Source: Arthrobacter methylotrophus
Lineage (GTDB): Bacteria > Actinomycetota > Actinomycetes > Actinomycetales > Micrococcaceae
DNA: 64,000 bases
Assembly: GCF_039539965.1 (NCBI RefSeq)
Contig: NZ_BAABED010000001.1
Location: 3,658,001-3,722,000, forward strand
Direction of reading: 5' to 3'
The notes under the pieces are model-generated. The model had not been told where the DNA came from and searched no databases. It saw only the letters and a program-made list of their open reading frames with translations. The position numbers and the translations under genes were made by a program. Shown here piece by piece: positions 1-64,000 of this stretch; the stretch's first letter is position 1, and the number at the start of each line of letters is the position of its first letter.

Positions 1-37
1 GTCTACATCTGGGTGATCAGATCAACGGCGACCGAAT

Positions 38-130
38 GAATATATTCTCTATGATCTAGATTACAGAGTCAACAACTTTTGTGAGACTTGTCACCAGCCC
101 AAAAATAGGGCAATGTGAATATAATATATT
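38..130 (+). promoter_or_regulatory. AT-rich operator region upstream of the alcohol dehydrogenase (motif A)
   Basis: Two AT-rich palindromes lie in this 200 bp leader: GAATATATTC at 38-47 and AATATATT at 123-130 within TATAATATATT. The second core recurs in front of 3242, 4469 and, with one mismatch, 12703, so it looks like a shared control element, probably bound by the GntR protein encoded at 3242-3898. TATAAT at 120-125 also matches a -10 box, with no good -35 at 17 bp. The operator role is inferred. Confidence 0.5.
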
Positions 131-199
131 GAAATCGCATACCGGATCAGCGAAGATCACGCTGTTGCTGGACCATGCAGTCTTAGGTGGGATTCAACG

Positions 200-1330
200 A
201 TGAAGATGACAGCGGCCGTTATGTATGAGCAGGGCCTTAGAGCCCCTTACGCCGAAAGCCAGCCTTTCCAGATCGATGAGGTGGAACTTCAGGGACCCGG
301 AGAGGGCGAAGTGCTCGTAGAAGTCCGGGCTGCCGGGCTGTGCCATTCCGACCTTTCCGTGGTGGGAGGACTCCGCAAACGAACGCTGCCAGTAGTCGGT
401 GGACACGAGGGGGCAGGAATTGTGCGGGAAGTAGGCGCGGGCATCCGTCACCTGGCCGCCGGTGACCATGTTGTCATGACCGTGGCCGGGGGCTGTGGCG
501 CGTGTGCTTACTGCGTGGGAGGGAGGCCGGGCCTCTGTGACAACATCGGCACCAGCCGGTACCAAGGCATGCTGCCGAACGGCTTCGTGCGGCTGAGCCG
601 CAACAATTCCCCCATTTACCATTACAGCGGCATCTCCTGCTTCGCCGAGTATGCGGTAACTGTGCCCAGTTCCCTCGTCAAGATCGACCAGGATGTCCCG
701 TTCGACGTCGCCGCACTCTTTGGCTGCGCCGTCGTTACCGGTGCCGGCGCAGTCTTCAACGCCGCGGACGTGCGCCCCGGGTCGAGCATCGTCGTCATCG
801 GCCTCGGCGGTGTAGGCCTGAACGCCGTCATGGCTGCGAAGATCGCCGGCGCAAGCACCATCATCGGTATCGACATCCTGGCCTCCAAGTTCCCGCTGGC
901 CCACGAGCTGGGCTGCACGCACAGTTTCCTCGGACAGGCGCCTGACGCCGTGGAAAAAGTCCGGGACCTTACCTCAGGCGGGGTTGACTACGTCTTCGAG
1001 TTCTCAGGCAACCGGCAGGCGATGCTGTCGTCAATCGCGATGACCCGCAAGGGCGGGGAGATCATCTGCATCGGGCTCGGCGCGACAGGCGACATGTTCG
1101 AATACCCCCATGCCCAGCTGGTGTCCGAGGAAAAAGTCATCCGCGGCTCACTCATGGGCAGCGGGATCGGGGAACGCGACATCCCGCGCTTCCTGCGCTT
1201 CTATCAGGAAGGCAAGATGCCGGTGGAAAGGCTCATGACCTCAGCAATCGGCTTCGACGGCCTTAACTCGGCCCTCGATCAATTGCACGGTGGAGGCGTT
1301 GTTCGTCAGGTGCTGCATCCGAATGGCTGA
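200..1330 (+). CDS. Zinc-dependent alcohol dehydrogenase (MDR superfamily)
   Basis: Medium-chain, zinc-dependent NAD(P) alcohol dehydrogenase of 376 residues, the usual family length. It should oxidise an alcohol to an aldehyde or ketone. Visible features are the catalytic zinc region (GLCHSD near residue 48, GHEGAGIV near 70), four structural-zinc cysteines spaced C-x2-C-x2-C-x7-C around residues 96-110, and a GLGGVG nucleotide fold near 200. The ATG follows AGGTGGGA by 6 nt. An MBL hydrolase gene follows 46 nt later on the same strand, so the two probably form an operon. Its two-block insert after the structural zinc resembles class III and NDMA-dependent enzymes; the substrate cannot be named. 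Confidence 0.9.
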   Translation: MKMTAAVMYEQGLRAPYAESQPFQIDEVELQGPGEGEVLVEVRAAGLCHSDLSVVGGLRKRTLPVVGGHEGAGIVREVGAGIRHLAAGDHVVMTVAGGCGACAYCVGGRPGLCDNIGTSRYQGMLPNGFVRLSRNNSPIYHYSGISCFAEYAVTVPSSLVKIDQDVPFDVAALFGCAVVTGAGAVFNAADVRPGSSIVVIGLGGVGLNAVMAAKIAGASTIIGIDILASKFPLAHELGCTHSFLGQAPDAVEKVRDLTSGGVDYVFEFSGNRQAMLSSIAMTRKGGEIICIGLGATGDMFEYPHAQLVSEEKVIRGSLMGSGIGERDIPRFLRFYQEGKMPVERLMTSAIGFDGLNSALDQLHGGGVVRQVLHPNG

Positions 1331-1376
1331 GGTGGCCTCGCACCGTGCGGTGCACGATCAGGAAAGAGATTGCGGA

Positions 1377-2180
1377 ATGAACCACACGGAACCCAAATAC
1401 GAGGCATTCGCCCTTCGATATGCTTCCAGACCAGGAATGAAGTCGGAGCACTTTTTTCACTACGCCCTCTATCAGGAGCCCGACACAGAACTGGGCCTCG
1501 ATTACTATTTTTGGGTCCTCAGGAATCAGAACCGGACGGTCCTCGTCGACTGCGGCTATAACCGAGACCGCGCCTTGGAACGAAAGAACCGCAGACAGGA
1601 CGTCGAGCCTGTCGAACTGCTGAAGATGATCGATGTACGTCCGCAGGACGTCGACCATCTGGTCATATCCCACATGCATCACGACCACGCCGGCAACATC
1701 AACCTCTTTCCGAACGCCACCGTGAGTATCGCCAAAGAAGAACTGGCATTCTGGACCGGCGAATTCGCGGGGCGCGACATCATGGCGTGGACCGTGGATT
1801 CCGAGGATGTGAAAACCGTGCAGCGCCTCGCCAAAGAGGAACGGCTTGTCGTAGTGGACGGAGAATCAGACGTGGCACCGGGGATCAGCGTCACCCGCCT
1901 GCCTGGACACACACCGGGCCAGCTCATTACGCATGTCGATGGCCTGTCCGGCCGGCTGGTACTGGCTTCCGACGCACTGCATTACTACGAAGAGATGGAC
2001 CGCGATCGTCCCTTCTCCTTCTTCCATGACCTCGAACAGACCTACCGCTCCTATGGAGAACTGCGCGCGCTCCGCGACCAGGGAAGCACCATCATCGCCG
2101 GTCATGATCCAGCGGTCATGACTCGCTTCCAGCGAGTCAACGACCATTGCGTCGACCTGACAACACAATGGTCAATTTAG
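1377..2180 (+). CDS. MBL-fold hydrolase, N-acyl homoserine lactonase-like
   Basis: Metallo-beta-lactamase-fold hydrolase of 267 residues, close to AttM/AiiB-type lactonases (about 250-270). The metal motif HMHHDH is followed by GHTPG, SDALHYY and a late GHD, giving a full dinuclear zinc set. The start chosen is the ATG at 1377, preceded by GGAAAGAG; an upstream in-frame start at 1290 would overlap the dehydrogenase. Lactonases of this family open acyl-homoserine lactones, but inside a catabolic operon a lactone intermediate is an equally good substrate. A clear paralogue lies at 42551-43345. A strong hairpin follows the stop. Confidence 0.85.
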   Translation: MNHTEPKYEAFALRYASRPGMKSEHFFHYALYQEPDTELGLDYYFWVLRNQNRTVLVDCGYNRDRALERKNRRQDVEPVELLKMIDVRPQDVDHLVISHMHHDHAGNINLFPNATVSIAKEELAFWTGEFAGRDIMAWTVDSEDVKTVQRLAKEERLVVVDGESDVAPGISVTRLPGHTPGQLITHVDGLSGRLVLASDALHYYEEMDRDRPFSFFHDLEQTYRSYGELRALRDQGSTIIAGHDPAVMTRFQRVNDHCVDLTTQWSI

Positions 2181-2211
2181 GAGTCAGGTTAATCGACTGA
2201 TTGATACGGGA

Positions 2212-2255
2212 AAAGAGACTTGTCCTCGCGGTTTACCACGAGGACAAGTCTCTTT
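2212..2255. terminator. Bidirectional terminator hairpin between convergent genes
   Basis: A perfect 17 bp inverted repeat: arms 2212-2228 and 2239-2255 with a 10-base loop. The outer ends are AAA and TTT, so both strands have a short U run. It sits between the lactonase stop (2180) and the crotonase stop (2273) and can serve both. Confidence 0.9.
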
Positions 2256-2272
2256 ACATCGGGAAGTCCGGT

Positions 2273-3055
2273 TCAGCGGCCCAGGAATTCCGCGGGCCGC
2301 TTTTCGCGGAAGGCGCTCATTGCTTCCCTGGAGTCCTGCGTCGACTGGATGATGGCCTGGTGCGAGGATACGAGGTCAAGCGAGGCTGCGAAGGTCATCG
2401 ACTCGCCGTGCACGACGGCGCGCTTGATCATCCGGGTGGCCAGAGGCGGTGCGGCAGCGATCTTCCGGGCGAACCCGCTCACCTTGGCCTCGAATTCGTC
2501 GTCGGAGTACACGTGGTTGACCATGCCCAGCTCGAGGGCGGTCCCGGCGTCGACGAAGTCACCTGTCCACAGCAGTTCCAAGGCATTGGCCCGTCCCACC
2601 AGCCGGGGCAGGAGGTGGCAGCCGCCGTCGCCCGGCAGAAGACCCACTCGTATGTATCCTTCGGACAGTCGCACGCTGGAGGCGGCCAGACGGAGGTCGG
2701 CCATTAGCGCCATATCGAGACCCGCTCCCACGGCGACACCGGGCAAGGCGGCGATGTAGGGCTTGTCGAAGTCCTCCACGGCCCGAGCGACCAAGTGGAC
2801 CTTGTCCGTCAGCATACGTTTGTCCAACCATGGCGTGCCACGATCAGCGGCGAACCCATCGAGATCCACGCCGGAACAGAACGCACCACCGGCACCAGTA
2901 ACGACGACGACCCGGATGCTATCGTCGTGCTGCGCTTCCCCCAGGAACGATGCCCATTGCTTGAGCATGTCAAAACTGAAGGCGTTCTTGCGTTCGGGGC
3001 GGTTCAGCAGGATCCGGCCCACTCCCTCGTCGACGGTGAATTCGATATCAGCCAT
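2273..3055 (-). CDS. Crotonase-family enoyl-CoA hydratase/isomerase
   Basis: Crotonase-fold protein of 260 residues, normal length. The oxyanion-hole segments (AFCSGVDL near 60, GVAVGAGLDMAL near 105) are present. The two classical hydratase glutamates are not: the usual GGGxE reads GAGLD, and the position of the second Glu in PExxLG is taken by Tyr in EGYIRVGLLPGDGG. A simple syn-hydratase is therefore not certain; isomerase, hydrolase or C-C cleaving crotonase chemistry is possible. It is transcribed away from the GntR gene and shares with it a region holding the motif A core. Confidence 0.85.
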   Translation of the reverse strand: MADIEFTVDEGVGRILLNRPERKNAFSFDMLKQWASFLGEAQHDDSIRVVVVTGAGGAFCSGVDLDGFAADRGTPWLDKRMLTDKVHLVARAVEDFDKPYIAALPGVAVGAGLDMALMADLRLAASSVRLSEGYIRVGLLPGDGGCHLLPRLVGRANALELLWTGDFVDAGTALELGMVNHVYSDDEFEAKVSGFARKIAAAPPLATRMIKRAVVHGESMTFAASLDLVSSHQAIIQSTQDSREAMSAFREKRPAEFLGR

Positions 3056-3077
3056 GTGTCACTCCTCTGGAATCCAA

Positions 3078-3115
3078 GCAAGAACGGGGGCGGACAAGTC
3101 CACGCCCGTTCTTGC
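3078..3115. other. Inverted repeat in the leader of the crotonase gene
   Basis: GCAAGAACGGG (3078-3088) pairs with CCCGTTCTTGC (3105-3115), an 11 bp perfect stem with a partly paired inner part. It lies 23-60 nt before the crotonase start, not after a gene, so it would be a 5' leader hairpin or an operator rather than an ordinary terminator. Confidence 0.6.
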
Positions 3116-3130
3116 ATATCATCGTTAGTC

Positions 3131-3198
3131 TATAATATATTTACTTGCTTTGCATAGAGGTGTCCAAAGCGGTGGCAAAAAGTATATTCTTATATTCT
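3131..3198. promoter_or_regulatory. Divergent promoter with motif A and TATATTCT tandem repeat
   Basis: Region between the crotonase (minus) and GntR (plus) starts. It holds TATAATATATT (core AATATATT at 3134-3141) and a tandem TATATTCT at 3183-3190 and 3191-3198; the same octamer occurs at 41-48 in front of the alcohol dehydrogenase. Suggests GntR autoregulation and control of the crotonase. Inferred from repeats only. Confidence 0.5.
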
Positions 3199-3241
3199 GC
3201 GCCGATCAGGGGTGGAGTTTGGCGAACAAGCAGGAGGAACC

Positions 3242-3898
3242 ATGGACGCGTCCGGCAAAGACCGACCAGAGGCCCTAGTACCTTTCCTTATTCGAAGGAT
3301 CCAGGAGGTCGTGGGCCAGGGCGGCTACCCGCCTGGCTCCCGGCTCTCCCCCAGTGCACTGGCCAAGGAATTCGGCGTCTCGCACATTCCCGTCCGCGAG
3401 GCCCTCAGTTCACTTGCGGCTAAAGGCCACATCGTCCACCGGCAGTCGCGGGGGTTCTATACCCGCGAGCTCAGCCGCCAGGAAATCGAGGATATCTACC
3501 ACTGGCGTCGAGTACTCGAGACGGAAGCCTACAAACTCGCCGTCCCGTTGATCACCGATGATGACATCGAGGAAATGCGCGCCATAACGGAGGAGACCGC
3601 CTCCCTCAAGGAGCACGCCGAACGGGTGCGGTTTGTGGAACTCAACAGACAGTTCCACTTCGTCGCCTTCCGCCGGGCTGGATCTCCTGTCCTGTTGAAG
3701 CTGCTCAACCAACTGTGGGACAACGCCGCGCCCTACGTCGTGCTCGACCTGGTGGACAGCACACGCGCTCAAGACGATCACATCGAACAAATCAAACTCT
3801 TCGAGACGCACGATCTTAAGGCGATATTGGCTGCCATGGAAAACCATCGTGGCTTCCGGCTTGACATGGTCAAGAAGTCAGAACGCGTGAGCGCATAA
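3242..3898 (+). CDS. GntR-family transcriptional regulator (FCD subfamily)
   Basis: DNA-binding regulator of 218 residues. An N-terminal winged helix (about residues 15-80; recognition region HIPVREALSSL) is followed by an all-helical FCD ligand domain (about 95-215) with metal-site histidines in NRQFHF and in the last helices. FCD regulators commonly respond to carboxylic acids. The start is the ATG at 3242, placed 6 nt after AGGAGG; a start at 3212 lacks a site. It sits between the crotonase and CoA-transferase genes and is the likely reader of the AATATATT elements of block 1. Confidence 0.9.
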   Translation: MDASGKDRPEALVPFLIRRIQEVVGQGGYPPGSRLSPSALAKEFGVSHIPVREALSSLAAKGHIVHRQSRGFYTRELSRQEIEDIYHWRRVLETEAYKLAVPLITDDDIEEMRAITEETASLKEHAERVRFVELNRQFHFVAFRRAGSPVLLKLLNQLWDNAAPYVVLDLVDSTRAQDDHIEQIKLFETHDLKAILAAMENHRGFRLDMVKKSERVSA

Positions 3899-4468
3899 GC
3901 ATTGCTGGGTGGAATCCACCCTTCGCATACCATCGGGCCTTGCTTTCGAGGTCAGCCTTAGGCAACCTCCCTTCCTTCGCCACCCAGCCCTGCGCGGGTA
4001 GCGGGAGTTAGTCCTTCAAGCGCGCGGGATTCTCGGCGGATCGCAGCCACGCGCCCGTCATTTGTCATCCCGCCACTGCCGCCTTGGCGCTCGATGGTAA
4101 ACATCCGCCCCGTATCCCCTGCCCCGGGCCACTCCCCTGCGCCACCGGGCCTGCGCCATCCAGCCTGCGCGGCCGCACCCTGGTCGCAGACTTTGATCCG
4201 GGCAAGCCGGGATATGTGAACGCATTCGCTGAGCACGTCTGGCGCGGCCCTCGTGCGTCCACTCAGCCTCCCGACCAATGGCAATCCAGCCCTCCCTGAA
4301 GTTGGAGTTAAATCGGATGCAGGAAACCATCGACATACACTAGATAATATATTAGATTGTCTAGTGAGGCCCTTCCGGATTCTCTTCGCCAACGTCGTTG
4401 ACCGACTGTCCGGAAGTGGGACCCCCGATCTGCCAGCTACACAATATCCAACCACCAAGGAGAAGCCT
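3899..4468. other. 570 bp intergenic region
   Basis: No convincing gene. Short frames on both strands lack good start sites and recognisable motifs. The right part carries a motif A operator (4340-4365) and the leader of the MaoC-like gene. The left part, about 3900-4300, is C-rich and shows nothing I can name; it may be decayed coding DNA. Confidence 0.5.
4340..4365. promoter_or_regulatory. Motif A operator upstream of the CoA-pathway operon
   Basis: CTAGATAATATATTAG followed by ATTGTCTAG: the AATATATT core at 4346-4353 inside CTAG-flanked symmetry. Its first 12 bases, CTAGATAATATA, recur exactly (reverse strand) at the thiolase promoter near 12780. It lies about 105 nt before the GTG start at 4469. 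GATAAT may also act as a -10 box. Confidence 0.55.
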
Positions 4469-5692
4469 GTGAGCATCGAGACGACCGAGGACTCGACCGT
4501 GAGCGTCGATTCCAACAGCGAATACGGCAAGATGACCGAGGAAGCGCTGCAGAAGATGCGCAACCGAATGGGTAAGGTCAAGGACATCAATGAGCCCTAC
4601 ATCCGGTACATCAACGGTGACAGCATCACCCACTTCGCCCGTGCCATCGGTGACCAGAACCCGCTGTACTGCGACGAGGAATACGCTGCAGCCGGCCCCC
4701 ATGGCAAACTCATTGCCCCTCCCGGTATCTACTACGGCGTAGCTTGGGGCAGCTGGGATCTGCGGCACGGCCAGGGCCTCCCGGGTGTCCACGGCCTGCA
4801 CTCCGGTGATCACTGGCGCTTCTTTAAGCCGCTCTTCGACGGCGACAAGGTCCGTGCGACGAAAGAACTCGTCAAACTTGAGTTCAAGACCGGCCGCATG
4901 GCCAGCCGCATGCTCGTCCAGGCTGATGAGATCAAGTTCTACAACCAGCACGAAGAGCTCGTCGCCATCCAGATCATGCCGATCTTCCGGATGGAGCGGG
5001 AAGAATCCAAGTCACAGGGCAAGAACAAGACCCTTGAGCTTGGCACTTACACCGCCCCGGAGATCGCCCAGATCGATGCCGAAGTCGACGCCGAGACTCC
5101 GCGCGGCAAGGAGACCCGCTACTGGGAAGACGTCCAGATCGGCGACATCATCGACCCGATCACCAAGGGCCCCCTAACGGTCCCGGATATGGTCGCCTGG
5201 CTCCAAGGCATCGGCTCCCCGCACGTGCGGGCCGGCAAGTACTGGCTCGACTACCGCCGCCAGTCCCCCAAGGTCGCCGTGATCGATCCCAAGACGGGCA
5301 TTCCGCAGGCCATCGAGCGCGTGCACTGGGACGACTTCATGGCTGCCGAGATCGGCATGCCTGCCCCTTACGACTACGGTTCGCAGCGTGGCGGATACGC
5401 GACGTACTGGGCCAGCCTGTGGCCGGGCGACGAAGGTTGGGTCGCCGACCTGGAGTTCCAGTACCGCGGCATGGTCTTCGTCGGCGACGTCTACAAGATC
5501 AAGGGAAAGATCGTCGACAAGTGGATCGGCGCCAAAACCGGCAACCGCTACGTCAAGGGCGAGTTCACCTCGTTCAACCAGCGTGGCGACGACATCATGC
5601 CCGGCACCGTGATCTTCGCGCTGCCGAGCAAGGAGTCCGGCGCTGTGACCTTCCCCGTCAACGTTGAGGAAGACGGCCGGGCCGACGCCTAG
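4469..5692 (+). CDS. MaoC-like double-hotdog acyl-CoA (de)hydratase
   Basis: Protein of 407 residues with two hotdog domains (about 40-180 and 215-385), the layout of fused MaoC/(R)-specific enoyl-CoA hydratases. The N-terminal half shows the hydratase-2 signature as FARAIGDQNPLY, where the usual catalytic His after NP is Tyr. The second half has HVRAGKYWLDY and GYATYWASLWPGDEG. A GTG start at 4469 follows AAGGAGAAG; a longer frame from 4253 would cross the operator. Downstream lie two CoA-transferases, so it probably hydrates an unsaturated acyl-CoA formed from their product. The exact substrate is unknown, and the missing His makes activity less certain. Confidence 0.75.
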   Translation: MSIETTEDSTVSVDSNSEYGKMTEEALQKMRNRMGKVKDINEPYIRYINGDSITHFARAIGDQNPLYCDEEYAAAGPHGKLIAPPGIYYGVAWGSWDLRHGQGLPGVHGLHSGDHWRFFKPLFDGDKVRATKELVKLEFKTGRMASRMLVQADEIKFYNQHEELVAIQIMPIFRMEREESKSQGKNKTLELGTYTAPEIAQIDAEVDAETPRGKETRYWEDVQIGDIIDPITKGPLTVPDMVAWLQGIGSPHVRAGKYWLDYRRQSPKVAVIDPKTGIPQAIERVHWDDFMAAEIGMPAPYDYGSQRGGYATYWASLWPGDEGWVADLEFQYRGMVFVGDVYKIKGKIVDKWIGAKTGNRYVKGEFTSFNQRGDDIMPGTVIFALPSKESGAVTFPVNVEEDGRADA

Positions 5693-5700
5693 TCGGTGAC

Positions 5701-5749
5701 GTTGGGTGTTGGTCCGATCCAACCATGATGGACCGGACCGACACCCAAC
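5701..5749. terminator. Hairpin between the MaoC-like and CoA-transferase genes
   Basis: GTTGGGTGTTGGTCCG pairs with CGGACCGACACCCAAC (one mismatch), with an inner TCCA/TGGA pair. It starts 8 nt after the stop at 5692. There is no long T run, so it may give partial termination or protect an upstream mRNA 3' end within one operon. Confidence 0.7.
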
Positions 5750-5824
5750 AAGCCTCGGCCCTCCGGAGTCGATCTGAACCACAGCTCCCGGGCACCTTTC
5801 CCTTACCAAGCGAACAGGAACACC

Positions 5825-7075
5825 ATGACCATCAGTGATCGGCCTCTGAAGGGGATCCGTGTCCTCGACTTCACTCATGCCGCTGCCGGACCTTACGCCA
5901 CGATGATGCTGGCTGACCTCGGGGCCGAAGTCATCAAGATCGAGAAGCCCGGACGCGGCGATGGCGCCCGCCACATGGGCAAACCGATGCTCGGACCGGT
6001 CGAAAGCGACTACTACGTCGCACTCAATCGGAACAAACGCGGCGTCGCCCTCGACCTGCGCACGGAAGAAGGCCGCGCCGTCGCTCTCGAGCTGGCCGAG
6101 AAATCCGACATTGTCATCCAGAACTTCCGTCCCGGCGTCATGGAACGGCTGGGCCTTGGCTACGAGCAAATCCGTGAGCGCCGGCCCGGTATCATCTACA
6201 GCTCCATCTCCGCCTTCGGCACCACCGGCCCGCTCAGCAGCCGCCCTGCAAACGACATCATCATGCAGGCGGTCTCCGGCTTGATGGGAATCACGGGCGA
6301 AGTAGGTGGAGGACCCGTCCGGGTTGGCGCTCCCCTGAGCGACTACGGCACCGGCCTCTTCAGCCTGATCGGAATCCTAACGGCCCTCTATGCCCGTGAC
6401 CAGCACCCGGAAGGCCAGCACATCGAGGTGGCCATGCTCGACAGCAGCATCGCCCTCATGGCGAACTACATCCCGGGCGTCGCGGGGCTCGGGGAGACCA
6501 TCCCCCGCAGCGGCCGGACGCACGCCCAGATCGTGCCCTACCAGGCGTTCGAATGCAGCGACGGAGCCTACGTCATGGTCGGCGCCTTCACCAACGGCTT
6601 CTGGAAGCGGCTGTGCATCGCGCTGGACCGTCCGGAGTGGCCCGCGGACGAACGTTTCCTGACCAATGCCGACCGCTTGCGTCATCGGAACATCATCGTG
6701 CCGATGATCGAGGAGATCTTCCGCGGCCGGGCCAGGGAAGAATGGCTCGACATCCTTAACGAAGCCGACGTCCCGGCCAGCCCCGTGCTGGAACTCCACG
6801 AAGCGATCGTCTCCGAACAAGCCCAGGCGAACCAGGTTATTCAGGACGTCGGCACGCCCGAACAGCCGGTGCCCACCGTCAGGTTCCCTGTGCGGTCCAC
6901 CTCGTGGCCGTTGGCCGAGTCCAATACTCCTCCCCGTATTGGCCAGGACTCCCAGGAGGTTCTCTCCCGCGTGCTGGGTAAGAACACCGAGGAGATTGCA
7001 GCGCTTCTTGCCTCCGGTGCTGTAGCGAGCAGCGATGGGATTCCTGCCATGGCCGCTTCCGGAGCCAAGCCGTGA
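5825..7075 (+). CDS. Class III (CaiB/BaiF) CoA-transferase
   Basis: CoA-transferase of 416 residues, the usual length. It moves CoA from a donor thioester to a carboxylic acid through a mixed anhydride on an active-site Asp, here Asp173 in GAPLSDYGTG. Family landmarks are LDFTHAAAGPYATMMLADLGAEVIK at the N-terminus (split Rossmann-like fold) and VIQNFRPGVMERLGLG near 98-112. ATG at 5825. Its stop overlaps the GTG of the next CoA-transferase, so the two are translationally coupled; they may form a heteromer or activate two related acids. Confidence 0.9.
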   Translation: MTISDRPLKGIRVLDFTHAAAGPYATMMLADLGAEVIKIEKPGRGDGARHMGKPMLGPVESDYYVALNRNKRGVALDLRTEEGRAVALELAEKSDIVIQNFRPGVMERLGLGYEQIRERRPGIIYSSISAFGTTGPLSSRPANDIIMQAVSGLMGITGEVGGGPVRVGAPLSDYGTGLFSLIGILTALYARDQHPEGQHIEVAMLDSSIALMANYIPGVAGLGETIPRSGRTHAQIVPYQAFECSDGAYVMVGAFTNGFWKRLCIALDRPEWPADERFLTNADRLRHRNIIVPMIEEIFRGRAREEWLDILNEADVPASPVLELHEAIVSEQAQANQVIQDVGTPEQPVPTVRFPVRSTSWPLAESNTPPRIGQDSQEVLSRVLGKNTEEIAALLASGAVASSDGIPAMAASGAKP

Positions 7076-8259
7076 CCGCGCTGGAGGGCATCAGGGTCAT
7101 TGATCTGGGCCAGTTCTACTTCGGCCCTTATTGTGCGATGTTGATGGCTCGCTTGGGTGCCGACGTCATCAAAGTAGAAGCGCCCGACGGCGATCCGTAT
7201 CGCCGGCTACCCACCGCGACCGACGACGGTACGGCCCTGCAATTCGAGCTCATTAACTCCGGCAAGAGGCTGATCCGGCTCGACTTGAAGAACCCGGCCG
7301 GACGCGATGTCTTGTTACGTCTCGTCCGGACGGCGGACATTCTGATCCAGAACCTCTCCCCTGGCGCCATGGACCGCTTCGGTCTCGGCTACGACACGCT
7401 GCAGGCGGAAAACCCTCGCCTGATCATGGCGTCCGGTACGGGCTACGGTTCCTTTGGACCATATGCCGGTCAATCCGCCATGGACATGTCCATCCAGGCA
7501 CGGACTGCGTTTATGAGCACCACAGGTTTTGACGGCGGCCCGCCGGTACGTACCGGACCCTCCGTGGTCGATTTCCTCGGTGGAACCCACCTTCTCGCCG
7601 GGGTCATGGCTGCCCTCTATCAGCGCGAGAAGTCCGGGAAAGGTCAGCACGTCGAAGTGGCCTTGCAGGATGCTGCCATCACGTCTCTGACTTCGAACAT
7701 CGCGGGCTATGTCAACAGCGGCGGAACGATGCCGGAGCGGACCGGAAACCGCAATGGCGGTCTGGCCGTCACGCCCTACAACGCCTACCAGACCAACGAT
7801 GGTTGGGTGGCCTTGCTGTGCCCGACCGATGCACACTGGGCACGGTTGCGGGAATTGATGCAGGATCCCGACGCAGACGACCAGCGTTACGACACGATGG
7901 CCGGGCGGTGTGCCGAAATGGACGCCGTTGACGCGATCGTCGAACGGTGGACGAAGACGCTCTCGAAGAACGAGATCGGCGAGTGCCTGGGACAAAGCAA
8001 CATTCCTGCGGCGCCCGTGCTGACTCTGCCCGAGTTGCTCGAAGACCCTCACGTTGCGAAACGCCAAGTACTGCGTCGGATGCATGACGAAAAGGGCCCG
8101 TGGCTTACCTGGGGCAGCCCACTGGTCCTCTCCGACTCCCCTTTGGTCGAGCCTACTCGCCCTGGCCCCCTTGGAGCCCACACCCAGGAAGTCCTGACCG
8201 GCGACCTAGGTCTCTCCGAAGCTGACGTCAGTGCCTTGCGCGCATCGGGAGCAATCTGA
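7072..8259 (+). CDS. Class III CoA-transferase, second of a coupled pair
   Basis: CaiB/BaiF-family protein of 395 residues starting with GTG inside the stop of the previous gene (GTGA). The likely catalytic residue is Asp167 in GPSVVDFLGG; LIQNLSPGAMDRFGLG near 91-106 matches the family. It is clearly divergent from its neighbour and from the copy at 36071. Known heteromeric pairs of this family (for example BbsEF, succinyl-CoA:benzylsuccinate CoA-transferase) show the same tandem layout, so a two-subunit enzyme is possible. A very strong terminator follows. Confidence 0.9.
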   Translation: MTALEGIRVIDLGQFYFGPYCAMLMARLGADVIKVEAPDGDPYRRLPTATDDGTALQFELINSGKRLIRLDLKNPAGRDVLLRLVRTADILIQNLSPGAMDRFGLGYDTLQAENPRLIMASGTGYGSFGPYAGQSAMDMSIQARTAFMSTTGFDGGPPVRTGPSVVDFLGGTHLLAGVMAALYQREKSGKGQHVEVALQDAAITSLTSNIAGYVNSGGTMPERTGNRNGGLAVTPYNAYQTNDGWVALLCPTDAHWARLRELMQDPDADDQRYDTMAGRCAEMDAVDAIVERWTKTLSKNEIGECLGQSNIPAAPVLTLPELLEDPHVAKRQVLRRMHDEKGPWLTWGSPLVLSDSPLVEPTRPGPLGAHTQEVLTGDLGLSEADVSALRASGAI

Positions 8260-8280
8260 GCATCGACGGTTCATAACGAA

Positions 8281-8328
8281 GCAAGAAGTAGCGGCCCTTC
8301 CGAGGACGGAAGGGCCGCTACTTCTTGC
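8281..8328. terminator. Perfect 21 bp bidirectional terminator
   Basis: Arms 8281-8301 and 8308-8328 are fully complementary around the loop GAGGAC. It lies 21 nt after the CoA-transferase stop and 59 nt from the stop of the convergent MBL gene, and so can end both transcripts. Confidence 0.93.
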
Positions 8329-8387
8329 GTGAACGGCTGTTGCCGCAATAGCTGATCACCCAGCCGGCCGATCACCCAACTGGTTTA

Positions 8388-9317
8388 TCAGACAGCTGTG
8401 AGATGCATCTCTGTCTGGCGTAGTGCCGAAATTCGATGCCATGGCGACAGCCCATCCCATCCGGCGCTCCACTTCACCGACTGGGCGGTTTCCCAGACAG
8501 TGGCGTGAGGCCGCGTCGCTTTGACCCCAAGCACATCTGAGCTCCGGCCCTCGTGGTGACGGAGAATCTCCTCAATTCGTGCCGGGAGGTTCGTGATCGG
8601 TTCGCCGTGGCCTGGCAGCGCAACCCAGTCGCCCATGGTGGAAAGGAGCTCCAGGGAACGTCTGTACTCGAGCAGGTGATTGCGGTCATTCCGGTCGGGG
8701 CCACCGAGCCCGATGCCGGGAAACTGATCCGGTAGAACATGATCCCCTGTGAGCACTAGTCTTTCGTTAGCCAGTGCGACGCATACCGACCCTGCAGTGT
8801 GGCCAGGCGTATGAATGACCTTCGCCGGGCGCCCCGGAATTTCAATGGTGGCGTTGTCTGAGAGGACCCTGTCAACGGTGGTTGGCGGCTGCTCGACCGG
8901 GGTAGCATCACGCAGGGCAGTGCGGGCAGCTGGGGGTACGCCCCAGGCGTCAAGCTCATCCTCACCTACGGCGCGGCTCACAAACTGGGCAGCGGCGTCG
9001 TGCCTATGCATCGCAAGGGTGGCGCCGCTCACCTGCCGCAATCTCTCGGCAAGCCCCCGATGATCCCGATGCAGGTGAGTTACGGTCACGGAACGGACAT
9101 CCTCAACCACGTGACCGATCCGGCGAAGTCCCTGCGACAGTGCATACCACGCCTCTTCGGTGTCCCAACCGGCATCCACCAAGTGGAGCGCGCAATCGGC
9201 GTCCTGAATCGCGTACACGTTGATGTCTGCGGGCCTTTTGTTGCCAGGAAGCGGCACGGGAACCCGCCAGATGAGGTCGGCCACCTCGATGACACCACCG
9301 CCGATCTCCTCCTCCAT
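8388..9317 (-). CDS. MBL-fold hydrolase
   Basis: Metallo-beta-lactamase-fold hydrolase of 309 residues with THLHRDH, HTPGHTAGS, TGDH and LPGHGEP, a complete metal-binding set. Unlike the two lactonase-like proteins, the C-terminal 60 residues form an extra helical segment, as in glyoxalase II-like and RNase Z-unlike MBL hydrolases that act on thioesters. The start is ATG at 9317, 6 nt after GGGAGGG; the longer frame from 9344 lacks a site. It lies just downstream of the FadB/thiolase pair on the same strand and might hydrolyse a CoA thioester or lactone of that pathway. Confidence 0.8.
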   Translation of the reverse strand: MEEEIGGGVIEVADLIWRVPVPLPGNKRPADINVYAIQDADCALHLVDAGWDTEEAWYALSQGLRRIGHVVEDVRSVTVTHLHRDHRGLAERLRQVSGATLAMHRHDAAAQFVSRAVGEDELDAWGVPPAARTALRDATPVEQPPTTVDRVLSDNATIEIPGRPAKVIHTPGHTAGSVCVALANERLVLTGDHVLPDQFPGIGLGGPDRNDRNHLLEYRRSLELLSTMGDWVALPGHGEPITNLPARIEEILRHHEGRSSDVLGVKATRPHATVWETAQSVKWSAGWDGLSPWHRISALRQTEMHLTAV

Positions 9318-9383
9318 AGATCCCTCCCGTGTCGATTCAACCATTGACGAGTGCCTCGCCGTTTCCTTGCTGCCCAGTGCGGC

Positions 9384-11504
9384 CTACCGGGCCGTCGGGT
9401 GAAATGGCTTCCCGTTGGCGCGCATGGAGGCGCCGGACCGATCCAGGTACGGCGTGATGCCGCCCAGGTGCAGCGGCCAGCCGGCCCCTGCAATCATGCA
9501 CAGGTCGATGTCCTGCGCAGCGGCCACGACACCTTCATCGAGCAGGAGCCCGATTTCCTCGGCCAACGCTTGCTGGACTCGTTCGAGCAATTCTTCGGAG
9601 GCGGCGGGCGATGTGCCGAAATCCAAGGCGTCCAGTGTGGACTGCGTGACGGAGCGGTGGCCGTCGTTATCAACGGCCCAGATTCCCTTGATCCCTTTGT
9701 CGATCAGGGTTTGCTGGTTCGCTGAGACGGGGAACCGATCACCAAAGGCGGCGTTGAGGGATTGGGTGACGTGTTGGGCCACCGGGATGCCGATCATCGC
9801 CAGGAGCGTGAATGGGGTCATGGGCAGGCCCATGGGTTTGAGCGCATTGTCCGCCACGTCCGCGGGGGTGCCTTGGTCGAAGGCCTGGATGACTTCACCC
9901 ATCAGCCGCAGGAGGATACGGTTGACCACAAAGCCGGTGGTGTCCCGTGTCAATACTGTGGTTTTCCTCAGGGCCTTGCCCAGGACAAATGCCGTGGCCA
10001 GGGCTATGTTGCTGCTCTGCGGGGCGGGGACGATTTCCACCAGGGGCATAACGGCGACCGGGTTGAAGAAGTGGAACCCGACCACCCGTTCGGGATGCCG
10101 CAGCTCCGCGGCCATGTCCGTGACGGACAACGAGGAGGTGTTGGTGGCGAGGATGCAGTCTTCGGAGACCACGGCTTCGACCTCCGCGAAGACCTGCTTC
10201 TTGACAGAGAGTTCCTCGAAGACCGCCTCGATGACGAAGTCGGAGTCGGCGAAGACGTCCTTGCTGACGGATCCGGTGACCAGTGCCTTGACACGTGTGG
10301 CGTCCTCGGCGGAGATCTGTTTCCTGGACAGGAGCTTGTTCACCTCGGCATGGACGTAGCCCACGCCTTTGTCCACCCGGCCCTGATCAATATCGGACAT
10401 GATTACCGGGATTTGGAGTTGCCGGGCGAAGAGCAGCGCCAGTTGCCCGGCCATCAGGCCGGCGCCGACGACGCCGACCTTCCGGACGGGCCGTGCGAGA
10501 TCCGGGTCCGGCGCGCCGGAGGGATTCTTGGACCGGCGCTGGAGCAAGTCCAGGAGCGCGTACACCGAGGCCTTGAATTCCGGCGTCAGGATCAGTTCGG
10601 TGAGCGCCTGGATCTCCAGTTCCGCGGCCTCGGCCTGGCTCAAGGTCCGGCAGCGTTCAAGCAGTTCCAGCACGCGGGACGGTGCGGGTGTGCTGGTGGC
10701 GTTCCTCGCTGTGAGAAAGGCATGGCCCGCGCGGAGGGCTGCGTCCCAGTCGACGTCGGCGACTTGGGCTTTTTCGGTGCGGCGGGCTGCCAGCGCTTGG
10801 AGGACCCTCCGGTCGTTGGCGATGATCGAGCCCGCCCACGCGAGGGACTGTACCAAGAAATCGGCTGGGTCATAGATGGTGTCGGCAATCCCCAAGTCAT
10901 GGGCGGCCCGGCCGCCGAGGGCCTTGTTGCTACTCAGCGCGTTCTCGATCATCACCTTGACCGCGTTCCTCGGGCCGATCAGCCGCGGCAGCCTGTATAC
11001 CCCGCCCCACCCAGGGACCAGGCCCAGATACGCCTCCGGCAACGCGATCCCGTTCGCACCGGCCGAGACCGACCGGTAGTCGGCGGCGAGGGCGATTTCT
11101 AGGCCCCCGCCGATGGCTGAGCCGTTGATAAACGCGAACGTTGGCACCGTCATCTCGGCGAGAATACGGAAGACAGCATGGCCGAGGGCGGCGATCTCCC
11201 GTGCCGCGTCCGGATCCGTGAGGTCCCGCATTACCGTCAGGTCGGCACCGGCCACAAAACTTCGGCCTTGACCGATAATACCGACACCGACAAATTCACC
11301 AGCAGCCGAACGAGCCATAACATCGCGAAGGAACATACCGAGTTCGTTCAATGATTCAGGGCTGAAGGTAGCCGGTTTGCCGGCACGGTCACCTGTCAGC
11401 GTAATGAGGGCGAAGATGCCCACTCCCGGCAACTGGATTTCCTCCAGATACGAATAAGTGGTGCTCACACTTCCGGCCCGAGCGCCGGAGACTGCGGCGT
11501 TCAC
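9384..11504 (-). CDS. FadB-like enoyl-CoA hydratase / 3-hydroxyacyl-CoA dehydrogenase fusion
   Basis: Bifunctional beta-oxidation protein of 706 residues. A crotonase domain (about 20-215) keeps both hydratase glutamates (GGGLEIAL; LPEAYLGLVPGWGG). A 3-hydroxyacyl-CoA dehydrogenase NAD domain (about 350-530) follows with GAGLMAGQ and HFFNPV, then a C-terminal helical domain. The NAD motif is unusual: GAGLMA replaces the common GAGTMG. GTG start inside the thiolase stop (GTGA), so it is coupled to the thiolase, like FadB/FadA but in thiolase-first order. A paralogue with the same unusual motif is at 32176-34329. Confidence 0.9.
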   Translation of the reverse strand: MNAAVSGARAGSVSTTYSYLEEIQLPGVGIFALITLTGDRAGKPATFSPESLNELGMFLRDVMARSAAGEFVGVGIIGQGRSFVAGADLTVMRDLTDPDAAREIAALGHAVFRILAEMTVPTFAFINGSAIGGGLEIALAADYRSVSAGANGIALPEAYLGLVPGWGGVYRLPRLIGPRNAVKVMIENALSSNKALGGRAAHDLGIADTIYDPADFLVQSLAWAGSIIANDRRVLQALAARRTEKAQVADVDWDAALRAGHAFLTARNATSTPAPSRVLELLERCRTLSQAEAAELEIQALTELILTPEFKASVYALLDLLQRRSKNPSGAPDPDLARPVRKVGVVGAGLMAGQLALLFARQLQIPVIMSDIDQGRVDKGVGYVHAEVNKLLSRKQISAEDATRVKALVTGSVSKDVFADSDFVIEAVFEELSVKKQVFAEVEAVVSEDCILATNTSSLSVTDMAAELRHPERVVGFHFFNPVAVMPLVEIVPAPQSSNIALATAFVLGKALRKTTVLTRDTTGFVVNRILLRLMGEVIQAFDQGTPADVADNALKPMGLPMTPFTLLAMIGIPVAQHVTQSLNAAFGDRFPVSANQQTLIDKGIKGIWAVDNDGHRSVTQSTLDALDFGTSPAASEELLERVQQALAEEIGLLLDEGVVAAAQDIDLCMIAGAGWPLHLGGITPYLDRSGASMRANGKPFHPTAR

Positions 11505-12703
11505 TGGGCTGCCTTGAGGATCAGCGCATCGCCCTGCCCGCCACCACCGCAGAGGGCGACCACGCCTGTGCCCCCGCCCCTGCGCTGCAGTGCCAGGGCC
11601 TGGTGGAGGACGAGCCGGGCACCGGACGCGCCGACCGGATGCCCGAGGGCGATGGCGCCGCCGTCGGCATTGATCCGGTCCGTTGCGATCCCCAGATCCC
11701 TGGCCGACTGGACGAGCACGGAGGCGAACGCCTCGTTGATTTCGATCAGGTCCAGGTCATCGACGCTCAGGCCTTCGCGCTTGAGCGCGGCCTCAATGGC
11801 ACGGGACGGCTGGGAATGCAGGGAGCCGTCAGGACCGGCGGTCTGGCCGTGCGCCCCGATCTCAACAATCCATTCCAGCCCGGCAGCTTCAGCCGCCGCT
11901 TTGCTGGCGATCACGACGGCGGCCGCGCCGTCTGAGAGCGGTGAAGCCGAACCGGCGGTGATGGTTGCGTCCTCAGCGGTCGAGAAGGCGGGCCTGAGCG
12001 CCGACAGTGACTCCGCCGTCGTGCCAGGGCGGATGCCTTCGTCGGCGCTTATCGTCAGTGCCATGCCCTTGCGCTGGGAGATGGTCAGGGGCGCGATTTC
12101 CGTCTCGAAGATCCCGGCGTCACGCGCGGCTTCGGCACGCTGGTGGGAACGGGCAGCGACCTGGTCCTGTTCCTCCCGGCCGATGCCGCGGACGGCGTTC
12201 CCGGCGTCGGTCGCGGCGCCCATCAGGTCCCCGCTGAACGGATCCTGCAGGCCGTCACGGTTAAGGGAATCGACCATCGGAGAGTCCCCGATGACGACGC
12301 CGGCGCGCAACCCCTTGACCAGGTGCGGGGCATTCGTCATGGATTCCTGCCCCGCCGCAACGACAAAGTCAGCTTCCCCCGCGCGGATCATCCGGGCCGC
12401 GTCGATGACGGCCGTCAGACCGGACAGGCACAACTTGTTCACCGTCACAGTGGGCACGTCCCAGCCGATACCCGCGCCCAGGCTGGCCTGGCGTGCCGGG
12501 CCCTGCCCCTCCCCGGCCTGGATCACCTGCCCGACAATGACGGCCTCGATCAGCCCGACAGCCACCCCTGCACGTTCCAGAGCCGCGCGGATCGCATGGG
12601 CGCCCAGATCGCTCGCCGACAACGGGGCCAAGCCGCCGCGGAAACGTCCAAACGGGGTACGCGCCCCACCAAGAATGACGGGTGTTCTGCTATCAGGATT
12701 CAC
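11501..12703 (-). CDS. Acetyl-CoA C-acyltransferase (thiolase)
   Basis: Thiolase of 400 residues. The nucleophile is Cys92 in NKLCLSGL; the C-terminal catalytic sites are GHPVGASG and CGGGGQG, the last differing from the common CIGGGMG. It should cleave a 3-ketoacyl-CoA to acetyl-CoA and a shorter acyl-CoA. GTG at 12703 follows GAAAGG. First gene of a thiolase-fadB unit whose promoter, around 12780, carries the motif A core. A paralogue is at 30992-32179. Confidence 0.92.
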   Translation of the reverse strand: MNPDSRTPVILGGARTPFGRFRGGLAPLSASDLGAHAIRAALERAGVAVGLIEAVIVGQVIQAGEGQGPARQASLGAGIGWDVPTVTVNKLCLSGLTAVIDAARMIRAGEADFVVAAGQESMTNAPHLVKGLRAGVVIGDSPMVDSLNRDGLQDPFSGDLMGAATDAGNAVRGIGREEQDQVAARSHQRAEAARDAGIFETEIAPLTISQRKGMALTISADEGIRPGTTAESLSALRPAFSTAEDATITAGSASPLSDGAAAVVIASKAAAEAAGLEWIVEIGAHGQTAGPDGSLHSQPSRAIEAALKREGLSVDDLDLIEINEAFASVLVQSARDLGIATDRINADGGAIALGHPVGASGARLVLHQALALQRRGGGTGVVALCGGGGQGDALILKAAQ

Positions 12704-12775
12704 GGATTGCCTTTCAGGGAAACTGCGGAAGATATGGAGGCAAGCAAGGAAGCGTGGGCACGACTCTTATTGTAA

Positions 12776-12795
12776 CTATAGTATATTATCTAGCC
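12776..12795 (-). promoter_or_regulatory. Motif A operator at the thiolase-fadB promoter
   Basis: Read on the minus strand it is CTAGATAATATACTATAG: the first 12 bases match the element at 4341-4352 exactly, and its core has one mismatch to AATATATT. It lies about 75-90 nt before the thiolase start. Confidence 0.5.
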
Positions 12796-12842
12796 TCTTA
12801 GGACACTTTGGGTCACTCGAAGCAAGGCACGCCTCTTGAAGC

Positions 12843-13703
12843 TCAGGAGGACGCTGCACGAAATTCGGGAACCGCAGCGCCCTTGCCCCGCTTCGCGAGT
12901 TGGATCAGCGAGTACACGTGCGCCCTCAAATCAGCGAAGCGCGGATCGGTGCGGGTGGACAACTGGTCCCGCTGTGTGGGGAGATCAACAAAGACCTCCT
13001 CCAGGACAACGGTCGGTTTGTTCGACAGTACGACGACGCGCTGGGCCAGGTACACGGCTTCATCAATATCGTGGGTGACGAAGAGGACGGTAACGCCGAG
13101 CCGCTCCCAAAGAGAGCGAACCAGGTCCTGGATCTCTGCGCGAGTCTGCGCGTCCACGGCGGCGAATGGCTCATCCATCAGCAGGACACTGGGTTCGTAG
13201 GCAACGGCACGTGCGATGGCGACGCGCTGCTGCATCCCGCCCGAGAGCTGCCAAGGGTGCGCATGTGCACTGTCCGGCAAACCAACAGCTTCCAGTGCTG
13301 CGTCCGCCCGTTTGCGGCGCTCGCTGCGGGGCAAACCCTTTTCCTTCAGCGGCAGCTCGACGTTCTCCCTGACGGTCAACCAAGGGAACAGGCTGCGACC
13401 ATAATCCTGGAACACGATCGCCATTCCGGCTGGTGGCCCCGAGATCGCCCGGCCATCGAGAATCACCTCACCCCCGGACAGCTCGGTTAGTCCTGCGATG
13501 CAGCGGAGCAGTGTGGTCTTGCCGGATCCAGAGGGACCAACGATGCAGACGAATTCGCCCTTCCTGACACTGAATGTGAGGTTCTGCACGACCTCCACAG
13601 GCCCGGATGCAGTGTGGTACGACTTCTTGATTCCTACAACGTCGAGGGCGATAAGGCCGGCAACGCCGGGTTCGGCGTATGCGCCTGCGGTTGAAAATGA
13701 CAT
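12843..13703 (-). CDS. ABC transporter ATP-binding protein (NitT/TauT type)
   Basis: ATPase subunit of 286 residues for an uptake ABC transporter. Walker A GPSGSGKTT (near 60), Q-loop, signature LSGGMQQRVAIARA, Walker B VLLMDEPFAAVD and switch His in THDIDEA are all present. It resembles SsuB/TauB/NrtD, which energise uptake of sulfonates, nitrate, thiamine precursors or aromatic carboxylates. The start chosen is ATG at 13703 after GAGAAAGG; an ATG at 13721 overlapping the permease stop is an alternative. Last gene of a SBP-permease-permease-ATPase operon next to an aromatic-acid carrier, so an aromatic acid is the best guess. Confidence 0.9.
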   Translation of the reverse strand: MSFSTAGAYAEPGVAGLIALDVVGIKKSYHTASGPVEVVQNLTFSVRKGEFVCIVGPSGSGKTTLLRCIAGLTELSGGEVILDGRAISGPPAGMAIVFQDYGRSLFPWLTVRENVELPLKEKGLPRSERRKRADAALEAVGLPDSAHAHPWQLSGGMQQRVAIARAVAYEPSVLLMDEPFAAVDAQTRAEIQDLVRSLWERLGVTVLFVTHDIDEAVYLAQRVVVLSNKPTVVLEEVFVDLPTQRDQLSTRTDPRFADLRAHVYSLIQLAKRGKGAAVPEFRAASS

Positions 13704-13717
13704 GTGAATGGCCTTTC

Positions 13718-14506
13718 TCATGGGCTGGTGCGAGCGGTACGTCGCTGACCGTGGTACCACGCCAGAACCCTGCTCTCGACGAACTGAAATATGGCGGAAA
13801 GCGCGACGCCGATGAGGCCGAGCACCATAATGCCCGTCCACATCTGCGGGATGGCAAACGTGCGTTGGAACTGGACCACGGAGGCGCCAAGTCCGCGATC
13901 AGCAGCGAACATTTCACTGATCACCATGAGAACGACGCCGATCGCAAGTGACAGGCGGGCCCCTGCCGCAATGCGGGGGCTGGCTCCCGGCAGGATGACT
14001 TTGAAAAACCGGGTTGACGGGCGGAACCTGAAGCTTCGTGCGGCATCGAGTAGTCCCGCTTCAAGGGAGCGCACGCCTTCTATCGTGTTGAGCAGGATCG
14101 GCCACATGCATCCCAGCCCGATGGTGACGATCTTGGACGTCTCGCTCGTGTAACCGGCAAAGAGTGCCACGATGGGGAGCAGGATCGGTGGTGGAACTGC
14201 CCTGACGAACTCAAGGATGGGATCGCACAGCGCACGCAACGTTGGCAAGGACCCTATGGCGGTTCCCAACGCAACGCCAAAGGCGAGCGCCATCGCATAG
14301 CCGAGCAGGAGTCTTGCCAGGCTCGGAAGCATGTCGCCCATCAGCCGCTCAGGGGTCCACGTTCCCGGAAAGGCATCGAAGATGACCGCCAGCGAGGGCC
14401 AGTACGGGTTGGTGCTCCCGTAAGAGAAGACCCACCACGCCAGGAGGAGAATCGCGGGCAGGGCAACCATTCTCGAAATTCGCCCGACGAGCCAAGGGAG
14501 CTTCAT
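13718..14506 (-). CDS. ABC transporter permease (NitT/TauT type), subunit 2
   Basis: Inner-membrane permease of 262 residues with about six membrane segments and the BPD-transporter EAA-like loop near LLDAARSFRFRPSTRFFKVILPGASPRI. The start is ATG at 14506, sharing one base with the stop of the first permease (TGATG) after AAAGGACC; longer frames run into that gene. With the other permease it probably makes a heterodimeric channel, whereas many SsuABC-type systems use a homodimer. Confidence 0.87.
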   Translation of the reverse strand: MKLPWLVGRISRMVALPAILLLAWWVFSYGSTNPYWPSLAVIFDAFPGTWTPERLMGDMLPSLARLLLGYAMALAFGVALGTAIGSLPTLRALCDPILEFVRAVPPPILLPIVALFAGYTSETSKIVTIGLGCMWPILLNTIEGVRSLEAGLLDAARSFRFRPSTRFFKVILPGASPRIAAGARLSLAIGVVLMVISEMFAADRGLGASVVQFQRTFAIPQMWTGIMVLGLIGVALSAIFQFVESRVLAWYHGQRRTARTSP

Positions 14507-15309
14507 CAAAGGTCCTTTCGGGTCGAGGGGTGCCAGCTCAAAATGCGACGCTGGAGTTGGCTGGTGCATTGATTGACGGCCACGCCGATCAGCCCCACCA
14601 CGATCACGAGTGCATAGGTTTCCGGGACCGCGCCGGAAGCCTGGGCAATCCCGATAGTGCGGCCAAGGCCAGGCACCCCGATGACGAGCTCTGCGGTGAT
14701 TTCGATGATCAGCGCCACCCATGCGGCGAGACGGAATCCGGTGACGATGTACGGAAGGGCAGTTGGCCAGAGCACCTTGGTTCCCATGGTGAACCTGGAA
14801 AAGCGGTAGGCGCGGCCGGTGTCCCGGACAACAGGGTCCACGTCGGCAAGACCGTAAATGACCTGGATGAGAATCTGGAAGAACGCCGCGTAGACAACCA
14901 GGACCAGTGCCGCTGGCGGACGGCTGCCAAAAAGCAGCACTACCAAAGGGATGAGGGCAACCGAAGGAATGGGGCGCAGGAACTCGATAGTCGAGGCGGT
15001 GTAGTTCCGGGCAAAAGGCACCGTTCCCAGAAAACCGCCGACGGCGATCCCTCCCGCCATCGCGATGGCGAGGCCCACGATCCATCCCGTCAACGTCTGG
15101 CCGAGCGCCACCCAGAATGCGCCTTCACCCAGTTGTCCTATGAGAACCGTGGCGATGTCGCTGAAAGGCGGGATGAACCGCGCATCTACTGCCCCGCTGC
15201 GCGGTAGGACCTCAGCGACCACTACGACGGCCAGAAGGCCCGCCGCCCCCAGAACTGCGTTACGCCCTTCAGAGCGAAGCAGTCCCGGGGACCGTGGAGC
15301 GAGACTCAC
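14506..15309 (-). CDS. ABC transporter permease (NitT/TauT type), subunit 1
   Basis: Inner-membrane permease of 267 residues, about six membrane helices, with the cytoplasmic coupling loop around DTGRAYRFSRFTMGTKVLWP. The start is GTG at 15309, overlapping the substrate-binding protein stop as GTGA; the longer frame from 15411 would lie inside that gene. Sequence is clearly different from the second permease, so the pair is not a recent duplication. Confidence 0.87.
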   Translation of the reverse strand: MSLAPRSPGLLRSEGRNAVLGAAGLLAVVVVAEVLPRSGAVDARFIPPFSDIATVLIGQLGEGAFWVALGQTLTGWIVGLAIAMAGGIAVGGFLGTVPFARNYTASTIEFLRPIPSVALIPLVVLLFGSRPPAALVLVVYAAFFQILIQVIYGLADVDPVVRDTGRAYRFSRFTMGTKVLWPTALPYIVTGFRLAAWVALIIEITAELVIGVPGLGRTIGIAQASGAVPETYALVIVVGLIGVAVNQCTSQLQRRILSWHPSTRKDL

Positions 15310-16307
15310 GGGAGTAGCCCTGCCACATTTGGCTTGGCGGTGAGCAGCTTCCCGTTGTACGCCAAGTCGCCAAGCAGTTCCAACGATCCACGATCGAGGC
15401 CTGCAGTCCACTTCGGCAAGTTCAGCTTCGGACCCGTCGCGGCGTCGATCTTGGTGTACGTCGGCAGGATCTTGCGTACGGCATCGCTGTTTCCTTGGGC
15501 ATACGCCTTGGACTTGTCCAGAGCAGTGACAAACTTCTGGACAACATCGGGATGCTGCTGCGCGAAGTCCTTTGACGTGAAGTAGTAACTGACCGTCAGG
15601 TTCGGGTTGGACGTTGCCGAAGCGAAGCTGGACGCCACTGAACGCAAACCCAGGTTCTTGGACTGGGCAAGGAATGGTTCCACGACCTCCCCGGCGTCCG
15701 CTTCGCCCCGCTGCACAACTGCGGGAATGTCCGCGAGGGGGATCTCGACGTACCGGATCGTGGTGGGGTCACCGCCGTCGTTCTTTACCGCGGCGCTGAC
15801 CGCCGTATCCGTCAGGCTATTGCGGACGGCGACAGCGATCGTCTTGCCGGCCAGATCCTTGGCGGACTTGATGGCGCTGTCGTTTCGCACCACCACTCCC
15901 TCGGGCTCGACCGCTGGGCCGCCGCCCACGGTGGAGACCCCGCTGGCGATGATCTGGACGGGGATGCCCTTTGAGGCGGCGACCAGCAACGACACGCCGT
16001 TGCTGAAGCCGAACTGGTATTGTCCGCTCACGACGGCGGGAACGATGGCTGCACCGGTGGCTGCCGACTCAATGGTCGGGATGAGGCCTTGATCCTTGAA
16101 GAAACCCTCCTGGACCCCGAGCTGGACCGGGGCGACATCGATAATGGGGATCAAGCCGATGGTGATCGGAGTGGGCGTCCCCGCGCCTGTTGGGGTGGAA
16201 GCCGCAGCGCTGCAGGCGCTGAACCCCAGCGCCACGATGGCTGCCGACGCCGTCAGCAGGAGTCTCCTACGGTTTAAGGGCATGGTTGTGATAGACGAAC
16301 TCTTCAT
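15306..16307 (-). CDS. ABC transporter substrate-binding lipoprotein (NitT/TauT, NMT1/THI5-like)
   Basis: Extracellular solute-binding protein of 333 residues. A basic start, hydrophobic segment and Cys32 in ALGFSAC look like a lipoprotein signal, though the -3 Phe is not ideal. The body matches SsuA/TauA-type proteins: IGLIPIIDVAPVQLGVQEGFFKDQGL near 48, then SAKDLAGKTIAV and a PFLAQSKNLGL segment. ATG follows AAAGGAGAG. It opens the ABC operon and is 115 nt downstream of the aromatic-acid carrier gene. Confidence 0.88.
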   Translation of the reverse strand: MKSSSITTMPLNRRRLLLTASAAIVALGFSACSAAASTPTGAGTPTPITIGLIPIIDVAPVQLGVQEGFFKDQGLIPTIESAATGAAIVPAVVSGQYQFGFSNGVSLLVAASKGIPVQIIASGVSTVGGGPAVEPEGVVVRNDSAIKSAKDLAGKTIAVAVRNSLTDTAVSAAVKNDGGDPTTIRYVEIPLADIPAVVQRGEADAGEVVEPFLAQSKNLGLRSVASSFASATSNPNLTVSYYFTSKDFAQQHPDVVQKFVTALDKSKAYAQGNSDAVRKILPTYTKIDAATGPKLNLPKWTAGLDRGSLELLGDLAYNGKLLTAKPNVAGLLP

Positions 16308-16380
16308 TTAACTCTCCTTTGAGCCAAAATGGTGCAGGTTCGCAGTACGGCTTCCGCCTGCCGCATGCGTTGGGGTGTGG

Positions 16381-16397
16381 CGGGCCGTTCAGGCCCG
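16381..16397 (-). terminator. Short GC hairpin after the aromatic-acid carrier gene
   Basis: CGGGCC and GGCCCG around the loop GTTCA, 26 nt after the carrier stop. Six base pairs and no T run; a weak or partial terminator at best. Confidence 0.4.
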
Positions 16398-16422
16398 GTC
16401 GTGGTGTCGCTTAGTCCTGGTG

Positions 16423-17796
16423 CTAGAGGGAGTTCAGCTGCTTGCCGTCACTTGACTGCAACGGAGTTTGGATTGCCGCGTTCTCCAGCTGCCTCTGGTG
16501 GGACTTTTTGTCGCTGACCATCGCGATGGCAAACGCCGCGATGAGGCCGGGAATGGCGAAGACGAAGAAGATCCCTTGGCTGCTGAGGGAAAAGGACAAG
16601 AGGAGTCCACCCAGGATTGGCCCCAGTATTGCGCCGATTCGGCCCATGCCGGATGCTGATCCAAGGGCTGTCGACCGGACGAAGGCGGGGTAGTACTCGG
16701 CAATGTAGACCTGCACCAGGTTCTGCACGCCGGTGATGGTCGCGCCGGCGATACCTACAAGTACATAACTGAGCAGGGCGTTGGTACTGACACCGACGCC
16801 GGCAATGACAATAGTTCCCGTAATGTACAGGGCGATCACAATCTTCTTGGCGCCAAGCCTGTCCGCCATTCGTCCGGCCACGATCGTCCCGATAATGCCT
16901 CCGAGCTGCCAAATCACAAGGAACGCCAGACTTGAGGCCAGGCTGAAGCCGCTTTCGATCATGAGCTTGGGCAACCAGTTCAAAATTCCGTATGCCATCA
17001 GCAGATGGGCGAAGAATGCCAGCCAGAACATCAGCGTGCTCATGGCCCTGTTGTTGTTGAACAGGTCTGTCAGCGGCAATTTCGCTTTCGACGGCGATTC
17101 CGTAGTGAACTCAATGTCCCGGTCAATCGTTTGGCTGGGGTCAATCCGCTCCAAAAGCTTGGCGATTTCCTCGCGATTGCCCCGCTTCATCAGGACCGAG
17201 ATGGATTCCGGCAAAGCCTTGTACATCCACGGGAGGAAGAGCAAGGGAATGGCAGCGACCCAGAGGCTCACCTGCCAGCCGGCGGTGGGAATGACCAGGA
17301 TTCCCAGCAACGGGGCAAGGAGGCCTCCGACGGCGAAACCGCACAGCACGATCGTGGTGATCGTTGCAGTCAGCCGTTTGGGCGAGAAGTCCGCCAGCAA
17401 AGCGATGACGTTGGGCATGATTCCGCCGAGGCCCAGACCGGCGATGACGCGGCAAACGGTGAAGAATGTGGGCTCCTGGGCGAAGCCGCACAGCGCCGTG
17501 AATACGCTGTAGAGCAATACAGTCACCAGGACGACGCGCTTCCTGCCCAGGCGATCGGCCAAAGCACCAAAACCGATCGCTCCGAACAGCATCCCCACGA
17601 GGCCGGAGCTTCCAATAGCTCCCGCTGCGACCGGAGTCAGTTTCCAAGCGGCCATCAGGGGCGGAGTGATGGTGCCGAAGACAGCTACGTCGTAGCCATC
17701 ACACATGATGAGGAGGAATCCCACCGCTGCGATCATCAGATGGAAGCGGTTGAATCGTGCCTCTTGCACATGTTGGGTCAAGTTGAGATTTTTCAT
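16423..17796 (-). CDS. MFS transporter, aromatic acid:H+ symporter family
   Basis: Membrane carrier of 457 residues with 12 predicted segments, similar to PcaK/BenK. The AAHS signature DGYDVAVFGTITPPLM lies in the first membrane segment (about 33-48) and the MFS loop reads GALADRLGRKRV. It should import an aromatic acid with protons. The start is ATG at 17796 after AAGGAAGAAGGA; the longer frame from 17955 would cross the promoter. Its promoter is one of two near-duplicate copies with a LysR-type box (17894-17960), linking it to the ring-cleavage genes. Confidence 0.92.
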   Translation of the reverse strand: MKNLNLTQHVQEARFNRFHLMIAAVGFLLIMCDGYDVAVFGTITPPLMAAWKLTPVAAGAIGSSGLVGMLFGAIGFGALADRLGRKRVVLVTVLLYSVFTALCGFAQEPTFFTVCRVIAGLGLGGIMPNVIALLADFSPKRLTATITTIVLCGFAVGGLLAPLLGILVIPTAGWQVSLWVAAIPLLFLPWMYKALPESISVLMKRGNREEIAKLLERIDPSQTIDRDIEFTTESPSKAKLPLTDLFNNNRAMSTLMFWLAFFAHLLMAYGILNWLPKLMIESGFSLASSLAFLVIWQLGGIIGTIVAGRMADRLGAKKIVIALYITGTIVIAGVGVSTNALLSYVLVGIAGATITGVQNLVQVYIAEYYPAFVRSTALGSASGMGRIGAILGPILGGLLLSFSLSSQGIFFVFAIPGLIAAFAIAMVSDKKSHQRQLENAAIQTPLQSSDGKQLNSL

Positions 17797-17893
17797 AGGA
17801 TCCTTCTTCCTTGAAGGTCGACGATCTACGTCGTGGAGATTTCGGCGTGCCTTGATGTCGCCGTCGCCGGTTGGAAAAGATGGGCTCTGAGAC

Positions 17894-17960
17894 AACTGTG
17901 ACCCACTCCATAGTGAAACAGAAGTACCAAAATTGCAGGCCAGTGATACCTGCAAGGTAA
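17894..17960 (-). promoter_or_regulatory. LysR-type promoter/operator, copy 1 (aromatic carrier)
   Basis: About 48 of 67 positions align without gaps to 22764-22830. The distal end holds TTACC-TTGCA-GGTAT (17946-17960, minus strand), an interrupted dyad fitting T-N11-A, typical of LysR activator boxes. Conserved blocks follow: GTACTTC and GGGTCACAGT. There is no good -35, consistent with activator dependence. Confidence 0.7.
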
Positions 17961-17975
17961 TAGTCTTGGTTGCCC

Positions 17976-18749
17976 CTATCCGAAGACTTCCTGGATGATG
18001 GGTGCCGAGGTTCGTAGGCTTGAAATGCCCACCAGCGCGGTTACTTCAAGCGTTTCCACGATTTCCTCCGTGGTAGCGCCATAGCGGATGGCATTTTCAA
18101 TGTGTGGCCCTACCCCTGCGGTGAAAAGGTGGGTAGGAGACAGATCAATGGCAATGTAGATGAGCTCACGAAGTTTGGGGCTCAGTTCCCCGTGTACCCA
18201 GGGGTGCGAGGAGTACTCCGTGTACGCGGCGAACATGTCCTGGTCCACGCGCAACAACATCTCGTTCATGCTGCTCCAATAGCCGCGCCTCGTCTCGAAA
18301 TGATCCTTGAGCTCCAGCTGCGCCGCTGACAACGGCTGTTCGCTGACCAGTTGCTCGCCGTGGCCCTTCAAGACGGCCGCGACTTCCGGGAAACCTGTCA
18401 CCAGCGAATGCACGCCAAGCACGGAAACGAGATGAATCGCTTCCAGTGCCTGGGCGCGGGTTGCCCCTGCACGTTGTGCCTGCACTGCGGCGGTCCGGAT
18501 CCCGGCAGGATCCAGTGTGGTCACCGAAGCGCTCACTGCCAGCGAAATCAGGGCCCGGGACACGGGATCCAACCGTGATTTCCGCTCCGGAACCTGAGCA
18601 AGGGCGATGTAGGCCCGCACAAAATCGTGGTCGATGTCGACGGCAGCCTGCCACTGCGCGTCAAGGCTTCCAATCAGCCCTTCCAGGGCTTGGGCGACGC
18701 ATTCCCGTACGTTGGCGTCGCTTGCGGCAGTGGTGCTGATGCTCGTCAT
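17976..18749 (-). CDS. Tandem carboxymuconolactone decarboxylase (CMD/AhpD-fold) protein
   Basis: Protein of 257 residues with two CMD/AhpD-like helical units (about 40-130 and 165-250; PVSRALISLAVSAS and SPKLRELIYIAIDLS). There is no CxxC redox pair, so it is not an AhpD-type peroxidase; a decarboxylase, lactone or structural role is possible. The start is ATG at 18749, spaced 5 nt from AAGGAG. It is the last gene of the BVMO-cupin-SDR-methyltransferase unit, ending 17 nt before the LysR box of the next promoter. No certain reaction can be given. Confidence 0.8.
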   Translation of the reverse strand: MTSISTTAASDANVRECVAQALEGLIGSLDAQWQAAVDIDHDFVRAYIALAQVPERKSRLDPVSRALISLAVSASVTTLDPAGIRTAAVQAQRAGATRAQALEAIHLVSVLGVHSLVTGFPEVAAVLKGHGEQLVSEQPLSAAQLELKDHFETRRGYWSSMNEMLLRVDQDMFAAYTEYSSHPWVHGELSPKLRELIYIAIDLSPTHLFTAGVGPHIENAIRYGATTEEIVETLEVTALVGISSLRTSAPIIQEVFG

Positions 18750-18787
18750 GGGCACTCCTTGAATTGTTTTCGGTGAGGTTCGGGGTC

Positions 18788-19558
18788 CTAGTCCTTTGCC
18801 GGCTTACGACCCCAAAACATTTCGATGCCCTTCCACTCAAGGATCTGCGGGCTTTCGACTCGGTCACCAAAGGCTTCACGGAGCTCTTCACCTGAATAGT
18901 AGGGGATGTCTGTTGGGCGGATTTGCTCATAGAGCTTGTCGAACCACTGGCGGAAATGCACGTCGCTGTTGACCCGGTTGTGAAAATTCGGCCCATTGAG
19001 CACGGCTTCGGCAAGGACAATCCGACGTCCCGGCTTGAGCACGCGCAGCAGATCTCCGGCCGTCTCTTCCCAGTCGTCGGCGTGTTGCGTGGATTGCAGT
19101 ACGGCCACGCAGTCGTAGGACTCTGCTTCCAGGCCATCCGCGTAATCCCAGCGCCAACAACCGGTCATGCCGTTGCGTCCCGGCGTCTTGCTGTGCACGG
19201 CCTTGCGACCGTCGCGGATAATCTCCACAACGTCAACTTGCCCGTCCGGACCGACAATTTCACCCAGCTCGCGATCCCAGCCTGCCGGTACAACGCCCTC
19301 ACCGATCAGCAGCACTTTGTCTCCACTGCGGACCTCCAGCAGGCCGTAGGCAATTTCCGTGATGGGGCGGGCCAGTTCCTGCCAGATATAGGGCAAGCCG
19401 CCAGCGAGTCGAACAGCCAATTCCCATATTCGACGCTGCTGCGGATCACGGACATCTGGACCGAGCAACTCTTCGTCCCAATCCTGGAGATAATCCCAGG
19501 GATTCTTGCCCCCGAAATTCTTTTCGCCGTAGGTCTTGGGCTGGTAGTTGGTTTCCAT
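18788..19558 (-). CDS. Methyltransferase-fold protein of unknown function
   Basis: Protein of 256 residues with the outline of a class I SAM methyltransferase: a VLLIGEGVVPAGW loop (near 85) in place of the GxGxG motif I, an acidic VDVVEI after strand 2, and YDCVAVLQSTQHADDW with LLRVLKPGRRIVLAE as in the Methyltransf_11 family. The altered SAM loop makes catalysis uncertain. The N-terminal 70 residues are rich in Trp and charged residues (KNPWDYLQDWDEELLGPDVR) and are not typical. ATG at 19558 follows AGAGGAG. Cotranscribed with the unusual SDR and the cupin. Confidence 0.65.
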   Translation of the reverse strand: METNYQPKTYGEKNFGGKNPWDYLQDWDEELLGPDVRDPQQRRIWELAVRLAGGLPYIWQELARPITEIAYGLLEVRSGDKVLLIGEGVVPAGWDRELGEIVGPDGQVDVVEIIRDGRKAVHSKTPGRNGMTGCWRWDYADGLEAESYDCVAVLQSTQHADDWEETAGDLLRVLKPGRRIVLAEAVLNGPNFHNRVNSDVHFRQWFDKLYEQIRPTDIPYYSGEELREAFGDRVESPQILEWKGIEMFWGRKPAKD

Positions 19559-19607
19559 GGCTTGTACTCCTCTTTGCTGGCAGGCTTTGCTTGTGATCGG
19601 GCCGCGG

Positions 19608-20435
19608 CTAGCGCAGCATGCGTCCGCCATCCATGACTATGGTCTGTCCGGTGATGTACGTGGACTCACCGGAGAGCAGGAACACAGCGGCATATGCGGT
19701 GTCCCACGACGTGCCATAGCGGCCAATGGGGATCTTGATCTGGTTGCGTTCCGGACGTTGCCGGCCACCCTTGCGGCCGAGCGGGGTGTCGATGAGCCCC
19801 GGAGCCAAGATATTGCAGCGGATGCCCTGCTCGACATATTCGCTGGCTGCGTGGTTGCGAATGCCTTCGAGGGCAACCTTGGAGGCACTCATGGCAGGCA
19901 CGCCACCCGAGGAAGTGTATGCCGACGTCGAGCTGATTAGCACGAGCGATCCGCCGGGGGTCATCAGGGGAAGTGCGGCTTTACAGGCCAGGAAGTGCGA
20001 ACGCGCGTTAACGGCGAATACCCTGTCCCAGGTTTCGGCGCTGGTGCCGGCAAGCTTGTGGCCGCCGTCGATCCCGACATTGAGCACCAATCCATCAATT
20101 CCGCCCATCAGCTCCTTGGCCTGCTCGACCATGCGCTGCACATCGGCTTCATTGCTTGCGTCACCGGAGACGGTGAACGCCTCGGCACCTTCCTTGCGCA
20201 CGTACTTGGCCGTATCTTCAGCGCTGTCCTGGTTGAGATCAGCGACCGTGACCTTAGCGCCTTCGCGGCCAAACAGGATGGACATGGCCCGGCCGTTGCC
20301 GTGCAAATCCTCTTCGGCTCCGTAGTCTGCCTGACCACCGCCGATGACCAGGATGCGCAATCCCTTAAGACGTCCGCGTCCAGGGGCTGTACCGCGGGCC
20401 TCCGCTGAAAGTTCAATGAGGTTCTGTCCGCTCAT
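19608..20435 (-). CDS. SDR-family protein lacking the catalytic tyrosine
   Basis: Short-chain dehydrogenase fold of 275 residues ending in a normal VMDGG segment. The cofactor loop is expanded (GGGQADYGAEEDLHGNGRAMS, near 32-52) and the NNAG motif reads LNVGI. The catalytic Ser is in LISSTS, but the Tyr of YxxxK is Met: PAMSASK. The Lys is kept. Without Tyr an ordinary hydride transfer to a carbonyl is doubtful; a lyase, isomerase or scaffolding role is possible. Upstream are two hairpins separating it from the cupin gene. Confidence 0.85.
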   Translation of the reverse strand: MSGQNLIELSAEARGTAPGRGRLKGLRILVIGGGQADYGAEEDLHGNGRAMSILFGREGAKVTVADLNQDSAEDTAKYVRKEGAEAFTVSGDASNEADVQRMVEQAKELMGGIDGLVLNVGIDGGHKLAGTSAETWDRVFAVNARSHFLACKAALPLMTPGGSLVLISSTSAYTSSGGVPAMSASKVALEGIRNHAASEYVEQGIRCNILAPGLIDTPLGRKGGRQRPERNQIKIPIGRYGTSWDTAYAAVFLLSGESTYITGQTIVMDGGRMLR

Positions 20436-20461
20436 CAGAACGGTCCTTTCTAAACTAAGGT

Positions 20462-20479
20462 GGCGTCGCTGACGACGCC
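20462..20479. other. Small hairpin in the leader of the SDR gene
   Basis: GGCGTCG and CGACGCC (7 bp) around CTGA, 27-44 nt before the SDR start. With the larger hairpin at 20497-20544 it may control passage of transcripts or mRNA processing between cupin and SDR. Confidence 0.45.
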
Positions 20480-20496
20480 GTCAAAATCTGGTGGAT

Positions 20497-20544
20497 AGAG
20501 TGTGGGCGTGCGGTCGAAGCACGAAGGACGCACGCCCACACTCT
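20497..20544 (-). terminator. 16 bp perfect hairpin between cupin and SDR genes
   Basis: Arms 20497-20512 and 20529-20544 are fully complementary around a 16-base loop. It starts 10 nt after the cupin stop. All neighbours run the same way, so it may only partly terminate, leaving cupin and BVMO mRNA in excess over the SDR group. Confidence 0.75.
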
Positions 20545-20553
20545 GTGGTGAGG

Positions 20554-21033
20554 CTAGTTGGCCGGTTCCAGTTCGTTCTCGCCGACCTTGACCGGGTTGG
20601 CGTCAAGCAGGATGAACGCAACCTTGCTCATCTGCTCGCTTGCGTTGCGCCAAGTGTGGATGGTTCCGCGCTGCACCACGACGTCGCCGGCCTTCACCAC
20701 GGTCTTTTCGCCGTTATCCAACTCGAGTTCCAGCTCGCCCTCGAGCACGATGCCGTAGTCGAGCGACAGGGTGCGGTGGTGCTTGGACTCGGTGTGGGGG
20801 TACATGCTGACGAACTGCAGGACGCTGCCACCCGGGGAAACGCGGCGTACTTCGCGCAGAGCGCCATCGAAGTCGTCGTTGTTGTCCGAGGGGAACACCG
20901 CGGTGGTCCAGGGAACCACAACTTCGGCTTCGGCGCCGAGCACCTTGGTGTCCAGGACCTCGTCAGACTGGAAGATTGCGTTGCCCTCTTCATCGTGACC
21001 AGTGACGACGCGACGAACATTCAGATAAGCCAT
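20554..21033 (-). CDS. Cupin-domain protein
   Basis: Small single-domain cupin of 159 residues. Cupin motif 1 is seen as HTESKHHRTLSLDYGIVLEGELELEL (split over residues 80-105) and motif 2 as GDVVVQRGTIHTWRN (about 115-130), with His and Glu positions for a metal. Such proteins serve as dioxygenases, isomerases or ligand-binding partners. ATG follows AGGAGAAA. It lies directly after the BVMO gene (57 nt) and before the atypical SDR. The substrate is not evident. Confidence 0.82.
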   Translation of the reverse strand: MAYLNVRRVVTGHDEEGNAIFQSDEVLDTKVLGAEAEVVVPWTTAVFPSDNNDDFDGALREVRRVSPGGSVLQFVSMYPHTESKHHRTLSLDYGIVLEGELELELDNGEKTVVKAGDVVVQRGTIHTWRNASEQMSKVAFILLDANPVKVGENELEPAN

Positions 21034-21090
21034 GGGAGTTTCTCCTCTGTAGGTTGAAAGATGGTGTTTCGGGGTGATGAGTGTGAAAAG

Positions 21091-22731
21091 TTATGCTTGC
21101 GCAACAGCGGGCTCGAGTGCGGAGCTCAGGGTGAAGCCCTTGAATCCGTTTGCCTCGTTGGCGTCGAGTTCCTCCCGGTACTTCTTCACGCCACCGAGGT
21201 AGGTGAGGAAGAACTTCGGACGCGGCTTCTCGGCGATGTTCGCACCCGACCACCAGGACTCGGTTTTCAGCAGCAGGGTGGCCTCGGCCTGCTGCTGCAC
21301 CATGTCGGCCCACTCGAACTCAGCGTCGGCATTCGCCTCGGCGCGCTCGATCCCATGGGCCACCAGATAGCCGATCAGCTTGGCCGTCCATCCGACGTTC
21401 AGCTCGATGCCGAACAGGAAGTTGGCCATGACCGACGGGCTCTGCGGCCCCTGGCACATGAACATGTTCGGGAAGCCGTGGGTTGCGATGCCCAAATGGG
21501 CCATGACCTCGGCGCCATCGAGCCACTTCTCCTGAAGCGTCTGTCCGCCCACACCGCGAATGTCCATGTTGAACAGGGTGCCGGTGACCGCATCGAACCC
21601 GGTCGCGAAAATGATCATGTCCAGCTCGTAGAAACCGTCCGAGGTGCGGATACCGTTGGCGGTGACTTCCTGGATGGGCTCTTCCTTGAGGGCGACCAGA
21701 TCGACGTTGTCGCGGTTGAAGGTCTCGTAGTAATTGTCTGCCTTGATGGGGCGCTTGGTACCGAAGAGGTAGTTCGGCATCAGTTTACGAGCGGTTTCCG
21801 GGTCACTAACGATTTCGGCGATCTTGCGACGCACGAAATCAGCTGCGAAGCCGTTGGCCTCCTCATTGGAGGTCAGATCGTTGTATGTCGCCAAGGCGAA
21901 CGCCTGTGCGCCGTACTCCCAGGCGGCCTGAAAGACTTCGTCCCGCTGCTTCGGGGTGTGTTCGAAGGCGGAACGGTCAGTGCTGGTTCCAGGGGCGCCG
22001 AAGGAGGAGTTCTTCATCTCCTCCACCAGTGCTTCCAGGTTGTCCTTGCGCTCACGCACGGTTTCTTCGTCCAGAAGCATCTGTTTGGCCGGGGTGATGT
22101 ATTGCGGGGTGCGCTGGAAGACAACCATGCGGCCGACCTGTTCGGCGATACCGCCATTGCAGATCACCTGGGCGCCGGAGGATCCGGTACCAATCACGGC
22201 GATGCGCTTGCCGGTGAATTGCACGTCCTCGCGCGGCCACGTGGCGGTGTGGTAAACCTCCCCCTCGAAGTTTTCCATGCCAGGCAGTTGCGGGACGTTG
22301 GCGGTGGACAGGGGGCCCGAGGCAGTAACGAAGAATCGGGTGGTCAGCTCGGTACCGTCATCAAGTCCGACCTTCCAGGTGTTGGTGTCTTCCTGGAAGT
22401 GGGCGAAGGTAACGGACGTTTGGAACTGGATATCGCGGCGCAGGTCCAATCGGTCGGTGACGTACTCTGCGTAGCGCTGGATTTCTTCGCGAGGTGCAAA
22501 TCGGCGGGACCAGGTCCAGTCACGGTAGAGGTCCGCGTCGAAGGTGAAGCTGTAGGAGATCGTCTCCGTGTCGCACTGCAAGCCCGGGTAGCGGTTCCAG
22601 TACCACGTGCCGCCGACGGCGGTTCCGCGCTCGAACACTCGGACGTTCAGGCCCTGCTCACGCAGCCTGTGCAGCATGTATAGGCCGGAGAAGCCGGCGC
22701 CTACGACGATTGCGTCGAAATCTGTCTTCAC
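21091..22731 (-). CDS. Baeyer-Villiger flavin monooxygenase
   Basis: FAD/NADPH monooxygenase of 546 residues, the length of cyclohexanone monooxygenase-type enzymes. The BVMO fingerprint FxGxxxHxxxWP reads FEGEVYHTATWP (about 165-176), flanked by two dinucleotide folds, GAGFSG near 11 and GTGSSG near 188; AVGGTWYWNRYPG is also typical. It inserts oxygen next to a ketone to give an ester or lactone. GTG start after AAAGGA. First gene of an operon with cupin, SDR, methyltransferase-like and CMD genes, under the second LysR-type promoter. Confidence 0.93.
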   Translation of the reverse strand: MKTDFDAIVVGAGFSGLYMLHRLREQGLNVRVFERGTAVGGTWYWNRYPGLQCDTETISYSFTFDADLYRDWTWSRRFAPREEIQRYAEYVTDRLDLRRDIQFQTSVTFAHFQEDTNTWKVGLDDGTELTTRFFVTASGPLSTANVPQLPGMENFEGEVYHTATWPREDVQFTGKRIAVIGTGSSGAQVICNGGIAEQVGRMVVFQRTPQYITPAKQMLLDEETVRERKDNLEALVEEMKNSSFGAPGTSTDRSAFEHTPKQRDEVFQAAWEYGAQAFALATYNDLTSNEEANGFAADFVRRKIAEIVSDPETARKLMPNYLFGTKRPIKADNYYETFNRDNVDLVALKEEPIQEVTANGIRTSDGFYELDMIIFATGFDAVTGTLFNMDIRGVGGQTLQEKWLDGAEVMAHLGIATHGFPNMFMCQGPQSPSVMANFLFGIELNVGWTAKLIGYLVAHGIERAEANADAEFEWADMVQQQAEATLLLKTESWWSGANIAEKPRPKFFLTYLGGVKKYREELDANEANGFKGFTLSSALEPAVAQA

Positions 22732-22763
22732 GGGGGGTCCTTTCGGTGTTTCTGACTCATAAC

Positions 22764-22830
22764 TACTGTGACCCCGAACATAAAGATACTGAAGTACTAA
22801 ATTTGGTAGTCAGCAATACCTAAAAGGTAA
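22764..22830 (-). promoter_or_regulatory. LysR-type promoter/operator, copy 2 (BVMO operon)
   Basis: Near-duplicate of 17894-17960 with identical spacing. The distal box is TTACC-TTTTA-GGTAT on the minus strand (22816-22830). Conserved GTACTTC and GGGTCACAGT blocks lie between it and the BVMO start. This makes the BVMO operon and the aromatic carrier likely co-regulated. Confidence 0.72.
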
Positions 22831-22875
22831 AACTAAAACGAGGTGATTGGCGTAGAAGAGTTGTTGCCGGACATG

Positions 22876-22914
22876 CCAATAACCGCCCTCCATGTCGTGG
22901 AGCGCGGTTATTGG
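22876..22914 (-). terminator. Terminator hairpin after the IclR gene
   Basis: CCAATAACCGC (22876-22886) pairs with GCGGTTATTGG (22904-22914), with an inner CTCCA/TGGAG stem. It starts 13 nt after the IclR stop and separates the upstream operon from the BVMO promoter. Confidence 0.8.
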
Positions 22915-22926
22915 TGGTGCGTCCGA

Positions 22927-23718
22927 TCAGCCTGCGGCGATCCGGAGCGTATGGCTGATGTGTTCAGCGGCTTCCCGGACTGCGGCGACTATTTCCTGTC
23001 GTTCTTCAGTGTTCACGCGACTTCCTAGTGCCACCACGCTCAAACCCGCCGCGACCTCTCCATCAGGAGCAAAGATCGGCGCTGCGATACCCAGCGCGTC
23101 GGGGTCGACTTCGGCATGGGTCATAGCGAACCCGTCGGCGCGGATCTCGTGTAGCCGAGCCAGGAGATCCTCGGGAGTCGACAGCGTGCGCTCCGTGAAC
23201 CGGGGCCGCTCGATGGCTTCGAAAAGCGCCAAGGCCTGGGCATCCTCGAGCCACGCCAGGAGCACCAACGCTGAAGCACCTGCTGTCAAAGGCAGCTGGC
23301 TTCCACGTTCATACGAGATACGAAGCAACTGGCCAGAGGGCGCTTCTCGTTCCAAACACACCACGGAAGTCCCGGCCCGCCGCGTGAGCAAAACTGTTTG
23401 CCCGAATCGGTCGCAAAGGGAACGCATCCGCGGCAGAGCCACCTCGGATAAGCCATATCCTTGGCGAGCCACGCGTGCCAACTCGAGAATCCGGAGGCCC
23501 AGGCGGAAGCCTCCAGCGGGCGACTCCTCGAGGAAGCCGCGGGAAACCAGGGACTCAAGGTATCTGTATGCAGTGGAACGGGCCACCGACAAGGCTGCAG
23601 CCACCTCCACAGCGGAAACCGAGAACTTTGCTTCGCCGAACATCTCCAGGATGGTCAATGCTCGATCTGCGGTACTGTTGCGGTCCCGGTATCCGCTGGT
23701 GGAGGTCTGTGAATCCAT
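22927..23718 (-). CDS. IclR-family transcriptional regulator
   Basis: Regulator of 263 residues. An N-terminal winged helix (about 15-75; VAAALSVARSTAYRYLESLVSRGFLEE) is followed by the IclR GAF-like ligand domain (about 85-260). IclR proteins often control aromatic catabolism, either as activators or repressors. ATG at 23718 follows AAGGCAC. It is the last gene of the hydroxylase-dioxygenase-hydrolase series, 50 nt downstream of the FAH gene, and a terminator follows. I see no repeated palindrome I can assign to it. Confidence 0.9.
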   Translation of the reverse strand: MDSQTSTSGYRDRNSTADRALTILEMFGEAKFSVSAVEVAAALSVARSTAYRYLESLVSRGFLEESPAGGFRLGLRILELARVARQGYGLSEVALPRMRSLCDRFGQTVLLTRRAGTSVVCLEREAPSGQLLRISYERGSQLPLTAGASALVLLAWLEDAQALALFEAIERPRFTERTLSTPEDLLARLHEIRADGFAMTHAEVDPDALGIAAPIFAPDGEVAAGLSVVALGSRVNTEERQEIVAAVREAAEHISHTLRIAAG

Positions 23719-23768
23719 GTGCCTTAGCTTATAGAGATCTCCGAAGTGAGATGGGGCCTCGGTCGAGC

Positions 23769-24596
23769 CTAGAGGACCTCGGCGACAACCTTGTTGCTCA
23801 CGGTCCCTACGCCTTCGATGCTCACTGAGACGGTGTCCCCGTCCTTAAGGAAGAGCTGAGGATCGCGGCGGTACCCGACGCCGGCGGGAGTCCCGGTGAG
23901 GATGACGTCGCCCGGAGCCAGTTCGGTGAATTCCGAAACCGTGGCGATCAGCTTGGCAACGCTGAATATCAGGAAGGACAGATCCGAGGACTGCACGACC
24001 TCACCGTTCAGCACTGTCTGGATGGCAGCCGTGGACAGGTCCACTTCGCCCGGGGTAATGACATATGGGCCGATCGGAGTGCTGTTGTCCCAGGCTTTGC
24101 CCTGCATCCACTGGTGGGTCTTGTACTGGTAATCACGCATGGTCACGTCGTTCGATGTGGCGTAGCCGAGCACATGATCCAGGGCATCGACCTCGCTGAT
24201 TCGACGCCCGCCGCGGCCCACGATGACCGCCAATTCGGCTTCGTAGTCCACCTGGCTAGCCTCTGGCGGCAGCTGGATGTCATCCTTCGGGCCGATCAAG
24301 TTGGAAGCATACTTCGGGAACATGACCGGGTAGGTGGGCAGCTCCCGGTTGGTCTCTTCGATGTGCGACTTGTAGTTCAGTCCAACGCAGACGATCTTTC
24401 CAGCCTCTGGCGATGCCGCGCGCAAGGTCACGTCGGTCACAGCAACGGCCTGGTCAATGAGACGCTCAGCGGCCTCGAGGACCTCTGGGGTAGTGTCCGC
24501 GTTGATCGAGCTCAGCCCCTTCAGCGGGACAACCTTGTCGCCGTCGACTTCGCCGAGGAAGTTCCGTCCCTGATAGGTGTAATTTGCATATGCCAT
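23769..24596 (-). CDS. Fumarylacetoacetate hydrolase-family protein
   Basis: FAH-fold protein of 275 residues. Motifs include CVGLNYKSHIEE (near 70), the metal-binding DYEAELAVIVG (about 115-125), GYATSNDVTMRDYQ and TGTPAGVGYRRDP. Members hydrolyse or decarboxylate diketo acids or hydrate 2-hydroxydienoates, steps after meta ring cleavage. ATG follows AGGAGAAG. It sits directly downstream of the extradiol dioxygenase gene, so it most likely processes the ring-fission product. Hydrolase and 2-hydroxypentadienoate-hydratase-like roles cannot be separated here. Confidence 0.88.
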   Translation of the reverse strand: MAYANYTYQGRNFLGEVDGDKVVPLKGLSSINADTTPEVLEAAERLIDQAVAVTDVTLRAASPEAGKIVCVGLNYKSHIEETNRELPTYPVMFPKYASNLIGPKDDIQLPPEASQVDYEAELAVIVGRGGRRISEVDALDHVLGYATSNDVTMRDYQYKTHQWMQGKAWDNSTPIGPYVITPGEVDLSTAAIQTVLNGEVVQSSDLSFLIFSVAKLIATVSEFTELAPGDVILTGTPAGVGYRRDPQLFLKDGDTVSVSIEGVGTVSNKVVAEVL

Positions 24597-24637
24597 AAGG
24601 ATTCTTCTCCTGAGATGTGGGGGTGGTTAGGACGCGC

Positions 24638-25558
24638 TTAGCCGGAAACCTTGCGCCAGGACGGAAGCTGGCCGCCCCAGAGGTTGACGCTGACCGGGGT
24701 CGGTTCCCAACGACGCGGCACGTACGTCACGCGATCGTCGTAGAACTTCTCCATTTCGGCAGACAACTCGATGTGGTTTCCGGCCGGATCGTCGAAGAAC
24801 ACGAAGAGGTTGTTGCCCGGGCCGTGGCGGCCCGGACCCCAGGCCACAGGGACGTCCAGTTCCGTAAGACGGTCGCACCATGCTTTGAAGTCTTCCCACT
24901 CGGCCAGGTCATACGAGTAGTGGTCAATGTCGCCGCCCTTGCCGACGAACACCACGGCAAGGGTGTGATGGTCCTTGTCCGAACGCAGCCAGCAGAAGTT
25001 TCCGTCGTGCAGCTGATCCGAGATACGGAAGCCAATGACTTCGGTGTAGAAACTGACCATGCGTGCCACATCGCCGCTGCCCAACGTGGTGTGCTGGAAC
25101 TTGATGGGTCGGCGGCCGGTGTCGGCAGCGTTTTCGCCCTGGCGCTGGACCTGCGAATGGAAGTGAATTTCGGTGCCGTCGGGGTCGACGACGGAAACGC
25201 CCTCGACGCCGCCGACAGGCGAGGTGATGAACGAGGCATCCAGGTCCATGACTTTGTGGCCGGCAGCGAGCAGACGCTCGCGAATCCCGGCGATACCGTT
25301 TTCGTCGCGGACCTCAAAGCCATAGTAGGCAAGCTTCTTCTCGCCTTGGATGAGGTCCACTACGTGGTGGCCGGTACCCCAACCGAGGCGAACTCCGTTG
25401 TCGATTTCGGCGTGGCGGACCAGGCCGAGGACACGGGTGTAGAACTTCTCGGCTGCACCCACATCCGGGACGCTGAAACCGATGTGCGATACGGCAGTGT
25501 GGCGCAGTGAGCCCGCGGCACCCTTTTCCTCGAGGATAACTCGCTCTGGACGTTCCAT
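24638..25558 (-). CDS. Extradiol ring-cleavage dioxygenase (VOC superfamily, type I)
   Basis: Two-domain VOC-fold dioxygenase of 306 residues. The C-terminal domain carries the Fe(II) triad: His in KFQHTTLG (near 155), His in DIDHYSYD (near 216) and Glu in NHIELSAE (near 266). It opens a catechol-like ring next to the diol with O2. ATG follows AAAGGAGTC. Order hydroxylase, dioxygenase, FAH hydrolase gives a complete ring-hydroxylation and meta-cleavage route. The substrate is likely bicyclic or substituted, given the BVMO and CMD partners, but this is inference. Confidence 0.9.
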   Translation of the reverse strand: MERPERVILEEKGAAGSLRHTAVSHIGFSVPDVGAAEKFYTRVLGLVRHAEIDNGVRLGWGTGHHVVDLIQGEKKLAYYGFEVRDENGIAGIRERLLAAGHKVMDLDASFITSPVGGVEGVSVVDPDGTEIHFHSQVQRQGENAADTGRRPIKFQHTTLGSGDVARMVSFYTEVIGFRISDQLHDGNFCWLRSDKDHHTLAVVFVGKGGDIDHYSYDLAEWEDFKAWCDRLTELDVPVAWGPGRHGPGNNLFVFFDDPAGNHIELSAEMEKFYDDRVTYVPRRWEPTPVSVNLWGGQLPSWRKVSG

Positions 25559-25582
25559 GATGACTCCTTTGTTCAGTGTGCT

Positions 25583-27190
25583 CTAGACGGAAGCGACGGC
25601 TAGCGACGCTTTGTTCTGCCGCAGCGAAGCGGTCTTTTCCAAGATGACTGCGAGTTCGTCGGGTGCGAACACCGCTGAGGTGAAGTGGTCAGGGCGTACG
25701 AGCACAAACTTCCCGCGATACTCTTCGAACTCCCGGTACAGCGAGCCATCCAGATCGATCAGCAAACCGTCCACCTCGGCAGTACGTGGCTGAACGTCAT
25801 CGAACGGGATGTACCAACGGGAGGCATCGAAGCGCTCGGCCACCTGCTTGGCTTCGGCCCAGGATTCCGACGCCACGTCAACGCCCAACAGCACCCAGTC
25901 GTTGCCGACGACATGATCCATGCGGGCGGTGGTGCGTGAAGTGGCGTCAAAGACCAGTGGTTGCCCGATGGCGCGGCCGGCGTTATGGGTGACGGACAAG
26001 TCCGAGACGAATTGGGCGATGGGACGGTAGCGCATCTCTTCAAAGAAGGCCCGCCCATCAGCGGTGCCCAGCTTTTGGCGAATGACTTCATCGCGATTGC
26101 GGGCCACTCGCTCCGAGGTGGTCATCACGACGCTGCCCAGACGGACCGACTGAGCAATAATCGCACCCGCATGAGGCTTGCGTTCAGGCTCGTAGCTGTC
26201 CAAGATGCTGTCCGGCGCCTTGCCTTTGACGACTTCCGCAACCTTCCACGTCAAGTTTGCGGCGTCACGAATACCGGAGTTCAGGCCCTGGCCGGCGAAC
26301 GGAGGCATCATGTGGGCAGCATCCCCGAGCAGGAAGAACCTGCCTTCGCGGTAGCGGTCTGCGTTGACTGCGTTGAAGCGGTAGTTGATGGCACGCTCAA
26401 CCTGGTGCGGCTCGATGTCGCGGTACGGCGCCACGAGCCGCTTGATCAGTTCGAAGTCCGGAGCCTGGCTTGGTTCTCCTTCGCCCGCGAAGAGGCGGAA
26501 TTCGTAGCGGCAACGCCCGTCCAGGCCCGGAACAATGACGTGGGGACGTTTCGGGTCTCCGTGATGCATTCCGTAACGCTCGGTGTGGGGATCCTCCAGG
26601 GTATCGGCCACGAGCCAGACATCCGAGTAGCTGCGACCGGACATTGCGTTGTCCATGACCAGTTCCCGAACGACGGAACGACCACCATCGGCGCCGAGGA
26701 CGTATCGCGCGGCGAGAACTTCAGTGCCTTTCGGACCCTCCGTGGTGACGTAAGCGAAATCGTCGTCCTGCTCAACATTCGTGACTTTGGTGTCGTACTC
26801 CAAAGTGACCCGTTCGTGGTTGATCAAGCCCTGAGCCAAGACCTTTTCCAGATCAGGCTGCGCGAAGGGATTCTTGAAGGGGTGGCCCAAACGGAATGGG
26901 GTTGCCCCGCGCGCCTGGAAAACCGGGCGATTGCCGGCGTCGTAGTAGCGGGTTCCCGTGCCCGGCACGATGATGCTGGAAATGTCATGGTCGATACCGG
27001 CCTGCTGGTAGGTGCGCAGCGCCTCGTCATCGATGCTGATCGCCTTCGGTTCCTCACTGGTTCCGGAGCGCATTTCCAAGACAATCACGTTGATTCCACG
27101 TGCAGCCAGCAGGGCAGCTGAGGTCATTCCGACCGGCCCCGCACCCACAACTACTGCGTCCGTGGAGCGCGCCACGTTGCGTTCGCTCAT
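25583..27190 (-). CDS. FAD-dependent aromatic hydroxylase (PHBH/MhpA-like)
   Basis: Class A flavin monooxygenase of about 535 residues, similar in length to MhpA and PheA-type hydroxylases. GAGPVGMTSAALLAARG with following VLE is the FAD fold; VLGADGGRSVVREL is the DG motif (near 165); FFLLGDAAHMMPPFAGQGLN is the second FAD motif (near 285). A C-terminal thioredoxin-like domain follows. It would add OH to a phenol using NAD(P)H and O2. ATG at 27190 lies 8 nt from AGAGG; an ATG at 27196 is possible but too close to the site. First gene of the meta-cleavage operon, divergent from LysR. Confidence 0.92.
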   Translation of the reverse strand: MSERNVARSTDAVVVGAGPVGMTSAALLAARGINVIVLEMRSGTSEEPKAISIDDEALRTYQQAGIDHDISSIIVPGTGTRYYDAGNRPVFQARGATPFRLGHPFKNPFAQPDLEKVLAQGLINHERVTLEYDTKVTNVEQDDDFAYVTTEGPKGTEVLAARYVLGADGGRSVVRELVMDNAMSGRSYSDVWLVADTLEDPHTERYGMHHGDPKRPHVIVPGLDGRCRYEFRLFAGEGEPSQAPDFELIKRLVAPYRDIEPHQVERAINYRFNAVNADRYREGRFFLLGDAAHMMPPFAGQGLNSGIRDAANLTWKVAEVVKGKAPDSILDSYEPERKPHAGAIIAQSVRLGSVVMTTSERVARNRDEVIRQKLGTADGRAFFEEMRYRPIAQFVSDLSVTHNAGRAIGQPLVFDATSRTTARMDHVVGNDWVLLGVDVASESWAEAKQVAERFDASRWYIPFDDVQPRTAEVDGLLIDLDGSLYREFEEYRGKFVLVRPDHFTSAVFAPDELAVILEKTASLRQNKASLAVASV

Positions 27191-27314
27191 CTCCATGTCC
27201 TCTCTCGACTGTTGTATTCAGACTAGGAGTTTCATGCCCTATTTTCAAGGGCATATGTCCTGGAATATAGGAATTGATTCAAATTCTGGAGTTTTGCATC
27301 CGCAATGAGATCAC

Positions 27315-27343
27315 TTGAGTATCTTTGACTGGTTACCTATACT
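27315..27343 (+). promoter_or_regulatory. Promoter of the LysR gene, giving a near-leaderless mRNA
   Basis: TTGAGT (27315-27320), 17 bp, TATACT (27338-27343). The expected start of transcription falls at about 27350-27352, the ATG itself, and no Shine-Dalgarno sequence is present. GGTTACC at 27331-27337, a half of the LysR box, lies between the two hexamers, so self-repression is plausible. Confidence 0.65.
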
Positions 27344-27351
27344 CTTTTGAT

Positions 27352-28233
27352 ATGGATGTCAGAAATGCGCAAGCCTTCGTGGCCGTGGCGGAGGAGCTTC
27401 ACTTCGGCAGGGCAGCCCAGCGGCTCCACATAGCGCAGCCGCCCCTCAGTCGCTTGATTCGGCAACTCGAAGCCGACCTGGGTGCGCCGCTGTTTGAGCG
27501 CAATACCCGCAAGGTTGAACTCACCACGCATGGCGAGGCCCTCCTGGAGCCGGCCCGCGAGTTGATCATGCTCTCCCAGCGAATGCGGGAGATTGCCAAA
27601 CAATCCGAGTTGGGCGAGACCGGCAGGATCAGTTTGGGGTTCGGTGAGGCTGCGGCCAATCAAATCGTCGGCGAACTCGCCCGCAGGGTCAGGCAAAACC
27701 ACCCCGGCATTACCTTGGACCTGGTCAACTCCCAGTTCTGGCACACGGGTATCGAAAAGCTGATCGATGGTCGACTGGATCTGTTGATTGGCCGCTGGGA
27801 CCTCCTGCCGGCAGAGGTCGATTCATTTGTGATCGGATACGACGACGAGCTGATCACCCTGCCTGACAACCACTCCCTGGCAACCCGCGAAAGCATAGCT
27901 CCTGCCGAACTCGCCGCTGAGCCATGGGTGGTTCTTCAGGGCGGAAACTCGCAGCTGCCCAACCGGATAAACCGCTTGGCCCAGGCAGGCGGATTCGTCC
28001 CTCGAATTGTCCAAGTGGCCCCGGACTCGTCCACCGTGCTCTTGCTGGTAGCCGCCGGTATCGGGATCTCACTGTCACTGTCGAGCATTCGGGACAATCT
28101 TCCGACCCGGGGTGTCGTGTTCAAGCCGTTAAATCCGGGCAACGACCCCGTGCCGGTTCGCATGATTTGGCGCAGGGTGGACAGGAGCCCGGTCCTGAAC
28201 AAAGTCTTGAACATCACCAAGGGACTGTTCTAG
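27352..28233 (+). CDS. LysR-family transcriptional regulator
   Basis: LysR-type regulator of 293 residues: winged helix at 1-60 (FVAVAEELHFGRAAQRLHIAQPPLSRLIRQLE, split around residue 25) and an inducer-binding domain of periplasmic-protein fold (about 88-290). Divergent from the ring-hydroxylase operon, the classical LysR layout. ATG at 27352 is preferred because the family begins just before the HTH and the promoter points to it. It probably activates promoters carrying TTACC-N5-GGTAT at 17946, 22816 and 29337. Confidence 0.92.
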   Translation: MDVRNAQAFVAVAEELHFGRAAQRLHIAQPPLSRLIRQLEADLGAPLFERNTRKVELTTHGEALLEPARELIMLSQRMREIAKQSELGETGRISLGFGEAAANQIVGELARRVRQNHPGITLDLVNSQFWHTGIEKLIDGRLDLLIGRWDLLPAEVDSFVIGYDDELITLPDNHSLATRESIAPAELAAEPWVVLQGGNSQLPNRINRLAQAGGFVPRIVQVAPDSSTVLLLVAAGIGISLSLSSIRDNLPTRGVVFKPLNPGNDPVPVRMIWRRVDRSPVLNKVLNITKGLF

Positions 28234-28257
28234 GGGCCGAGCAGTTGATGTGACGAT

Positions 28258-29226
28258 TCAGGGAACCAGAATGGTCTTTCCCGTCGTTGCGCGCCCCTCC
28301 AGGGCAGCGTGGGCCGCAGCGGCTTCGGCCAGCGGGAAACGGGAGCCGATGTGGATGTCGAGCTTGCCGGCTGCGACCAGATCGAAGACTTCGGTGGTCC
28401 GCCACCGCCGCTCTTCGTCGGTACGCAGGTAATCACCCGTTTTGGGCCGGGTCACGTACAGGGAACCGTGGGTGTTGAGCCGTTGCAACTGCACAGGCGG
28501 CACCGGCCCGGAAGAACCTCCGAAGAGAACCATAGTGCCACGGACCTTAAGGGAAGCCAGCGAGCCGTCGAACGTATCCTTCCCCACGCCGTCGAACACG
28601 ACGTCGACGCCGCGACTGTCGGTGAGTTCGCGAACGGACGTCGGTACGTCCTCATAATTCAAGACGTAGTCGGCGCCGGCTGCCCGGGCAATCCCGGCCT
28701 TGGCCGGGGTGGAAGTGGTCGCGAAGACAGTGGCGCCCCGCAGCTTGGACATTTGAATCAACAGACGGCCAACTCCCCCGGCACCGGCGTGGATGAGGAC
28801 AGCCTCGCCGGCTTTGACCTCGTAGCAGGAGTTCACCAGGTAGTGGGCCGTGATTCCTTGGGACATCATGGCACCGGCAGTCTCCAGAGGAACACCGGCC
28901 GGAACCGGGACGGCCTTCGAAGATCCGATCAAGGTGTGGGTAGCGTACGTCTGCTTGCCCCACATGGTGGCCACGCGGTCCCCGATCTCAAATCCGATGA
29001 CACCTTCGCCCAGCGCTTGAACCGTGCCCGCACATTCACTTCCCGGCACGAAGGGGTAATCCACAGCGTAAACGCCGGCCCGCCGGTAGGTCTCAATGAA
29101 GTTGATGCCCGTAGCGGCAACCTTGACCAAAAGCTGCCCCGGGCCAGGCGCAGGGATGCTCATGGGAACGAGTTCGAGAACTTCGGGACCGCCGGCTTTG
29201 CTGGCAACAACTTTATGGGAAGTCAT
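28258..29226 (-). CDS. Quinone oxidoreductase-like NADPH dehydrogenase (zinc-free MDR)
   Basis: Medium-chain reductase of 322 residues without zinc ligands, similar to QorA. Landmarks are GINFIETYRRAGVY (near 40), the NADPH fold HAGAGGVGRLLIQMSK (near 145) and FDGVGKDTFDGSL. It would reduce a quinone or enone with NADPH. The start is ATG at 29226; a longer frame from 29304 has no site and enters the regulatory region. Convergent with LysR, 24 nt apart. The LysR box at 29337-29351 may serve it or the divergent MFS gene. Confidence 0.88.
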   Translation of the reverse strand: MTSHKVVASKAGGPEVLELVPMSIPAPGPGQLLVKVAATGINFIETYRRAGVYAVDYPFVPGSECAGTVQALGEGVIGFEIGDRVATMWGKQTYATHTLIGSSKAVPVPAGVPLETAGAMMSQGITAHYLVNSCYEVKAGEAVLIHAGAGGVGRLLIQMSKLRGATVFATTSTPAKAGIARAAGADYVLNYEDVPTSVRELTDSRGVDVVFDGVGKDTFDGSLASLKVRGTMVLFGGSSGPVPPVQLQRLNTHGSLYVTRPKTGDYLRTDEERRWRTTEVFDLVAAGKLDIHIGSRFPLAEAAAAHAALEGRATTGKTILVP

Positions 29227-29336
29227 GTTTGGAGCTTTCTGTGGTTTCGGGGCGTTGCGGAAGGCGCATTCAAGGCGCGTGACACTGATTGAAGTATTCA
29301 ACATTTACCCATAACCATCAATATCAAATCGCATAT

Positions 29337-29351
29337 ATACCCAATAGGTAA
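29337..29351. promoter_or_regulatory. LysR-type box between quinone reductase and MFS genes
   Basis: ATACC-CAATA-GGTAA, the same interrupted dyad as at 17946-17960 and 22816-22830. A GAAGTA block as in those promoters lies at 29291, but 21 bp (two helical turns) farther away. This could drive the quinone reductase, the MFS pump or both. Confidence 0.55.
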
Positions 29352-29476
29352 ATATTCCTATCAAAATTGGTCTTATAATACCCACCTTCTTGTCGTGTAA
29401 CCTGACTTTCTCGAACCCACTTCACGCAGCTTGTCGGCACTCGTCAGGCCAGCTCGAACGTGAGAGAAGGAATATT

Positions 29477-31000
29477 GTGCTGATCGACCGGCAACAAGCC
29501 ATCCATCCGACGCCAGATCCGGCACGGTGGCGCATCCTGGCCGTGCTCTTGACTGCGCAGTTCATGTCCCTGGTCGGCATCAGCATCGTCAATGTGGTGC
29601 TGCCCTCCATCCAGGAAGGGGTGGGCGCCTCGCAGGCTGACCTGCAGTGGGTCTTGTCAGGTTATTCCCTGGCTTTCGGCGTGGTGCTCATTGCGGCAGG
29701 CCGAGCCGGGGATGTGCTTGGCCGAGGCGCCTTCTTCATCATTGGCGTCACCATCTTTACGCTGGCCTCTGTTGTCGCAGGGCTGGCCACGGATCCGTTG
29801 AGCCTGAATATTGCGCGATTTGTCCAGGGAGCCGGATCCGGGCTGATCAATCCCCAGGTGATGGGAATGATGCAGCAGAACTTTCGGGGCCGCGACCTCG
29901 GAAAAGCATATGGATTCTTTGGAACCGTGGCTGGAATCTCGGTTGCCGTCGGTCCGCTCCTCGGCGGTGTCCTCATAGCCTTCCTCGGCGCCGCCGCAGG
30001 GTGGAGATGGACTTTTCTGGTGAACGTCCCGATCGGTTTGACGACCATCATCCTGGCGTGCCGTTGGTTTCCGCGTCCGCTGTTCTCCCGAACCGAACGC
30101 GAGCGGCTCGACGCACAAAGGAATGCACAAGGGAATGCACAAGGGAAGCAGCAGACCCGCCGTGACTCCCGTGATCTGGATCCCGTGGGCTGCGTGCTTC
30201 TCGGGCTCGCTGTGCTGACCTTCCTGCTGCCTTTCGTCCAGGGGCGCGAAACAGCTTGGGTGTGGTGGCTGCTTCCCACGAGCCTGGTGCTTCTCGGGCT
30301 GTGGATAGCCTGGGAACGCTCCTACGCCTCGCGAGGCAGGTTCCCCATGGTTGACCTGGCGTTGTTCGGCATTGGATCCTTCAGCCTTGGAAACATCATC
30401 GGCGGCCTTTACTATCTGGGCATCACGAGCGTGTGGGTCTTGGTGGCGATCTACACCCAGCAGGGACAAGGATTCAGCGCACTGCAAGCCGGGCTGCTGG
30501 GCCTTCCGTCCGCTCTCTTTGCCGCCGCGAGCTCGCATTGGGCGGGCCGACGGGTGACGGACTACGGACGCAAGATCGTGATTTGGGGAATTTTCAGCGC
30601 GCTGCTCGGCCTGGGGTTGAGTATCGGCGTCATCGAACTACATGCGATGGGAAACGTTAGCTTGTGGTGGCTCCTCGTCTCGCTTTCCTTCATGGGCATA
30701 GCCCAAGGCGCCATCATTTCGCCGAATCAAACGCTGACCATGATGGAAGTTCCGGTTGAACAATCCGGTACCGCAGGTGGGTTGACCCAGGCGTTCCAGC
30801 GGATCGGCACGGCAGTAGGCATAGCCATGATCACGGCAGTCTTCTTCAGCACCCTGCGCCTGAGCACGTGGGACACAGCGATGAGTGTCGCGCTGGCGTC
30901 GATCGGCATGGTCGTCGTGATCACGCTCATTGTGGCGCTCGGCGATCAACGCCGTCGCAACGCAAACGGCCGTCAGGAAAGAGCGAGTATTTCAGCGTGA
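29477..31000 (+). CDS. MFS drug-efflux-type transporter (DHA2, 14 segments)
   Basis: Membrane protein of 507 residues with 14 predicted segments, EmrB/QacA-like. Visible: SIVNVVLPSIQEGVGASQADLQW at segment 1 and loop, AGRAGDVLGRGAFF, and the DHA2 motif C region GLINPQVMGMM with GPLLGGVL. It probably exports a toxic aromatic compound or intermediate. GTG at 29477 follows AGAAGGA; an upstream ATG at 29390 lacks a site. A short NAQGNAQGKQQ repeat marks the cytoplasmic loop near 217. Its end overlaps the convergent thiolase gene by 9 nt. Confidence 0.88.
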   Translation: MLIDRQQAIHPTPDPARWRILAVLLTAQFMSLVGISIVNVVLPSIQEGVGASQADLQWVLSGYSLAFGVVLIAAGRAGDVLGRGAFFIIGVTIFTLASVVAGLATDPLSLNIARFVQGAGSGLINPQVMGMMQQNFRGRDLGKAYGFFGTVAGISVAVGPLLGGVLIAFLGAAAGWRWTFLVNVPIGLTTIILACRWFPRPLFSRTERERLDAQRNAQGNAQGKQQTRRDSRDLDPVGCVLLGLAVLTFLLPFVQGRETAWVWWLLPTSLVLLGLWIAWERSYASRGRFPMVDLALFGIGSFSLGNIIGGLYYLGITSVWVLVAIYTQQGQGFSALQAGLLGLPSALFAAASSHWAGRRVTDYGRKIVIWGIFSALLGLGLSIGVIELHAMGNVSLWWLLVSLSFMGIAQGAIISPNQTLTMMEVPVEQSGTAGGLTQAFQRIGTAVGIAMITAVFFSTLRLSTWDTAMSVALASIGMVVVITLIVALGDQRRRNANGRQERASISA

Positions 31001-32179
31001 CAGGAGCAGTGCCTCGCCTTGGCCGCCGCCGCCACACAAGGCGACTGCGGCTTTGCCGGTGCCGCGACGCATGAGCTCATGGACGGCCGAGACGACAACC
31101 CGTGCGCCGGAGGCGCCGATGGGGTGGCCGAGGGCGATCGCTCCCCCGTTGACGTTGACCTTCTCCATGCCGAGACCGAGCTGTTCGGCTGAGTGCAGGG
31201 CCACTGAGGCGAACGCCTCGTTGATCTCCACGAAGTCCAGATCAACGGTGGTCCAGCCCTGTGCCTTGAGTGCTTTGCTGATGGCGCGGGCCGGTTTGTC
31301 CGGCAGGGAGGTGTCCGGGCCCGCGGTCTGTCCCGCCGCGCCGAGCACCGCCAGCACTTCAAGGCCGTGTGCCTGGGCGTAGCCGCGGGTGGTCAGGACG
31401 ACTGCGGCAGCGCCATCGTTGAGCGGGGAGGCGTTGCCCGCGGTCACCGTGCCGCTCGCTGAGAAGGCCGGCCTGAGCTTGCCGAGTGATTCCGCGGTGC
31501 TGTCCGGGCGTACGCCCTCATCGGTACCCACAAGTTCGGTCTCGCCGCGGCGCCGGGGAACCTTGACCGGGACGATCTCGGCGTCGAAGAGACCGGCGGC
31601 CTGGGCAGCGGCGGCACGCCGGTGAGAATCGGCGGCGGCTTTGTCCTGCTCGGTGCGGGGAATGCCCAGGGCATCACTGGCCCGGTCGGTAGCCAGGCCC
31701 ATGGATACCTGTTGGAAGGCGTCCGTCAGCCCGTCGTGGGCGGCGGAGTCGATCAGCGCAGCGTCCCCATAGAGGTGACCTGCACGGGAACCGGCCAGCA
31801 GGTGCGGGGCGTTGCTCATGGATTCCTGCCCGCCGGCCACCACCACCGCAGCTTCACCCAGCCGCAGGAGCCGGCTAGCCTCGATAATGGCGCTCAGTCC
31901 GGAGAGACAGACCTTGTTGACGGTGACGGCGTGCGCGCTCAGTGGTACGCCTCCGGCGACGGCGGCCTGCCGGGCCGGATTCTGCCCGGCCCCCGCCTGG
32001 AGCACATGTCCCATGATGACCGCCTCGACGGCGTCAGCCTGAATCCCGGCCCTGTCCAGCGCTCCCGCGATCGCCGCTCCGCCGAGCTCGACGGCGGACA
32101 ACGGGGCCAGCTGGCCCATCAGCTTGCCCTGCGGGGTCCGGGCGGCACCGACGATGACAACATCTGCACTGGAAATCAT
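30992..32179 (-). CDS. Acetyl-CoA C-acetyltransferase (thiolase)
   Basis: Thiolase of 395 residues, Cys91 in NKVCLSGL, with GHPIGASG and CGGGGQG at the C-terminal sites. Very similar in layout to the thiolase at 11501. ATG at 32179 overlaps the FadB stop (ATGA) after AAGGAGAGAA; the longer frame lies within fadB. As partner of the neighbouring FadB, it would split acetoacetyl-CoA, the end of the glutaryl-CoA route. Confidence 0.92.
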   Translation of the reverse strand: MISSADVVIVGAARTPQGKLMGQLAPLSAVELGGAAIAGALDRAGIQADAVEAVIMGHVLQAGAGQNPARQAAVAGGVPLSAHAVTVNKVCLSGLSAIIEASRLLRLGEAAVVVAGGQESMSNAPHLLAGSRAGHLYGDAALIDSAAHDGLTDAFQQVSMGLATDRASDALGIPRTEQDKAAADSHRRAAAAQAAGLFDAEIVPVKVPRRRGETELVGTDEGVRPDSTAESLGKLRPAFSASGTVTAGNASPLNDGAAAVVLTTRGYAQAHGLEVLAVLGAAGQTAGPDTSLPDKPARAISKALKAQGWTTVDLDFVEINEAFASVALHSAEQLGLGMEKVNVNGGAIALGHPIGASGARVVVSAVHELMRRGTGKAAVALCGGGGQGEALLLSR

Positions 32180-34329
32180 TTCTCTCCTTGGAGGTGGCGA
32201 GCGAGGTCGCGAGGGGATGGAAGACCGGATACACGCAGTTCCGGATGGAACGCGGTCCCCGCTTCCCGGTCCAACAACGGGGTCAGCCCCCCGGTGTGGA
32301 AGGGGTAGTTGGCGCCGAGGATCATGCACAAATCGATCTGCTCCGGCCCGGCCACCACACCCTCCTCCAGCATCGCCGTGACTTCCTCGGCCAGCGCGGC
32401 CAGGATCCGGGAACGGACGGCACCCGCGTCTGCTGCCTTGGGCGCGGGGAGGAGGGAAGCCGCCTCCGGTGAGAGGCCGCCGTCGTCGTCCAGGTAGCCG
32501 GGAAGCCCGGCGGCGACCAGCTTCGCGAGGCTGGCACTGACGCCGAACCGTTCCGGATAGCTCTGGTGCATCTTCTCGCAGATGTGCAGCTGGACCGCAG
32601 GCCCGATGAACTGCAGGAGCTGCAGCGGTGTCATGGGCAAGCCCAGCGGGTCCAGCGCGTGGTCAACGGTGGCCGGATCGGCGCCGTCGTCAAGCAGGGA
32701 AAGAACCTCGTTGAAGAGCCGGGTCAGCACCCGGTTGACCACGAAGCCTGCCGTGTCCGTGACGAGCACGGCCGTCTTGCGCAACCGTTTGGCGAGCTCG
32801 AACGCCGTCGCGAGCGTGGTCTGGTCCGTCTGCGGGGTGGTGATGATCTCCACGAGCGGCAAAACGGCTACCGGGTTGAAGAAGTGGAAGCCGATGAGCC
32901 GCCCGGGCCGCTCGAGGCCCGCGCCCATTTCCTCGATGGAGAGCGAGGACGTGTTGGTCAGCAGCAGCGCGTCCGCCCGCAGCAGCGGCTCCAGTTCGGC
33001 GAACACCGCCCGCTTGACCTCCAGCTCCTCGAAGACCGCTTCGATGACCACGTCGCAGTCTGCGAAGGCTTTCTTGTCGATGCAGCCCGTCACCAGAGCG
33101 CGGATGGCCTCCGCCTCGGCGGGGTCCAGCTGTCCCCGAACAGCGAGCTTGTCGAGCTGCGTGCCGATCCATTCGAGCGCGGCGTTGATGCGGTCCTGCG
33201 ACAGATCCGTGATCCGCACCGGCACCCGCAATTGGCGCGCGAAGACCAGGGCGAGCTGGCTCGCCATCAACCCCGCACCGACGACGCCGACGGCGCGCAC
33301 AAGCAAGGGTTCGACGGCGGGACGTCCGGCGGGCTTCTTCGCCAACGACTGGGTCACGTGGAAGGCATAGATGCTCGCGCGGGCCTCGTCAGAGAGCAGC
33401 AGTTCGCCGAAAGCCTGGATTTCCGCCTCCTGTCCGGCCGCTCCGGCGGTGGCCGTGGCCGCCTCTACGATGAGTTCCAGTGCCCGGTAGGGTGCGGGCG
33501 CGGCACCGTGCAGGCGGGAATCGAGCTGGGCCCGGAGATCCTCCACCGCCGCGGGTCCGACGGTGGGGGCCGGCTCCGGCCGGGCGCCGCCGTCACGCGC
33601 CGCAGCCGCGGGCACGGCCGCAGGCACGGGCACGGGCGTGCCGGAAAGGACACCCGAGGCGAAATCCAGCGAGGCGGCCAGGAAGCCGTCCTCCGGGACC
33701 ACGGCATCGACCAGGCCAAGTTCCGCGGCGGCCCGGCCGCTCAAGTTCCTACCCCCGAGCGAATCGGAGACCACCAACCGTGCAGTCTCCGCGGGGCCCA
33801 GCAACGCTGCAGCCCGGGGAATGCCGCCCCAGCCCGGGATCAGGCCGAGGCGGACTTCGGGAAAGCCCAGCGCCCGAACGGAATCCGAGACGGTCCGGTA
33901 ACGCGCGTGGAGCGCCAATTCAAGGCCTCCGCCCAGCGCAACCCCGTTGATGAAAGCGAACGTGGGCAGCGGAAGCGCCTCCAGCAGGCCGAAGGCCTCA
34001 AGGCCCCGACGTGCAACGTCCGCGGCCTGCTCGGGAGTAACCGCCTCCGTCATCTTCTTCAGGTCTGCCCCGGCGCAGAAGACCGGGCCGGTTCCGGTCA
34101 CCGCGACCGCATCCACCCCGGACACGTCCAGCGCGCGCACCGCGGCCTCGAAATTATCCAACGACGCCGGACCCAAGGTCACGGGGCGGCCGTCAGCATT
34201 CCGCAAGACCAGGATGGCGAAGCGGTGACCAGCATAGGCCACATACTCGGTCGTTACCTCGGTGACAGACTCCACGGAGGTGGTTCTGCGCTCCCGGACA
34301 GTCTCCAGCGTTGCGGGCTTCTCAGACAC
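32176..34329 (-). CDS. FadB-like enoyl-CoA hydratase / 3-hydroxyacyl-CoA dehydrogenase fusion, second copy
   Basis: Bifunctional protein of 717 residues, paralogue of 9384-11504. The crotonase domain (about 30-215) keeps GGGLELAL and FPEVRLGLIPGWGG. The dehydrogenase NAD domain (about 350-540) has GAGLMASQ and HFFNPV, with the same L-M-A change from GAGTMG. The linker near 235-260 is rich in Pro, Ala and Arg. GTG at 34329 follows AAGGGAG. Here fadB precedes the thiolase, opposite to the other copy, and a TetR gene lies 66 nt upstream. Confidence 0.9.
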   Translation of the reverse strand: MSEKPATLETVRERRTTSVESVTEVTTEYVAYAGHRFAILVLRNADGRPVTLGPASLDNFEAAVRALDVSGVDAVAVTGTGPVFCAGADLKKMTEAVTPEQAADVARRGLEAFGLLEALPLPTFAFINGVALGGGLELALHARYRTVSDSVRALGFPEVRLGLIPGWGGIPRAAALLGPAETARLVVSDSLGGRNLSGRAAAELGLVDAVVPEDGFLAASLDFASGVLSGTPVPVPAAVPAAAARDGGARPEPAPTVGPAAVEDLRAQLDSRLHGAAPAPYRALELIVEAATATAGAAGQEAEIQAFGELLLSDEARASIYAFHVTQSLAKKPAGRPAVEPLLVRAVGVVGAGLMASQLALVFARQLRVPVRITDLSQDRINAALEWIGTQLDKLAVRGQLDPAEAEAIRALVTGCIDKKAFADCDVVIEAVFEELEVKRAVFAELEPLLRADALLLTNTSSLSIEEMGAGLERPGRLIGFHFFNPVAVLPLVEIITTPQTDQTTLATAFELAKRLRKTAVLVTDTAGFVVNRVLTRLFNEVLSLLDDGADPATVDHALDPLGLPMTPLQLLQFIGPAVQLHICEKMHQSYPERFGVSASLAKLVAAGLPGYLDDDGGLSPEAASLLPAPKAADAGAVRSRILAALAEEVTAMLEEGVVAGPEQIDLCMILGANYPFHTGGLTPLLDREAGTAFHPELRVSGLPSPRDLARHLQGEK

Positions 34330-34369
34330 GGCACTCCCTTGCGAATAATGGATACGCAAAGTTTCACTT

Positions 34370-34405
34370 GGGACTAAGTATCACGTCAAGCGGGACTACG
34401 TTTCA
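34370..34405 (-). promoter_or_regulatory. Direct repeat, possible TetR operator upstream of fadB
   Basis: GGGACTAAGTATCA (34370-34383) and GGGACTACGTTTCA (34392-34405), 12 of 14 identical with a 22 bp period; the first is in the near-palindrome ACTT-GGGACT-AAGT. It spans the end of the TetR gene and the fadB leader. Binding by the TetR protein is a guess. Confidence 0.4.
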
Positions 34406-35136
34406 TTACCCTGTTGCATGGAGCCAGCCAAGGCGGCGCTGAATCTCCGAGCCATGGCTGCAGCCGACATGGAGCGGGGAAAGATGGCAACCACCACCTC
34501 ATCGTCCGCCGCCCGCCCGTCATTGAGCACTCCATGCAAGCGGCACACGTCGTCGAGCGCGTTCCGCACGTCCTCCTCCGTGGGCGGGTTGTCGTCGCGC
34601 ATGAGGGTGCGGAGGAAGTAGTTGTTGGTGCTGACGACGGCGGAACTGAACCGGATGCCGTCCAAGGGCGCCATGCCCGGCAATGTCCGGCGCAAGTGCT
34701 GATTGAAGAGCTGCTCGTAGCGGAAGACGGAAACCAGCTCCTTGTCCCGCAGCGCCGGAACGGCATTGACCACACGGTATCTTTGCCTCGCCATCGCGCT
34801 TTGGCGGGCGTAATGCCGGAACACCGCGGCAGCGGCCTCGCAGACTGCGAGCCAAGGATCATCGTTCGCCTCGGACAGGAATTTCTCAGCTTGTTCTATC
34901 AGCTCATCGTGGTCAGCAAAGACCACATCCTCCTTCGAGCGGAACTGCCGAAAAAAGGTGCTTCGGGATATTCCGGCCGCGCGCGCAATATCTTCAACAC
35001 TGGTGGCCTCAAAGCCTTGCTGCGCAAAGAGCCGCACGGCCGTTGCCGCAACACCAGAGCGAAAACCCGCATCGCCTCCCCTGCGCGCACTGTGATGGGC
35101 AGCATCGATGTTTCCGGTTGGGTGAGCTTTGTCCAT
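34396..35136 (-). CDS. TetR-family transcriptional regulator
   Basis: Regulator of 246 residues. The helix-turn-helix is at about 30-75 (TSVEDIARAAGISRSTFFRQFRSKEDVVF, split around residue 55), followed by an all-helical ligand domain. It lies upstream of and codirectional with fadB-thiolase and divergent from the GntR gene, 62 nt away. TetR repressors of beta-oxidation usually sense acyl-CoA. ATG at 35136. Confidence 0.88.
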   Translation of the reverse strand: MDKAHPTGNIDAAHHSARRGGDAGFRSGVAATAVRLFAQQGFEATSVEDIARAAGISRSTFFRQFRSKEDVVFADHDELIEQAEKFLSEANDDPWLAVCEAAAAVFRHYARQSAMARQRYRVVNAVPALRDKELVSVFRYEQLFNQHLRRTLPGMAPLDGIRFSSAVVSTNNYFLRTLMRDDNPPTEEDVRNALDDVCRLHGVLNDGRAADDEVVVAIFPRSMSAAAMARRFSAALAGSMQQGNET

Positions 35137-35198
35137 CGTCCTACGCTACCGCTCGGACACCCTCCAACCCTCGGGACAATGAGCCGTAGAATTTCAGG

Positions 35199-35927
35199 AT
35201 GAGTAGCATGCAACAGATTGATCACGGGGTATCGCTGACGGTCCAGGTCACCAACATGCTGCGGGCTGCCATTACATCCGGTGAGATGAGTCCCGATCAG
35301 CACTTTTCGGCCATCGGGCTCGCCGAAAAGCTCGGAGTGTCCCGGACGCCGGTCCGCGAAGCCCTGCAACTTCTTGAAAAAGAGGGCATCGTCCGGATCG
35401 AGAAGAACCGCGGCGTCCGGGTGCTGCAGATGTCGCTGGAGGAGATCGTCCAGATCTTCCAGATCCGAATCATCCTCGAGCCCCCGGCAGCAGCGCGGGC
35501 CGCTGAAGCCGCCACAGACGAGGACCTCGCGCATTTCCGATTGCTACACGGCAGAATCCTGGACGCAGCAGCCAGCGACGACGGCCCCGGCACCCTCCAA
35601 GCGGACAAGGACTTCCATCTCTTCTTGATGGGACTGGCCGGCAACCCACGGCTCACTGCATTGGACAGCGAACTGCGCAACCTGGTGCTCGCACATGGCC
35701 TTGTCACCATCCCGGCAGCCCGGAGCAGCCAGGACCTGGCCAACGACCGCAAGGAGATCCTCCGAGCGCTGGAGCGCCGGGACCCCCGCGCCGCGGCTGA
35801 TGCCGTCCGGGACCACGTCACCCGGACGGCCCAGCTGCTTATTACCGGGGTTTGCGCCCAGACACCGGGACTGTCCGCCGAGGAATACCTGGCGAAGCTT
35901 GAGCATCTGACCAAGTTCTCCAGCTGA
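35199..35927 (+). CDS. GntR-family transcriptional regulator (FCD subfamily), glutarate block
   Basis: Regulator of 242 residues with a winged helix (about 12-78; KLGVSRTPVREALQLLEKEGIV) and an FCD domain (about 85-220) with acidic and His metal positions. The start at 35199 has a poor site; ATG at 35208 behind AGGATGAG is an alternative. TAGCATGCAAC at 35204-35214 lies on the start codons and recurs at the next promoter, so it may repress its own translation start region. It precedes the CoA-transferase/glutaryl-CoA dehydrogenase operon by 140 nt. Confidence 0.9.
   Translation: MSSMQQIDHGVSLTVQVTNMLRAAITSGEMSPDQHFSAIGLAEKLGVSRTPVREALQLLEKEGIVRIEKNRGVRVLQMSLEEIVQIFQIRIILEPPAAARAAEAATDEDLAHFRLLHGRILDAAASDDGPGTLQADKDFHLFLMGLAGNPRLTALDSELRNLVLAHGLVTIPAARSSQDLANDRKEILRALERRDPRAAADAVRDHVTRTAQLLITGVCAQTPGLSAEEYLAKLEHLTKFSS
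35204..35214. promoter_or_regulatory. GntR operator overlapping the regulator start codon (motif D)
   Basis: TAGCATGCAAC, identical to 36039-36049. It covers codons 2-6 of the GntR gene. A bound regulator would block a short-leader transcript of its own gene. Confidence 0.5.
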
Positions 35928-36016
35928 CGGTATTCGCCAGGCCAAGTGGGGCGCGGCCTGCCCGGGCGCACTTCTGCCGGCACCGCCTCTTTACATATGA
36001 AGAGAATTATTCTACA

Positions 36017-36049
36017 GTTGCATGCAACATGCGAGTTGTAGCATGCAAC
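36017..36049. promoter_or_regulatory. Paired motif D operators before the CoA-transferase gene
   Basis: GTTGCATGCAAC, a perfect 12 bp palindrome at 36017-36028, and TAGCATGCAAC at 36039-36049, centres about 21 bp apart, two helical turns. This suits cooperative binding of a dimeric GntR protein, most likely that of 35199-35927. It lies 22-54 nt before the GTG start. Confidence 0.65.
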
Positions 36050-36070
36050 ATGTACCAGAAAGGATGCGCT

Positions 36071-37264
36071 GTGGCATCCCCCTCCCCCATTTCATCAAGC
36101 AGCCAGCCGCTGGCCGGAATCCGAGTAGCGGATTTTTCCCGCGTCCTTGCTGGCCCCCTGTGCACCATGATGTTGGCCGATTATGGGGCCGAGGTCATCA
36201 AGATTGAGAGTCCGGCCGGGGACGATACCCGGGCATGGATTCCACCCGTGGATGCCAGCGGCACGGGGACATACTTCGCCAGCGTCAACCGCAATAAGAA
36301 GTCCGTGGTCGCAGACCTCTCCACGGAACGTGGGCTGGCATATGCCCGGACCCTAATCGCTAAGTGCGACGTCGTCGTCGAAAATTTCCGTCCTGGCGTG
36401 ATGGCGAAATTCGGACTGGATTACCAGACCCTGTCCGAGAGCAGGCCGGACCTCGTTTACTGCTCGATCTCGGGCTTCGGTGCCGGAGCTGGCGCGGACA
36501 TGCCCGGCTACGACCTCCTGGTCCAAGCCCTCGGCGGCCTGATGAGCATCACCGGCCCCTCCGAAGGGGAACCCAGCAAGGCGGGAGTCGCCCTGGTCGA
36601 TGTCCTGACCGGACAAAATGCACTCGCCGGAATCTTGATGGCACTGCGGGTCCGTGATGCTACCGGGATGGGGCAGGAGGTGCAGGTCAACCTGCTCTCT
36701 TCACTTCTTGCCGCCCTGGTGAACCAAGGCACGGCTACCCTCGCCACCGGGAAATCCCCCGCTCGATTGGGCAACGCGCACCCCAGCATCGCCCCTTATG
36801 AGACCTTCCGCACCGGGAGCGGCACACTCGCCGTCGCCGTCGGCAATGATCGGCAGTTCGCAGCCTTGGCGCGGGTCCTTGGCCTGGAGGGTTTGGCGGA
36901 GGAGGCAAGGTTCCTCAGCAACGAACGCCGGGTGGCCTCCCGGACGGAACTGCGCGCTGTTGTCGAAACGGCGCTGCTTGCCGACACGGCCGCGCAGTGG
37001 CAACAGAAACTGCTCGCAGCCGGGGTTCCCGCAGGCAAGGTCAACAGCGTCGGCGAGGCTTTCGAACTGGCAGAGAGCCTGGGACTCGGCCCGTCGACCA
37101 TTGTCACTGATCCCGCAACCGGCCGGGAGTCCCGGCAGCTGGCCAACCCCATCCGCCTGTCCGCAACCGGTCCGGAATACCGGCAGGTCCCTCCGAGCCT
37201 TGGCGAACACCAAGGCACCATCTTCTCTTCGGAACCCTCAACCACCACCGTGAAAGGCCAATAA
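36071..37264 (+). CDS. Class III CoA-transferase, probably glutarate-activating
   Basis: CaiB/BaiF-family CoA-transferase of 397 residues. Catalytic Asp177 is in GVALVDVLTG; ADFSRVLAGPLCTMMLADYGAEVIK and VVENFRPGVMAKFGLD are family landmarks. GTG at 36071 follows AGAAAGGA. It directly abuts the glutaryl-CoA dehydrogenase gene (stop TAA, then ATG), the arrangement known for SugCT-like glutarate CoA-transferases. It probably makes glutaryl-CoA from glutarate with succinyl-CoA as donor; the donor is inferred. Confidence 0.88.
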   Translation: MASPSPISSSSQPLAGIRVADFSRVLAGPLCTMMLADYGAEVIKIESPAGDDTRAWIPPVDASGTGTYFASVNRNKKSVVADLSTERGLAYARTLIAKCDVVVENFRPGVMAKFGLDYQTLSESRPDLVYCSISGFGAGAGADMPGYDLLVQALGGLMSITGPSEGEPSKAGVALVDVLTGQNALAGILMALRVRDATGMGQEVQVNLLSSLLAALVNQGTATLATGKSPARLGNAHPSIAPYETFRTGSGTLAVAVGNDRQFAALARVLGLEGLAEEARFLSNERRVASRTELRAVVETALLADTAAQWQQKLLAAGVPAGKVNSVGEAFELAESLGLGPSTIVTDPATGRESRQLANPIRLSATGPEYRQVPPSLGEHQGTIFSSEPSTTTVKGQ

Positions 37265-38425
37265 ATGTCTGATATCAGCGATCTGATTGATTTCGATTCC
37301 CTCCTCAGCGCGGACGAGCGTGCTCTGCGCGATTCCGTGCGTTCCTTCGTGGACAGCGAGATTAAACCGAACATCGCCCAGTGGTATGAAAAGGCCGTCT
37401 TTCCGCTGGAGATCGTCCCGGAACTGGGCCGGCTGGGCCTGCTCGGGATGCATCTGAAGGGCTACGGCTGCGCGGGCCGATCCGCCGTCGACTACGGACT
37501 TGCCGGCGCGGAACTGGAAGCCGGCGACTCCGGGCTGCGCACCTTCGTTTCCGTGCAGGGCTCTCTCGCGATGAACGCCATCTACAAGCATGGCTCGGAA
37601 GAGCAGAAGCAGGAGTGGCTGCCGGCGATGGCCAAGGGCGAGGCGATCGGTTGCTTCGGCCTGACCGAGCCCACTGCCGGCTCGGATCCGGGCGGCATGA
37701 AGACTTTCGCCCGCCGCGACGGCAGCGACTGGGTCCTCAACGGTTCCAAGCGCTGGATCGGTCTGGCGTCCGTGGCCAAAGTCGCCATCATCTGGGCCCA
37801 GGCCGACGGCGGCATCCGGGGCTTCCTGGTCCCGACAGAAACCCCGGGATTCACGGCCACCCCGATCGAACCAAAACTCTCCATGCGTGCCTCCATCCAG
37901 TGCGATATCGAACTGACCGAGGTGCGGCTGCCCGAGTCCGCGGTGCTGCCGAACGTCGTCGGACTCAAAGGCCCGTTCTCCTGCCTGAACGAGGCCCGTT
38001 ACGGGATCATCTGGGGCGCCATGGGCGCCGCCCGCGACGCGTTCGAAGCGGCTCTGGACTACTCCAAGGAACGCCTGCAGTTCGACAAACCCCTGGCGGG
38101 CTACCAGCTGACGCAACAGAAGCTCGTGGACATGGCCCTTGAGATCAACAAGGGATTCCTCCTCGCCCTGCATCTGGGTCGCAAAAAGGACGCCGGCACA
38201 CTATCGCTGGACCAGATCTCCTTCGGCAAACTGAACAACTGCCGCGAAGCCATCAAAATCGCCCGCGAAGCCCGCACGATCCTGGGCGGCAACGGCATCA
38301 CGCTGGACTACTCACCTCTGCGTCACGCCAACAACCTCGAATCAGTACGCACCTATGAAGGGACCGACGAAGTCCACACCCTCATCCTGGGCAACAAACT
38401 CACCGGCGTCCCCGCGTTCCGGTAG
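37265..38425 (+). CDS. gcdH: Glutaryl-CoA dehydrogenase-like acyl-CoA dehydrogenase
   Basis: Flavoprotein of 386 residues, standard acyl-CoA dehydrogenase architecture: helical N-domain, beta domain with CFGLTEPTAGSDPGGM (near 135-150), C-terminal helices with ILGGNGI. The catalytic Glu is in RTYEGTDEVHTLILG (near 370), as in glutaryl-CoA dehydrogenases, and the ENKPLAxFQLxQ-like segment reads FDKPLAGYQLTQQK. It would convert glutaryl-CoA to crotonyl-CoA and CO2. The FadB and thiolase encoded next door would finish to acetyl-CoA. ATG starts immediately after the CoA-transferase stop. Confidence 0.9.
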   Translation: MSDISDLIDFDSLLSADERALRDSVRSFVDSEIKPNIAQWYEKAVFPLEIVPELGRLGLLGMHLKGYGCAGRSAVDYGLAGAELEAGDSGLRTFVSVQGSLAMNAIYKHGSEEQKQEWLPAMAKGEAIGCFGLTEPTAGSDPGGMKTFARRDGSDWVLNGSKRWIGLASVAKVAIIWAQADGGIRGFLVPTETPGFTATPIEPKLSMRASIQCDIELTEVRLPESAVLPNVVGLKGPFSCLNEARYGIIWGAMGAARDAFEAALDYSKERLQFDKPLAGYQLTQQKLVDMALEINKGFLLALHLGRKKDAGTLSLDQISFGKLNNCREAIKIAREARTILGGNGITLDYSPLRHANNLESVRTYEGTDEVHTLILGNKLTGVPAFR

Positions 38426-38468
38426 AAGACGCGCCCGACGGCGGACCGGGCACCTTATCGAGCGCAAT

Positions 38469-38960
38469 TCAGTTCGCCAGGACTTCGATGGAGATGGGGT
38501 CCAGTGCCTCGCCGGCCGCGTAGACGTCGCCGAAGATCTCTCCACCCTCGGTGGAGAGTGTCGCCGACACGTTGTGCCAAGCCAGACGACCGTTCTCATG
38601 CGTTGGCTGTCCGAGGACCAGGTTGGCCAGGACAATCCGGGCCGCACGCCCGGGCCACCGGACAGTGCTAAGAACCGCACCCTCCGGAGTGATCTGAATC
38701 CAAGGATCGGTCACCGTGGCCACGCGCATGCCGTGGTGGCCCGTGAATTCCACTGTGCCCTCGAATCGGAGCATTCCCAGCCCGGTGGAGATGTCATAAG
38801 CGGACGCCGTGGCAGGGAAACCAAAAGACTCAACATCCAGTGGCACCACGCTTCCATTGACGGTAAATTGACCGTCCGCGGGCCCGGCAACGTATTCACG
38901 CAGACTCTTCTTGATGCCCCAGCGGAGGATCCCGCCGTCAGTACGTTTGTCGTCACTCAA
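38469..38960 (-). CDS. HtaA-domain protein without a signal peptide
   Basis: About 163 residues, one HtaA domain: LRWGIKKSLREYVAG at the start and FTGHHGMRV in the middle keep the Tyr and His that bind haem in corynebacterial HtaA. Secreted HtaA proteins have signal and anchor sequences; none is seen here, so a cytoplasmic ligand-binding role is possible. The start is uncertain; a TTG at 38960 has GGAGAGG 8 nt upstream, and longer frames run to 39056 inside the PrpD gene. Last gene of the long minus-strand run, convergent with the dehydrogenase. Confidence 0.7.
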   Translation of the reverse strand: MSDDKRTDGGILRWGIKKSLREYVAGPADGQFTVNGSVVPLDVESFGFPATASAYDISTGLGMLRFEGTVEFTGHHGMRVATVTDPWIQITPEGAVLSTVRWPGRAARIVLANLVLGQPTHENGRLAWHNVSATLSTEGGEIFGDVYAAGEALDPISIEVLAN

Positions 38961-39022
38961 TGGTGTAGCCTCTCCAGTCCAGGCGGAACTCCCCACGGGA
39001 GTCGACTGCCGCTTTGATCTAA

Positions 39023-40417
39023 CTATTGCTCTGTCGGGTAGGCCACGCAGAGCCACACTAGCTGATCCACCGACGCGGCTTCGCCAATGTTTTGCACATG
39101 CTCCACCAAATCGCTCAGCCTTTCGGCGTCGATGGGCATTTCGGCATTCATGGCTGCCAGAAGCCCTGCCTCCTGGGCGAAGGACGGACGCCAGTCCCGC
39201 TCCCCCAGCGCCAGCGTATTCTCAAATTCGCTGCCATCCAGAAGCCGGACTGTGATGCGGGACTGCAACATCCGCAAATCGTCAGCGGCAACCACCTTGC
39301 TAAGGCACACCAAGCGACGCACACCCGGATCGTCATAGCTTTCCATGGCTGCCAGCGTGATATCGGTCCCCAAGAGTCCAAGCGCCACACAAAACGGGGT
39401 GCTCATCAGGGTGTTCACCCGGTTCCGGAAAGGCCCATATCCCGCGATTCCCGGGTGGTTAGCCTCATACGGGTTCATTTCGATCCGGATGGATTGCACC
39501 TGCGAGATGTCACCGATCCGCTCGGCGAGGATCTTGGCGTTCCTGACCGGCACTTGGTTTCCGGCACACACGGGGAGTGGTTTGAGGTTCACGTTGAGAA
39601 TTTCATACGTCTGCCCCAGCTCTGCAGCGGCCCGGAACGGCTCGGTGCGATCTCCCGCATAGGCCTGAAGATAGCCTGCCACGCCCTCGAATGCCGTGCT
39701 GGCCGCTGTCACACCTTCCTCCGCCATGATGGCAGCGAGGATGCCGTTCTTTGCGGCCTGCCCGTTATTGAAGTGGAACTCCGGGCTGCCCGCGCCGAAA
39801 GGCTCGCTCGTTCCACAGGCAAAGCCCGCAGCGATTCCCAGTGCGTGAGCGGTGTCCGCCTCGTTGAGGCCCATAAGTTTAGCCGCGGCTGCGGCCGCGC
39901 CGATCACACCGAAAACGCCGGTTGCCCGGATTCCGCGGGGCGTGGTCAACGCCGTGTACTCACGGCTGAGGCCACCAGCAATCTCATAACCGGCAACCAT
40001 GGCAGCGAGCAGATCAGCGCCGTTTGCTCCACGTTCCTCAGCCACGGCGAGCGCGGCGGAGATGACTGCGGTTCCAAGGTGGGCGGTATGGTGCGTGTCG
40101 TCCTGGACCCGGGCGTGGAAGAGGGCGCCATTGGCGAAGGCAGCGTTCATGGCCGAGGTGCGCTCTCCCCCGTGCAGCATCGTTGCCGTCGGCCGCGCCT
40201 GCTCTCTGGCGGCGATGTGGGCGGCCTGGCCAACGCACGCGATACCGTGCGCCGCCAGCCCCATCCCCAGTTGATGGAGCAGACAAATCCGTGCCTTTTC
40301 CGTCACCGCAGGGGGCAGATCGGCAAACACAAGCCCAGCCACGAATCGTGCGAACCGCTCACTCAGCGTCGCATCCGCTTGCGCCCCCTTCGCTGCGGGC
40401 AATTCAGCCGTCACCAT
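39023..40417 (-). CDS. MmgE/PrpD-family protein
   Basis: Protein of 464 residues of the MmgE/PrpD fold: a helical domain (about 15-270) and an alpha-beta domain (about 280-405). Segments TATMLHGGERTSAMNAAFANGALFHA and DDTHHTAHLGTAV match the family. Known members are 2-methylcitrate dehydratase, cis-aconitate decarboxylase and iminodisuccinate epimerase, all acting on branched di- or tricarboxylates. ATG at 40417 is 11 nt after the SDR stop. With the TcuA-like flavoprotein it suggests a tricarboxylate-like intermediate; the substrate is unknown. Confidence 0.88.
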   Translation of the reverse strand: MVTAELPAAKGAQADATLSERFARFVAGLVFADLPPAVTEKARICLLHQLGMGLAAHGIACVGQAAHIAAREQARPTATMLHGGERTSAMNAAFANGALFHARVQDDTHHTAHLGTAVISAALAVAEERGANGADLLAAMVAGYEIAGGLSREYTALTTPRGIRATGVFGVIGAAAAAAKLMGLNEADTAHALGIAAGFACGTSEPFGAGSPEFHFNNGQAAKNGILAAIMAEEGVTAASTAFEGVAGYLQAYAGDRTEPFRAAAELGQTYEILNVNLKPLPVCAGNQVPVRNAKILAERIGDISQVQSIRIEMNPYEANHPGIAGYGPFRNRVNTLMSTPFCVALGLLGTDITLAAMESYDDPGVRRLVCLSKVVAADDLRMLQSRITVRLLDGSEFENTLALGERDWRPSFAQEAGLLAAMNAEMPIDAERLSDLVEHVQNIGEAASVDQLVWLCVAYPTEQ

Positions 40418-40428
40418 TTGTCCACGCG

Positions 40429-41223
40429 CTAGTTCGCCGCAGCAGCATCAATAGCGTCGAAAATGGGCTTGTTACCTCCATGGGAGGTAAATCCGCCGTC
40501 GATCGGGATCTCGCTGCCGCTAATGAAGCTGGAGTCCGCTGACAGCAGGAACAAGACAAGATCCGCCACTTCATCCACGCGCCCTCCCCGGCCTGCCGGG
40601 GTCAAAGCGAGTTGAGTGTTGAGAAATGCGGCGGGCATGTCGGCGTTGATCGGCGTCTTGATGTACCCCGGGTGAATCATGTTTACCCTGATTCCCTGAT
40701 GGGCCAGCTCAACCGCGGCGGTCTTCGACAGGCCACGGAGAGCCCACTTCGCCGCGCTGTATGCCACATTGTGGTATGCGATCAGGCTCGCAATCGAGCC
40801 GACATTCACAATCGAACCGCCCTGGTTCATGATGGGACTCAGGGTCTGGATTCCGAGCATAGCTCCAGTCACGTTGACGGCGAAGGAATTGTTCCACGCC
40901 TCGAGGGTGACATTGGCCAGGCGCCCAGGAACAGAGATTCCAGCGTTATTGACGAGCCCGTCCAACCCGCGGCCGGCGGCCACGAGGGTCTCGCGCAAGC
41001 TGGCCCAATCCGACGCGGAGGTGACATCCAGATGCTGGTAGCTTGCGTGTCCGCCACCGGCTGAGATTTCTTCGGCCAAAGCCTGGCCCACTGCGTCCGT
41101 CACGTCGGCAATAATGACTGTGGCACCTTCTGACGCCAGAGCGCGTGCCTCTGCGGCGCCCTGCCCCCGCGAAGCGCCGGTGACGACCACCGTCTTACCA
41201 ATGAAGCGTGTTTTTTCTGTCAT
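40429..41223 (-). CDS. Short-chain dehydrogenase/reductase
   Basis: Classical SDR of 264 residues. TGASRGQGAAEA cofactor loop (near 12-24), NNAG at 90-93, catalytic Ser in VNVGSIAS and YSAAK (Tyr and Lys present), PG motif and IPIDGG C-terminal end. It would oxidise a secondary alcohol or reduce a ketone. ATG at 41223 follows GGGAAGAA; the longer frame from 41313 overlaps the P450 gene. Lies between P450 and MmgE/PrpD genes, so it may oxidise the alcohol made by the P450. Confidence 0.9.
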   Translation of the reverse strand: MTEKTRFIGKTVVVTGASRGQGAAEARALASEGATVIIADVTDAVGQALAEEISAGGGHASYQHLDVTSASDWASLRETLVAAGRGLDGLVNNAGISVPGRLANVTLEAWNNSFAVNVTGAMLGIQTLSPIMNQGGSIVNVGSIASLIAYHNVAYSAAKWALRGLSKTAAVELAHQGIRVNMIHPGYIKTPINADMPAAFLNTQLALTPAGRGGRVDEVADLVLFLLSADSSFISGSEIPIDGGFTSHGGNKPIFDAIDAAAAN

Positions 41224-41254
41224 GAGATTCTTCCCATCGTTGGTTTGTGAAAAG

Positions 41255-42445
41255 TCAATTTCCGGTAAGTGAAATCCGCAGAGAGGTGACCTCGCGGACG
41301 AAGGGACCCTCATGCTGCTGCCAGGGTTCGATCAAGCGCGCTTTCGGGAATCGCTCCATGACGGCGGTGAGCAGTGTGTGCATTTCAAGCCGTGCCAGAT
41401 TCTGGCCGATGCAGGAATACTGCCCTTGACCGAACAAAAGAGGACCCGGAACCATAGGGCGCGTCATGTCGAACTCGGACGGGTTGTCGAATACCGTCGG
41501 ATCGTTTTGTGCGGCCTCAACGTGGATGAAAATGAGGTCATCCTTGGGCACGGTCGTACCGAGTACGTCCATGGTTTCGGGAACATAGCGCATATGCGTT
41601 CGGAAGCGGGGGTAGACCCGGAGCGTCTCCTCCACCGCGTTCGGCATGAGACTGGGCTCGGCCAGGAGCTGCTGCCACCGCCCCTCGTCTTCGAGCAACA
41701 TTCCCATCATGATCGCGCTCTGGTGAACAGTGTTGTCAACGCTCGCCTCTAGCAGACCCACCCCCGTGTCATAAAGTTCCTGCGTACTGAGGTTGCCTGC
41801 CATTTCCTCCTCGATGAGAGCGGATGTGAAATCATCGTCGAGGTTCTTGCGCCGGGTCTCGATGTGTTCTTCGACAAGGGAAAACACCTCATAGTGCGCA
41901 TCAATGACTTCCTGCTTGCGGCTCGAATCCACGGTGAGGAGCGGGCCAAGCAGGCTGTCGGAAAGCCGCCCGATTGTCGGGGCCAGCTCACGGGGAATCG
42001 ACACCATATGGCAATACACTTCCGGAGGGAGACGCCAGGAGACTTCTTTAAGGAAATCGACGTCATCGGGATTCTGCACCTCGTCGAGCAGGGTGTTGAC
42101 GATGTCGCGCACGGCCTCAGTGAGCGTCTTGGTCTTGCGCGGGGACAGCAACCGTGCCATTGGAGTCCGTAGATGCTTGCGCTGCTCGCCCTCCTGGGTA
42201 TTGAGCATTCGTTCCATGAAGTCACGGGCATAGCCCTCGGTCAGGCCGATGTTGTCTGCCCGGTAAAGGAACAGCTTGGCCCGGCGGATATCGGGGGAAC
42301 GCAGCACCTGCAGACTGTCTTCGTAGTGGAATATTTCATATCCGCGCGGGCTCTTCACAATGCGCGCTGAAGCAGCGGCTTCCAGCTGCTCTTCCAGAGA
42401 CGCAATCGCCCCCGGGGATACCGTCAATTCTTTGACAGCTACCAT
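41255..42445 (-). CDS. Cytochrome P450 with an atypical I-helix
   Basis: Bacterial P450 of 396 residues. The haem loop is FGQGQYSCIG (Cys near 348), ExxR is EETLR. The I-helix region, usually (A/G)GxDTT, reads EASVDNT: the Gly is Ser and one Thr is Asn, which could change O2 activation or substrate class. ATG at 42445 follows AAGGAG. Its own promoter region (42446-42550) contains ATTGTATGCAAC, a motif C site. Probably hydroxylates or demethylates the block 4 substrate, with electrons from a reductase such as that at 48412. Confidence 0.9.
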   Translation of the reverse strand: MVAVKELTVSPGAIASLEEQLEAAASARIVKSPRGYEIFHYEDSLQVLRSPDIRRAKLFLYRADNIGLTEGYARDFMERMLNTQEGEQRKHLRTPMARLLSPRKTKTLTEAVRDIVNTLLDEVQNPDDVDFLKEVSWRLPPEVYCHMVSIPRELAPTIGRLSDSLLGPLLTVDSSRKQEVIDAHYEVFSLVEEHIETRRKNLDDDFTSALIEEEMAGNLSTQELYDTGVGLLEASVDNTVHQSAIMMGMLLEDEGRWQQLLAEPSLMPNAVEETLRVYPRFRTHMRYVPETMDVLGTTVPKDDLIFIHVEAAQNDPTVFDNPSEFDMTRPMVPGPLLFGQGQYSCIGQNLARLEMHTLLTAVMERFPKARLIEPWQQHEGPFVREVTSLRISLTGN

Positions 42446-42494
42446 CTGTTTCTCCTTCTCATTCCCACACCTGCTGGAGATCAATTGTTTTCGT

Positions 42495-42506
42495 ATTGTA
42501 TGCAAC
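42495..42506. promoter_or_regulatory. Motif C GntR-type operator before P450
   Basis: ATTGTATGCAAC, 11 of 12 to a palindrome of type ATTG-NATN-CAAT, 50 nt upstream of the P450 start in the gap after the lactonase-like gene. Suggests an internal regulated promoter. Confidence 0.6.
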
Positions 42507-42550
42507 TTTGACAGGACAAGACTGTGCCCGTCCCTGACGGGCACAGTCCC

Positions 42551-43345
42551 CTACGCCAAACGAACAGCGACGCCCTCAAGCCCAGGCACTGCAGGGAATC
42601 TTTCGAGCACCAGAGGATCGTGTCCCGGAATGATGAATTCGGGCACGCTCGCTGTCATTTTGATCCAGTCAAACGCGTCGTACATCGACGGAAGGTGATC
42701 AACGATTGAATAGGGACGGTCCTCGTCTATGTTGGCGTAGAAGTGGGTGGCGTCGGAGGCCAAGACAAGCGTGCCGCCTTCAGTCGCCACCGCAACAACC
42801 TGCAGACCCTGGGTATGGCCGCCAACACGGTGCACCTCCACTCCAGGAACAATCTCCGCGTCGCCGTCGACGAGCGTGACCTTCCCGTTCTTCAGCTGCT
42901 CCTTCACATATGCCAGGTCGCCCGGTTCGATGAGGTGGGGGTTCTCTCCTCGTCGGGCATAGGGTCCGGTCCAGTAGTCGAGCTCCGTGCGTTGCAGGTG
43001 CACCTGAGCCGACGGAAAGTCCGGAAGGTGGCCCGTGTGGTCGTAGTGGAGATGAGTCAAGATGATGTTCTTGACACTGTCGGTGGCGATGCCGAGCTGC
43101 CGCATCGTCTCGGCCGGGGGTTGCAGAAAGGTCCTGTTCCCCCGGCGTTCGGCAACTTCCCGGGTGAACCCGGCATCCACCAACACGGTTGTTCCGCGGC
43201 CTACGATCACCCATACGAAGTAGTCGATCGGCAGGCTTTCATCCCCACAGGGATCACCCCGGTAGAAGTGCTCCTTGCGAAGGGATGCGTCCCGGGAAGC
43301 GAAGCGGATCGCGTATACGGCGAATGCGTTTGCCTGGATGGTCAT
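42551..43345 (-). CDS. MBL-fold hydrolase, lactonase-like, second copy
   Basis: MBL hydrolase of 264 residues, paralogue of 1377-2180 (shared VLVDxGF/Y block, HxHxDH as HLHYDHTGH, ELDYWTGPYARR against EELAFWTGEFAGR, ASDATHFYANIDEDRP). The metal set is complete (GHTQG, SDATHFY, PGHDP). ATG overlaps the stop of the TcuA-like gene (ATGA), so the two proteins are made together. A lactone produced by the P450 and SDR steps is a reasonable substrate. AHL cleavage is possible but less supported by context. Confidence 0.87.
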   Translation of the reverse strand: MTIQANAFAVYAIRFASRDASLRKEHFYRGDPCGDESLPIDYFVWVIVGRGTTVLVDAGFTREVAERRGNRTFLQPPAETMRQLGIATDSVKNIILTHLHYDHTGHLPDFPSAQVHLQRTELDYWTGPYARRGENPHLIEPGDLAYVKEQLKNGKVTLVDGDAEIVPGVEVHRVGGHTQGLQVVAVATEGGTLVLASDATHFYANIDEDRPYSIVDHLPSMYDAFDWIKMTASVPEFIIPGHDPLVLERFPAVPGLEGVAVRLA

Positions 43346-44886
43346 GACACCAGTAAACCGGCACGGGTGTGAGAAGCCGCATGGGATCCGGCTAGGCGTC
43401 CGAAAACCGCTCCGGATGTCAGGCCTGATCCGCCAGGATAGTTGCCGGAGAAGAGCCCGCCCACCATCTCACCTGCGGCGTACAGTCCCGGGATCGGGGT
43501 GCCCGACTCATCGACAGCCTGCGCGTTCTCGTTCACTTTCAACCCGCCGAAGGTGAAGGTGATACCGCAGGTCACGGCGTAGCCGTAGAAGGGCGCGGTA
43601 TCGATAGCCAGGGCCCAGTTCGACTTGGGCGGCTCGACTTCGGCGGCTCGACCATCTTTAATGGACGGGTGGAATGGCTGGTCGACGATTGAGTTGTTGA
43701 ACTCATCCACCGTGCGCCGGAAGTCGTCGACGGCTATCCCCAGCTTCTCGGCGAGTTCCTCGATGCTGTCGGCCTGGGCGCCCGAAATCGGCGTGGAGTC
43801 GTACTCTTCCGTGCGCAGCATGGGGCGCGTCTTTGCATCGAAAATCTGGAACGCAATCCCTTCGGGCTGCTTGAGTATTTCGCGCCCGTAACGCGCGTAG
43901 GTGTAGTTGCGGTAGTCCGCACCCTCATCGACGAATCGCTTGCCCTCACGGTTTACAACGATGCCGAGCGGATAGCTCTGCCGCGTCATCTGGTTGGTCA
44001 GCTCGCGGTTGCCTCCGTTAGCCGGCCCGCCGGCATCCCATGCCACGCTGTGGCAGCTACCCCAGTCCCCGAACCGCTGTACTCCGGCTTCGAGCGCCAT
44101 GTCGAGCACCTCGCCTGTGTTGCCGGGATTGCCGCGCACGAGGGCATTTGACCAGCCTTCGCCAAGGTAGCGTTCCCGTCGCTCGGGGTCTGATTCGAAG
44201 CCACCCGCTGCGAGTACGACTGCTCCGGCCGAAACTGTTCGGGCGGTGCCGTCGGCATCGGTGTACTGGACTCCAGTGACTTCGCCGTTGTCACCGCGGA
44301 GCAATCCGGTTACCCGGGCGCCGTAGCGGAAGCTCACACCCGAGGAAACAGCCGCCTCGGTGTGCTGGGCGATGAGCCCCTTGCCGCCTCCCACGGACCC
44401 GACGACGAGATTGCCGTAGAACGTGAACACGCCGTTGTCTTCATAGGACTGGCGTTCGTACATCAGCCGGAACTGCAGGCCCTTGGAGTGCAGCCAGCGC
44501 AGCGTGTCGTATGAGCGCGAGACGAGGATCTCTGTAAGGGTCGCATCGTTGCGTCCTTCGGTGATGCGGCTCATATCGCTGGTAAAATCAACGGCCGGAT
44601 ACGCCGGGACAACGGTCTGCGGCAACCGCTTCACAGTTTCGTCGTCGAGCAGGGGAACGAGGTCAGAGATATCGTTGAACGCGATTCGATAGGCGCCAGC
44701 GGTGTAGAAGCTATTGCCTCCAGCATCCTCGACCGGCGCTTTCTCCAGAAGAAGCACGGACGCTCCGAGCTCCCTCGCGGCGTGGGCTGCACTGAATCCG
44801 GCGTTGCCGGCACCGACGACAACGACGTCGTAGTGCCCTTCGTCTCCGATTTGGGATTCTTCGGTGGTGGGTATCACATCTGTCAT
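43342..44886 (-). CDS. TcuA-like FAD-dependent dehydrogenase
   Basis: Flavoprotein of 514 residues of the fumarate reductase/succinate dehydrogenase flavin family, nearest in pattern to FAD-dependent tricarballylate dehydrogenase TcuA. FAD fold VVVVGAGNAGFSAAHAA (near 21), then GGNSFYTAGAYR, GGFESDPERRERYL and FSGNYPGGSGLTSG at the C-terminus. It would introduce a double bond beside a carboxylate or ketone. No TcuB electron-transfer partner is encoded nearby. A decayed relative remains at 62927-63150. Cotranscribed with the lactonase-like gene. Confidence 0.87.
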   Translation of the reverse strand: MTDVIPTTEESQIGDEGHYDVVVVGAGNAGFSAAHAARELGASVLLLEKAPVEDAGGNSFYTAGAYRIAFNDISDLVPLLDDETVKRLPQTVVPAYPAVDFTSDMSRITEGRNDATLTEILVSRSYDTLRWLHSKGLQFRLMYERQSYEDNGVFTFYGNLVVGSVGGGKGLIAQHTEAAVSSGVSFRYGARVTGLLRGDNGEVTGVQYTDADGTARTVSAGAVVLAAGGFESDPERRERYLGEGWSNALVRGNPGNTGEVLDMALEAGVQRFGDWGSCHSVAWDAGGPANGGNRELTNQMTRQSYPLGIVVNREGKRFVDEGADYRNYTYARYGREILKQPEGIAFQIFDAKTRPMLRTEEYDSTPISGAQADSIEELAEKLGIAVDDFRRTVDEFNNSIVDQPFHPSIKDGRAAEVEPPKSNWALAIDTAPFYGYAVTCGITFTFGGLKVNENAQAVDESGTPIPGLYAAGEMVGGLFSGNYPGGSGLTSGAVFGRLAGSHAASHTRAGLLVS

Positions 44887-44936
44887 GTCTGTTGTTCCAT
44901 TTCAGTCTGTTGGTTTTGGCCGGGATACCTAGATGC

Positions 44937-45854
44937 CTAATCGGCAGTCGTGTGGGTCCGGGTGCTATCGGATAATGGGCTGTGCGTCCAGCCTTCCCAC
45001 AGGGTGGCGATGGACGCATAGTCGTGACGGGCAAGGCCTGCAGCAAGGGCCAGTTCATACACGCTGTGGGCGCCTTGGATGGCAAACAGCGGTACGTCAT
45101 GGGCTTGCGCTAGCTGCAAGGCCAGCACCGAATCCTTCCGGGCGGCCTCGGTCGGCATGCCGCCCTCGTAGTTGCTCTGCCGAACACGCTCGTCGATTCG
45201 GTGGGTGAGGGGGCGAAGCAGGCCGGCATCCGGGTCGCGGAGCAGATCAGCGATCTGTTCAACGGTGACTCCGGTGGCGACGGCCAGGGATGCTGCCTCG
45301 GAAAGGACGACCATTACGGCGTGTGCCACGGCGTTGTTGATGACCTTGGCCGCCATGCCGGTACCAAGCTCGCTGTAACGGATGATGCGGCCGCTCATTG
45401 CCTCCAAGACCGGCGCCACTGCGTCGAGATCCTCGGAACGGCCGCCGGTGAGCAGCACGCTGGTACCGGCGGCCATGCCCCCGACGCCGGAGAGGATGGC
45501 GGCGTCGACCACGCGGATGCCACTGCTTGACACTGCGTCGGCGAGGCGTCCCATGTCGGCGGGGTTGACGGTACTCGTCTCAACGATGATGCTGCCTGGG
45601 CGCAAATATTCGGCCAGGGTGCGTCCGACCGTGAGGGAGATCTCAGGCGTAGGAAGAGACAGGAGGACGACGTCGGCGTCAGCCAGCTCCGCTAGATCGT
45701 CCACGGCTGTCACGCCCATGGCTGACGCGGCGTCGCGTCGTGACGCGTTGAGGTCGAATCCCGTCAGCGGGCCGACGCGAACCAACCGTGAGGCGACTGC
45801 GGCGCCCATGTTGCCCAGCCCGACCAGAGCTACGGTGGTGGCGTTGTCAGTCAC
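44937..45854 (-). CDS. NAD(P)-dependent 3-hydroxyacid dehydrogenase (HIBADH family)
   Basis: Beta-hydroxyacid dehydrogenase of 305 residues. VALVGLGNMGAAVASRL (cofactor loop, near 9), the substrate motif region VDAAILSGVGGMAAGT, and catalytic Lys in GTGMAAKVINNAV (near 172) are clear. It would oxidise a 3-hydroxyacid to a semialdehyde or reduce the reverse. GTG at 45854 overlaps the aldehyde dehydrogenase stop (GTGA) behind AAGGAG; the frame extending to 46076 is inside that gene. With the dehydrogenase upstream it suggests a hydroxyisobutyrate-like step, hydroxyacid to aldehyde to acid. Confidence 0.88.
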   Translation of the reverse strand: MTDNATTVALVGLGNMGAAVASRLVRVGPLTGFDLNASRRDAASAMGVTAVDDLAELADADVVLLSLPTPEISLTVGRTLAEYLRPGSIIVETSTVNPADMGRLADAVSSSGIRVVDAAILSGVGGMAAGTSVLLTGGRSEDLDAVAPVLEAMSGRIIRYSELGTGMAAKVINNAVAHAVMVVLSEAASLAVATGVTVEQIADLLRDPDAGLLRPLTHRIDERVRQSNYEGGMPTEAARKDSVLALQLAQAHDVPLFAIQGAHSVYELALAAGLARHDYASIATLWEGWTHSPLSDSTRTHTTAD

Positions 45855-47380
45855 GGTTGGTTCTCCTTTGTGGAATCTGAATCCTGTAGGTGGATCGGAG
45901 GCTCCCCGAGTGCGGCGGCGAAAGGGTCGATAGTCTCTTCGCTGAGGTCGACCATGACGTTCTTGGTTCGCAAGTACTCGTCCAGGGCTTCTTCGCCTCG
46001 TTCGCGTCCGTGGCCGGATTTTCCAACGCCCCCGAACGGTGCCTGGGCTGCGCTTGAGCGGTAGGTGTTCACCCACACGGTCCCCGCCACGATCTTCTCG
46101 GCGACACGGTGTGCCCGGCCGAGATTGTCAGTCCAGATGCCGGAAGCCAGACCGAAGCTGCTGTCGTTGGCAATCGCGACTGCTTCCGATTCATCGGAGA
46201 AGGGGATGATCGACAGTACGGGACCGAAGATTTCTTCCTGAGCCAGCGAAGAAGCATTGTCAACGTCAGCAAAGACAGTTGGCCGGATAAAGAGTCCCTC
46301 GGAGAGCTCCGTGGCGTGCGGAACCGCCCCGCCGGCCACCATGCGCGCGCCGGCGTCGACGCCCGAACGGATCATTCGTGTGATCCGCTCAAATTGCGGT
46401 TCATTGGCGACTGGTCCCATATGGGTAGCAGGCTCAAGGGGGTTTCCAAGCCGGATGGCGTCTGCCCGGATGGCGATTTCGCTGACGACGCGGTCATAGA
46501 CGCTGTCCTGTACCAGGAGCCGGCTGCCGGCGATGCAGGTTTGTCCACCCGCGGAGAAAATTCCGACGAGCGCCCCCGTGACGGCGCGCTTCAGATTGGC
46601 ATCTTCGAAGATGATGTTCGGGGATTTTCCCCCTAGCTCAAGAGTGACCGGTACCAATGTGCGGGCGGCGGCCGCGGCAATCGCCTGCCCGGTGGGCACG
46701 CTTCCGGTGAAACTGATGCGGTCGAGGCCAGGATGTTCGGAGATGGCACGGCCACACTCAATGCCGCCGGAAACGATGTTGATGACGCCTGCAGGAAAGC
46801 CCGCCTCTTCGACGAGGTCGGCGAGTACCAGAGTCGTGAGTGAGGCGTGTTCCGACGGTTTGATCACGACGGTATTGCCCGCTGCCAACGCTGGTGCCAG
46901 CTTGTTGGCCAGGAGCTGCATAGGCGAATTCCATGCAGTCACAAGCGCTGCGACGCCCACCGGCTGCCGCAGCGTGTAGTCGAGCGTGTTGGGAGTGTCC
47001 AGGGGAATCGTGCGTCCATAGAGCTTGTCGGCATAGCCGCCGAAAAAGCGGTAATTGCGGGCTGAGAACCGGGCCTGTGCGGTCGTCTCCCGCAGAAGCT
47101 TGCCGTTATCCTGCGACTCGAGAAGGCCTAGAGCGTCGGAGCGGTCGTCGATGAGGGTGGCAAGCCGGTTCATCAACTCGGCGCGACGCGTCCCGGAAAC
47201 TTCGGACCACACATTGTCGAAAGCATGGCGCGCTGCGGCGATAGCATCATCGACGTCCGAGGCCGACGCATCCGGAATCGTGCCGATCTGCTGCCCGGTG
47301 TAAGGGTTGGTGACCGGCAAGCGGCGGAGCGCGGTGGCATCAACTCTTTGCCCGCCGATCAGCATGCGGTAATCAGTCAT
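45851..47380 (-). CDS. Aldehyde dehydrogenase
   Basis: NAD(P)-dependent aldehyde dehydrogenase of 509 residues. The active-site Glu is in VTLELGGKSPNIIFED (near 265) and Cys in FSAGGQTCIAGSRLL (near 300); GSVPTGQAIAAAA is the cofactor segment. ATG at 47380. First gene of the operon with the HIBADH-like, TcuA-like and lactonase-like genes. A perfect motif C palindrome (47476-47487) lies about 100 nt upstream. Confidence 0.93.
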   Translation of the reverse strand: MTDYRMLIGGQRVDATALRRLPVTNPYTGQQIGTIPDASASDVDDAIAAARHAFDNVWSEVSGTRRAELMNRLATLIDDRSDALGLLESQDNGKLLRETTAQARFSARNYRFFGGYADKLYGRTIPLDTPNTLDYTLRQPVGVAALVTAWNSPMQLLANKLAPALAAGNTVVIKPSEHASLTTLVLADLVEEAGFPAGVINIVSGGIECGRAISEHPGLDRISFTGSVPTGQAIAAAAARTLVPVTLELGGKSPNIIFEDANLKRAVTGALVGIFSAGGQTCIAGSRLLVQDSVYDRVVSEIAIRADAIRLGNPLEPATHMGPVANEPQFERITRMIRSGVDAGARMVAGGAVPHATELSEGLFIRPTVFADVDNASSLAQEEIFGPVLSIIPFSDESEAVAIANDSSFGLASGIWTDNLGRAHRVAEKIVAGTVWVNTYRSSAAQAPFGGVGKSGHGRERGEEALDEYLRTKNVMVDLSEETIDPFAAALGEPPIHLQDSDSTKENQP

Positions 47381-47475
47381 TCGTGCACCTGTTCCGTTGA
47401 AGATTCATAACGCGATACGTGTTTCGTTTTGAGGAGTGTGATTGCGCACAACAAAAATATGCAGATTGTTCACAC

Positions 47476-47487
47476 ATTGCATGCAAT
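47476..47487. promoter_or_regulatory. Perfect motif C palindrome before the aldehyde dehydrogenase operon
   Basis: ATTGCATGCAAT, a perfect 12 bp palindrome between the GntR stop and the aldehyde dehydrogenase start. The strongest of the five motif C sites and the natural operator for the adjacent GntR protein. Confidence 0.7.
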
Positions 47488-47540
47488 AACCATGCCGATT
47501 GGCCTCTTCTCTGTCAAGTCGAGGAAATCGGGCGGCCGGC

Positions 47541-48266
47541 TTAGCGCGCAAGCATCTGCTTCACCCGCACCTCGCGGGCGCGGCGCATATGGGCCACTGC
47601 TTGCTCTTCGGCACGATCGGCATCACCGGCCGCAATGGCCTCAAGGATCGCATAGTGTTCCTTGAGGCTCTCGACGGAACGCCCCTCGGAGTCATACGTC
47701 GTACGGCCAAAGCGGCGCACAGCGTGTTCGACCTGCGTCAGAAACCGTTCGAGGTATGGATTGCCGCTCGCGTCCCGAATGAGACGGTGGAATTGCAGGT
47801 TGAGCTCAGCCAAGCGCCTACTGTCGCTGACCTGTCCTTCCATCTCGCGGTGCACCGCGGTAAGTGCATCCACCAGGCCTGCCGGCCTGCGGATGGCTGC
47901 GGTGCGGGCCGCTAGTCCTTCAAGGCTCTCGCGAACGGCATAGACAGCCAGGATTTCGTCGATCGACATTTGAGCGACGACGGTCCCCCGGTTGGCCACG
48001 CGCTGGGTGAGACCCTCGTCAGACAAACGGCGAAGAGCCTCCCTCACCGGTGTCCGGCTGACGCACAAGGTTTGCGCAAGGTCATCCTCGCGCAGCCAGG
48101 CGGGAGGTGCCAGTACCCCGCTGAGAATGGCCTCGCGCAGAGCATCAGTGACGGCATCCGTCATGCTGCCATGCTCGGGGGCGACAAGGAATGACCGCAG
48201 CGAGTTTGCCGCCGGATCAGCCGGCGTCCGGGGTTCGGTTGACTCCGTCCGTTCTGAATGAGTCAT
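47541..48266 (-). CDS. GntR-family transcriptional regulator (FCD subfamily), block 4
   Basis: Regulator of 241 residues. Winged helix at about 32-95 (LAQTLCVSRTPVREALRRLSDEGLTQ) and FCD domain at about 105-235 with FHRLIRDASGN and late metal His (KEHYAIL; AVAHMRR). ATG at 48266 follows AGGAGC; a frame to 48461 would run into the reductase gene. It sits in the middle of the minus-strand run between the reductase and aldehyde dehydrogenase genes, with motif C sites on both sides, implying autoregulation. Confidence 0.9.
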   Translation of the reverse strand: MTHSERTESTEPRTPADPAANSLRSFLVAPEHGSMTDAVTDALREAILSGVLAPPAWLREDDLAQTLCVSRTPVREALRRLSDEGLTQRVANRGTVVAQMSIDEILAVYAVRESLEGLAARTAAIRRPAGLVDALTAVHREMEGQVSDSRRLAELNLQFHRLIRDASGNPYLERFLTQVEHAVRRFGRTTYDSEGRSVESLKEHYAILEAIAAGDADRAEEQAVAHMRRAREVRVKQMLAR

Positions 48267-48344
48267 GATCTTTTGCTCCTGACCGTGGCTTTGGACCGTC
48301 GATTGCACGGGTTCGCAAAGACAGTTGGGATTGATATTAGACCG

Positions 48345-48356
48345 TCTGTATGCAAT
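48345..48356. promoter_or_regulatory. Motif C site before the block 4 GntR gene
   Basis: TCTGTATGCAAT, 80-90 nt before the GntR start. Right half matches ATTGnATnCAAT exactly, left half is degenerate. Consistent with weak autoregulation. Confidence 0.5.
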
Positions 48357-48411
48357 CTCGACAGTCCTACACTTGTCACGTGATCCATAGGATCTCCTGT
48401 GTCTGCGGACG

Positions 48412-49368
48412 TCAGAGCTTGAGCACAAGCTTGGGGCACCCGTGTTCGGCGCGGGATACACAGATCATCATGCTGGACTGCTCGTCCTTCTCGGAATCGG
48501 TGAGCAAGGAGTCCCGGTGCTCAGCGCGGCCCGCCAGGATCGAAGTTTCACAGGTGCCACAGGTCCCTTCCTGGCATGAGGAGAAGACGTTAATACCGAT
48601 CTTCTCGGCAACCTCAAGGATGGTCGTGCCCGGGGGAACTATCGCGGCAAGCCCGCTTTCCGCGAACTCGACTTCGAACGATTCGTCTTCGCCGACAGTC
48701 TCGACCACCTTGGGTGCGAACCGTTCCACTCGCAACGAGTTCTTCGGCCAATGCGCGCTGGCCGCTTCGGTTGCCAGCAGTAAAGGCTCCGGGCCACAGG
48801 CGTAGATCAAGGTGCCGGTTTGGGGCACAGCGAGCAGGGACTTCAGATCCAGCAGCCCTACTTCATCCTGCGGGGCGATGGTGACGCGATCGCCGTACCG
48901 TCCCAGCTCCTCCAGGAAAGCCATGGACCCCCGGGTACGGCCACCGTAGAGCAGTGACCAGTCAGCGCCGTCGGCCTCCGCCTGCTCGATCATCGGCAGG
49001 ATCGGCGTAATGCCAATACCACCGGCGATGAAGATATAGCGGCTGGCGCGGTGGAGCGCGAATTTGTTCCGTGGAACGCTGGCCGTCACGCTGGCGCCTG
49101 CCCTTAATGAGTCATGGATGCGGGCAGATCCACCCCGCCCGGCAGGCTCACGTAGCACCGCGATCCGCCAGGTACCTGCGTCAGCCGGACGTGAACACAG
49201 CGAATACTGGCGGACCGTCTCGTCGTCCAGAACGACGTCGATATGGGCGCCAGGGGCCCATGCTGGCAAGGGTGTGGCGTCGGGTGAGGCGAGCAGGAGC
49301 GATATTACGCCCTCAGATTCATCGCGACGCCCGGAGACGGTCAGGGGGATGCGGGTTTCCGTTTGCAT
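48412..49368 (-). CDS. Phthalate-dioxygenase-reductase-type flavin/[2Fe-2S] protein
   Basis: Electron-transfer reductase of 318 residues in VanB/OphA1 order: flavin domain (about 5-105, RQYSLCSRP), NAD domain (about 110-225, AGGIGITPIL and YACGPEPLL), C-terminal plant-type [2Fe-2S] ferredoxin (about 235-318; Cys set in SSCQEGTCGTC and MICVSRA). It passes electrons from NADH to an oxygenase. The gene is 11 nt downstream of the P450 gene, and no Rieske oxygenase is present, so the P450s are the likely partners. ATG at 49368 has a weak site. Confidence 0.92.
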   Translation of the reverse strand: MQTETRIPLTVSGRRDESEGVISLLLASPDATPLPAWAPGAHIDVVLDDETVRQYSLCSRPADAGTWRIAVLREPAGRGGSARIHDSLRAGASVTASVPRNKFALHRASRYIFIAGGIGITPILPMIEQAEADGADWSLLYGGRTRGSMAFLEELGRYGDRVTIAPQDEVGLLDLKSLLAVPQTGTLIYACGPEPLLLATEAASAHWPKNSLRVERFAPKVVETVGEDESFEVEFAESGLAAIVPPGTTILEVAEKIGINVFSSCQEGTCGTCETSILAGRAEHRDSLLTDSEKDEQSSMMICVSRAEHGCPKLVLKL

Positions 49369-49379
49369 ATTTTTCTCTC

Positions 49380-50651
49380 TTAGATCAGTTCACGGGCACG
49401 GGCTGCGTCAGTGACGTCCCAATGCACGGGCAAGGTCCTGCGGATCGGCAGGAGTGCCATCTGCACAAAATCCAGCGGTGTGTCAGCATCAGCGCGCAGG
49501 GACGGAAGGCGCTCGAACAGCACCTTCAGACCCGTCGCTCCTTGGACCCGGGCCAATGGCTGCCCAAGGCAAGTATGTCGCCCCTTGCTGAATGCAAGAT
49601 GATCGCCGACGTCCGCCCGGTGAATGTCAAAATCGAACGGCCGCTCGTAGTATGAAGCGTCCGTATTCGCACTGGCCAGACCCAGCCAGACCACATCGCC
49701 CTTTTTGATCTCGGCACCGCCGAGGATCACATCTTCTTTGGCCCACCGCGTCGCCGTGCCGGACGGACGGCGGCGGACGGTCTCGTCGAAGACGCGCGGC
49801 CAGAGCTGCGGGTCGGCCATTGCGGCCTCAAGCGCCTCGGGGTTTGCAGTGAGAAACAGTACCGCATTGGCCATCGCTTGCGCCGTCGTGTCGGTGGCGG
49901 CGCCCGAGAACTCTCCGACGTGCACGGCGATCTGCTCGGGCGAGAGCACCATGGCGCCTTCGCGGTCCCTGACCCCTGCCATCTCCGAGATGAGGTCATC
50001 GCCGGGGTTCTCGATGCGCTCGTGGACGATCCCGCGCAGGTAAGTCTGCGCCGCGGCATAGCGGCCCCACACTTCCGAACGACGGGGTTCCTCCATGGGC
50101 TCCAGAGCACTGGCGAGAATAGCAAACTGGTCATCCCGCAGTTGGCGCATCATCGGCTCGGCCTCATGGTCAAGACCGGCGAGGGCCATGAATGTCTGCG
50201 TAGTCAGCTCGAGGCAATAGGCCTCCATGAGGTTGGTACTTCCCTCGGCGGCGAAGGAGTCGAGGATACGGTGCGCACGCTCCTCAATGACAGGCTGCAA
50301 GGCATCCATCCGGGGTTTGACGAAAGCTCGGCCAGCTACGCTGCGGGACAAAGTGTGACCGGTCGGATCGGAACCCACAAGAATCTTGGCAATCAGTTCC
50401 TGCGGAACGATGTGCTGAAACTGCTCTGGCACCTCGATGGAGGCACCTTTGTCTCCGCTTGAGAACTTCTTCCAGTCGCTGAGCACGTATTCGCAATCGG
50501 CCTTGGCCGTGACGACCCAGGCGTTGAGGTAGGGGTAGAAGAACGTCGGCATTTCGTCGCGTACGTTGGCAAATGCCAATGCCGGGTCACGGAAGTAGTC
50601 ATCTCCCATTGCATCGAAGGTGTGCGAGACGGGGCAGCGTGCTGCTGTCAC
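49380..50651 (-). CDS. Cytochrome P450
   Basis: Bacterial P450 of 423 residues. All landmarks are normal: I-helix GEFSGAATDTTAQ (near 245), ExxR as ETVR, haem loop FSKGRHTCLG (Cys near 366). GTG at 50651 follows AAAGGACC; the longer frame to 50693 lacks a site. Coupled with the downstream reductase, it forms a two-component P450 whose reductase is of the phthalate-dioxygenase type, a pairing best known as the fused CYP116B enzymes. Upstream is the livF-type gene. Confidence 0.92.
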   Translation of the reverse strand: MTAARCPVSHTFDAMGDDYFRDPALAFANVRDEMPTFFYPYLNAWVVTAKADCEYVLSDWKKFSSGDKGASIEVPEQFQHIVPQELIAKILVGSDPTGHTLSRSVAGRAFVKPRMDALQPVIEERAHRILDSFAAEGSTNLMEAYCLELTTQTFMALAGLDHEAEPMMRQLRDDQFAILASALEPMEEPRRSEVWGRYAAAQTYLRGIVHERIENPGDDLISEMAGVRDREGAMVLSPEQIAVHVGEFSGAATDTTAQAMANAVLFLTANPEALEAAMADPQLWPRVFDETVRRRPSGTATRWAKEDVILGGAEIKKGDVVWLGLASANTDASYYERPFDFDIHRADVGDHLAFSKGRHTCLGQPLARVQGATGLKVLFERLPSLRADADTPLDFVQMALLPIRRTLPVHWDVTDAARARELI

Positions 50652-50767
50652 GAGGAGGTCCTTTCGTTTCTGCGGGAGCAGATGCCCCGCCATGCTTGCA
50701 ATATGTTGTGCAGCGTCCAGTCTTCAAAAGATCGCAAAGGTCGTCCCTTTCGAGACCGGTTGTTGTG

Positions 50768-51562
50768 CTATCCGGCGTGGCCGCCGAGGTAGGCGGCCTT
50801 GACTCTCTCGTCGTTCTTGACTTCCGCAGCAGGACCTGACGCGACAACAGCTCCGGATTCGAAGACATACGCCAGGTCAGAGGCCTCGAGGGCCATAGCT
50901 ACGTTTTGTTCAATGAGGAGCACCGTCGTGCCGGATCTTTTGATGTCGGCGACGACCTCGAAGACGCGCTCGATCAGCTTGGGCGCCAGCCCAAGGGAAG
51001 GCTCGTCGAGAATGAGCAGTCGAGGCTTGGCCATCAGTGCGCGACCGATCGCCAGCATCTGCTGTTGGCCTCCGGATAGGAAACCCGCCTTGGACGAGCG
51101 GCGCTCCCTCAGCTCCGGAAATTGGTCAAAGACCCGTTCCAGGTCGGCCCGGATCTGGTTTCCGCCCCGGCGGGTGATCGCCCCTGCGCGGAGGTTGTCG
51201 TCCACGGACAGCTGCGTGAAGATGCGGCGGCCCTCCATGGCTTGGGACATTCCCTTTCGCACGCGCTCCGATGCTGAAGCGGCGGTCACATCCTGCCCGT
51301 AGAGCAGGATGCTCCCCGACACGACCCGTGCCTGATGCACGTCAAGAAGGCCGGTCGCCGCGCGGACGAGGGTTGACTTGCCGGCGCCATTAGCGCCGAG
51401 GAGGGTGACAACCGAACCATCGGGCACGTTAAGGGAGACGTTGTGGAGTACAGGCGCGTGGGCGCCGTAGCTGACCGAGAGGTCATTGATGGCGAGGGCG
51501 GTTGACGCCGGGCGGTTATGCCCGGCACCAACCAAGTCACTCGCAGTATGCGTTTGCGACAT
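50768..51562 (-). CDS. ABC transporter ATP-binding protein, LivF type
   Basis: ATPase of 264 residues of the branched-chain amino acid/amide (HAAT) family. Walker A GANGAGKST (near 56), signature FLSGGQQQMLAIGRA, Walker B LLILDEPSLGL, with the LivF hallmark SLGLAPKL. ATG follows AGGAAAC. It forms the ATPase pair with the LivG-type protein encoded on the other strand at 55627. In catabolic clusters this family often carries aromatic or other organic acids rather than amino acids. Confidence 0.9.
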   Translation of the reverse strand: MSQTHTASDLVGAGHNRPASTALAINDLSVSYGAHAPVLHNVSLNVPDGSVVTLLGANGAGKSTLVRAATGLLDVHQARVVSGSILLYGQDVTAASASERVRKGMSQAMEGRRIFTQLSVDDNLRAGAITRRGGNQIRADLERVFDQFPELRERRSSKAGFLSGGQQQMLAIGRALMAKPRLLILDEPSLGLAPKLIERVFEVVADIKRSGTTVLLIEQNVAMALEASDLAYVFESGAVVASGPAAEVKNDERVKAAYLGGHAG

Positions 51563-51579
51563 TAGTTTCCTGACATTTG

Positions 51580-52863
51580 CTACTTCTTGTTCTGGAAGGT
51601 GTATCCCTTTGAGGTCTTACCCTCGACGCCGAAATCCTTGATCTTTTGGCCGGTCTGGGTGGAGACGTCGATGCCGATAACGGAGTACACGCTCGATGCC
51701 GCGCGGACTGCTGGTGCGCCCCAGGGCATATTGCCCTGAAGGCCCTTGAAATCGAGTGCCGTTGTCGAATTGAACGCCGCCATCATGCCCTTCCGGGATA
51801 GGTCGCCACTGGCTATGGCTTTCTCAATGACGGAGGTAAGTGCCATCGCGGAAGAGTAACCGTTGGTGTAAAGCCACACCGGCGTCACGTTGGGGGTGTA
51901 CTTGTCATGCGCGGCCATCATGTCGGCCATACCCGCTGCGTTGGTGTCGCCGTAAATGGTGGCGTCCTTCACGAGCAGAAGATGCGCCTGCATGTACGCG
52001 GCGAGGGGGGAAGCCTTCATGGACGGGATCCAGTCGGAGGACGGCGCCATCCACTGCGGTGCGAAGCCAACTTCGGCTGCCTTGCTGAGCAGCTTCGTGA
52101 GAACGACGCCAGAGCCCTTGGTCATGATGATCTGGCAGCCGTCTCGACGCAGCTCCTGGATCTGGGGCGTGTAGTCACCGTCGAGCGGCAGGGTCACGGA
52201 GGTTCCAGTGTTCAGGCCCATCTTGCCGGCACCCCAGTACAAGGCATCCTTGCTTGACGCACCGAGAGCCCCTTCAAGGGCGGCGTAGCAGACCCGCGCG
52301 TTTTTCTGGCCCGGTTGGGATGTTGCCCACTCGATTCCGTTAATCACGTCGATCTCAGCGGGGGCAGTTGTCATCATGATTGAGGGCTGGTGCAGCAAGG
52401 TCCCGTCACCGCTGCTGGGGATGCCGATGATGCCGTCGGCATTGAGGTCCGGGAGAATCGCGTTGGTCATGGCGGTCCCGAAAATCTGGGTGTACGCCAA
52501 AACGTTGGCCTTGCTGGAGTTGTACTCCTGGATGACTTTTGCGGGGTCGTATGCCGTGTCGCGGACGAGCAGGTCGACCTTGTACTTGCCGGCGATGCCG
52601 CCCTTGTCGTTGAGCGCCTTGTAGTACGCCTGCATGCCCTCAAGAATGGTTCCGGACGGCTCCGCGAGGGCGCCCGTAGTTACGCCAAGAACGCCGAGAG
52701 TGATTTTGTTACCGTCAAAGCCGGGAGCGCTGGCGAGGCCGCCCTCCGCAGCGGGCGCTGTCGCGGGCCCGCTCCGACCACATGCCGTGGCCGTAACCGT
52801 CATCGACAGGGCGATCAGTCCGATGCCCATCATTCGTGCGGCAGAAGTAGTTCTCTTGTTCAT
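51580..52863 (-). CDS. ABC transporter substrate-binding lipoprotein, LivK type
   Basis: Solute-binding protein of 427 residues, Peripla_BP_6 type. Hydrophobic signal with lipobox-like VTATAC (Cys near 28) and a Gly/Ala-rich linker. ITLGVLGVTTGALAEPSGTILEGMQAYYKALNDKGG (start of the first lobe, near 52, given in two parts elsewhere in the family) is typical. ATG at 52863 follows AAAGGAG. Captures the unknown block 4 substrate outside the cell. Length and fold fit known aromatic or terpenoid-acid binding relatives. Confidence 0.9.
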   Translation of the reverse strand: MNKRTTSAARMMGIGLIALSMTVTATACGRSGPATAPAAEGGLASAPGFDGNKITLGVLGVTTGALAEPSGTILEGMQAYYKALNDKGGIAGKYKVDLLVRDTAYDPAKVIQEYNSSKANVLAYTQIFGTAMTNAILPDLNADGIIGIPSSGDGTLLHQPSIMMTTAPAEIDVINGIEWATSQPGQKNARVCYAALEGALGASSKDALYWGAGKMGLNTGTSVTLPLDGDYTPQIQELRRDGCQIIMTKGSGVVLTKLLSKAAEVGFAPQWMAPSSDWIPSMKASPLAAYMQAHLLLVKDATIYGDTNAAGMADMMAAHDKYTPNVTPVWLYTNGYSSAMALTSVIEKAIASGDLSRKGMMAAFNSTTALDFKGLQGNMPWGAPAVRAASSVYSVIGIDVSTQTGQKIKDFGVEGKTSKGYTFQNKK

Positions 52864-52921
52864 GCTCAATCTCCTTTGGTTGAGTTGTGCTGCGTCCGTG
52901 AAGCTGATGGTTGAAAGTGCG

Positions 52922-54022
52922 TTATCCCGCCCGGCGGCGCCATGTGGCGACCCCGAAATCCCAGAGGCTCACGAGACCCTTCGGGGCGTACATGAGGAGA
53001 AGGACGATCATGAGTCCATAGGCAAGGATGTTGAAAGCGCCGACCGTCATGAGGCCCGGCCCGCTCTCGGTTGTTTTGAGGAAGAGGCTCAGCACGGGGC
53101 CCTGGGATTCCTGGGCGATCAGTTGTTGGGCCGACCAGACTACGACGGCGCCGAGGATCGCGCCGGAGACCCTCCCCATTCCGCCGATGACGATCATGGC
53201 AAACAGCAGGATGGACGTCGAAATACCGAAGGCCGTGGGCGAGACGAACTGCTGGAGCACCGCGTAAAGGACTCCCGCGAGGGCACCGAGCCCGCCTGCC
53301 AGCGCCGAAACCTGAATTTTGTAGGAACGGACGTTGACGCCCACGGCCTCGGCCGATCTCTCTGAATCATGGATGGCCTGCATGGCACGGCCGGGACGGA
53401 AGACCACGATCGACCCCGCCAAGTAGGCAGCAACAGCAAGGATGCCCCAAGTGAGCCAGAACATCGACTGTGATCGGGTGAAGTCTCCCAGTGCGGCGAA
53501 ATCGACAGGCCCGAGCGCGATCGACGCGGACCGAAGACTGATCCCGGACTCCCCTCCGGTCACCGTTTTCCACTCGTTGAATACGTATTGCCCGACCATG
53601 AGGATACCCAGGGTCGTGATAGCGAGTTCGTCCCCGCCCAGCCGGATGGAGAGGAACCCGGTCAGGGCGCCGAGTCCGGCGCCGATGGCGAGAGCCAGAA
53701 GGGTGTAGGCCCCAAATGGAAGGCCCAGCTGAGCTCCGAAGTAGGCGGCCCCGTAGGCGCCAACCCCCATGAAGAACGGCATCGCCATGGTGACCTGGCC
53801 GGTCTTGCCGGTGAGAAGCGTCAGCCCGATCGATGCGATCGCATAGACGGCACAAAGCGACAACACCCCGAGGCGTGCGTCATCGAGCATCAACGGGCTC
53901 CCGATGTACGCAATCAGCGCCACAAGCAGAGCCGCCCACTTAACTATCCGTGGGATTGCCCGCGGGTGGTGCGCTGCCGCCCTCGGAGCAGACTTCGATT
54001 TCGGAGACTGCAGTACGGTCAC
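52922..54022 (-). CDS. ABC transporter permease, LivM type
   Basis: Membrane permease of 366 residues with about ten segments; GKTGQVTMAMPFFMGVGAYGAA and RPGRAMQAIHDSERSAEAVGVN are LivM hallmarks, the latter the coupling loop. GTG at 54022 follows GAGGAG; a TTG at 54055 is possible. It is the first gene of the minus-strand transporter-P450 unit, divergent from the serine hydrolase gene; the 400 bp gap holds two motif C sites. Confidence 0.9.
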   Translation of the reverse strand: MTVLQSPKSKSAPRAAAHHPRAIPRIVKWAALLVALIAYIGSPLMLDDARLGVLSLCAVYAIASIGLTLLTGKTGQVTMAMPFFMGVGAYGAAYFGAQLGLPFGAYTLLALAIGAGLGALTGFLSIRLGGDELAITTLGILMVGQYVFNEWKTVTGGESGISLRSASIALGPVDFAALGDFTRSQSMFWLTWGILAVAAYLAGSIVVFRPGRAMQAIHDSERSAEAVGVNVRSYKIQVSALAGGLGALAGVLYAVLQQFVSPTAFGISTSILLFAMIVIGGMGRVSGAILGAVVVWSAQQLIAQESQGPVLSLFLKTTESGPGLMTVGAFNILAYGLMIVLLLMYAPKGLVSLWDFGVATWRRRAG

Positions 54023-54419
54023 CGCTGCACTCTCCTCGTATTTTTGATTTACCAAATCACCGCTCCCTCAAGGTGGGACTTCACAGTTCCCGCAGGCCAG
54101 TTGCCACGGGTAAAAGTTCACCGTGACCAGGGTCACCTAGTATGTATATCTTTTGTATTCAATATTGTCCAATTGGCAAATCTTGGATTGAGATTCACTA
54201 CTCGACCTCGAGATATTTCATCAGTTGCAACCTGATAGACACTGAAATTTCGGTATAGGCCTGTTTGTTGCCGGTGAGATTGCTGCTAGCATCCACCAAT
54301 AAGATTGAATTCAATCATAATGAGAGCGCAGATGACGGTGGATCTGAACAGAGCCGTCGCAGCCGACATCATCTGCAACTACGCGCCGCTGGCACCCACA
54401 ATGAAGCGAGGTCCCACCC
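54023..54419. promoter_or_regulatory. Divergent control region between livM-type and serine hydrolase genes
   Basis: About 400 bp without a gene. It contains two motif C sites, TTTGTATTCAAT (54152-54163) and ATTGAATTCAAT (54304-54315, perfect palindrome, 14 bp with flanks), 152 bp apart and near each of the two diverging promoters, plus GTGACC-AG-GGTCAC (54123-54136), a palindrome of different type. This suits coordinated control of both halves of the Liv transporter. Confidence 0.65.
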
Positions 54420-55619
54420 ATGACACAGTCCACCACCACGCGCATCGACGACAGGGCGCTGTCACGGCTTACTGATCGCATCAAATTCGACGTCGAAGCT
54501 GGCGACTATGACGGAGCCGTCATCGCCATCGCCCACAAGGGTGAGATTGTCGCGCACGAGGCAATCGGGTACGCCGAACGTGACACCGGACGACGCGCGC
54601 ATACGGATGATATTTTCCGCATTCTGTCTCTGACCAAGGCGTTCACCAACACCCTCGTCTACCAGGCGATTGAACTGGGGCTGCTGTCCATGACGACGAA
54701 AGTCGTGGACGTCATCCCTGAGTTCCGCTCGAAGGACCGCTTTCTCAACAAGCGTAAGGACCGTATTTCGGTCACCGACCTCATCACTCACCGGTCAGCA
54801 CTTCCACCCACGCCGGAGCCCGTTGAGTACGAGCGGCTCGGTAGTCTGGAGGCAACCATCGAGGCGATCTGCTCCATGGATGCCATCGGCGACCCAGGCC
54901 ATACTGTCGACTATTCTCCTGCCTTCAACCACGCGCTCCTCGGTGAAATGGTGCGACGGGTCCACGGCAACTCGTTGTCATTTGGCGAGCTGCTGCAGCG
55001 CGATGTCTTTGAACCGCTGGGAATGACCAACACCGCCCTCGGCGCCCCGAAGGCCTGGGCCGACCGCCTTGTTCCCCTGAAAGCACGCTTCGAGGCCACC
55101 GGATGGCTCAGCGCGGCCGATATCGAGATTCTTAACACAGTGCTCGATGAGAAGGCAGAAATGCCGTGGGTCGGCGCAGTGTCGTCGGCCGGCGATGTGC
55201 TCCGCTTCGCCGAGATGCTACGCCGGGGCGGCGAACTCAACGGAGTCCGCCTCATTGCCCCCGCGATCCTGGAACGTGCTACGAAGAACCACACAGGTAC
55301 CCTCATCAATAACTGGTGGATTCCGATGGCGCAGCGTCGAAACTGGGACGTCATGCCCGCAAATCTGGGCCTCGGATTCTTCATCCGAGGCGAAGGGATG
55401 CACCCGAGCATCCTCGGAACTCTCACCTCGCCCGGCACCTTTGGTAACTACGGTGCCGGATCAACCCTGTACTGGGTGGATCCCGCGCGTGAACTTTCCC
55501 TTGTGTGCCTCACCTCCGGCGTCATGGAGGAAAGCGCCAACATCGAGCGCTTCCAACGCCTCTCCGACATGACGGTGAGCACGGTCGTGAACGACAGTGT
55601 TTACCCCGACATGAAATAG
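54420..55619 (+). CDS. Serine hydrolase, beta-lactamase class C / family VIII esterase-like
   Basis: Protein of 399 residues with the beta-lactamase/transpeptidase fold. The nucleophile motif SxxK is SLTK (about residues 70-73) and the second motif YxN is represented by YSPAFN (near 166). No signal peptide is seen, so it is probably a cytoplasmic esterase of the EstB type rather than a beta-lactamase. ATG at 54420 follows GAGG. It opens the operon with LivG and LivH genes, so it may hydrolyse the imported ester. Confidence 0.87.
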   Translation: MTQSTTTRIDDRALSRLTDRIKFDVEAGDYDGAVIAIAHKGEIVAHEAIGYAERDTGRRAHTDDIFRILSLTKAFTNTLVYQAIELGLLSMTTKVVDVIPEFRSKDRFLNKRKDRISVTDLITHRSALPPTPEPVEYERLGSLEATIEAICSMDAIGDPGHTVDYSPAFNHALLGEMVRRVHGNSLSFGELLQRDVFEPLGMTNTALGAPKAWADRLVPLKARFEATGWLSAADIEILNTVLDEKAEMPWVGAVSSAGDVLRFAEMLRRGGELNGVRLIAPAILERATKNHTGTLINNWWIPMAQRRNWDVMPANLGLGFFIRGEGMHPSILGTLTSPGTFGNYGAGSTLYWVDPARELSLVCLTSGVMEESANIERFQRLSDMTVSTVVNDSVYPDMK

Positions 55620-55626
55620 GCCACCA

Positions 55627-56442
55627 ATGACCGACACTTTGACCACCCCGGCTACGCCATCCGTGAATGCCCATGCCAAGCCACTTGAGGTCGTGGGCCT
55701 GAACGTTAAGATCGGCGGCCTGCGCATCCTCAACGATGTCAGCATCACTCTCGACCAAGGTGAAATCCTCGCCGTGATCGGGCCGAATGGCGCCGGCAAG
55801 ACCACTCTTTTCAACTGCATCACCGGCCAGCATCGGCCGACCTCGGGCAGCATCACTGCGGATGGTCGTTCCCTGATAGGGATGGTGCCCTCGAAAATCG
55901 TTGCCCATGGAGTCGCCCGCACGTACCAGAACCTGGCTCTGTTCGGTTCGATGACGGTGCGTGAAAATCTGATGCTCGGCTACCACTACGTCATGCGAAC
56001 AAGCATGGTCAGTGCAGGCCTTCGTCCGCGACGCACGCGCAAGGAGGAGCAGGCCTTCCTGGAACGCGTTGATGGGCTGATCGCGTCGCTGAGCCTCGAA
56101 CCCTTTGCCGATAAGGCTGTGGGGGAACTTCCACAGGGCATCTGCAAGCGGGTGGAACTTGCCCGTGCTGTGGCCATGTCGCCGAAAGTGCTGCTCATGG
56201 ATGAGCCCGCTGCGGGCATGAACAGCGAAGAGACGGCGGAATTCGGTCGATACATCAAACAGCTGCACGAAGAAACCGGCATCTCCATCGTCCTCGTCGA
56301 ACACGATATGCCGTTCGTGCTGTCGCTGGCCCACCGCATCGTCGTCCTCAACTTCGGTGCAATGATCGCCTCCGGGACACCGAGCGAGATTCAAAATGAC
56401 CCCAAGGTGATCGAAGCGTACCTAGGAAAGGCAAAGCAGTGA
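55627..56442 (+). CDS. ABC transporter ATP-binding protein, LivG type
   Basis: ATPase of 271 residues: Walker A GPNGAGKTT (near 57), Q-loop region with VARTYQNLALFGSMTV, signature GELPQGICKRVELARA (the LSGGQ is altered to LPQGI, as in LivG variants), Walker B VLLMDEPAAGMNSEE. Partner of the LivF-type protein encoded on the opposite strand. ATG is 7 nt after the hydrolase stop. Confidence 0.9.
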   Translation: MTDTLTTPATPSVNAHAKPLEVVGLNVKIGGLRILNDVSITLDQGEILAVIGPNGAGKTTLFNCITGQHRPTSGSITADGRSLIGMVPSKIVAHGVARTYQNLALFGSMTVRENLMLGYHYVMRTSMVSAGLRPRRTRKEEQAFLERVDGLIASLSLEPFADKAVGELPQGICKRVELARAVAMSPKVLLMDEPAAGMNSEETAEFGRYIKQLHEETGISIVLVEHDMPFVLSLAHRIVVLNFGAMIASGTPSEIQNDPKVIEAYLGKAKQ

Positions 56443-57341
56443 CCTGGAACGACATCCTGCAAACCGCGGTCTCCGGATTCGCCCTCGGCAGTACCTATGC
56501 CCTCGTCGCCCTCGGCTTCGTCATCGTTTTCGCGGCGACACGGATCATGAACTTCTCGCAGGGCGCCTTCGTTCTACTTGGCGCATACCTTACTTATCAG
56601 TTCGGCGCCGTCTGGAACCTTGGCTTCTTTGGTGGCCTGCTGTGTTCGGTGGGCGTCTGCGGCCTCACTGCAATCCTCACCGAAAGATTCGTGATGCGGC
56701 GGTTCGCACACCGCCCGACGTTCAGCGTTCTCATGGTCACCATCGGGGTGCTCTATATTTTCGAAGCCATCGTAAGTTCCATCTGGGGAGTTAAGTCCCA
56801 GAACCTCGGCGATCCCTGGCGCCTGGACACGATCACGATGGGTGGGGTAGCGATCTCCGTCAGTGACATCTGGACCCTCGCCATCAGCGTGACTCTCATC
56901 ATCGCCTGCTTCCTGTTCCTCACCTACACCCGGGGTGGTCTGTCGATGCGCGCCTCTGCAAGCGACAAAGAGGCCGCGGTATCGATTGGCATCAACCCCC
57001 GCAGGGTGACTTACGGCGTGTGGTTTGTCGCCGGCGCTCTCGGCGCGGTCGCAGGAACGCTGCTGGCCACCGGATCATCCGGGGTGACACTGGGTCTGAC
57101 TTCGGTGGTGTTTGCCACCATGCCAGCCGTCGTTTTGGGCGGACTCGACTCCCCTGTGGGCGCGATCGTAGGAGGTTTCGCCATCGGTTTGGTACAGCAG
57201 TTCACCGCCCTCGTACAGCCCGTGCTGTGGCCGGATCTCGGAAGTCGTTTTGCCACCGTTACGCCGTTCATAGTTTTGCTGCTGGTACTGCTCATCCGTC
57301 CTAAGGGTCTCTTCGGCACACGGGCCGTAGAACGCTTCTAG
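56439..57341 (+). CDS. ABC transporter permease, LivH type
   Basis: Membrane permease of 300 residues with about eight segments; GSTYALVALGFVIVFAATRIMNFSQGAF (first segment and loop) and RASASDKEAAVSIGINPRRV (coupling loop) are LivH hallmarks. GTG start overlaps the LivG stop (GTGA). With LivM, LivF, LivG and LivK it completes a five-part HAAT importer split between two divergent operons. A hairpin follows. Confidence 0.9.
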   Translation: MTWNDILQTAVSGFALGSTYALVALGFVIVFAATRIMNFSQGAFVLLGAYLTYQFGAVWNLGFFGGLLCSVGVCGLTAILTERFVMRRFAHRPTFSVLMVTIGVLYIFEAIVSSIWGVKSQNLGDPWRLDTITMGGVAISVSDIWTLAISVTLIIACFLFLTYTRGGLSMRASASDKEAAVSIGINPRRVTYGVWFVAGALGAVAGTLLATGSSGVTLGLTSVVFATMPAVVLGGLDSPVGAIVGGFAIGLVQQFTALVQPVLWPDLGSRFATVTPFIVLLLVLLIRPKGLFGTRAVERF

Positions 57342-57347
57342 CGCATT

Positions 57348-57370
57348 CCTGCCGGTATCCGACCGGCAGG
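57348..57370. terminator. Terminator between livH-type and TetR genes
   Basis: CCTGCCGGT and ACCGGCAGG (9 bp perfect) around ATCCG, 7 nt after the permease stop and 25 nt from the convergent TetR stop. No T run. Confidence 0.7.
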
Positions 57371-57394
57371 GCAACACCCAGACATCAGCAATGC

Positions 57395-57940
57395 CTACGT
57401 TGCCGCCGTGCATGCGTCGATCTGGGCCTGGACGATTGCTCCGTAGTGCGACATCAGTTCGTCAAAACTCCAGCCGTCGAACAGGCCCAGGGTGCGTACG
57501 CCCTCGCCGAAGCCGATCATCAAGGTAGTCACCGTGGATGCGAAGCGGCGGTCCGCTGAGCGGTCGCCGATGAGTCGGGCGATGGCGGAGAGGTAGCGCT
57601 CACGAATGTCGGCCCGGGCGGCGTCCGTGCTGGGCGCGTCCAGCACCGCGAACGGGATGGCGGCCCAGGGTTCCTGGTGTCCGCGTTCCCGACGCATCAG
57701 CACGCGGAACACGAGAGCCCTGCCGAGCTCCGACGTCGGGACGTCCAGTTCGGCGAGCGCCGATTCGTCCGGTTGCACGGCCGCATAGAGCCTTTCCTTG
57801 CTAAGAAACTGTTTTATGACCAAGGCCGCCGACACGCCCGCCTTTGCGGCGATGTCCCGCACCGTCACGGCCCGGTAGCCGCGCTCGCCAAAAAGGTGTG
57901 CAGCTGAGCGGAGGATCGCTTCGTGGCTAGTGATGCTCAC
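57395..57940 (-). CDS. TetR-family transcriptional regulator
   Basis: Small regulator of 181 residues. Helix-turn-helix at about 20-55 (VTVRDIAAKAGVSAALVIKQF), then a TetR_C helical domain. GTG start overlaps the stop of the MFS gene (GTGA), so it is coupled to that pump and probably represses it. Shorter than most TetR proteins (about 190-220) but complete. Confidence 0.86.
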   Translation of the reverse strand: MSITSHEAILRSAAHLFGERGYRAVTVRDIAAKAGVSAALVIKQFLSKERLYAAVQPDESALAELDVPTSELGRALVFRVLMRRERGHQEPWAAIPFAVLDAPSTDAARADIRERYLSAIARLIGDRSADRRFASTVTTLMIGFGEGVRTLGLFDGWSFDELMSHYGAIVQAQIDACTAAT

Positions 57941-59907
57941 ATTCCCACCGGTTCTTCGGAGATTTCCCCAACGGGCGGCGCGGCGAGATCCAGGGTGACG
58001 GAGCGGTTGTCCACCGCGAGCTTCTGAGCGATTGCCCGCTCCGTCAACGGCTGAAGCATGGTCACGACGTAGCGGCCTGCCGGGGGCAGCGGAAAGGCGT
58101 ACATCCCGTCAGCGTCGGTCCTGGTGGTGGCAACGTGTCCGCCGCCGGCTTCGAGCAAGGTCACCACGGCACCGGCAATCCCCTCGCCGGCCACGCTTAC
58201 TTCGCCGCCGATTGTCAGCCGGTCGCGCAGCAGGACGTTGTGCTCGAGAGTGCGTCCGTCGAACTCAAAGACTTCGGCCGTGGGTGTCCAGCCGGCTGCA
58301 TTGGCCACCATGAGGTATTTGCCTGCGCCGGGGAGGGCCACGGAATAGTTCCCCTCAGTGTCCACGCGGCCCCAATCCACCGGCTGGCCGCCGGTCTGGA
58401 GAACGGTGACGACGGCGGGAGTGAGGGGGCGGTGGTCGGGCGCCAGTACGCGTCCCTGAACCACGAGCTCGCCGGCTTCGACTGCGCCCGCGGGCGGACG
58501 CAGGGCAGCGGCGGCGCGTGGGATGAAGACTGCCGCCAGAATGGAAGCGGCCGACGCAAGCACGGCCATCCAGAAGACGTCCTTGAAGGCATCGAATGCG
58601 GGGAGTCTCTTGGACCCGACCGTCAGGGTGACCGAGGTGAGGACGGCGGCAACCGCCGCACTGGACGTCGACGTACCGATGGACCGGACGAGGCTGTTCA
58701 ACCCGTTGGCGGAGGCAGTTTCGGTAATGGGCACGGCACCCATGATGAGTGTCGGCATGGAAGCATACGCAATGGCTGTACCCACGCTCACCACCGTTGA
58801 GCCGATGATCACGGAAGCTATGGAATCGTAGAAGAAGACGCGGCCTACGTAGCCGGCAATCATGACGGCTGCCCCGGCCATCAGCGCGGTCTTTCCGCCG
58901 AAGACCCGGATGATGCGCCCGGAAATGGGTGCGAATATCACCATCGCGAGGCCGGACGGGACCATGCAGAGGCCCGCAGTGATCACGCTCAGCTCGAAGC
59001 CATAGCCGGTGGAGGCGGGCAGCTGCAGCTGCTGGGTGGTCAAGAGCATGTTGGCGAACATGGCGAAGCCGATCAGCAGCGAGGCCACGTTGGTCATCAA
59101 CACGGGCCGGCGGGCCGAGGTGCGCAGGTCAACCATCGGCTGGCTGACCTTAAGCTCATAGGGGACCCAGACGGTCAGCAGTATCGCGGCGGTGAGGAAA
59201 AGCAGCAGAACCGACTCCGAACGCCAGCCCCAGGAACCTCCCTTGGAAATGGCCAGCAACAGGGCGGCCAACGCTGCGGACAACACCAACGCGCCGGCAT
59301 AGTCGAAGCGACCCGGGGTGCGGACCTTGGACTCGGGGACTACCAAAACCACCGCAACGAGCAGCAGTGTGCCTGCGGCCGCGGAAACCCAGAATATCGA
59401 GGCCCACCCCAAGCTCTGGTACAGGACTCCGGCGAGGGGCAACCCCAAAGCACTACCGATTCCCAGGGTGGCACTCATCAACGCAACCGCGGAGCCCATC
59501 TTCTCCTTAGGCAGCTCATCGCGCATGATGCTGATACCCACGGGAATCAGGGCCGTGGCGAAGCCCTGGAGCGTCCGCCCGATGATCAGCCACACGAACG
59601 AAGCCCCAAGCGCTGCCATCACTGAGCCTGCCACCATGATGGCCAGGCACACCACCATCATCTTGCGTTTCCCATACATGTCCGCACTGCGGGAAACGAT
59701 GGGCGTGGCCACCGCGCTCGCGAGCAAGGTGGCAGTCACAAGCCAGGACGCGTCGTCGGCAGATACTCCCAGGATTCCGGGGAAATCCGGGAGGAGTGGA
59801 ACCACAAGTGTTTGCATCAGGGCAACAAGGGTGCCGCTGAGGGCCAGTACCGCGGTGATGGCGGTCGAGGACGGCCGTCCTGTTGTCAGGGCAGTGGAGC
59901 GAGTCAT
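57937..59907 (-). CDS. DHA2-type MFS transporter with two C-terminal carboxypeptidase-regulatory-like domains
   Basis: Fusion protein of 656 residues. Residues 1-470 form a 14-segment MFS efflux pump (LVPLLPDFPGILGVSADDASWLVTA region, MYGKRKM loop, ALIPVGISIMRDE). Residues about 480-645 hold two tandem Ig-like carboxypeptidase-regulatory repeats: VVQGRVLAPDHRPLTPAVVTV with TEGNYSVALPGAGKYLM, then IGGEVSVAGEGIAGAVVTL with DADGMYAFPLPPAGRYVV. With 14 segments the tail would be cytoplasmic, odd for domains usually outside the cell. ATG at 59907. Confidence 0.88.
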   Translation of the reverse strand: MTRSTALTTGRPSSTAITAVLALSGTLVALMQTLVVPLLPDFPGILGVSADDASWLVTATLLASAVATPIVSRSADMYGKRKMMVVCLAIMVAGSVMAALGASFVWLIIGRTLQGFATALIPVGISIMRDELPKEKMGSAVALMSATLGIGSALGLPLAGVLYQSLGWASIFWVSAAAGTLLLVAVVLVVPESKVRTPGRFDYAGALVLSAALAALLLAISKGGSWGWRSESVLLLFLTAAILLTVWVPYELKVSQPMVDLRTSARRPVLMTNVASLLIGFAMFANMLLTTQQLQLPASTGYGFELSVITAGLCMVPSGLAMVIFAPISGRIIRVFGGKTALMAGAAVMIAGYVGRVFFYDSIASVIIGSTVVSVGTAIAYASMPTLIMGAVPITETASANGLNSLVRSIGTSTSSAAVAAVLTSVTLTVGSKRLPAFDAFKDVFWMAVLASAASILAAVFIPRAAAALRPPAGAVEAGELVVQGRVLAPDHRPLTPAVVTVLQTGGQPVDWGRVDTEGNYSVALPGAGKYLMVANAAGWTPTAEVFEFDGRTLEHNVLLRDRLTIGGEVSVAGEGIAGAVVTLLEAGGGHVATTRTDADGMYAFPLPPAGRYVVTMLQPLTERAIAQKLAVDNRSVTLDLAAPPVGEISEEPVGM

Positions 59908-60140
59908 CTCTTGCTTTCAGCTAAGGGGCGGCTTGTGGGGACGGTGAACGCGCGTTTACCCCTAAGGAGTAGAACATCATTCAATCCAAGCAAGCAAGAC
60001 TCGTCAGGTGTTCGTTCTGTCACGCCCCAAGGCTGGGCGGCGCCTTTGGCGCTGGCTACTCCCGCCCCACGAATACCCGCGCCGCCAGTTGAAATCTGAC
60101 GAAACCGGCCTTCCTGGACCGCTATTTTCCGCGCGGCAAG

Positions 60141-61487
<1,347 letters not shown>

Positions 61488-61635
61488 CTATACCTCAGCG
61501 CCCGTCACTGGGCGCAACAAATAAGCTTTTCCATAGTTGCACCGGGCCGGATGGGATTGCTAAATGAAGCCCTGACAGGCACTCCGTATGACTCAGATGG
61601 CTTAACCTTCCATGCCGGCCGTCCATGATTGGACC

Positions 61636-61755
61636 CTAAAGGTCTTGCGCCGCCGGGGTCTCGGGTTCTGCCCATTCCAGTGCCGCCGCGAAGTGTCCTT
61701 CGTTGGGGAGGGCCTGGTGCCACAGGGGCATGCATCGGGCGAGGTTTGTGAACAT
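61636..61755 (-). CDS. Possible 39-residue ORF or gene remnant
   Basis: Starts MFTNLARCMPLWHQAL and ends EPETPAAQDL before TAG. Composition and high GC at third positions look protein-like, but there is no clear ribosome site and the frame has no known domain. It could be the surviving C-terminus of a lost gene or chance. Confidence 0.25.
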   Translation of the reverse strand: MFTNLARCMPLWHQALPNEGHFAAALEWAEPETPAAQDL

Positions 61756-61824
61756 CCCACTGCACATAGCCAGCATCTCCAATTATCACCAGACACCCGA
61801 AGCCGAGCGAGTTCCTGGAAACGA

Positions 61825-61854
61825 GGCGCGCCCCTGAGATGGCGGGGGCGCGCC
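61825..61854 (-). terminator. Terminator after the SDR gene at 61875
   Basis: GGCGCGCCCC (61825-61834) pairs with GGGGCGCGCC (61845-61854), 10 bp perfect, about 20 nt after the SDR stop. No T run. Confidence 0.7.
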
Positions 61855-61874
61855 CAGATGCTGCTGGCTTCGTA

Positions 61875-62594
61875 TTAGACGGCCGTATAGCCGCCGTCGA
61901 TCGGAATGATCGCGCCGGTGATGAACTTCGCCTTGTCGCTCGCGAGGAACGTGATGAGGTCGGCGACCTCCTGCGCCTCGCCAACGCGACCGGCCGGGTG
62001 GAGGTTTGCATACTGCTCCAGGGTCGGCTCGTCAATGAGCGGGGTACGGATGACGCCCGGAGCCACCGCGTTCACCCGGATACCCTCCTTGGCGTACATC
62101 GTCCCGGCCGCGCGGGTCATGTTGACAACGCCGCCCTTCGAGGCCGAGTAAGCAATGTTGTTCGAGACGGCCACGAGACCGAACATCGAAGCAAGGTTGA
62201 CAACCACGCCGCCGTCGCCCTGTTTCAGGAGCTGCTCGATGACGTACTTGTTCGTATAGAACACCCCTGAGTAGTCGATGCCATTGGTGCGCTCCCAGTT
62301 TTCGACGGTCGAGGTGACGACGTCGCCCTCGCCGCCGACACCCGCCGAGGCGACGGCAATGTGAAGGCTGCCAAACTCCTCGACCGTCTTCGCGACGGCG
62401 GCCTCGACGCTCTCGGCCTTTGAAACGTCGCCCTGGACGAACTTCGCGCCGATCTCGTCGGCGACTTCCTGGGATTTGGGGTTGAAGTCGAAGATCATGA
62501 CCTTCGCACCTTCCGCGATGAAGGTCTTTGCGGTGGCGAGACCGAGCCCCGATCCGCCGCCGGTGATGAATGCGACCTTGTTCTCGAGCTGCAT
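61875..62594 (-). CDS. Short-chain dehydrogenase/reductase
   Basis: Classical SDR of 239 residues: TGGGSGLGLATA cofactor loop (near 10-22), Asp after strand 2 (IFDFN) suggesting NAD, YSASK with intact Tyr and Lys (near 147-151), APGVIRTPL and IPIDGG. The NNAG motif reads ASAGV. A stand-alone gene with its own palindrome-bearing promoter (62649-62670). Substrate unknown. Confidence 0.9.
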   Translation of the reverse strand: MQLENKVAFITGGGSGLGLATAKTFIAEGAKVMIFDFNPKSQEVADEIGAKFVQGDVSKAESVEAAVAKTVEEFGSLHIAVASAGVGGEGDVVTSTVENWERTNGIDYSGVFYTNKYVIEQLLKQGDGGVVVNLASMFGLVAVSNNIAYSASKGGVVNMTRAAGTMYAKEGIRVNAVAPGVIRTPLIDEPTLEQYANLHPAGRVGEAQEVADLITFLASDKAKFITGAIIPIDGGYTAV

Positions 62595-62648
62595 GAGTCA
62601 GTCCAATCTGTAAGCGATTGCGGTCACGGTTGTGTCCACGCTCCCGTG

Positions 62649-62670
62649 ATACGCATTTATATATGCGTAT
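62649..62670. promoter_or_regulatory. Perfect palindromic operator upstream of the SDR gene
   Basis: ATACGCAT-TTATAT-ATGCGTAT: 8 bp perfect arms 55-76 nt before the SDR start, in an AT-rich promoter. Looks like a repressor site; the regulator is not identifiable in the window. Confidence 0.6.
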
Positions 62671-62926
62671 GCATTTAGCTTGGCACTAATACTTGATTTG
62701 TCAACTAAGTGTGTGACGGCCCACATCTCGCACGACCATTGAGGAAGGGGACTCCTCGGGCGAGAAACCTCAGGACCGGGAGAGCCGGTCGACGGCGCAC
62801 TATTATTCGGAAAGCGTGCGACTCCAACCTTCGTGGTTGGGACCGTAAATGGTGACCATCCGCGCATTGGCCGGTGCCCGGTGTCTACCAGTTCGCCCTG
62901 GATTCAACCGTGCCGAATCCCCCGGA

Positions 62927-63150
62927 ACCGTCACCACGGCCGAAATCAACGTACTTGCCCAGCGCCTGGTCGGCACTGCTGCGGCGGCCAGCGCAGCGGC
63001 ATCTGCGTGCGGGTCGATCACCTCCAGCGCCGCCTTCGACCCGACCATCAAGGACGGCCGGGCAGCCGCCGTCGCCCCCCGAAGAGCCATTGGGCCGTTC
63101 CGCTGGAGACGGGGCCGTTCTATGCCTATCCGGTCAGCTACGGCATTATC
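62927..63150 (+). pseudogene. Decayed fragment of a TcuA-like FAD dehydrogenase gene
   Basis: Frame 1 gives FDPTIKDGRAAAV (from 63035); after a run of six C (63075-63080) the neighbouring frame gives PPKSHWAVPLETGPFYAYPV then SYGII. These two pieces align in order with FHPSIKDGRAAEV and PPKSNWALAIDTAPFYGYAV of the intact protein at 43342-44886. Both ends are missing, so only an internal part of the C-terminal third survives, frameshifted at the C tract. Confidence 0.8.
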
Positions 63151-63348
63151 CGCGGCCCCTTGACCTGTCCAGACCCGCCGTCTGCGCACGATTTCTCTCT
63201 GATGGTGAACGGTGCTGGTCAGTGGCCGGACTCCGTCACAATCTGCTCCGTCTGGTTACTAGCCAATGGCCGCCCCGTCAGGGGATCGGTATCAATGAAT
63301 CAGACGGGCCGGGTCTGAGGTGGCCCGGCCAAAACCAGGGGGAAGATT
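63151..63348. other. Leader of the secreted-protein gene
   Basis: Between the pseudogene and the ATG at 63349. The site GGGGGAAG precedes the start. No other feature is supported; a frame continuing from the relic to 63318 has no family resemblance. Confidence 0.4.
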
Positions 63349-64000
63349 ATGAAAAGTATCACTAAAAGGCGTGCTGGACGGGTGGTGGGGCCCTTGCTTG
63401 CCGTTGCGTCCCTTGCCGCGGGGTCTGTTGCAATGGCATCACCGGCATTCGCCGTCACATTTATCGGGCAGAACCAGCCGACGGTTGTACAAGCCGTCCA
63501 AGGCCAGACGACCACGCTTAACTGGACGTACAAAAACACCGGAGGGGCTGGCAACGTCCCCGCTTCAGGTGCCACCATCACCTTCAACGCCCCGGCGGGT
63601 ACCACGTTCCCTGCCCAGTCCACGGTTCCGTGGTATTACTCCGATGACGGGACTACATTTAGCCAGGTTCAAGCACCTTGGGCCCTGAACGGATGCACGG
63701 TGGGTGGCGGCGGAACCACACTCAGCTGCAACGCAGTGGACACTGCGGGGAACTGGAGCTGGACTTCCGGCCGTATCGAGCGGTTCACTCCGCAGGTCAA
63801 TGTGAGTCCGACCGCGGCCCCTGGAACACAGTCTGCGGCAGCGTCCATGCAGTACACCGACCCTGCGAGCGGCACGAATTACACGATCAACAACGGCACG
63901 CTGGACGTGAATGTTGTGTCAAAGATGGAGTCTGAGGCGCCTGCTGTGAACCCGGCCAACACTATTGCCCCGACGCAGACGGGCGATGTGGGGGCCACTG
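63349..64000 (+). CDS. Secreted protein, 5' part (cut by the window end)
   Basis: Open frame of 217 codons without stop. Residues 1-35 are a Sec signal: MKSITKRR basic start, hydrophobic AVASLAAGSVAMA core and ASPAFA cleavage site. The mature part is Thr-, Ala-, Gly- and Asn-rich with beta-type spacing (TFNAPAGTTFPAQSTV), and has two Cys (GCTVGG; LSCNAV) that may form a disulphide. It resembles cell-surface repeat or adhesin-like proteins with DUF11-like folds, but no named domain is certain. ATG at 63349. Confidence 0.8.
   Translation, partial: MKSITKRRAGRVVGPLLAVASLAAGSVAMASPAFAVTFIGQNQPTVVQAVQGQTTTLNWTYKNTGGAGNVPASGATITFNAPAGTTFPAQSTVPWYYSDDGTTFSQVQAPWALNGCTVGGGGTTLSCNAVDTAGNWSWTSGRIERFTPQVNVSPTAAPGTQSAAASMQYTDPASGTNYTINNGTLDVNVVSKMESEAPAVNPANTIAPTQTGDVGAT

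Follow-up and report, generated by a model that had tools for sequence, protein, structure and literature searches.

A putative GntR-FCD regulon for ester catabolism with a split P450-reductase pair and an HtaA-domain protein in Arthrobacter methylotrophus

Self-sufficient P450s of the CYP116B type (P450 RhF, OhpA; class VII) carry a cytochrome P450 and a phthalate-dioxygenase-reductase (PDR) type partner in one polypeptide, and CYP116 family membership follows a 40% identity rule for the haem domain. Arthrobacter methylotrophus also pairs a P450 (P450a, 49380..50693, minus strand, PF00067) with a PDR-type electron donor carrying a C-terminal 2Fe-2S domain (48412..49368, minus strand), but the two are encoded by separate genes with a stop codon and 11 bases between them. 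The haem domain of P450a was 26-27% identical to those of two CYP116B-type fused enzymes, from C. metallidurans CH34 and R. rhodochrous, which places it outside the CYP116 family, and the reductase was 45-47% identical to the same two enzymes. The fused CH34 gene, compared without a locus tag, is presumably CYP116B1. CYP116B1 is a CH34 enzyme (PMC8449657). The PDR protein exceeded the cut-offs for Fer2 and NAD_binding_1, with FAD_binding_6 at 18.0 (under 21.1), and the block genes encode no other reductase of its type. The best PDB match of P450a was 7x53 (E 7.5e-123), and a literature search on 7X53 found no related paper. In the 14 relatives of P450a that were used, the P450 and the PDR are fused in one chain, and phylogenetic trees, which left out L008 (near-identical), L015 and L018 (incomplete), L125, and further plasmid matches, nested the split P450a and PDR among otherwise fused proteins. 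Judged from these comparisons, P450a and PDR are a split version of a P450-PDR lineage that is distinct from CYP116B, and the split probably represents a secondary fission. If true, fusion of a P450 with a PDR probably also took place outside CYP116B and can be undone in nature, which would be useful for enzyme engineering.

The pair is part of a block that spans positions 39023..57341, together with an HtaA-domain gene at 38469-38996, within the window (the whole 64,000-nt stretch that was analyzed) of a 5.08 Mb genome. Families were assigned with Pfam for the block proteins and with NCBIfam for ten proteins, and these searches bore out every gene and family named in the original prediction at its coordinates. 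The named genes probably form one unit, which also includes the HtaA-domain gene. The block encodes a Liv/HAAT-type ABC importer with two permeases, two ATPases, and a binding protein, whose genes are split by strand: a LivM-type permease (52922..54055), a Peripla_BP_6 substrate-binding protein (51580..52869; sole PDB match 4n03, E 2e-33), and a LivF-type ATPase (50768..51562) on the minus strand, and a LivG-type ATPase (55627..56442) and a LivH-type permease (56439..57341) on the plus strand. Also on the plus strand is an EstB-type serine hydrolase of the beta-lactamase family (54420..55619; PF00144), in which the SxxK motif is present as SLTK. The remaining genes lie on the minus strand and encode a GntR-FCD regulator (47541..48266; PF00392 and PF07729), an aldehyde dehydrogenase (ALDH, 45851..47380; PF00171, 566.6 bits, with catalytic Cys and Glu motifs), a beta-hydroxyacid (HIBADH-like) dehydrogenase (44937..45854; PF03446 and PF14833; TIGR01692 130.9, under the 291.6 cut-off), a TcuA-type FAD-dependent polycarboxylate dehydrogenase (43342..44886), a lactonase-like protein of the metallo-beta-lactamase fold (MBL, 42551..43345; PF00753, HxHxDH), a second cytochrome P450 (P450b, 41255..42445; PF00067, haem-Cys motif FGQGQYSCIG), an SDR dehydrogenase (40429..41223; assigned by Pfam, YxxxK found), and an MmgE/PrpD-family protein (39023..40417). 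Likely start positions were 42445 for P450b, 41223 for the SDR, 48266 for GntR, and 45854 for HIBADH. All catalytic motifs searched for were found, except that the patterns for the EstB tyrosine motif and the strict P450b I-helix matched nothing. In the near-identical strain MA-N2 (L008), the genes stand in the same order from an MFS gene through to PrpD, with identities of 96-100%, so the gene set is more than chance; HtaA falls outside this comparison because the L008 locus ends inside PrpD. A plasmid megablast with the whole block returned 7 records, with short matches confined to the LivG gene. A scan for sigma-70 promoters gave 5 candidate sites, against 4.3 in shuffles, and one for terminators gave 9, against 13.5.

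Three promoter regions of the block contain, between them, four copies of a palindromic operator candidate, ATTGNATNCAAT, each with at most one mismatch. Two sites were exact, ATTGCATGCAAT at 47476..47487 (95 bp before ALDH) and ATTGAATTCAAT at 54304..54315 (104 bp before EstB), and two carried one mismatch, ATTGTATGCAAC at 42495..42506 (upstream of P450b) and TTTGTATTCAAT at 54152..54163 (96 bp before LivM). These were the only four such sites in the window, and all were intergenic. The exact 12-mer was found twice in the genome, both times inside the block, and 31 genomic sites had at most one mismatch, of which 4 were in the block (0.12 expected) and 27 elsewhere; since the motif was discovered in the block itself, these window and genome counts are after the fact. 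The pattern was derived from the block, and an exact site at 9906-9917 of a locus from another Arthrobacter (L021), 53 bp upstream of its second P450a gene, is independent of motif discovery. The sites in MA-N2 (three identical, one differing at a free position) were not counted as support because that locus is too similar. The 12-mer site was absent from G234, L091, and L099, and L097 had a single one-mismatch site within its TetR gene. A shorter core with one mismatch gave 20 window matches against 13.2 in shuffles, the majority outside the block, and a FadR-type operator (T.GT-AC.A) had no intergenic match. The sites in the block and before the L021 P450 operon support the proposal of one GntR-controlled unit, with a candidate operator common to the three main promoter regions, and ATTGNATNCAAT is a candidate for the GntR operator, the binding of GntR being a prediction. 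It is reasonably likely, from gene content and these sites, that the block is a GntR-FCD regulon for the uptake and degradation of an ester-containing small molecule, which would assign a regulon and its operator to a so far unassigned actinobacterial degradation pathway.

The EstB, P450a-PDR, and SDR genes recur in actinobacteria, sometimes with HtaA, and also in one alphaproteobacterium. Of the 12 loci L009-L020, 10 have EstB immediately upstream of P450a-PDR; of the other two, L011 is truncated upstream and L018 has an SDR directly in front of P450a, with no EstB separating them. EstB has the same placement in L021, in L091, and on plasmids of Rhodococcus and Streptomyces; in Salipiger it is close to P450a-PDR. 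The block contains the same cassette, with EstB parted from P450a by Liv genes. EstB relatives that adjoin P450-PDR genes were 45-65% identical to the block protein (41% in G234). The L021 operon resembled the block in P450a (69%), PDR (54%), P450b (57%), the SDR next to P450b (58%), HtaA (43%), and an incomplete EstB (65%), and in most of the remaining core loci the SDR was just 28-33% like that of the block. The Rhodococcus plasmid clusters of pLP337 and pGD02.2.2 share the order SDR-EstB-P450a-PDR (EstB 57-59%, P450a 53-54%, PDR 50%) with an HtaA gene close by, but they have TetR/PadR regulators at the core and a Rieske oxygenase, and lack TcuA, PrpD, and ALDH in the stretches examined. We know of no function for either cluster. 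The EstB-P450a-PDR-SDR core is recurrent, but among the loci examined the ALDH-HIBADH-TcuA-MBL-PrpD part accompanies it elsewhere only in near-identical MA-N2. The cl9 genes of L009 and L011 were considered as formamidases and rejected, as a similar L091 gene is a metallo-beta-lactamase.

Tricarballylate dehydrogenase systems combine TcuA with TcuB, its electron-transfer partner. The block TcuA passed NF006130 (555.6 bits, cut-off 369), failed TIGR02485 (280, cut-off 372.55), and has long segments in common with relatives of 54-58% identity that were found in 8 of 38 other genomes; three of four such relatives adjoin TctA/TctC-like tripartite tricarboxylate transporter genes by eye. Unlike those systems, the block had neither a TcuB family member (by Pfam) nor tricarboxylate transporter genes, and its TcuA sits among P450 genes. 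TcuA is the one protein that suggests polycarboxylate use, which is a tentative assignment. The MmgE/PrpD protein matched PF03972 in its N-domain (179.4, cut-off 32.1), with the C-domain below the same cut-off (27.7), and is not a 2-methylcitrate dehydratase by NF042438 (30.4 versus 950); its nearest PDB chains were IDS-epimerase and cis-aconitate decarboxylase, and matches at E<=1e-40 occurred in 2 of 375 family genomes, including its own. The MBL protein was below the cut-off of every NCBIfam model listed, with a best quorum-quenching lactonase score of 68.5 versus 360.

The HtaA-domain gene (minus strand) lies downstream of PrpD in the same direction, with its stop at 38469 and a GTG at 38996 as the likely, still uncertain, start. 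The protein scored 94 bits for PF04213 (cut-off 24) and was the only HtaA match in its own genome at E<=0.001; a protein search with it gave a single match (99%). As in the HtaA/CR-domain hemophores of Corynebacterium, the positions of the axial Tyr, the helper His, and the C-terminal Tyr are conserved and did not vary in any of the 16 aligned rows (15 of them distinct). The comparison residues come from PMC12494546, and they were matched by motif rather than by direct alignment to a solved HtaA. For HtaA CR domains, a Soret band near 405 nm is reported. The HtaA domain with an axial Tyr and a helper residue agrees with a haem binder of this class. The hemophores are secreted or surface proteins, whereas the block protein is a single small domain in a catabolic operon, with no hydrophobic stretch as a secretion signal or anchor in its first 60 residues, by eye and from the uncertain start, and it is predicted to be a cytosolic haem binder. 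A strict partnership with P450s was rejected: 13 of 20 HtaA regions had no P450 haem motif and 7 had one, with a P450 as direct neighbor in 3 and about 2.4 kb away in one more. These regions were chosen from the best short-frame matches, one was just 11.8 kb, and the gene picker may miss P450s. To our knowledge, HtaA domains have no described role in serving P450s, and none was named in the titles or abstract openings of 10 of the 11 papers found on HtaA and cytochrome P450. If true, the block would be a testable case of a cytosolic haem-binding protein that serves P450s.

The block is best read as a variant form of the P450 catabolic clusters of actinobacteria, in which a predicted cytosolic HtaA haem binder may have a role. 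The order of reactions that we infer would begin with substrate uptake by the five-part Liv-type importer and ester cleavage by EstB, as its fold and SxxK motif suggest. P450a, with electrons flowing from NADH through flavin and 2Fe-2S to haem, and P450b, probably served by the same PDR, would hydroxylate or dealkylate the released part. The SDR would then oxidize the alcohol, MBL may open a lactone, HIBADH and ALDH could convert a hydroxymethyl end into a carboxylate, TcuA may desaturate a tricarballylate-like acid, and the resulting unsaturated acid would be the substrate of the PrpD-family protein. The small HtaA protein may hold haem or pass it to the P450s. A joint reading, in which an ester pathway combines a re-split second-lineage P450-PDR and a rare P450, a dedicated HtaA haem carrier that would load or protect the P450s, and a TcuA/PrpD-type polycarboxylate exit, is unlikely to hold in full. 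The statement that no named pathway is known with this gene set still stands, as no match was found in the open-licence literature. The material examined showed neither a characterised pathway with the whole gene order nor separate regulation of the parts.

The guess of a terpenoid or branched alicyclic acid fared worse, and the neighbors of core relatives point to aromatic, possibly methoxylated, substrates. On R. qingshengii pLP337, an annotated formaldehyde dehydrogenase gene directly follows SDR-EstB-P450a-PDR, with a Rieske alpha-PDR-HtaA operon upstream, and L091 and G234 have maleylacetate-reductase-type, intradiol or VOC-type dioxygenase, and CMD genes near the core relatives. These neighbors make a (methoxy-)aromatic ester at least as likely a substrate as a terpenoid one. 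It is quite possible, if short of probable, that the substrate is an aromatic (or alkaloid) ester with methoxy or N-methyl groups, P450a-PDR acting as a formaldehyde-releasing demethylase and genes elsewhere in the window or genome handling the ring part. However, neither a ring-cleavage gene nor a formaldehyde dehydrogenase is among the block genes, and the formaldehyde dehydrogenase link is carried by one Rhodococcus record; a similar arrangement in R. rhodochrous has none before the record ends. A search of the A. methylotrophus genome with the L091 intradiol dioxygenase gave two weak, partial matches, the better one scoring 26.5 bits across 31 residues, so the fate of the product must differ from that in the relatives. 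The missing ring-cleavage gene and the lactonase-like MBL would instead suit a terpenoid or branched alicyclic ester, with P450 hydroxylation and lactone opening leading to a branched polycarboxylate on which TcuA and PrpD could act. The TcuA segments shared with tricarboxylate-linked relatives agree with this, as does, weakly, the I-helix of P450b, which fits only a loosened pattern (ASVDNT) with Asn in place of the usual Thr, a feature of the cineole P450cin. The core loci examined offer no terpenoid context, and the block has no Baeyer-Villiger gene (one lies at 21091-22731, by eye), which leaves a terpenoid ester rather doubtful. A fumonisin-like tricarballylate ester was also considered and was dropped because EstB recurs without TcuA. 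That the first cassette (EstB, P450a, PDR, Liv) recurs without the second (ALDH to HtaA) in many genomes would also fit two neighboring systems joined by recombination and sharing only a similar regulator site, but L021 has P450b, SDR, and HtaA of the second cassette directly after P450a-PDR, and the operator candidate is upstream of both parts, so this origin is improbable.

A conserved P450b-PrpD pair was also considered and rejected, as two further distant P450b-like genes on annotated plasmid records had no such neighbor; G234 had no PrpD match at 1e-40. In G627, a P450b-like gene (35%) lies immediately before a PrpD-family gene (29%). P450b loci also occur in Raineyella antarctica and Pseudonocardia pini. 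Relatives of P450b at E<=1e-40 numbered 31 among 8000 scored candidates, and matches at E<=1e-50 were present in 2 of 395 family genomes, including that of A. methylotrophus.

The block extended from HtaA (38469) to LivH (57341), and the region was near-identical between the source genome (5.08 Mb, six contigs) and Arthrobacter sp. MA-N2 (locus L008). Its minus strand contained, in order, LivM, the binding protein, LivF, P450a, PDR, GntR, ALDH, HIBADH, TcuA, MBL, P450b, SDR, a PrpD-family protein, and HtaA, and its plus strand contained EstB, LivG, and LivH. The majority of these genes abut or overlap; measured from the likely starts, the LivM/EstB, GntR/ALDH, PDR/GntR, and MBL/P450b gaps were 364, 160, 145, and 105 bp, respectively. 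The protein families named in the original prediction were borne out by Pfam and, for ten of the proteins, by NCBIfam, and its remark that it knew of no named pathway with this gene set agreed with searches of open-licence papers, in which none was found. The gene set suits import, ester cleavage, monooxygenation, alcohol/aldehyde oxidation, lactone opening, and polycarboxylate desaturation, an order of reactions that we infer.

A genome scan with P450a yielded 14 loci, onto which the window proteins were then mapped. EstB was located immediately 5' of P450a-PDR in 10 of the 12 loci L009-L020, and the same ten carried an SDR 5' of EstB that was just 28-32% like the block SDR. The upstream side of L011 was cut, with HtaA present 3' of PDR, and L018 had the SDR immediately 5' of P450a, without EstB between them. 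L021, from an Arthrobacter MAG, harbored a first set of SDR-EstB-P450-PDR-HtaA and a second set of P450a (69%)-PDR (54%)-P450b (57%)-SDR (58%)-HtaA (43%)-EstB (65%, truncated at the contig end). The locus had two different fused P450-PDR genes (7026-12250) within 15 kb, and each of the two sets included an HtaA gene. The core was also identified in plasmid records of Rhodococcus (L097, L098), Streptomyces (L102), and the alphaproteobacterium Salipiger abyssi (L099). P450a-PDR of L097 was followed by a gene annotated as formaldehyde dehydrogenase, and 5' of the core this plasmid contained a single operon (9538-12108) of a Rieske oxygenase alpha subunit, a PDR/VanB reductase, and HtaA. In L091, from a member of the same family (G216), HtaA was divergent to the set, and 3' of it were a transporter (by eye), a maleylacetate reductase-type iron-ADH, an intradiol dioxygenase, CMD, and a HIBADH-like gene. 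The stretch read in genome G234 lacked P450a and held EstB (41%), HtaA, PDR (48%), a HIBADH-like gene, CMD, MBL, and a Liv importer, as well as a 43% P450b relative beside a VOC-type gene, an FAD monooxygenase, and a FAD_binding_4 oxidase.

P450b was detected in two of 395 family genomes and two of 394 class genomes (own genome included in both), in one of 199 genomes in the genus of G627 (G627 itself), and in at least 31 proteins of a large protein collection, for which the best 8000 candidates were scored. The PrpD-family protein occurred in 2 of 375 family genomes, own included. Relatives of TcuA (54-58%) were found in 8 of the 38 other genomes searched; by eye, three of the four regions read contained tripartite tricarboxylate transporter genes, and one contained a PrpF-like gene. 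The five aligned TcuA-type proteins all had long segments in common, TCGITFTFGG being one of them.

The relatives of the block point to an aromatic ester (methoxy or N-methyl) as a possible substrate, and the missing ring-cleavage genes point to a possible alicyclic ester. The intradiol dioxygenase of L091 had two weak partial matches in the own genome, the best reaching 26.5 bits over 31 residues. P450b (41255-42445) carried Asn (ASVDNT) at the usual I-helix Thr position, as did its relatives in L021 and G234 (by eye). The cineole enzyme P450cin also has Asn at this position, which hints weakly at an alicyclic substrate. A stretch of 31 residues at G000:C1:4357855-4357947, in a 140-residue frame, was 61% like an intradiol dioxygenase C-terminus and is perhaps a gene remnant.

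P450a and PDR were parted by a stop codon and 11 bases in the window, and by 10 bases in L008. A single frame spanned P450 and PDR in the 14 fused relatives that were compared (747-917 residues as called, some with upstream extensions likely beyond the called start). Two trees of 25 rows each were constructed, for the haem part and the reductase part; long branches leave their deep order uncertain, and sampling was limited. The window fell inside a 15-row group in which 14 rows were fused (support 97/92 and 95/92 in the two trees), and the second L021 copy was sister to the window sequences, with support of 100/99 for the haem part and 88/81 for the reductase part. The Rhodococcus and Salipiger split pairs were placed outside this group. 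Well-supported branches forced at least four changes between fused and split forms in the haem tree and at least three in the reductase tree. Re-splitting of a fused P450-PDR is the simplest reading for the window lineage. The haem part of CYP116B-type fused enzymes was just 26-27% like window P450a, so the fusion probably arose in more than one event.

The candidate operator comprised the intergenic palindromes ATTGCATGCAAT, 5' of ALDH, and ATTGAATTCAAT, 5' of EstB. The pattern ATTGNATNCAAT (up to one mismatch) had four matches in the 64 kb window vs. a mean of 0.86 in shuffled sequences (four were reached by 1 of 100), and 31 matches in the whole genome, 4 in the block vs. 0.12 expected and 27 elsewhere; these counts are after the fact because the pattern was derived from the block itself. 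All four window sites were intergenic in the block, namely MBL/P450b (one), GntR/ALDH (one), and LivM/EstB (two), and the only two exact sites in the genome were both in the block. The gap 5' of GntR contained just one two-mismatch site (48345). An exact site in L021 (9906-9917), 53 bp 5' of its second P450a gene, provides independent support for the candidate operator. Three sites were identical in L008 and one differed at a free position; with strains this closely related, that is weak evidence. The 12-mer site was absent from G234, L091, and L099, and L097 had a single one-mismatch site, within its TetR gene. The core TTGNATNCAA had five exact window matches, all intergenic, and 20 matches with one mismatch vs. 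13.2 in shuffles; G234 had one core match, within an oxidase gene. The fifth exact match (36018) was 5' of paired genes for a CoA-transferase and an acyl-CoA dehydrogenase, which have their own adjoining GntR gene. Because it carries the operator core TTGCATGCAA at 36018, this module of GntR, CoA-transferase family III, and acyl-CoA dehydrogenase (35199-38425) may share or mimic block regulation.

Window HtaA has a Tyr, a His, and a C-terminal Tyr that were kept in every one of the 16 aligned rows, 15 of them distinct. HtaA CR1 is described with an axial Tyr in helix 1, a helper His, and a propionate-binding Tyr (PMC12494546), and the three window residues match these by motif, without direct alignment. 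No signal peptide was seen by eye on window HtaA. HtaA matches were present in 109 of 390 family genomes, many in long frames. Among 20 regions around short-frame matches, selected by the authors, 7 contained a P450 haem motif (P450 being the direct neighbor in three of them) and 13 had none; HtaA is thus recurrent in P450 operons, yet it also occurs elsewhere. A haem-supply role is hypothesized for HtaA. A stand-alone HtaA was immediately beside a P450 gene in L088 (8457-10335), L090 (8378-10274), and L093 (9841-11716), and a ferredoxin-reductase-type gene came next at the places of L088 and L090 (L059, L060; by eye).

Other genes of the window were identified by eye. These included a zinc alcohol dehydrogenase gene with a further lactonase-like MBL gene after it (200-2180), and two FadB-FadA type pairs of a multifunctional hydratase/dehydrogenase and a thiolase (9384-12703 and 30992-34359). 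Genes for a Baeyer-Villiger-type monooxygenase, IclR, a fumarylacetoacetate-hydrolase-like protein, a VOC dioxygenase-like protein, and an FAD monooxygenase (21091-27196) appeared by eye to form a separate ring-degradation cluster. An MFS transporter gene (57937-59907), adjoined by a TetR gene, encoded a C-terminal extension that resembles carboxypeptidase-regulatory-type repeats.
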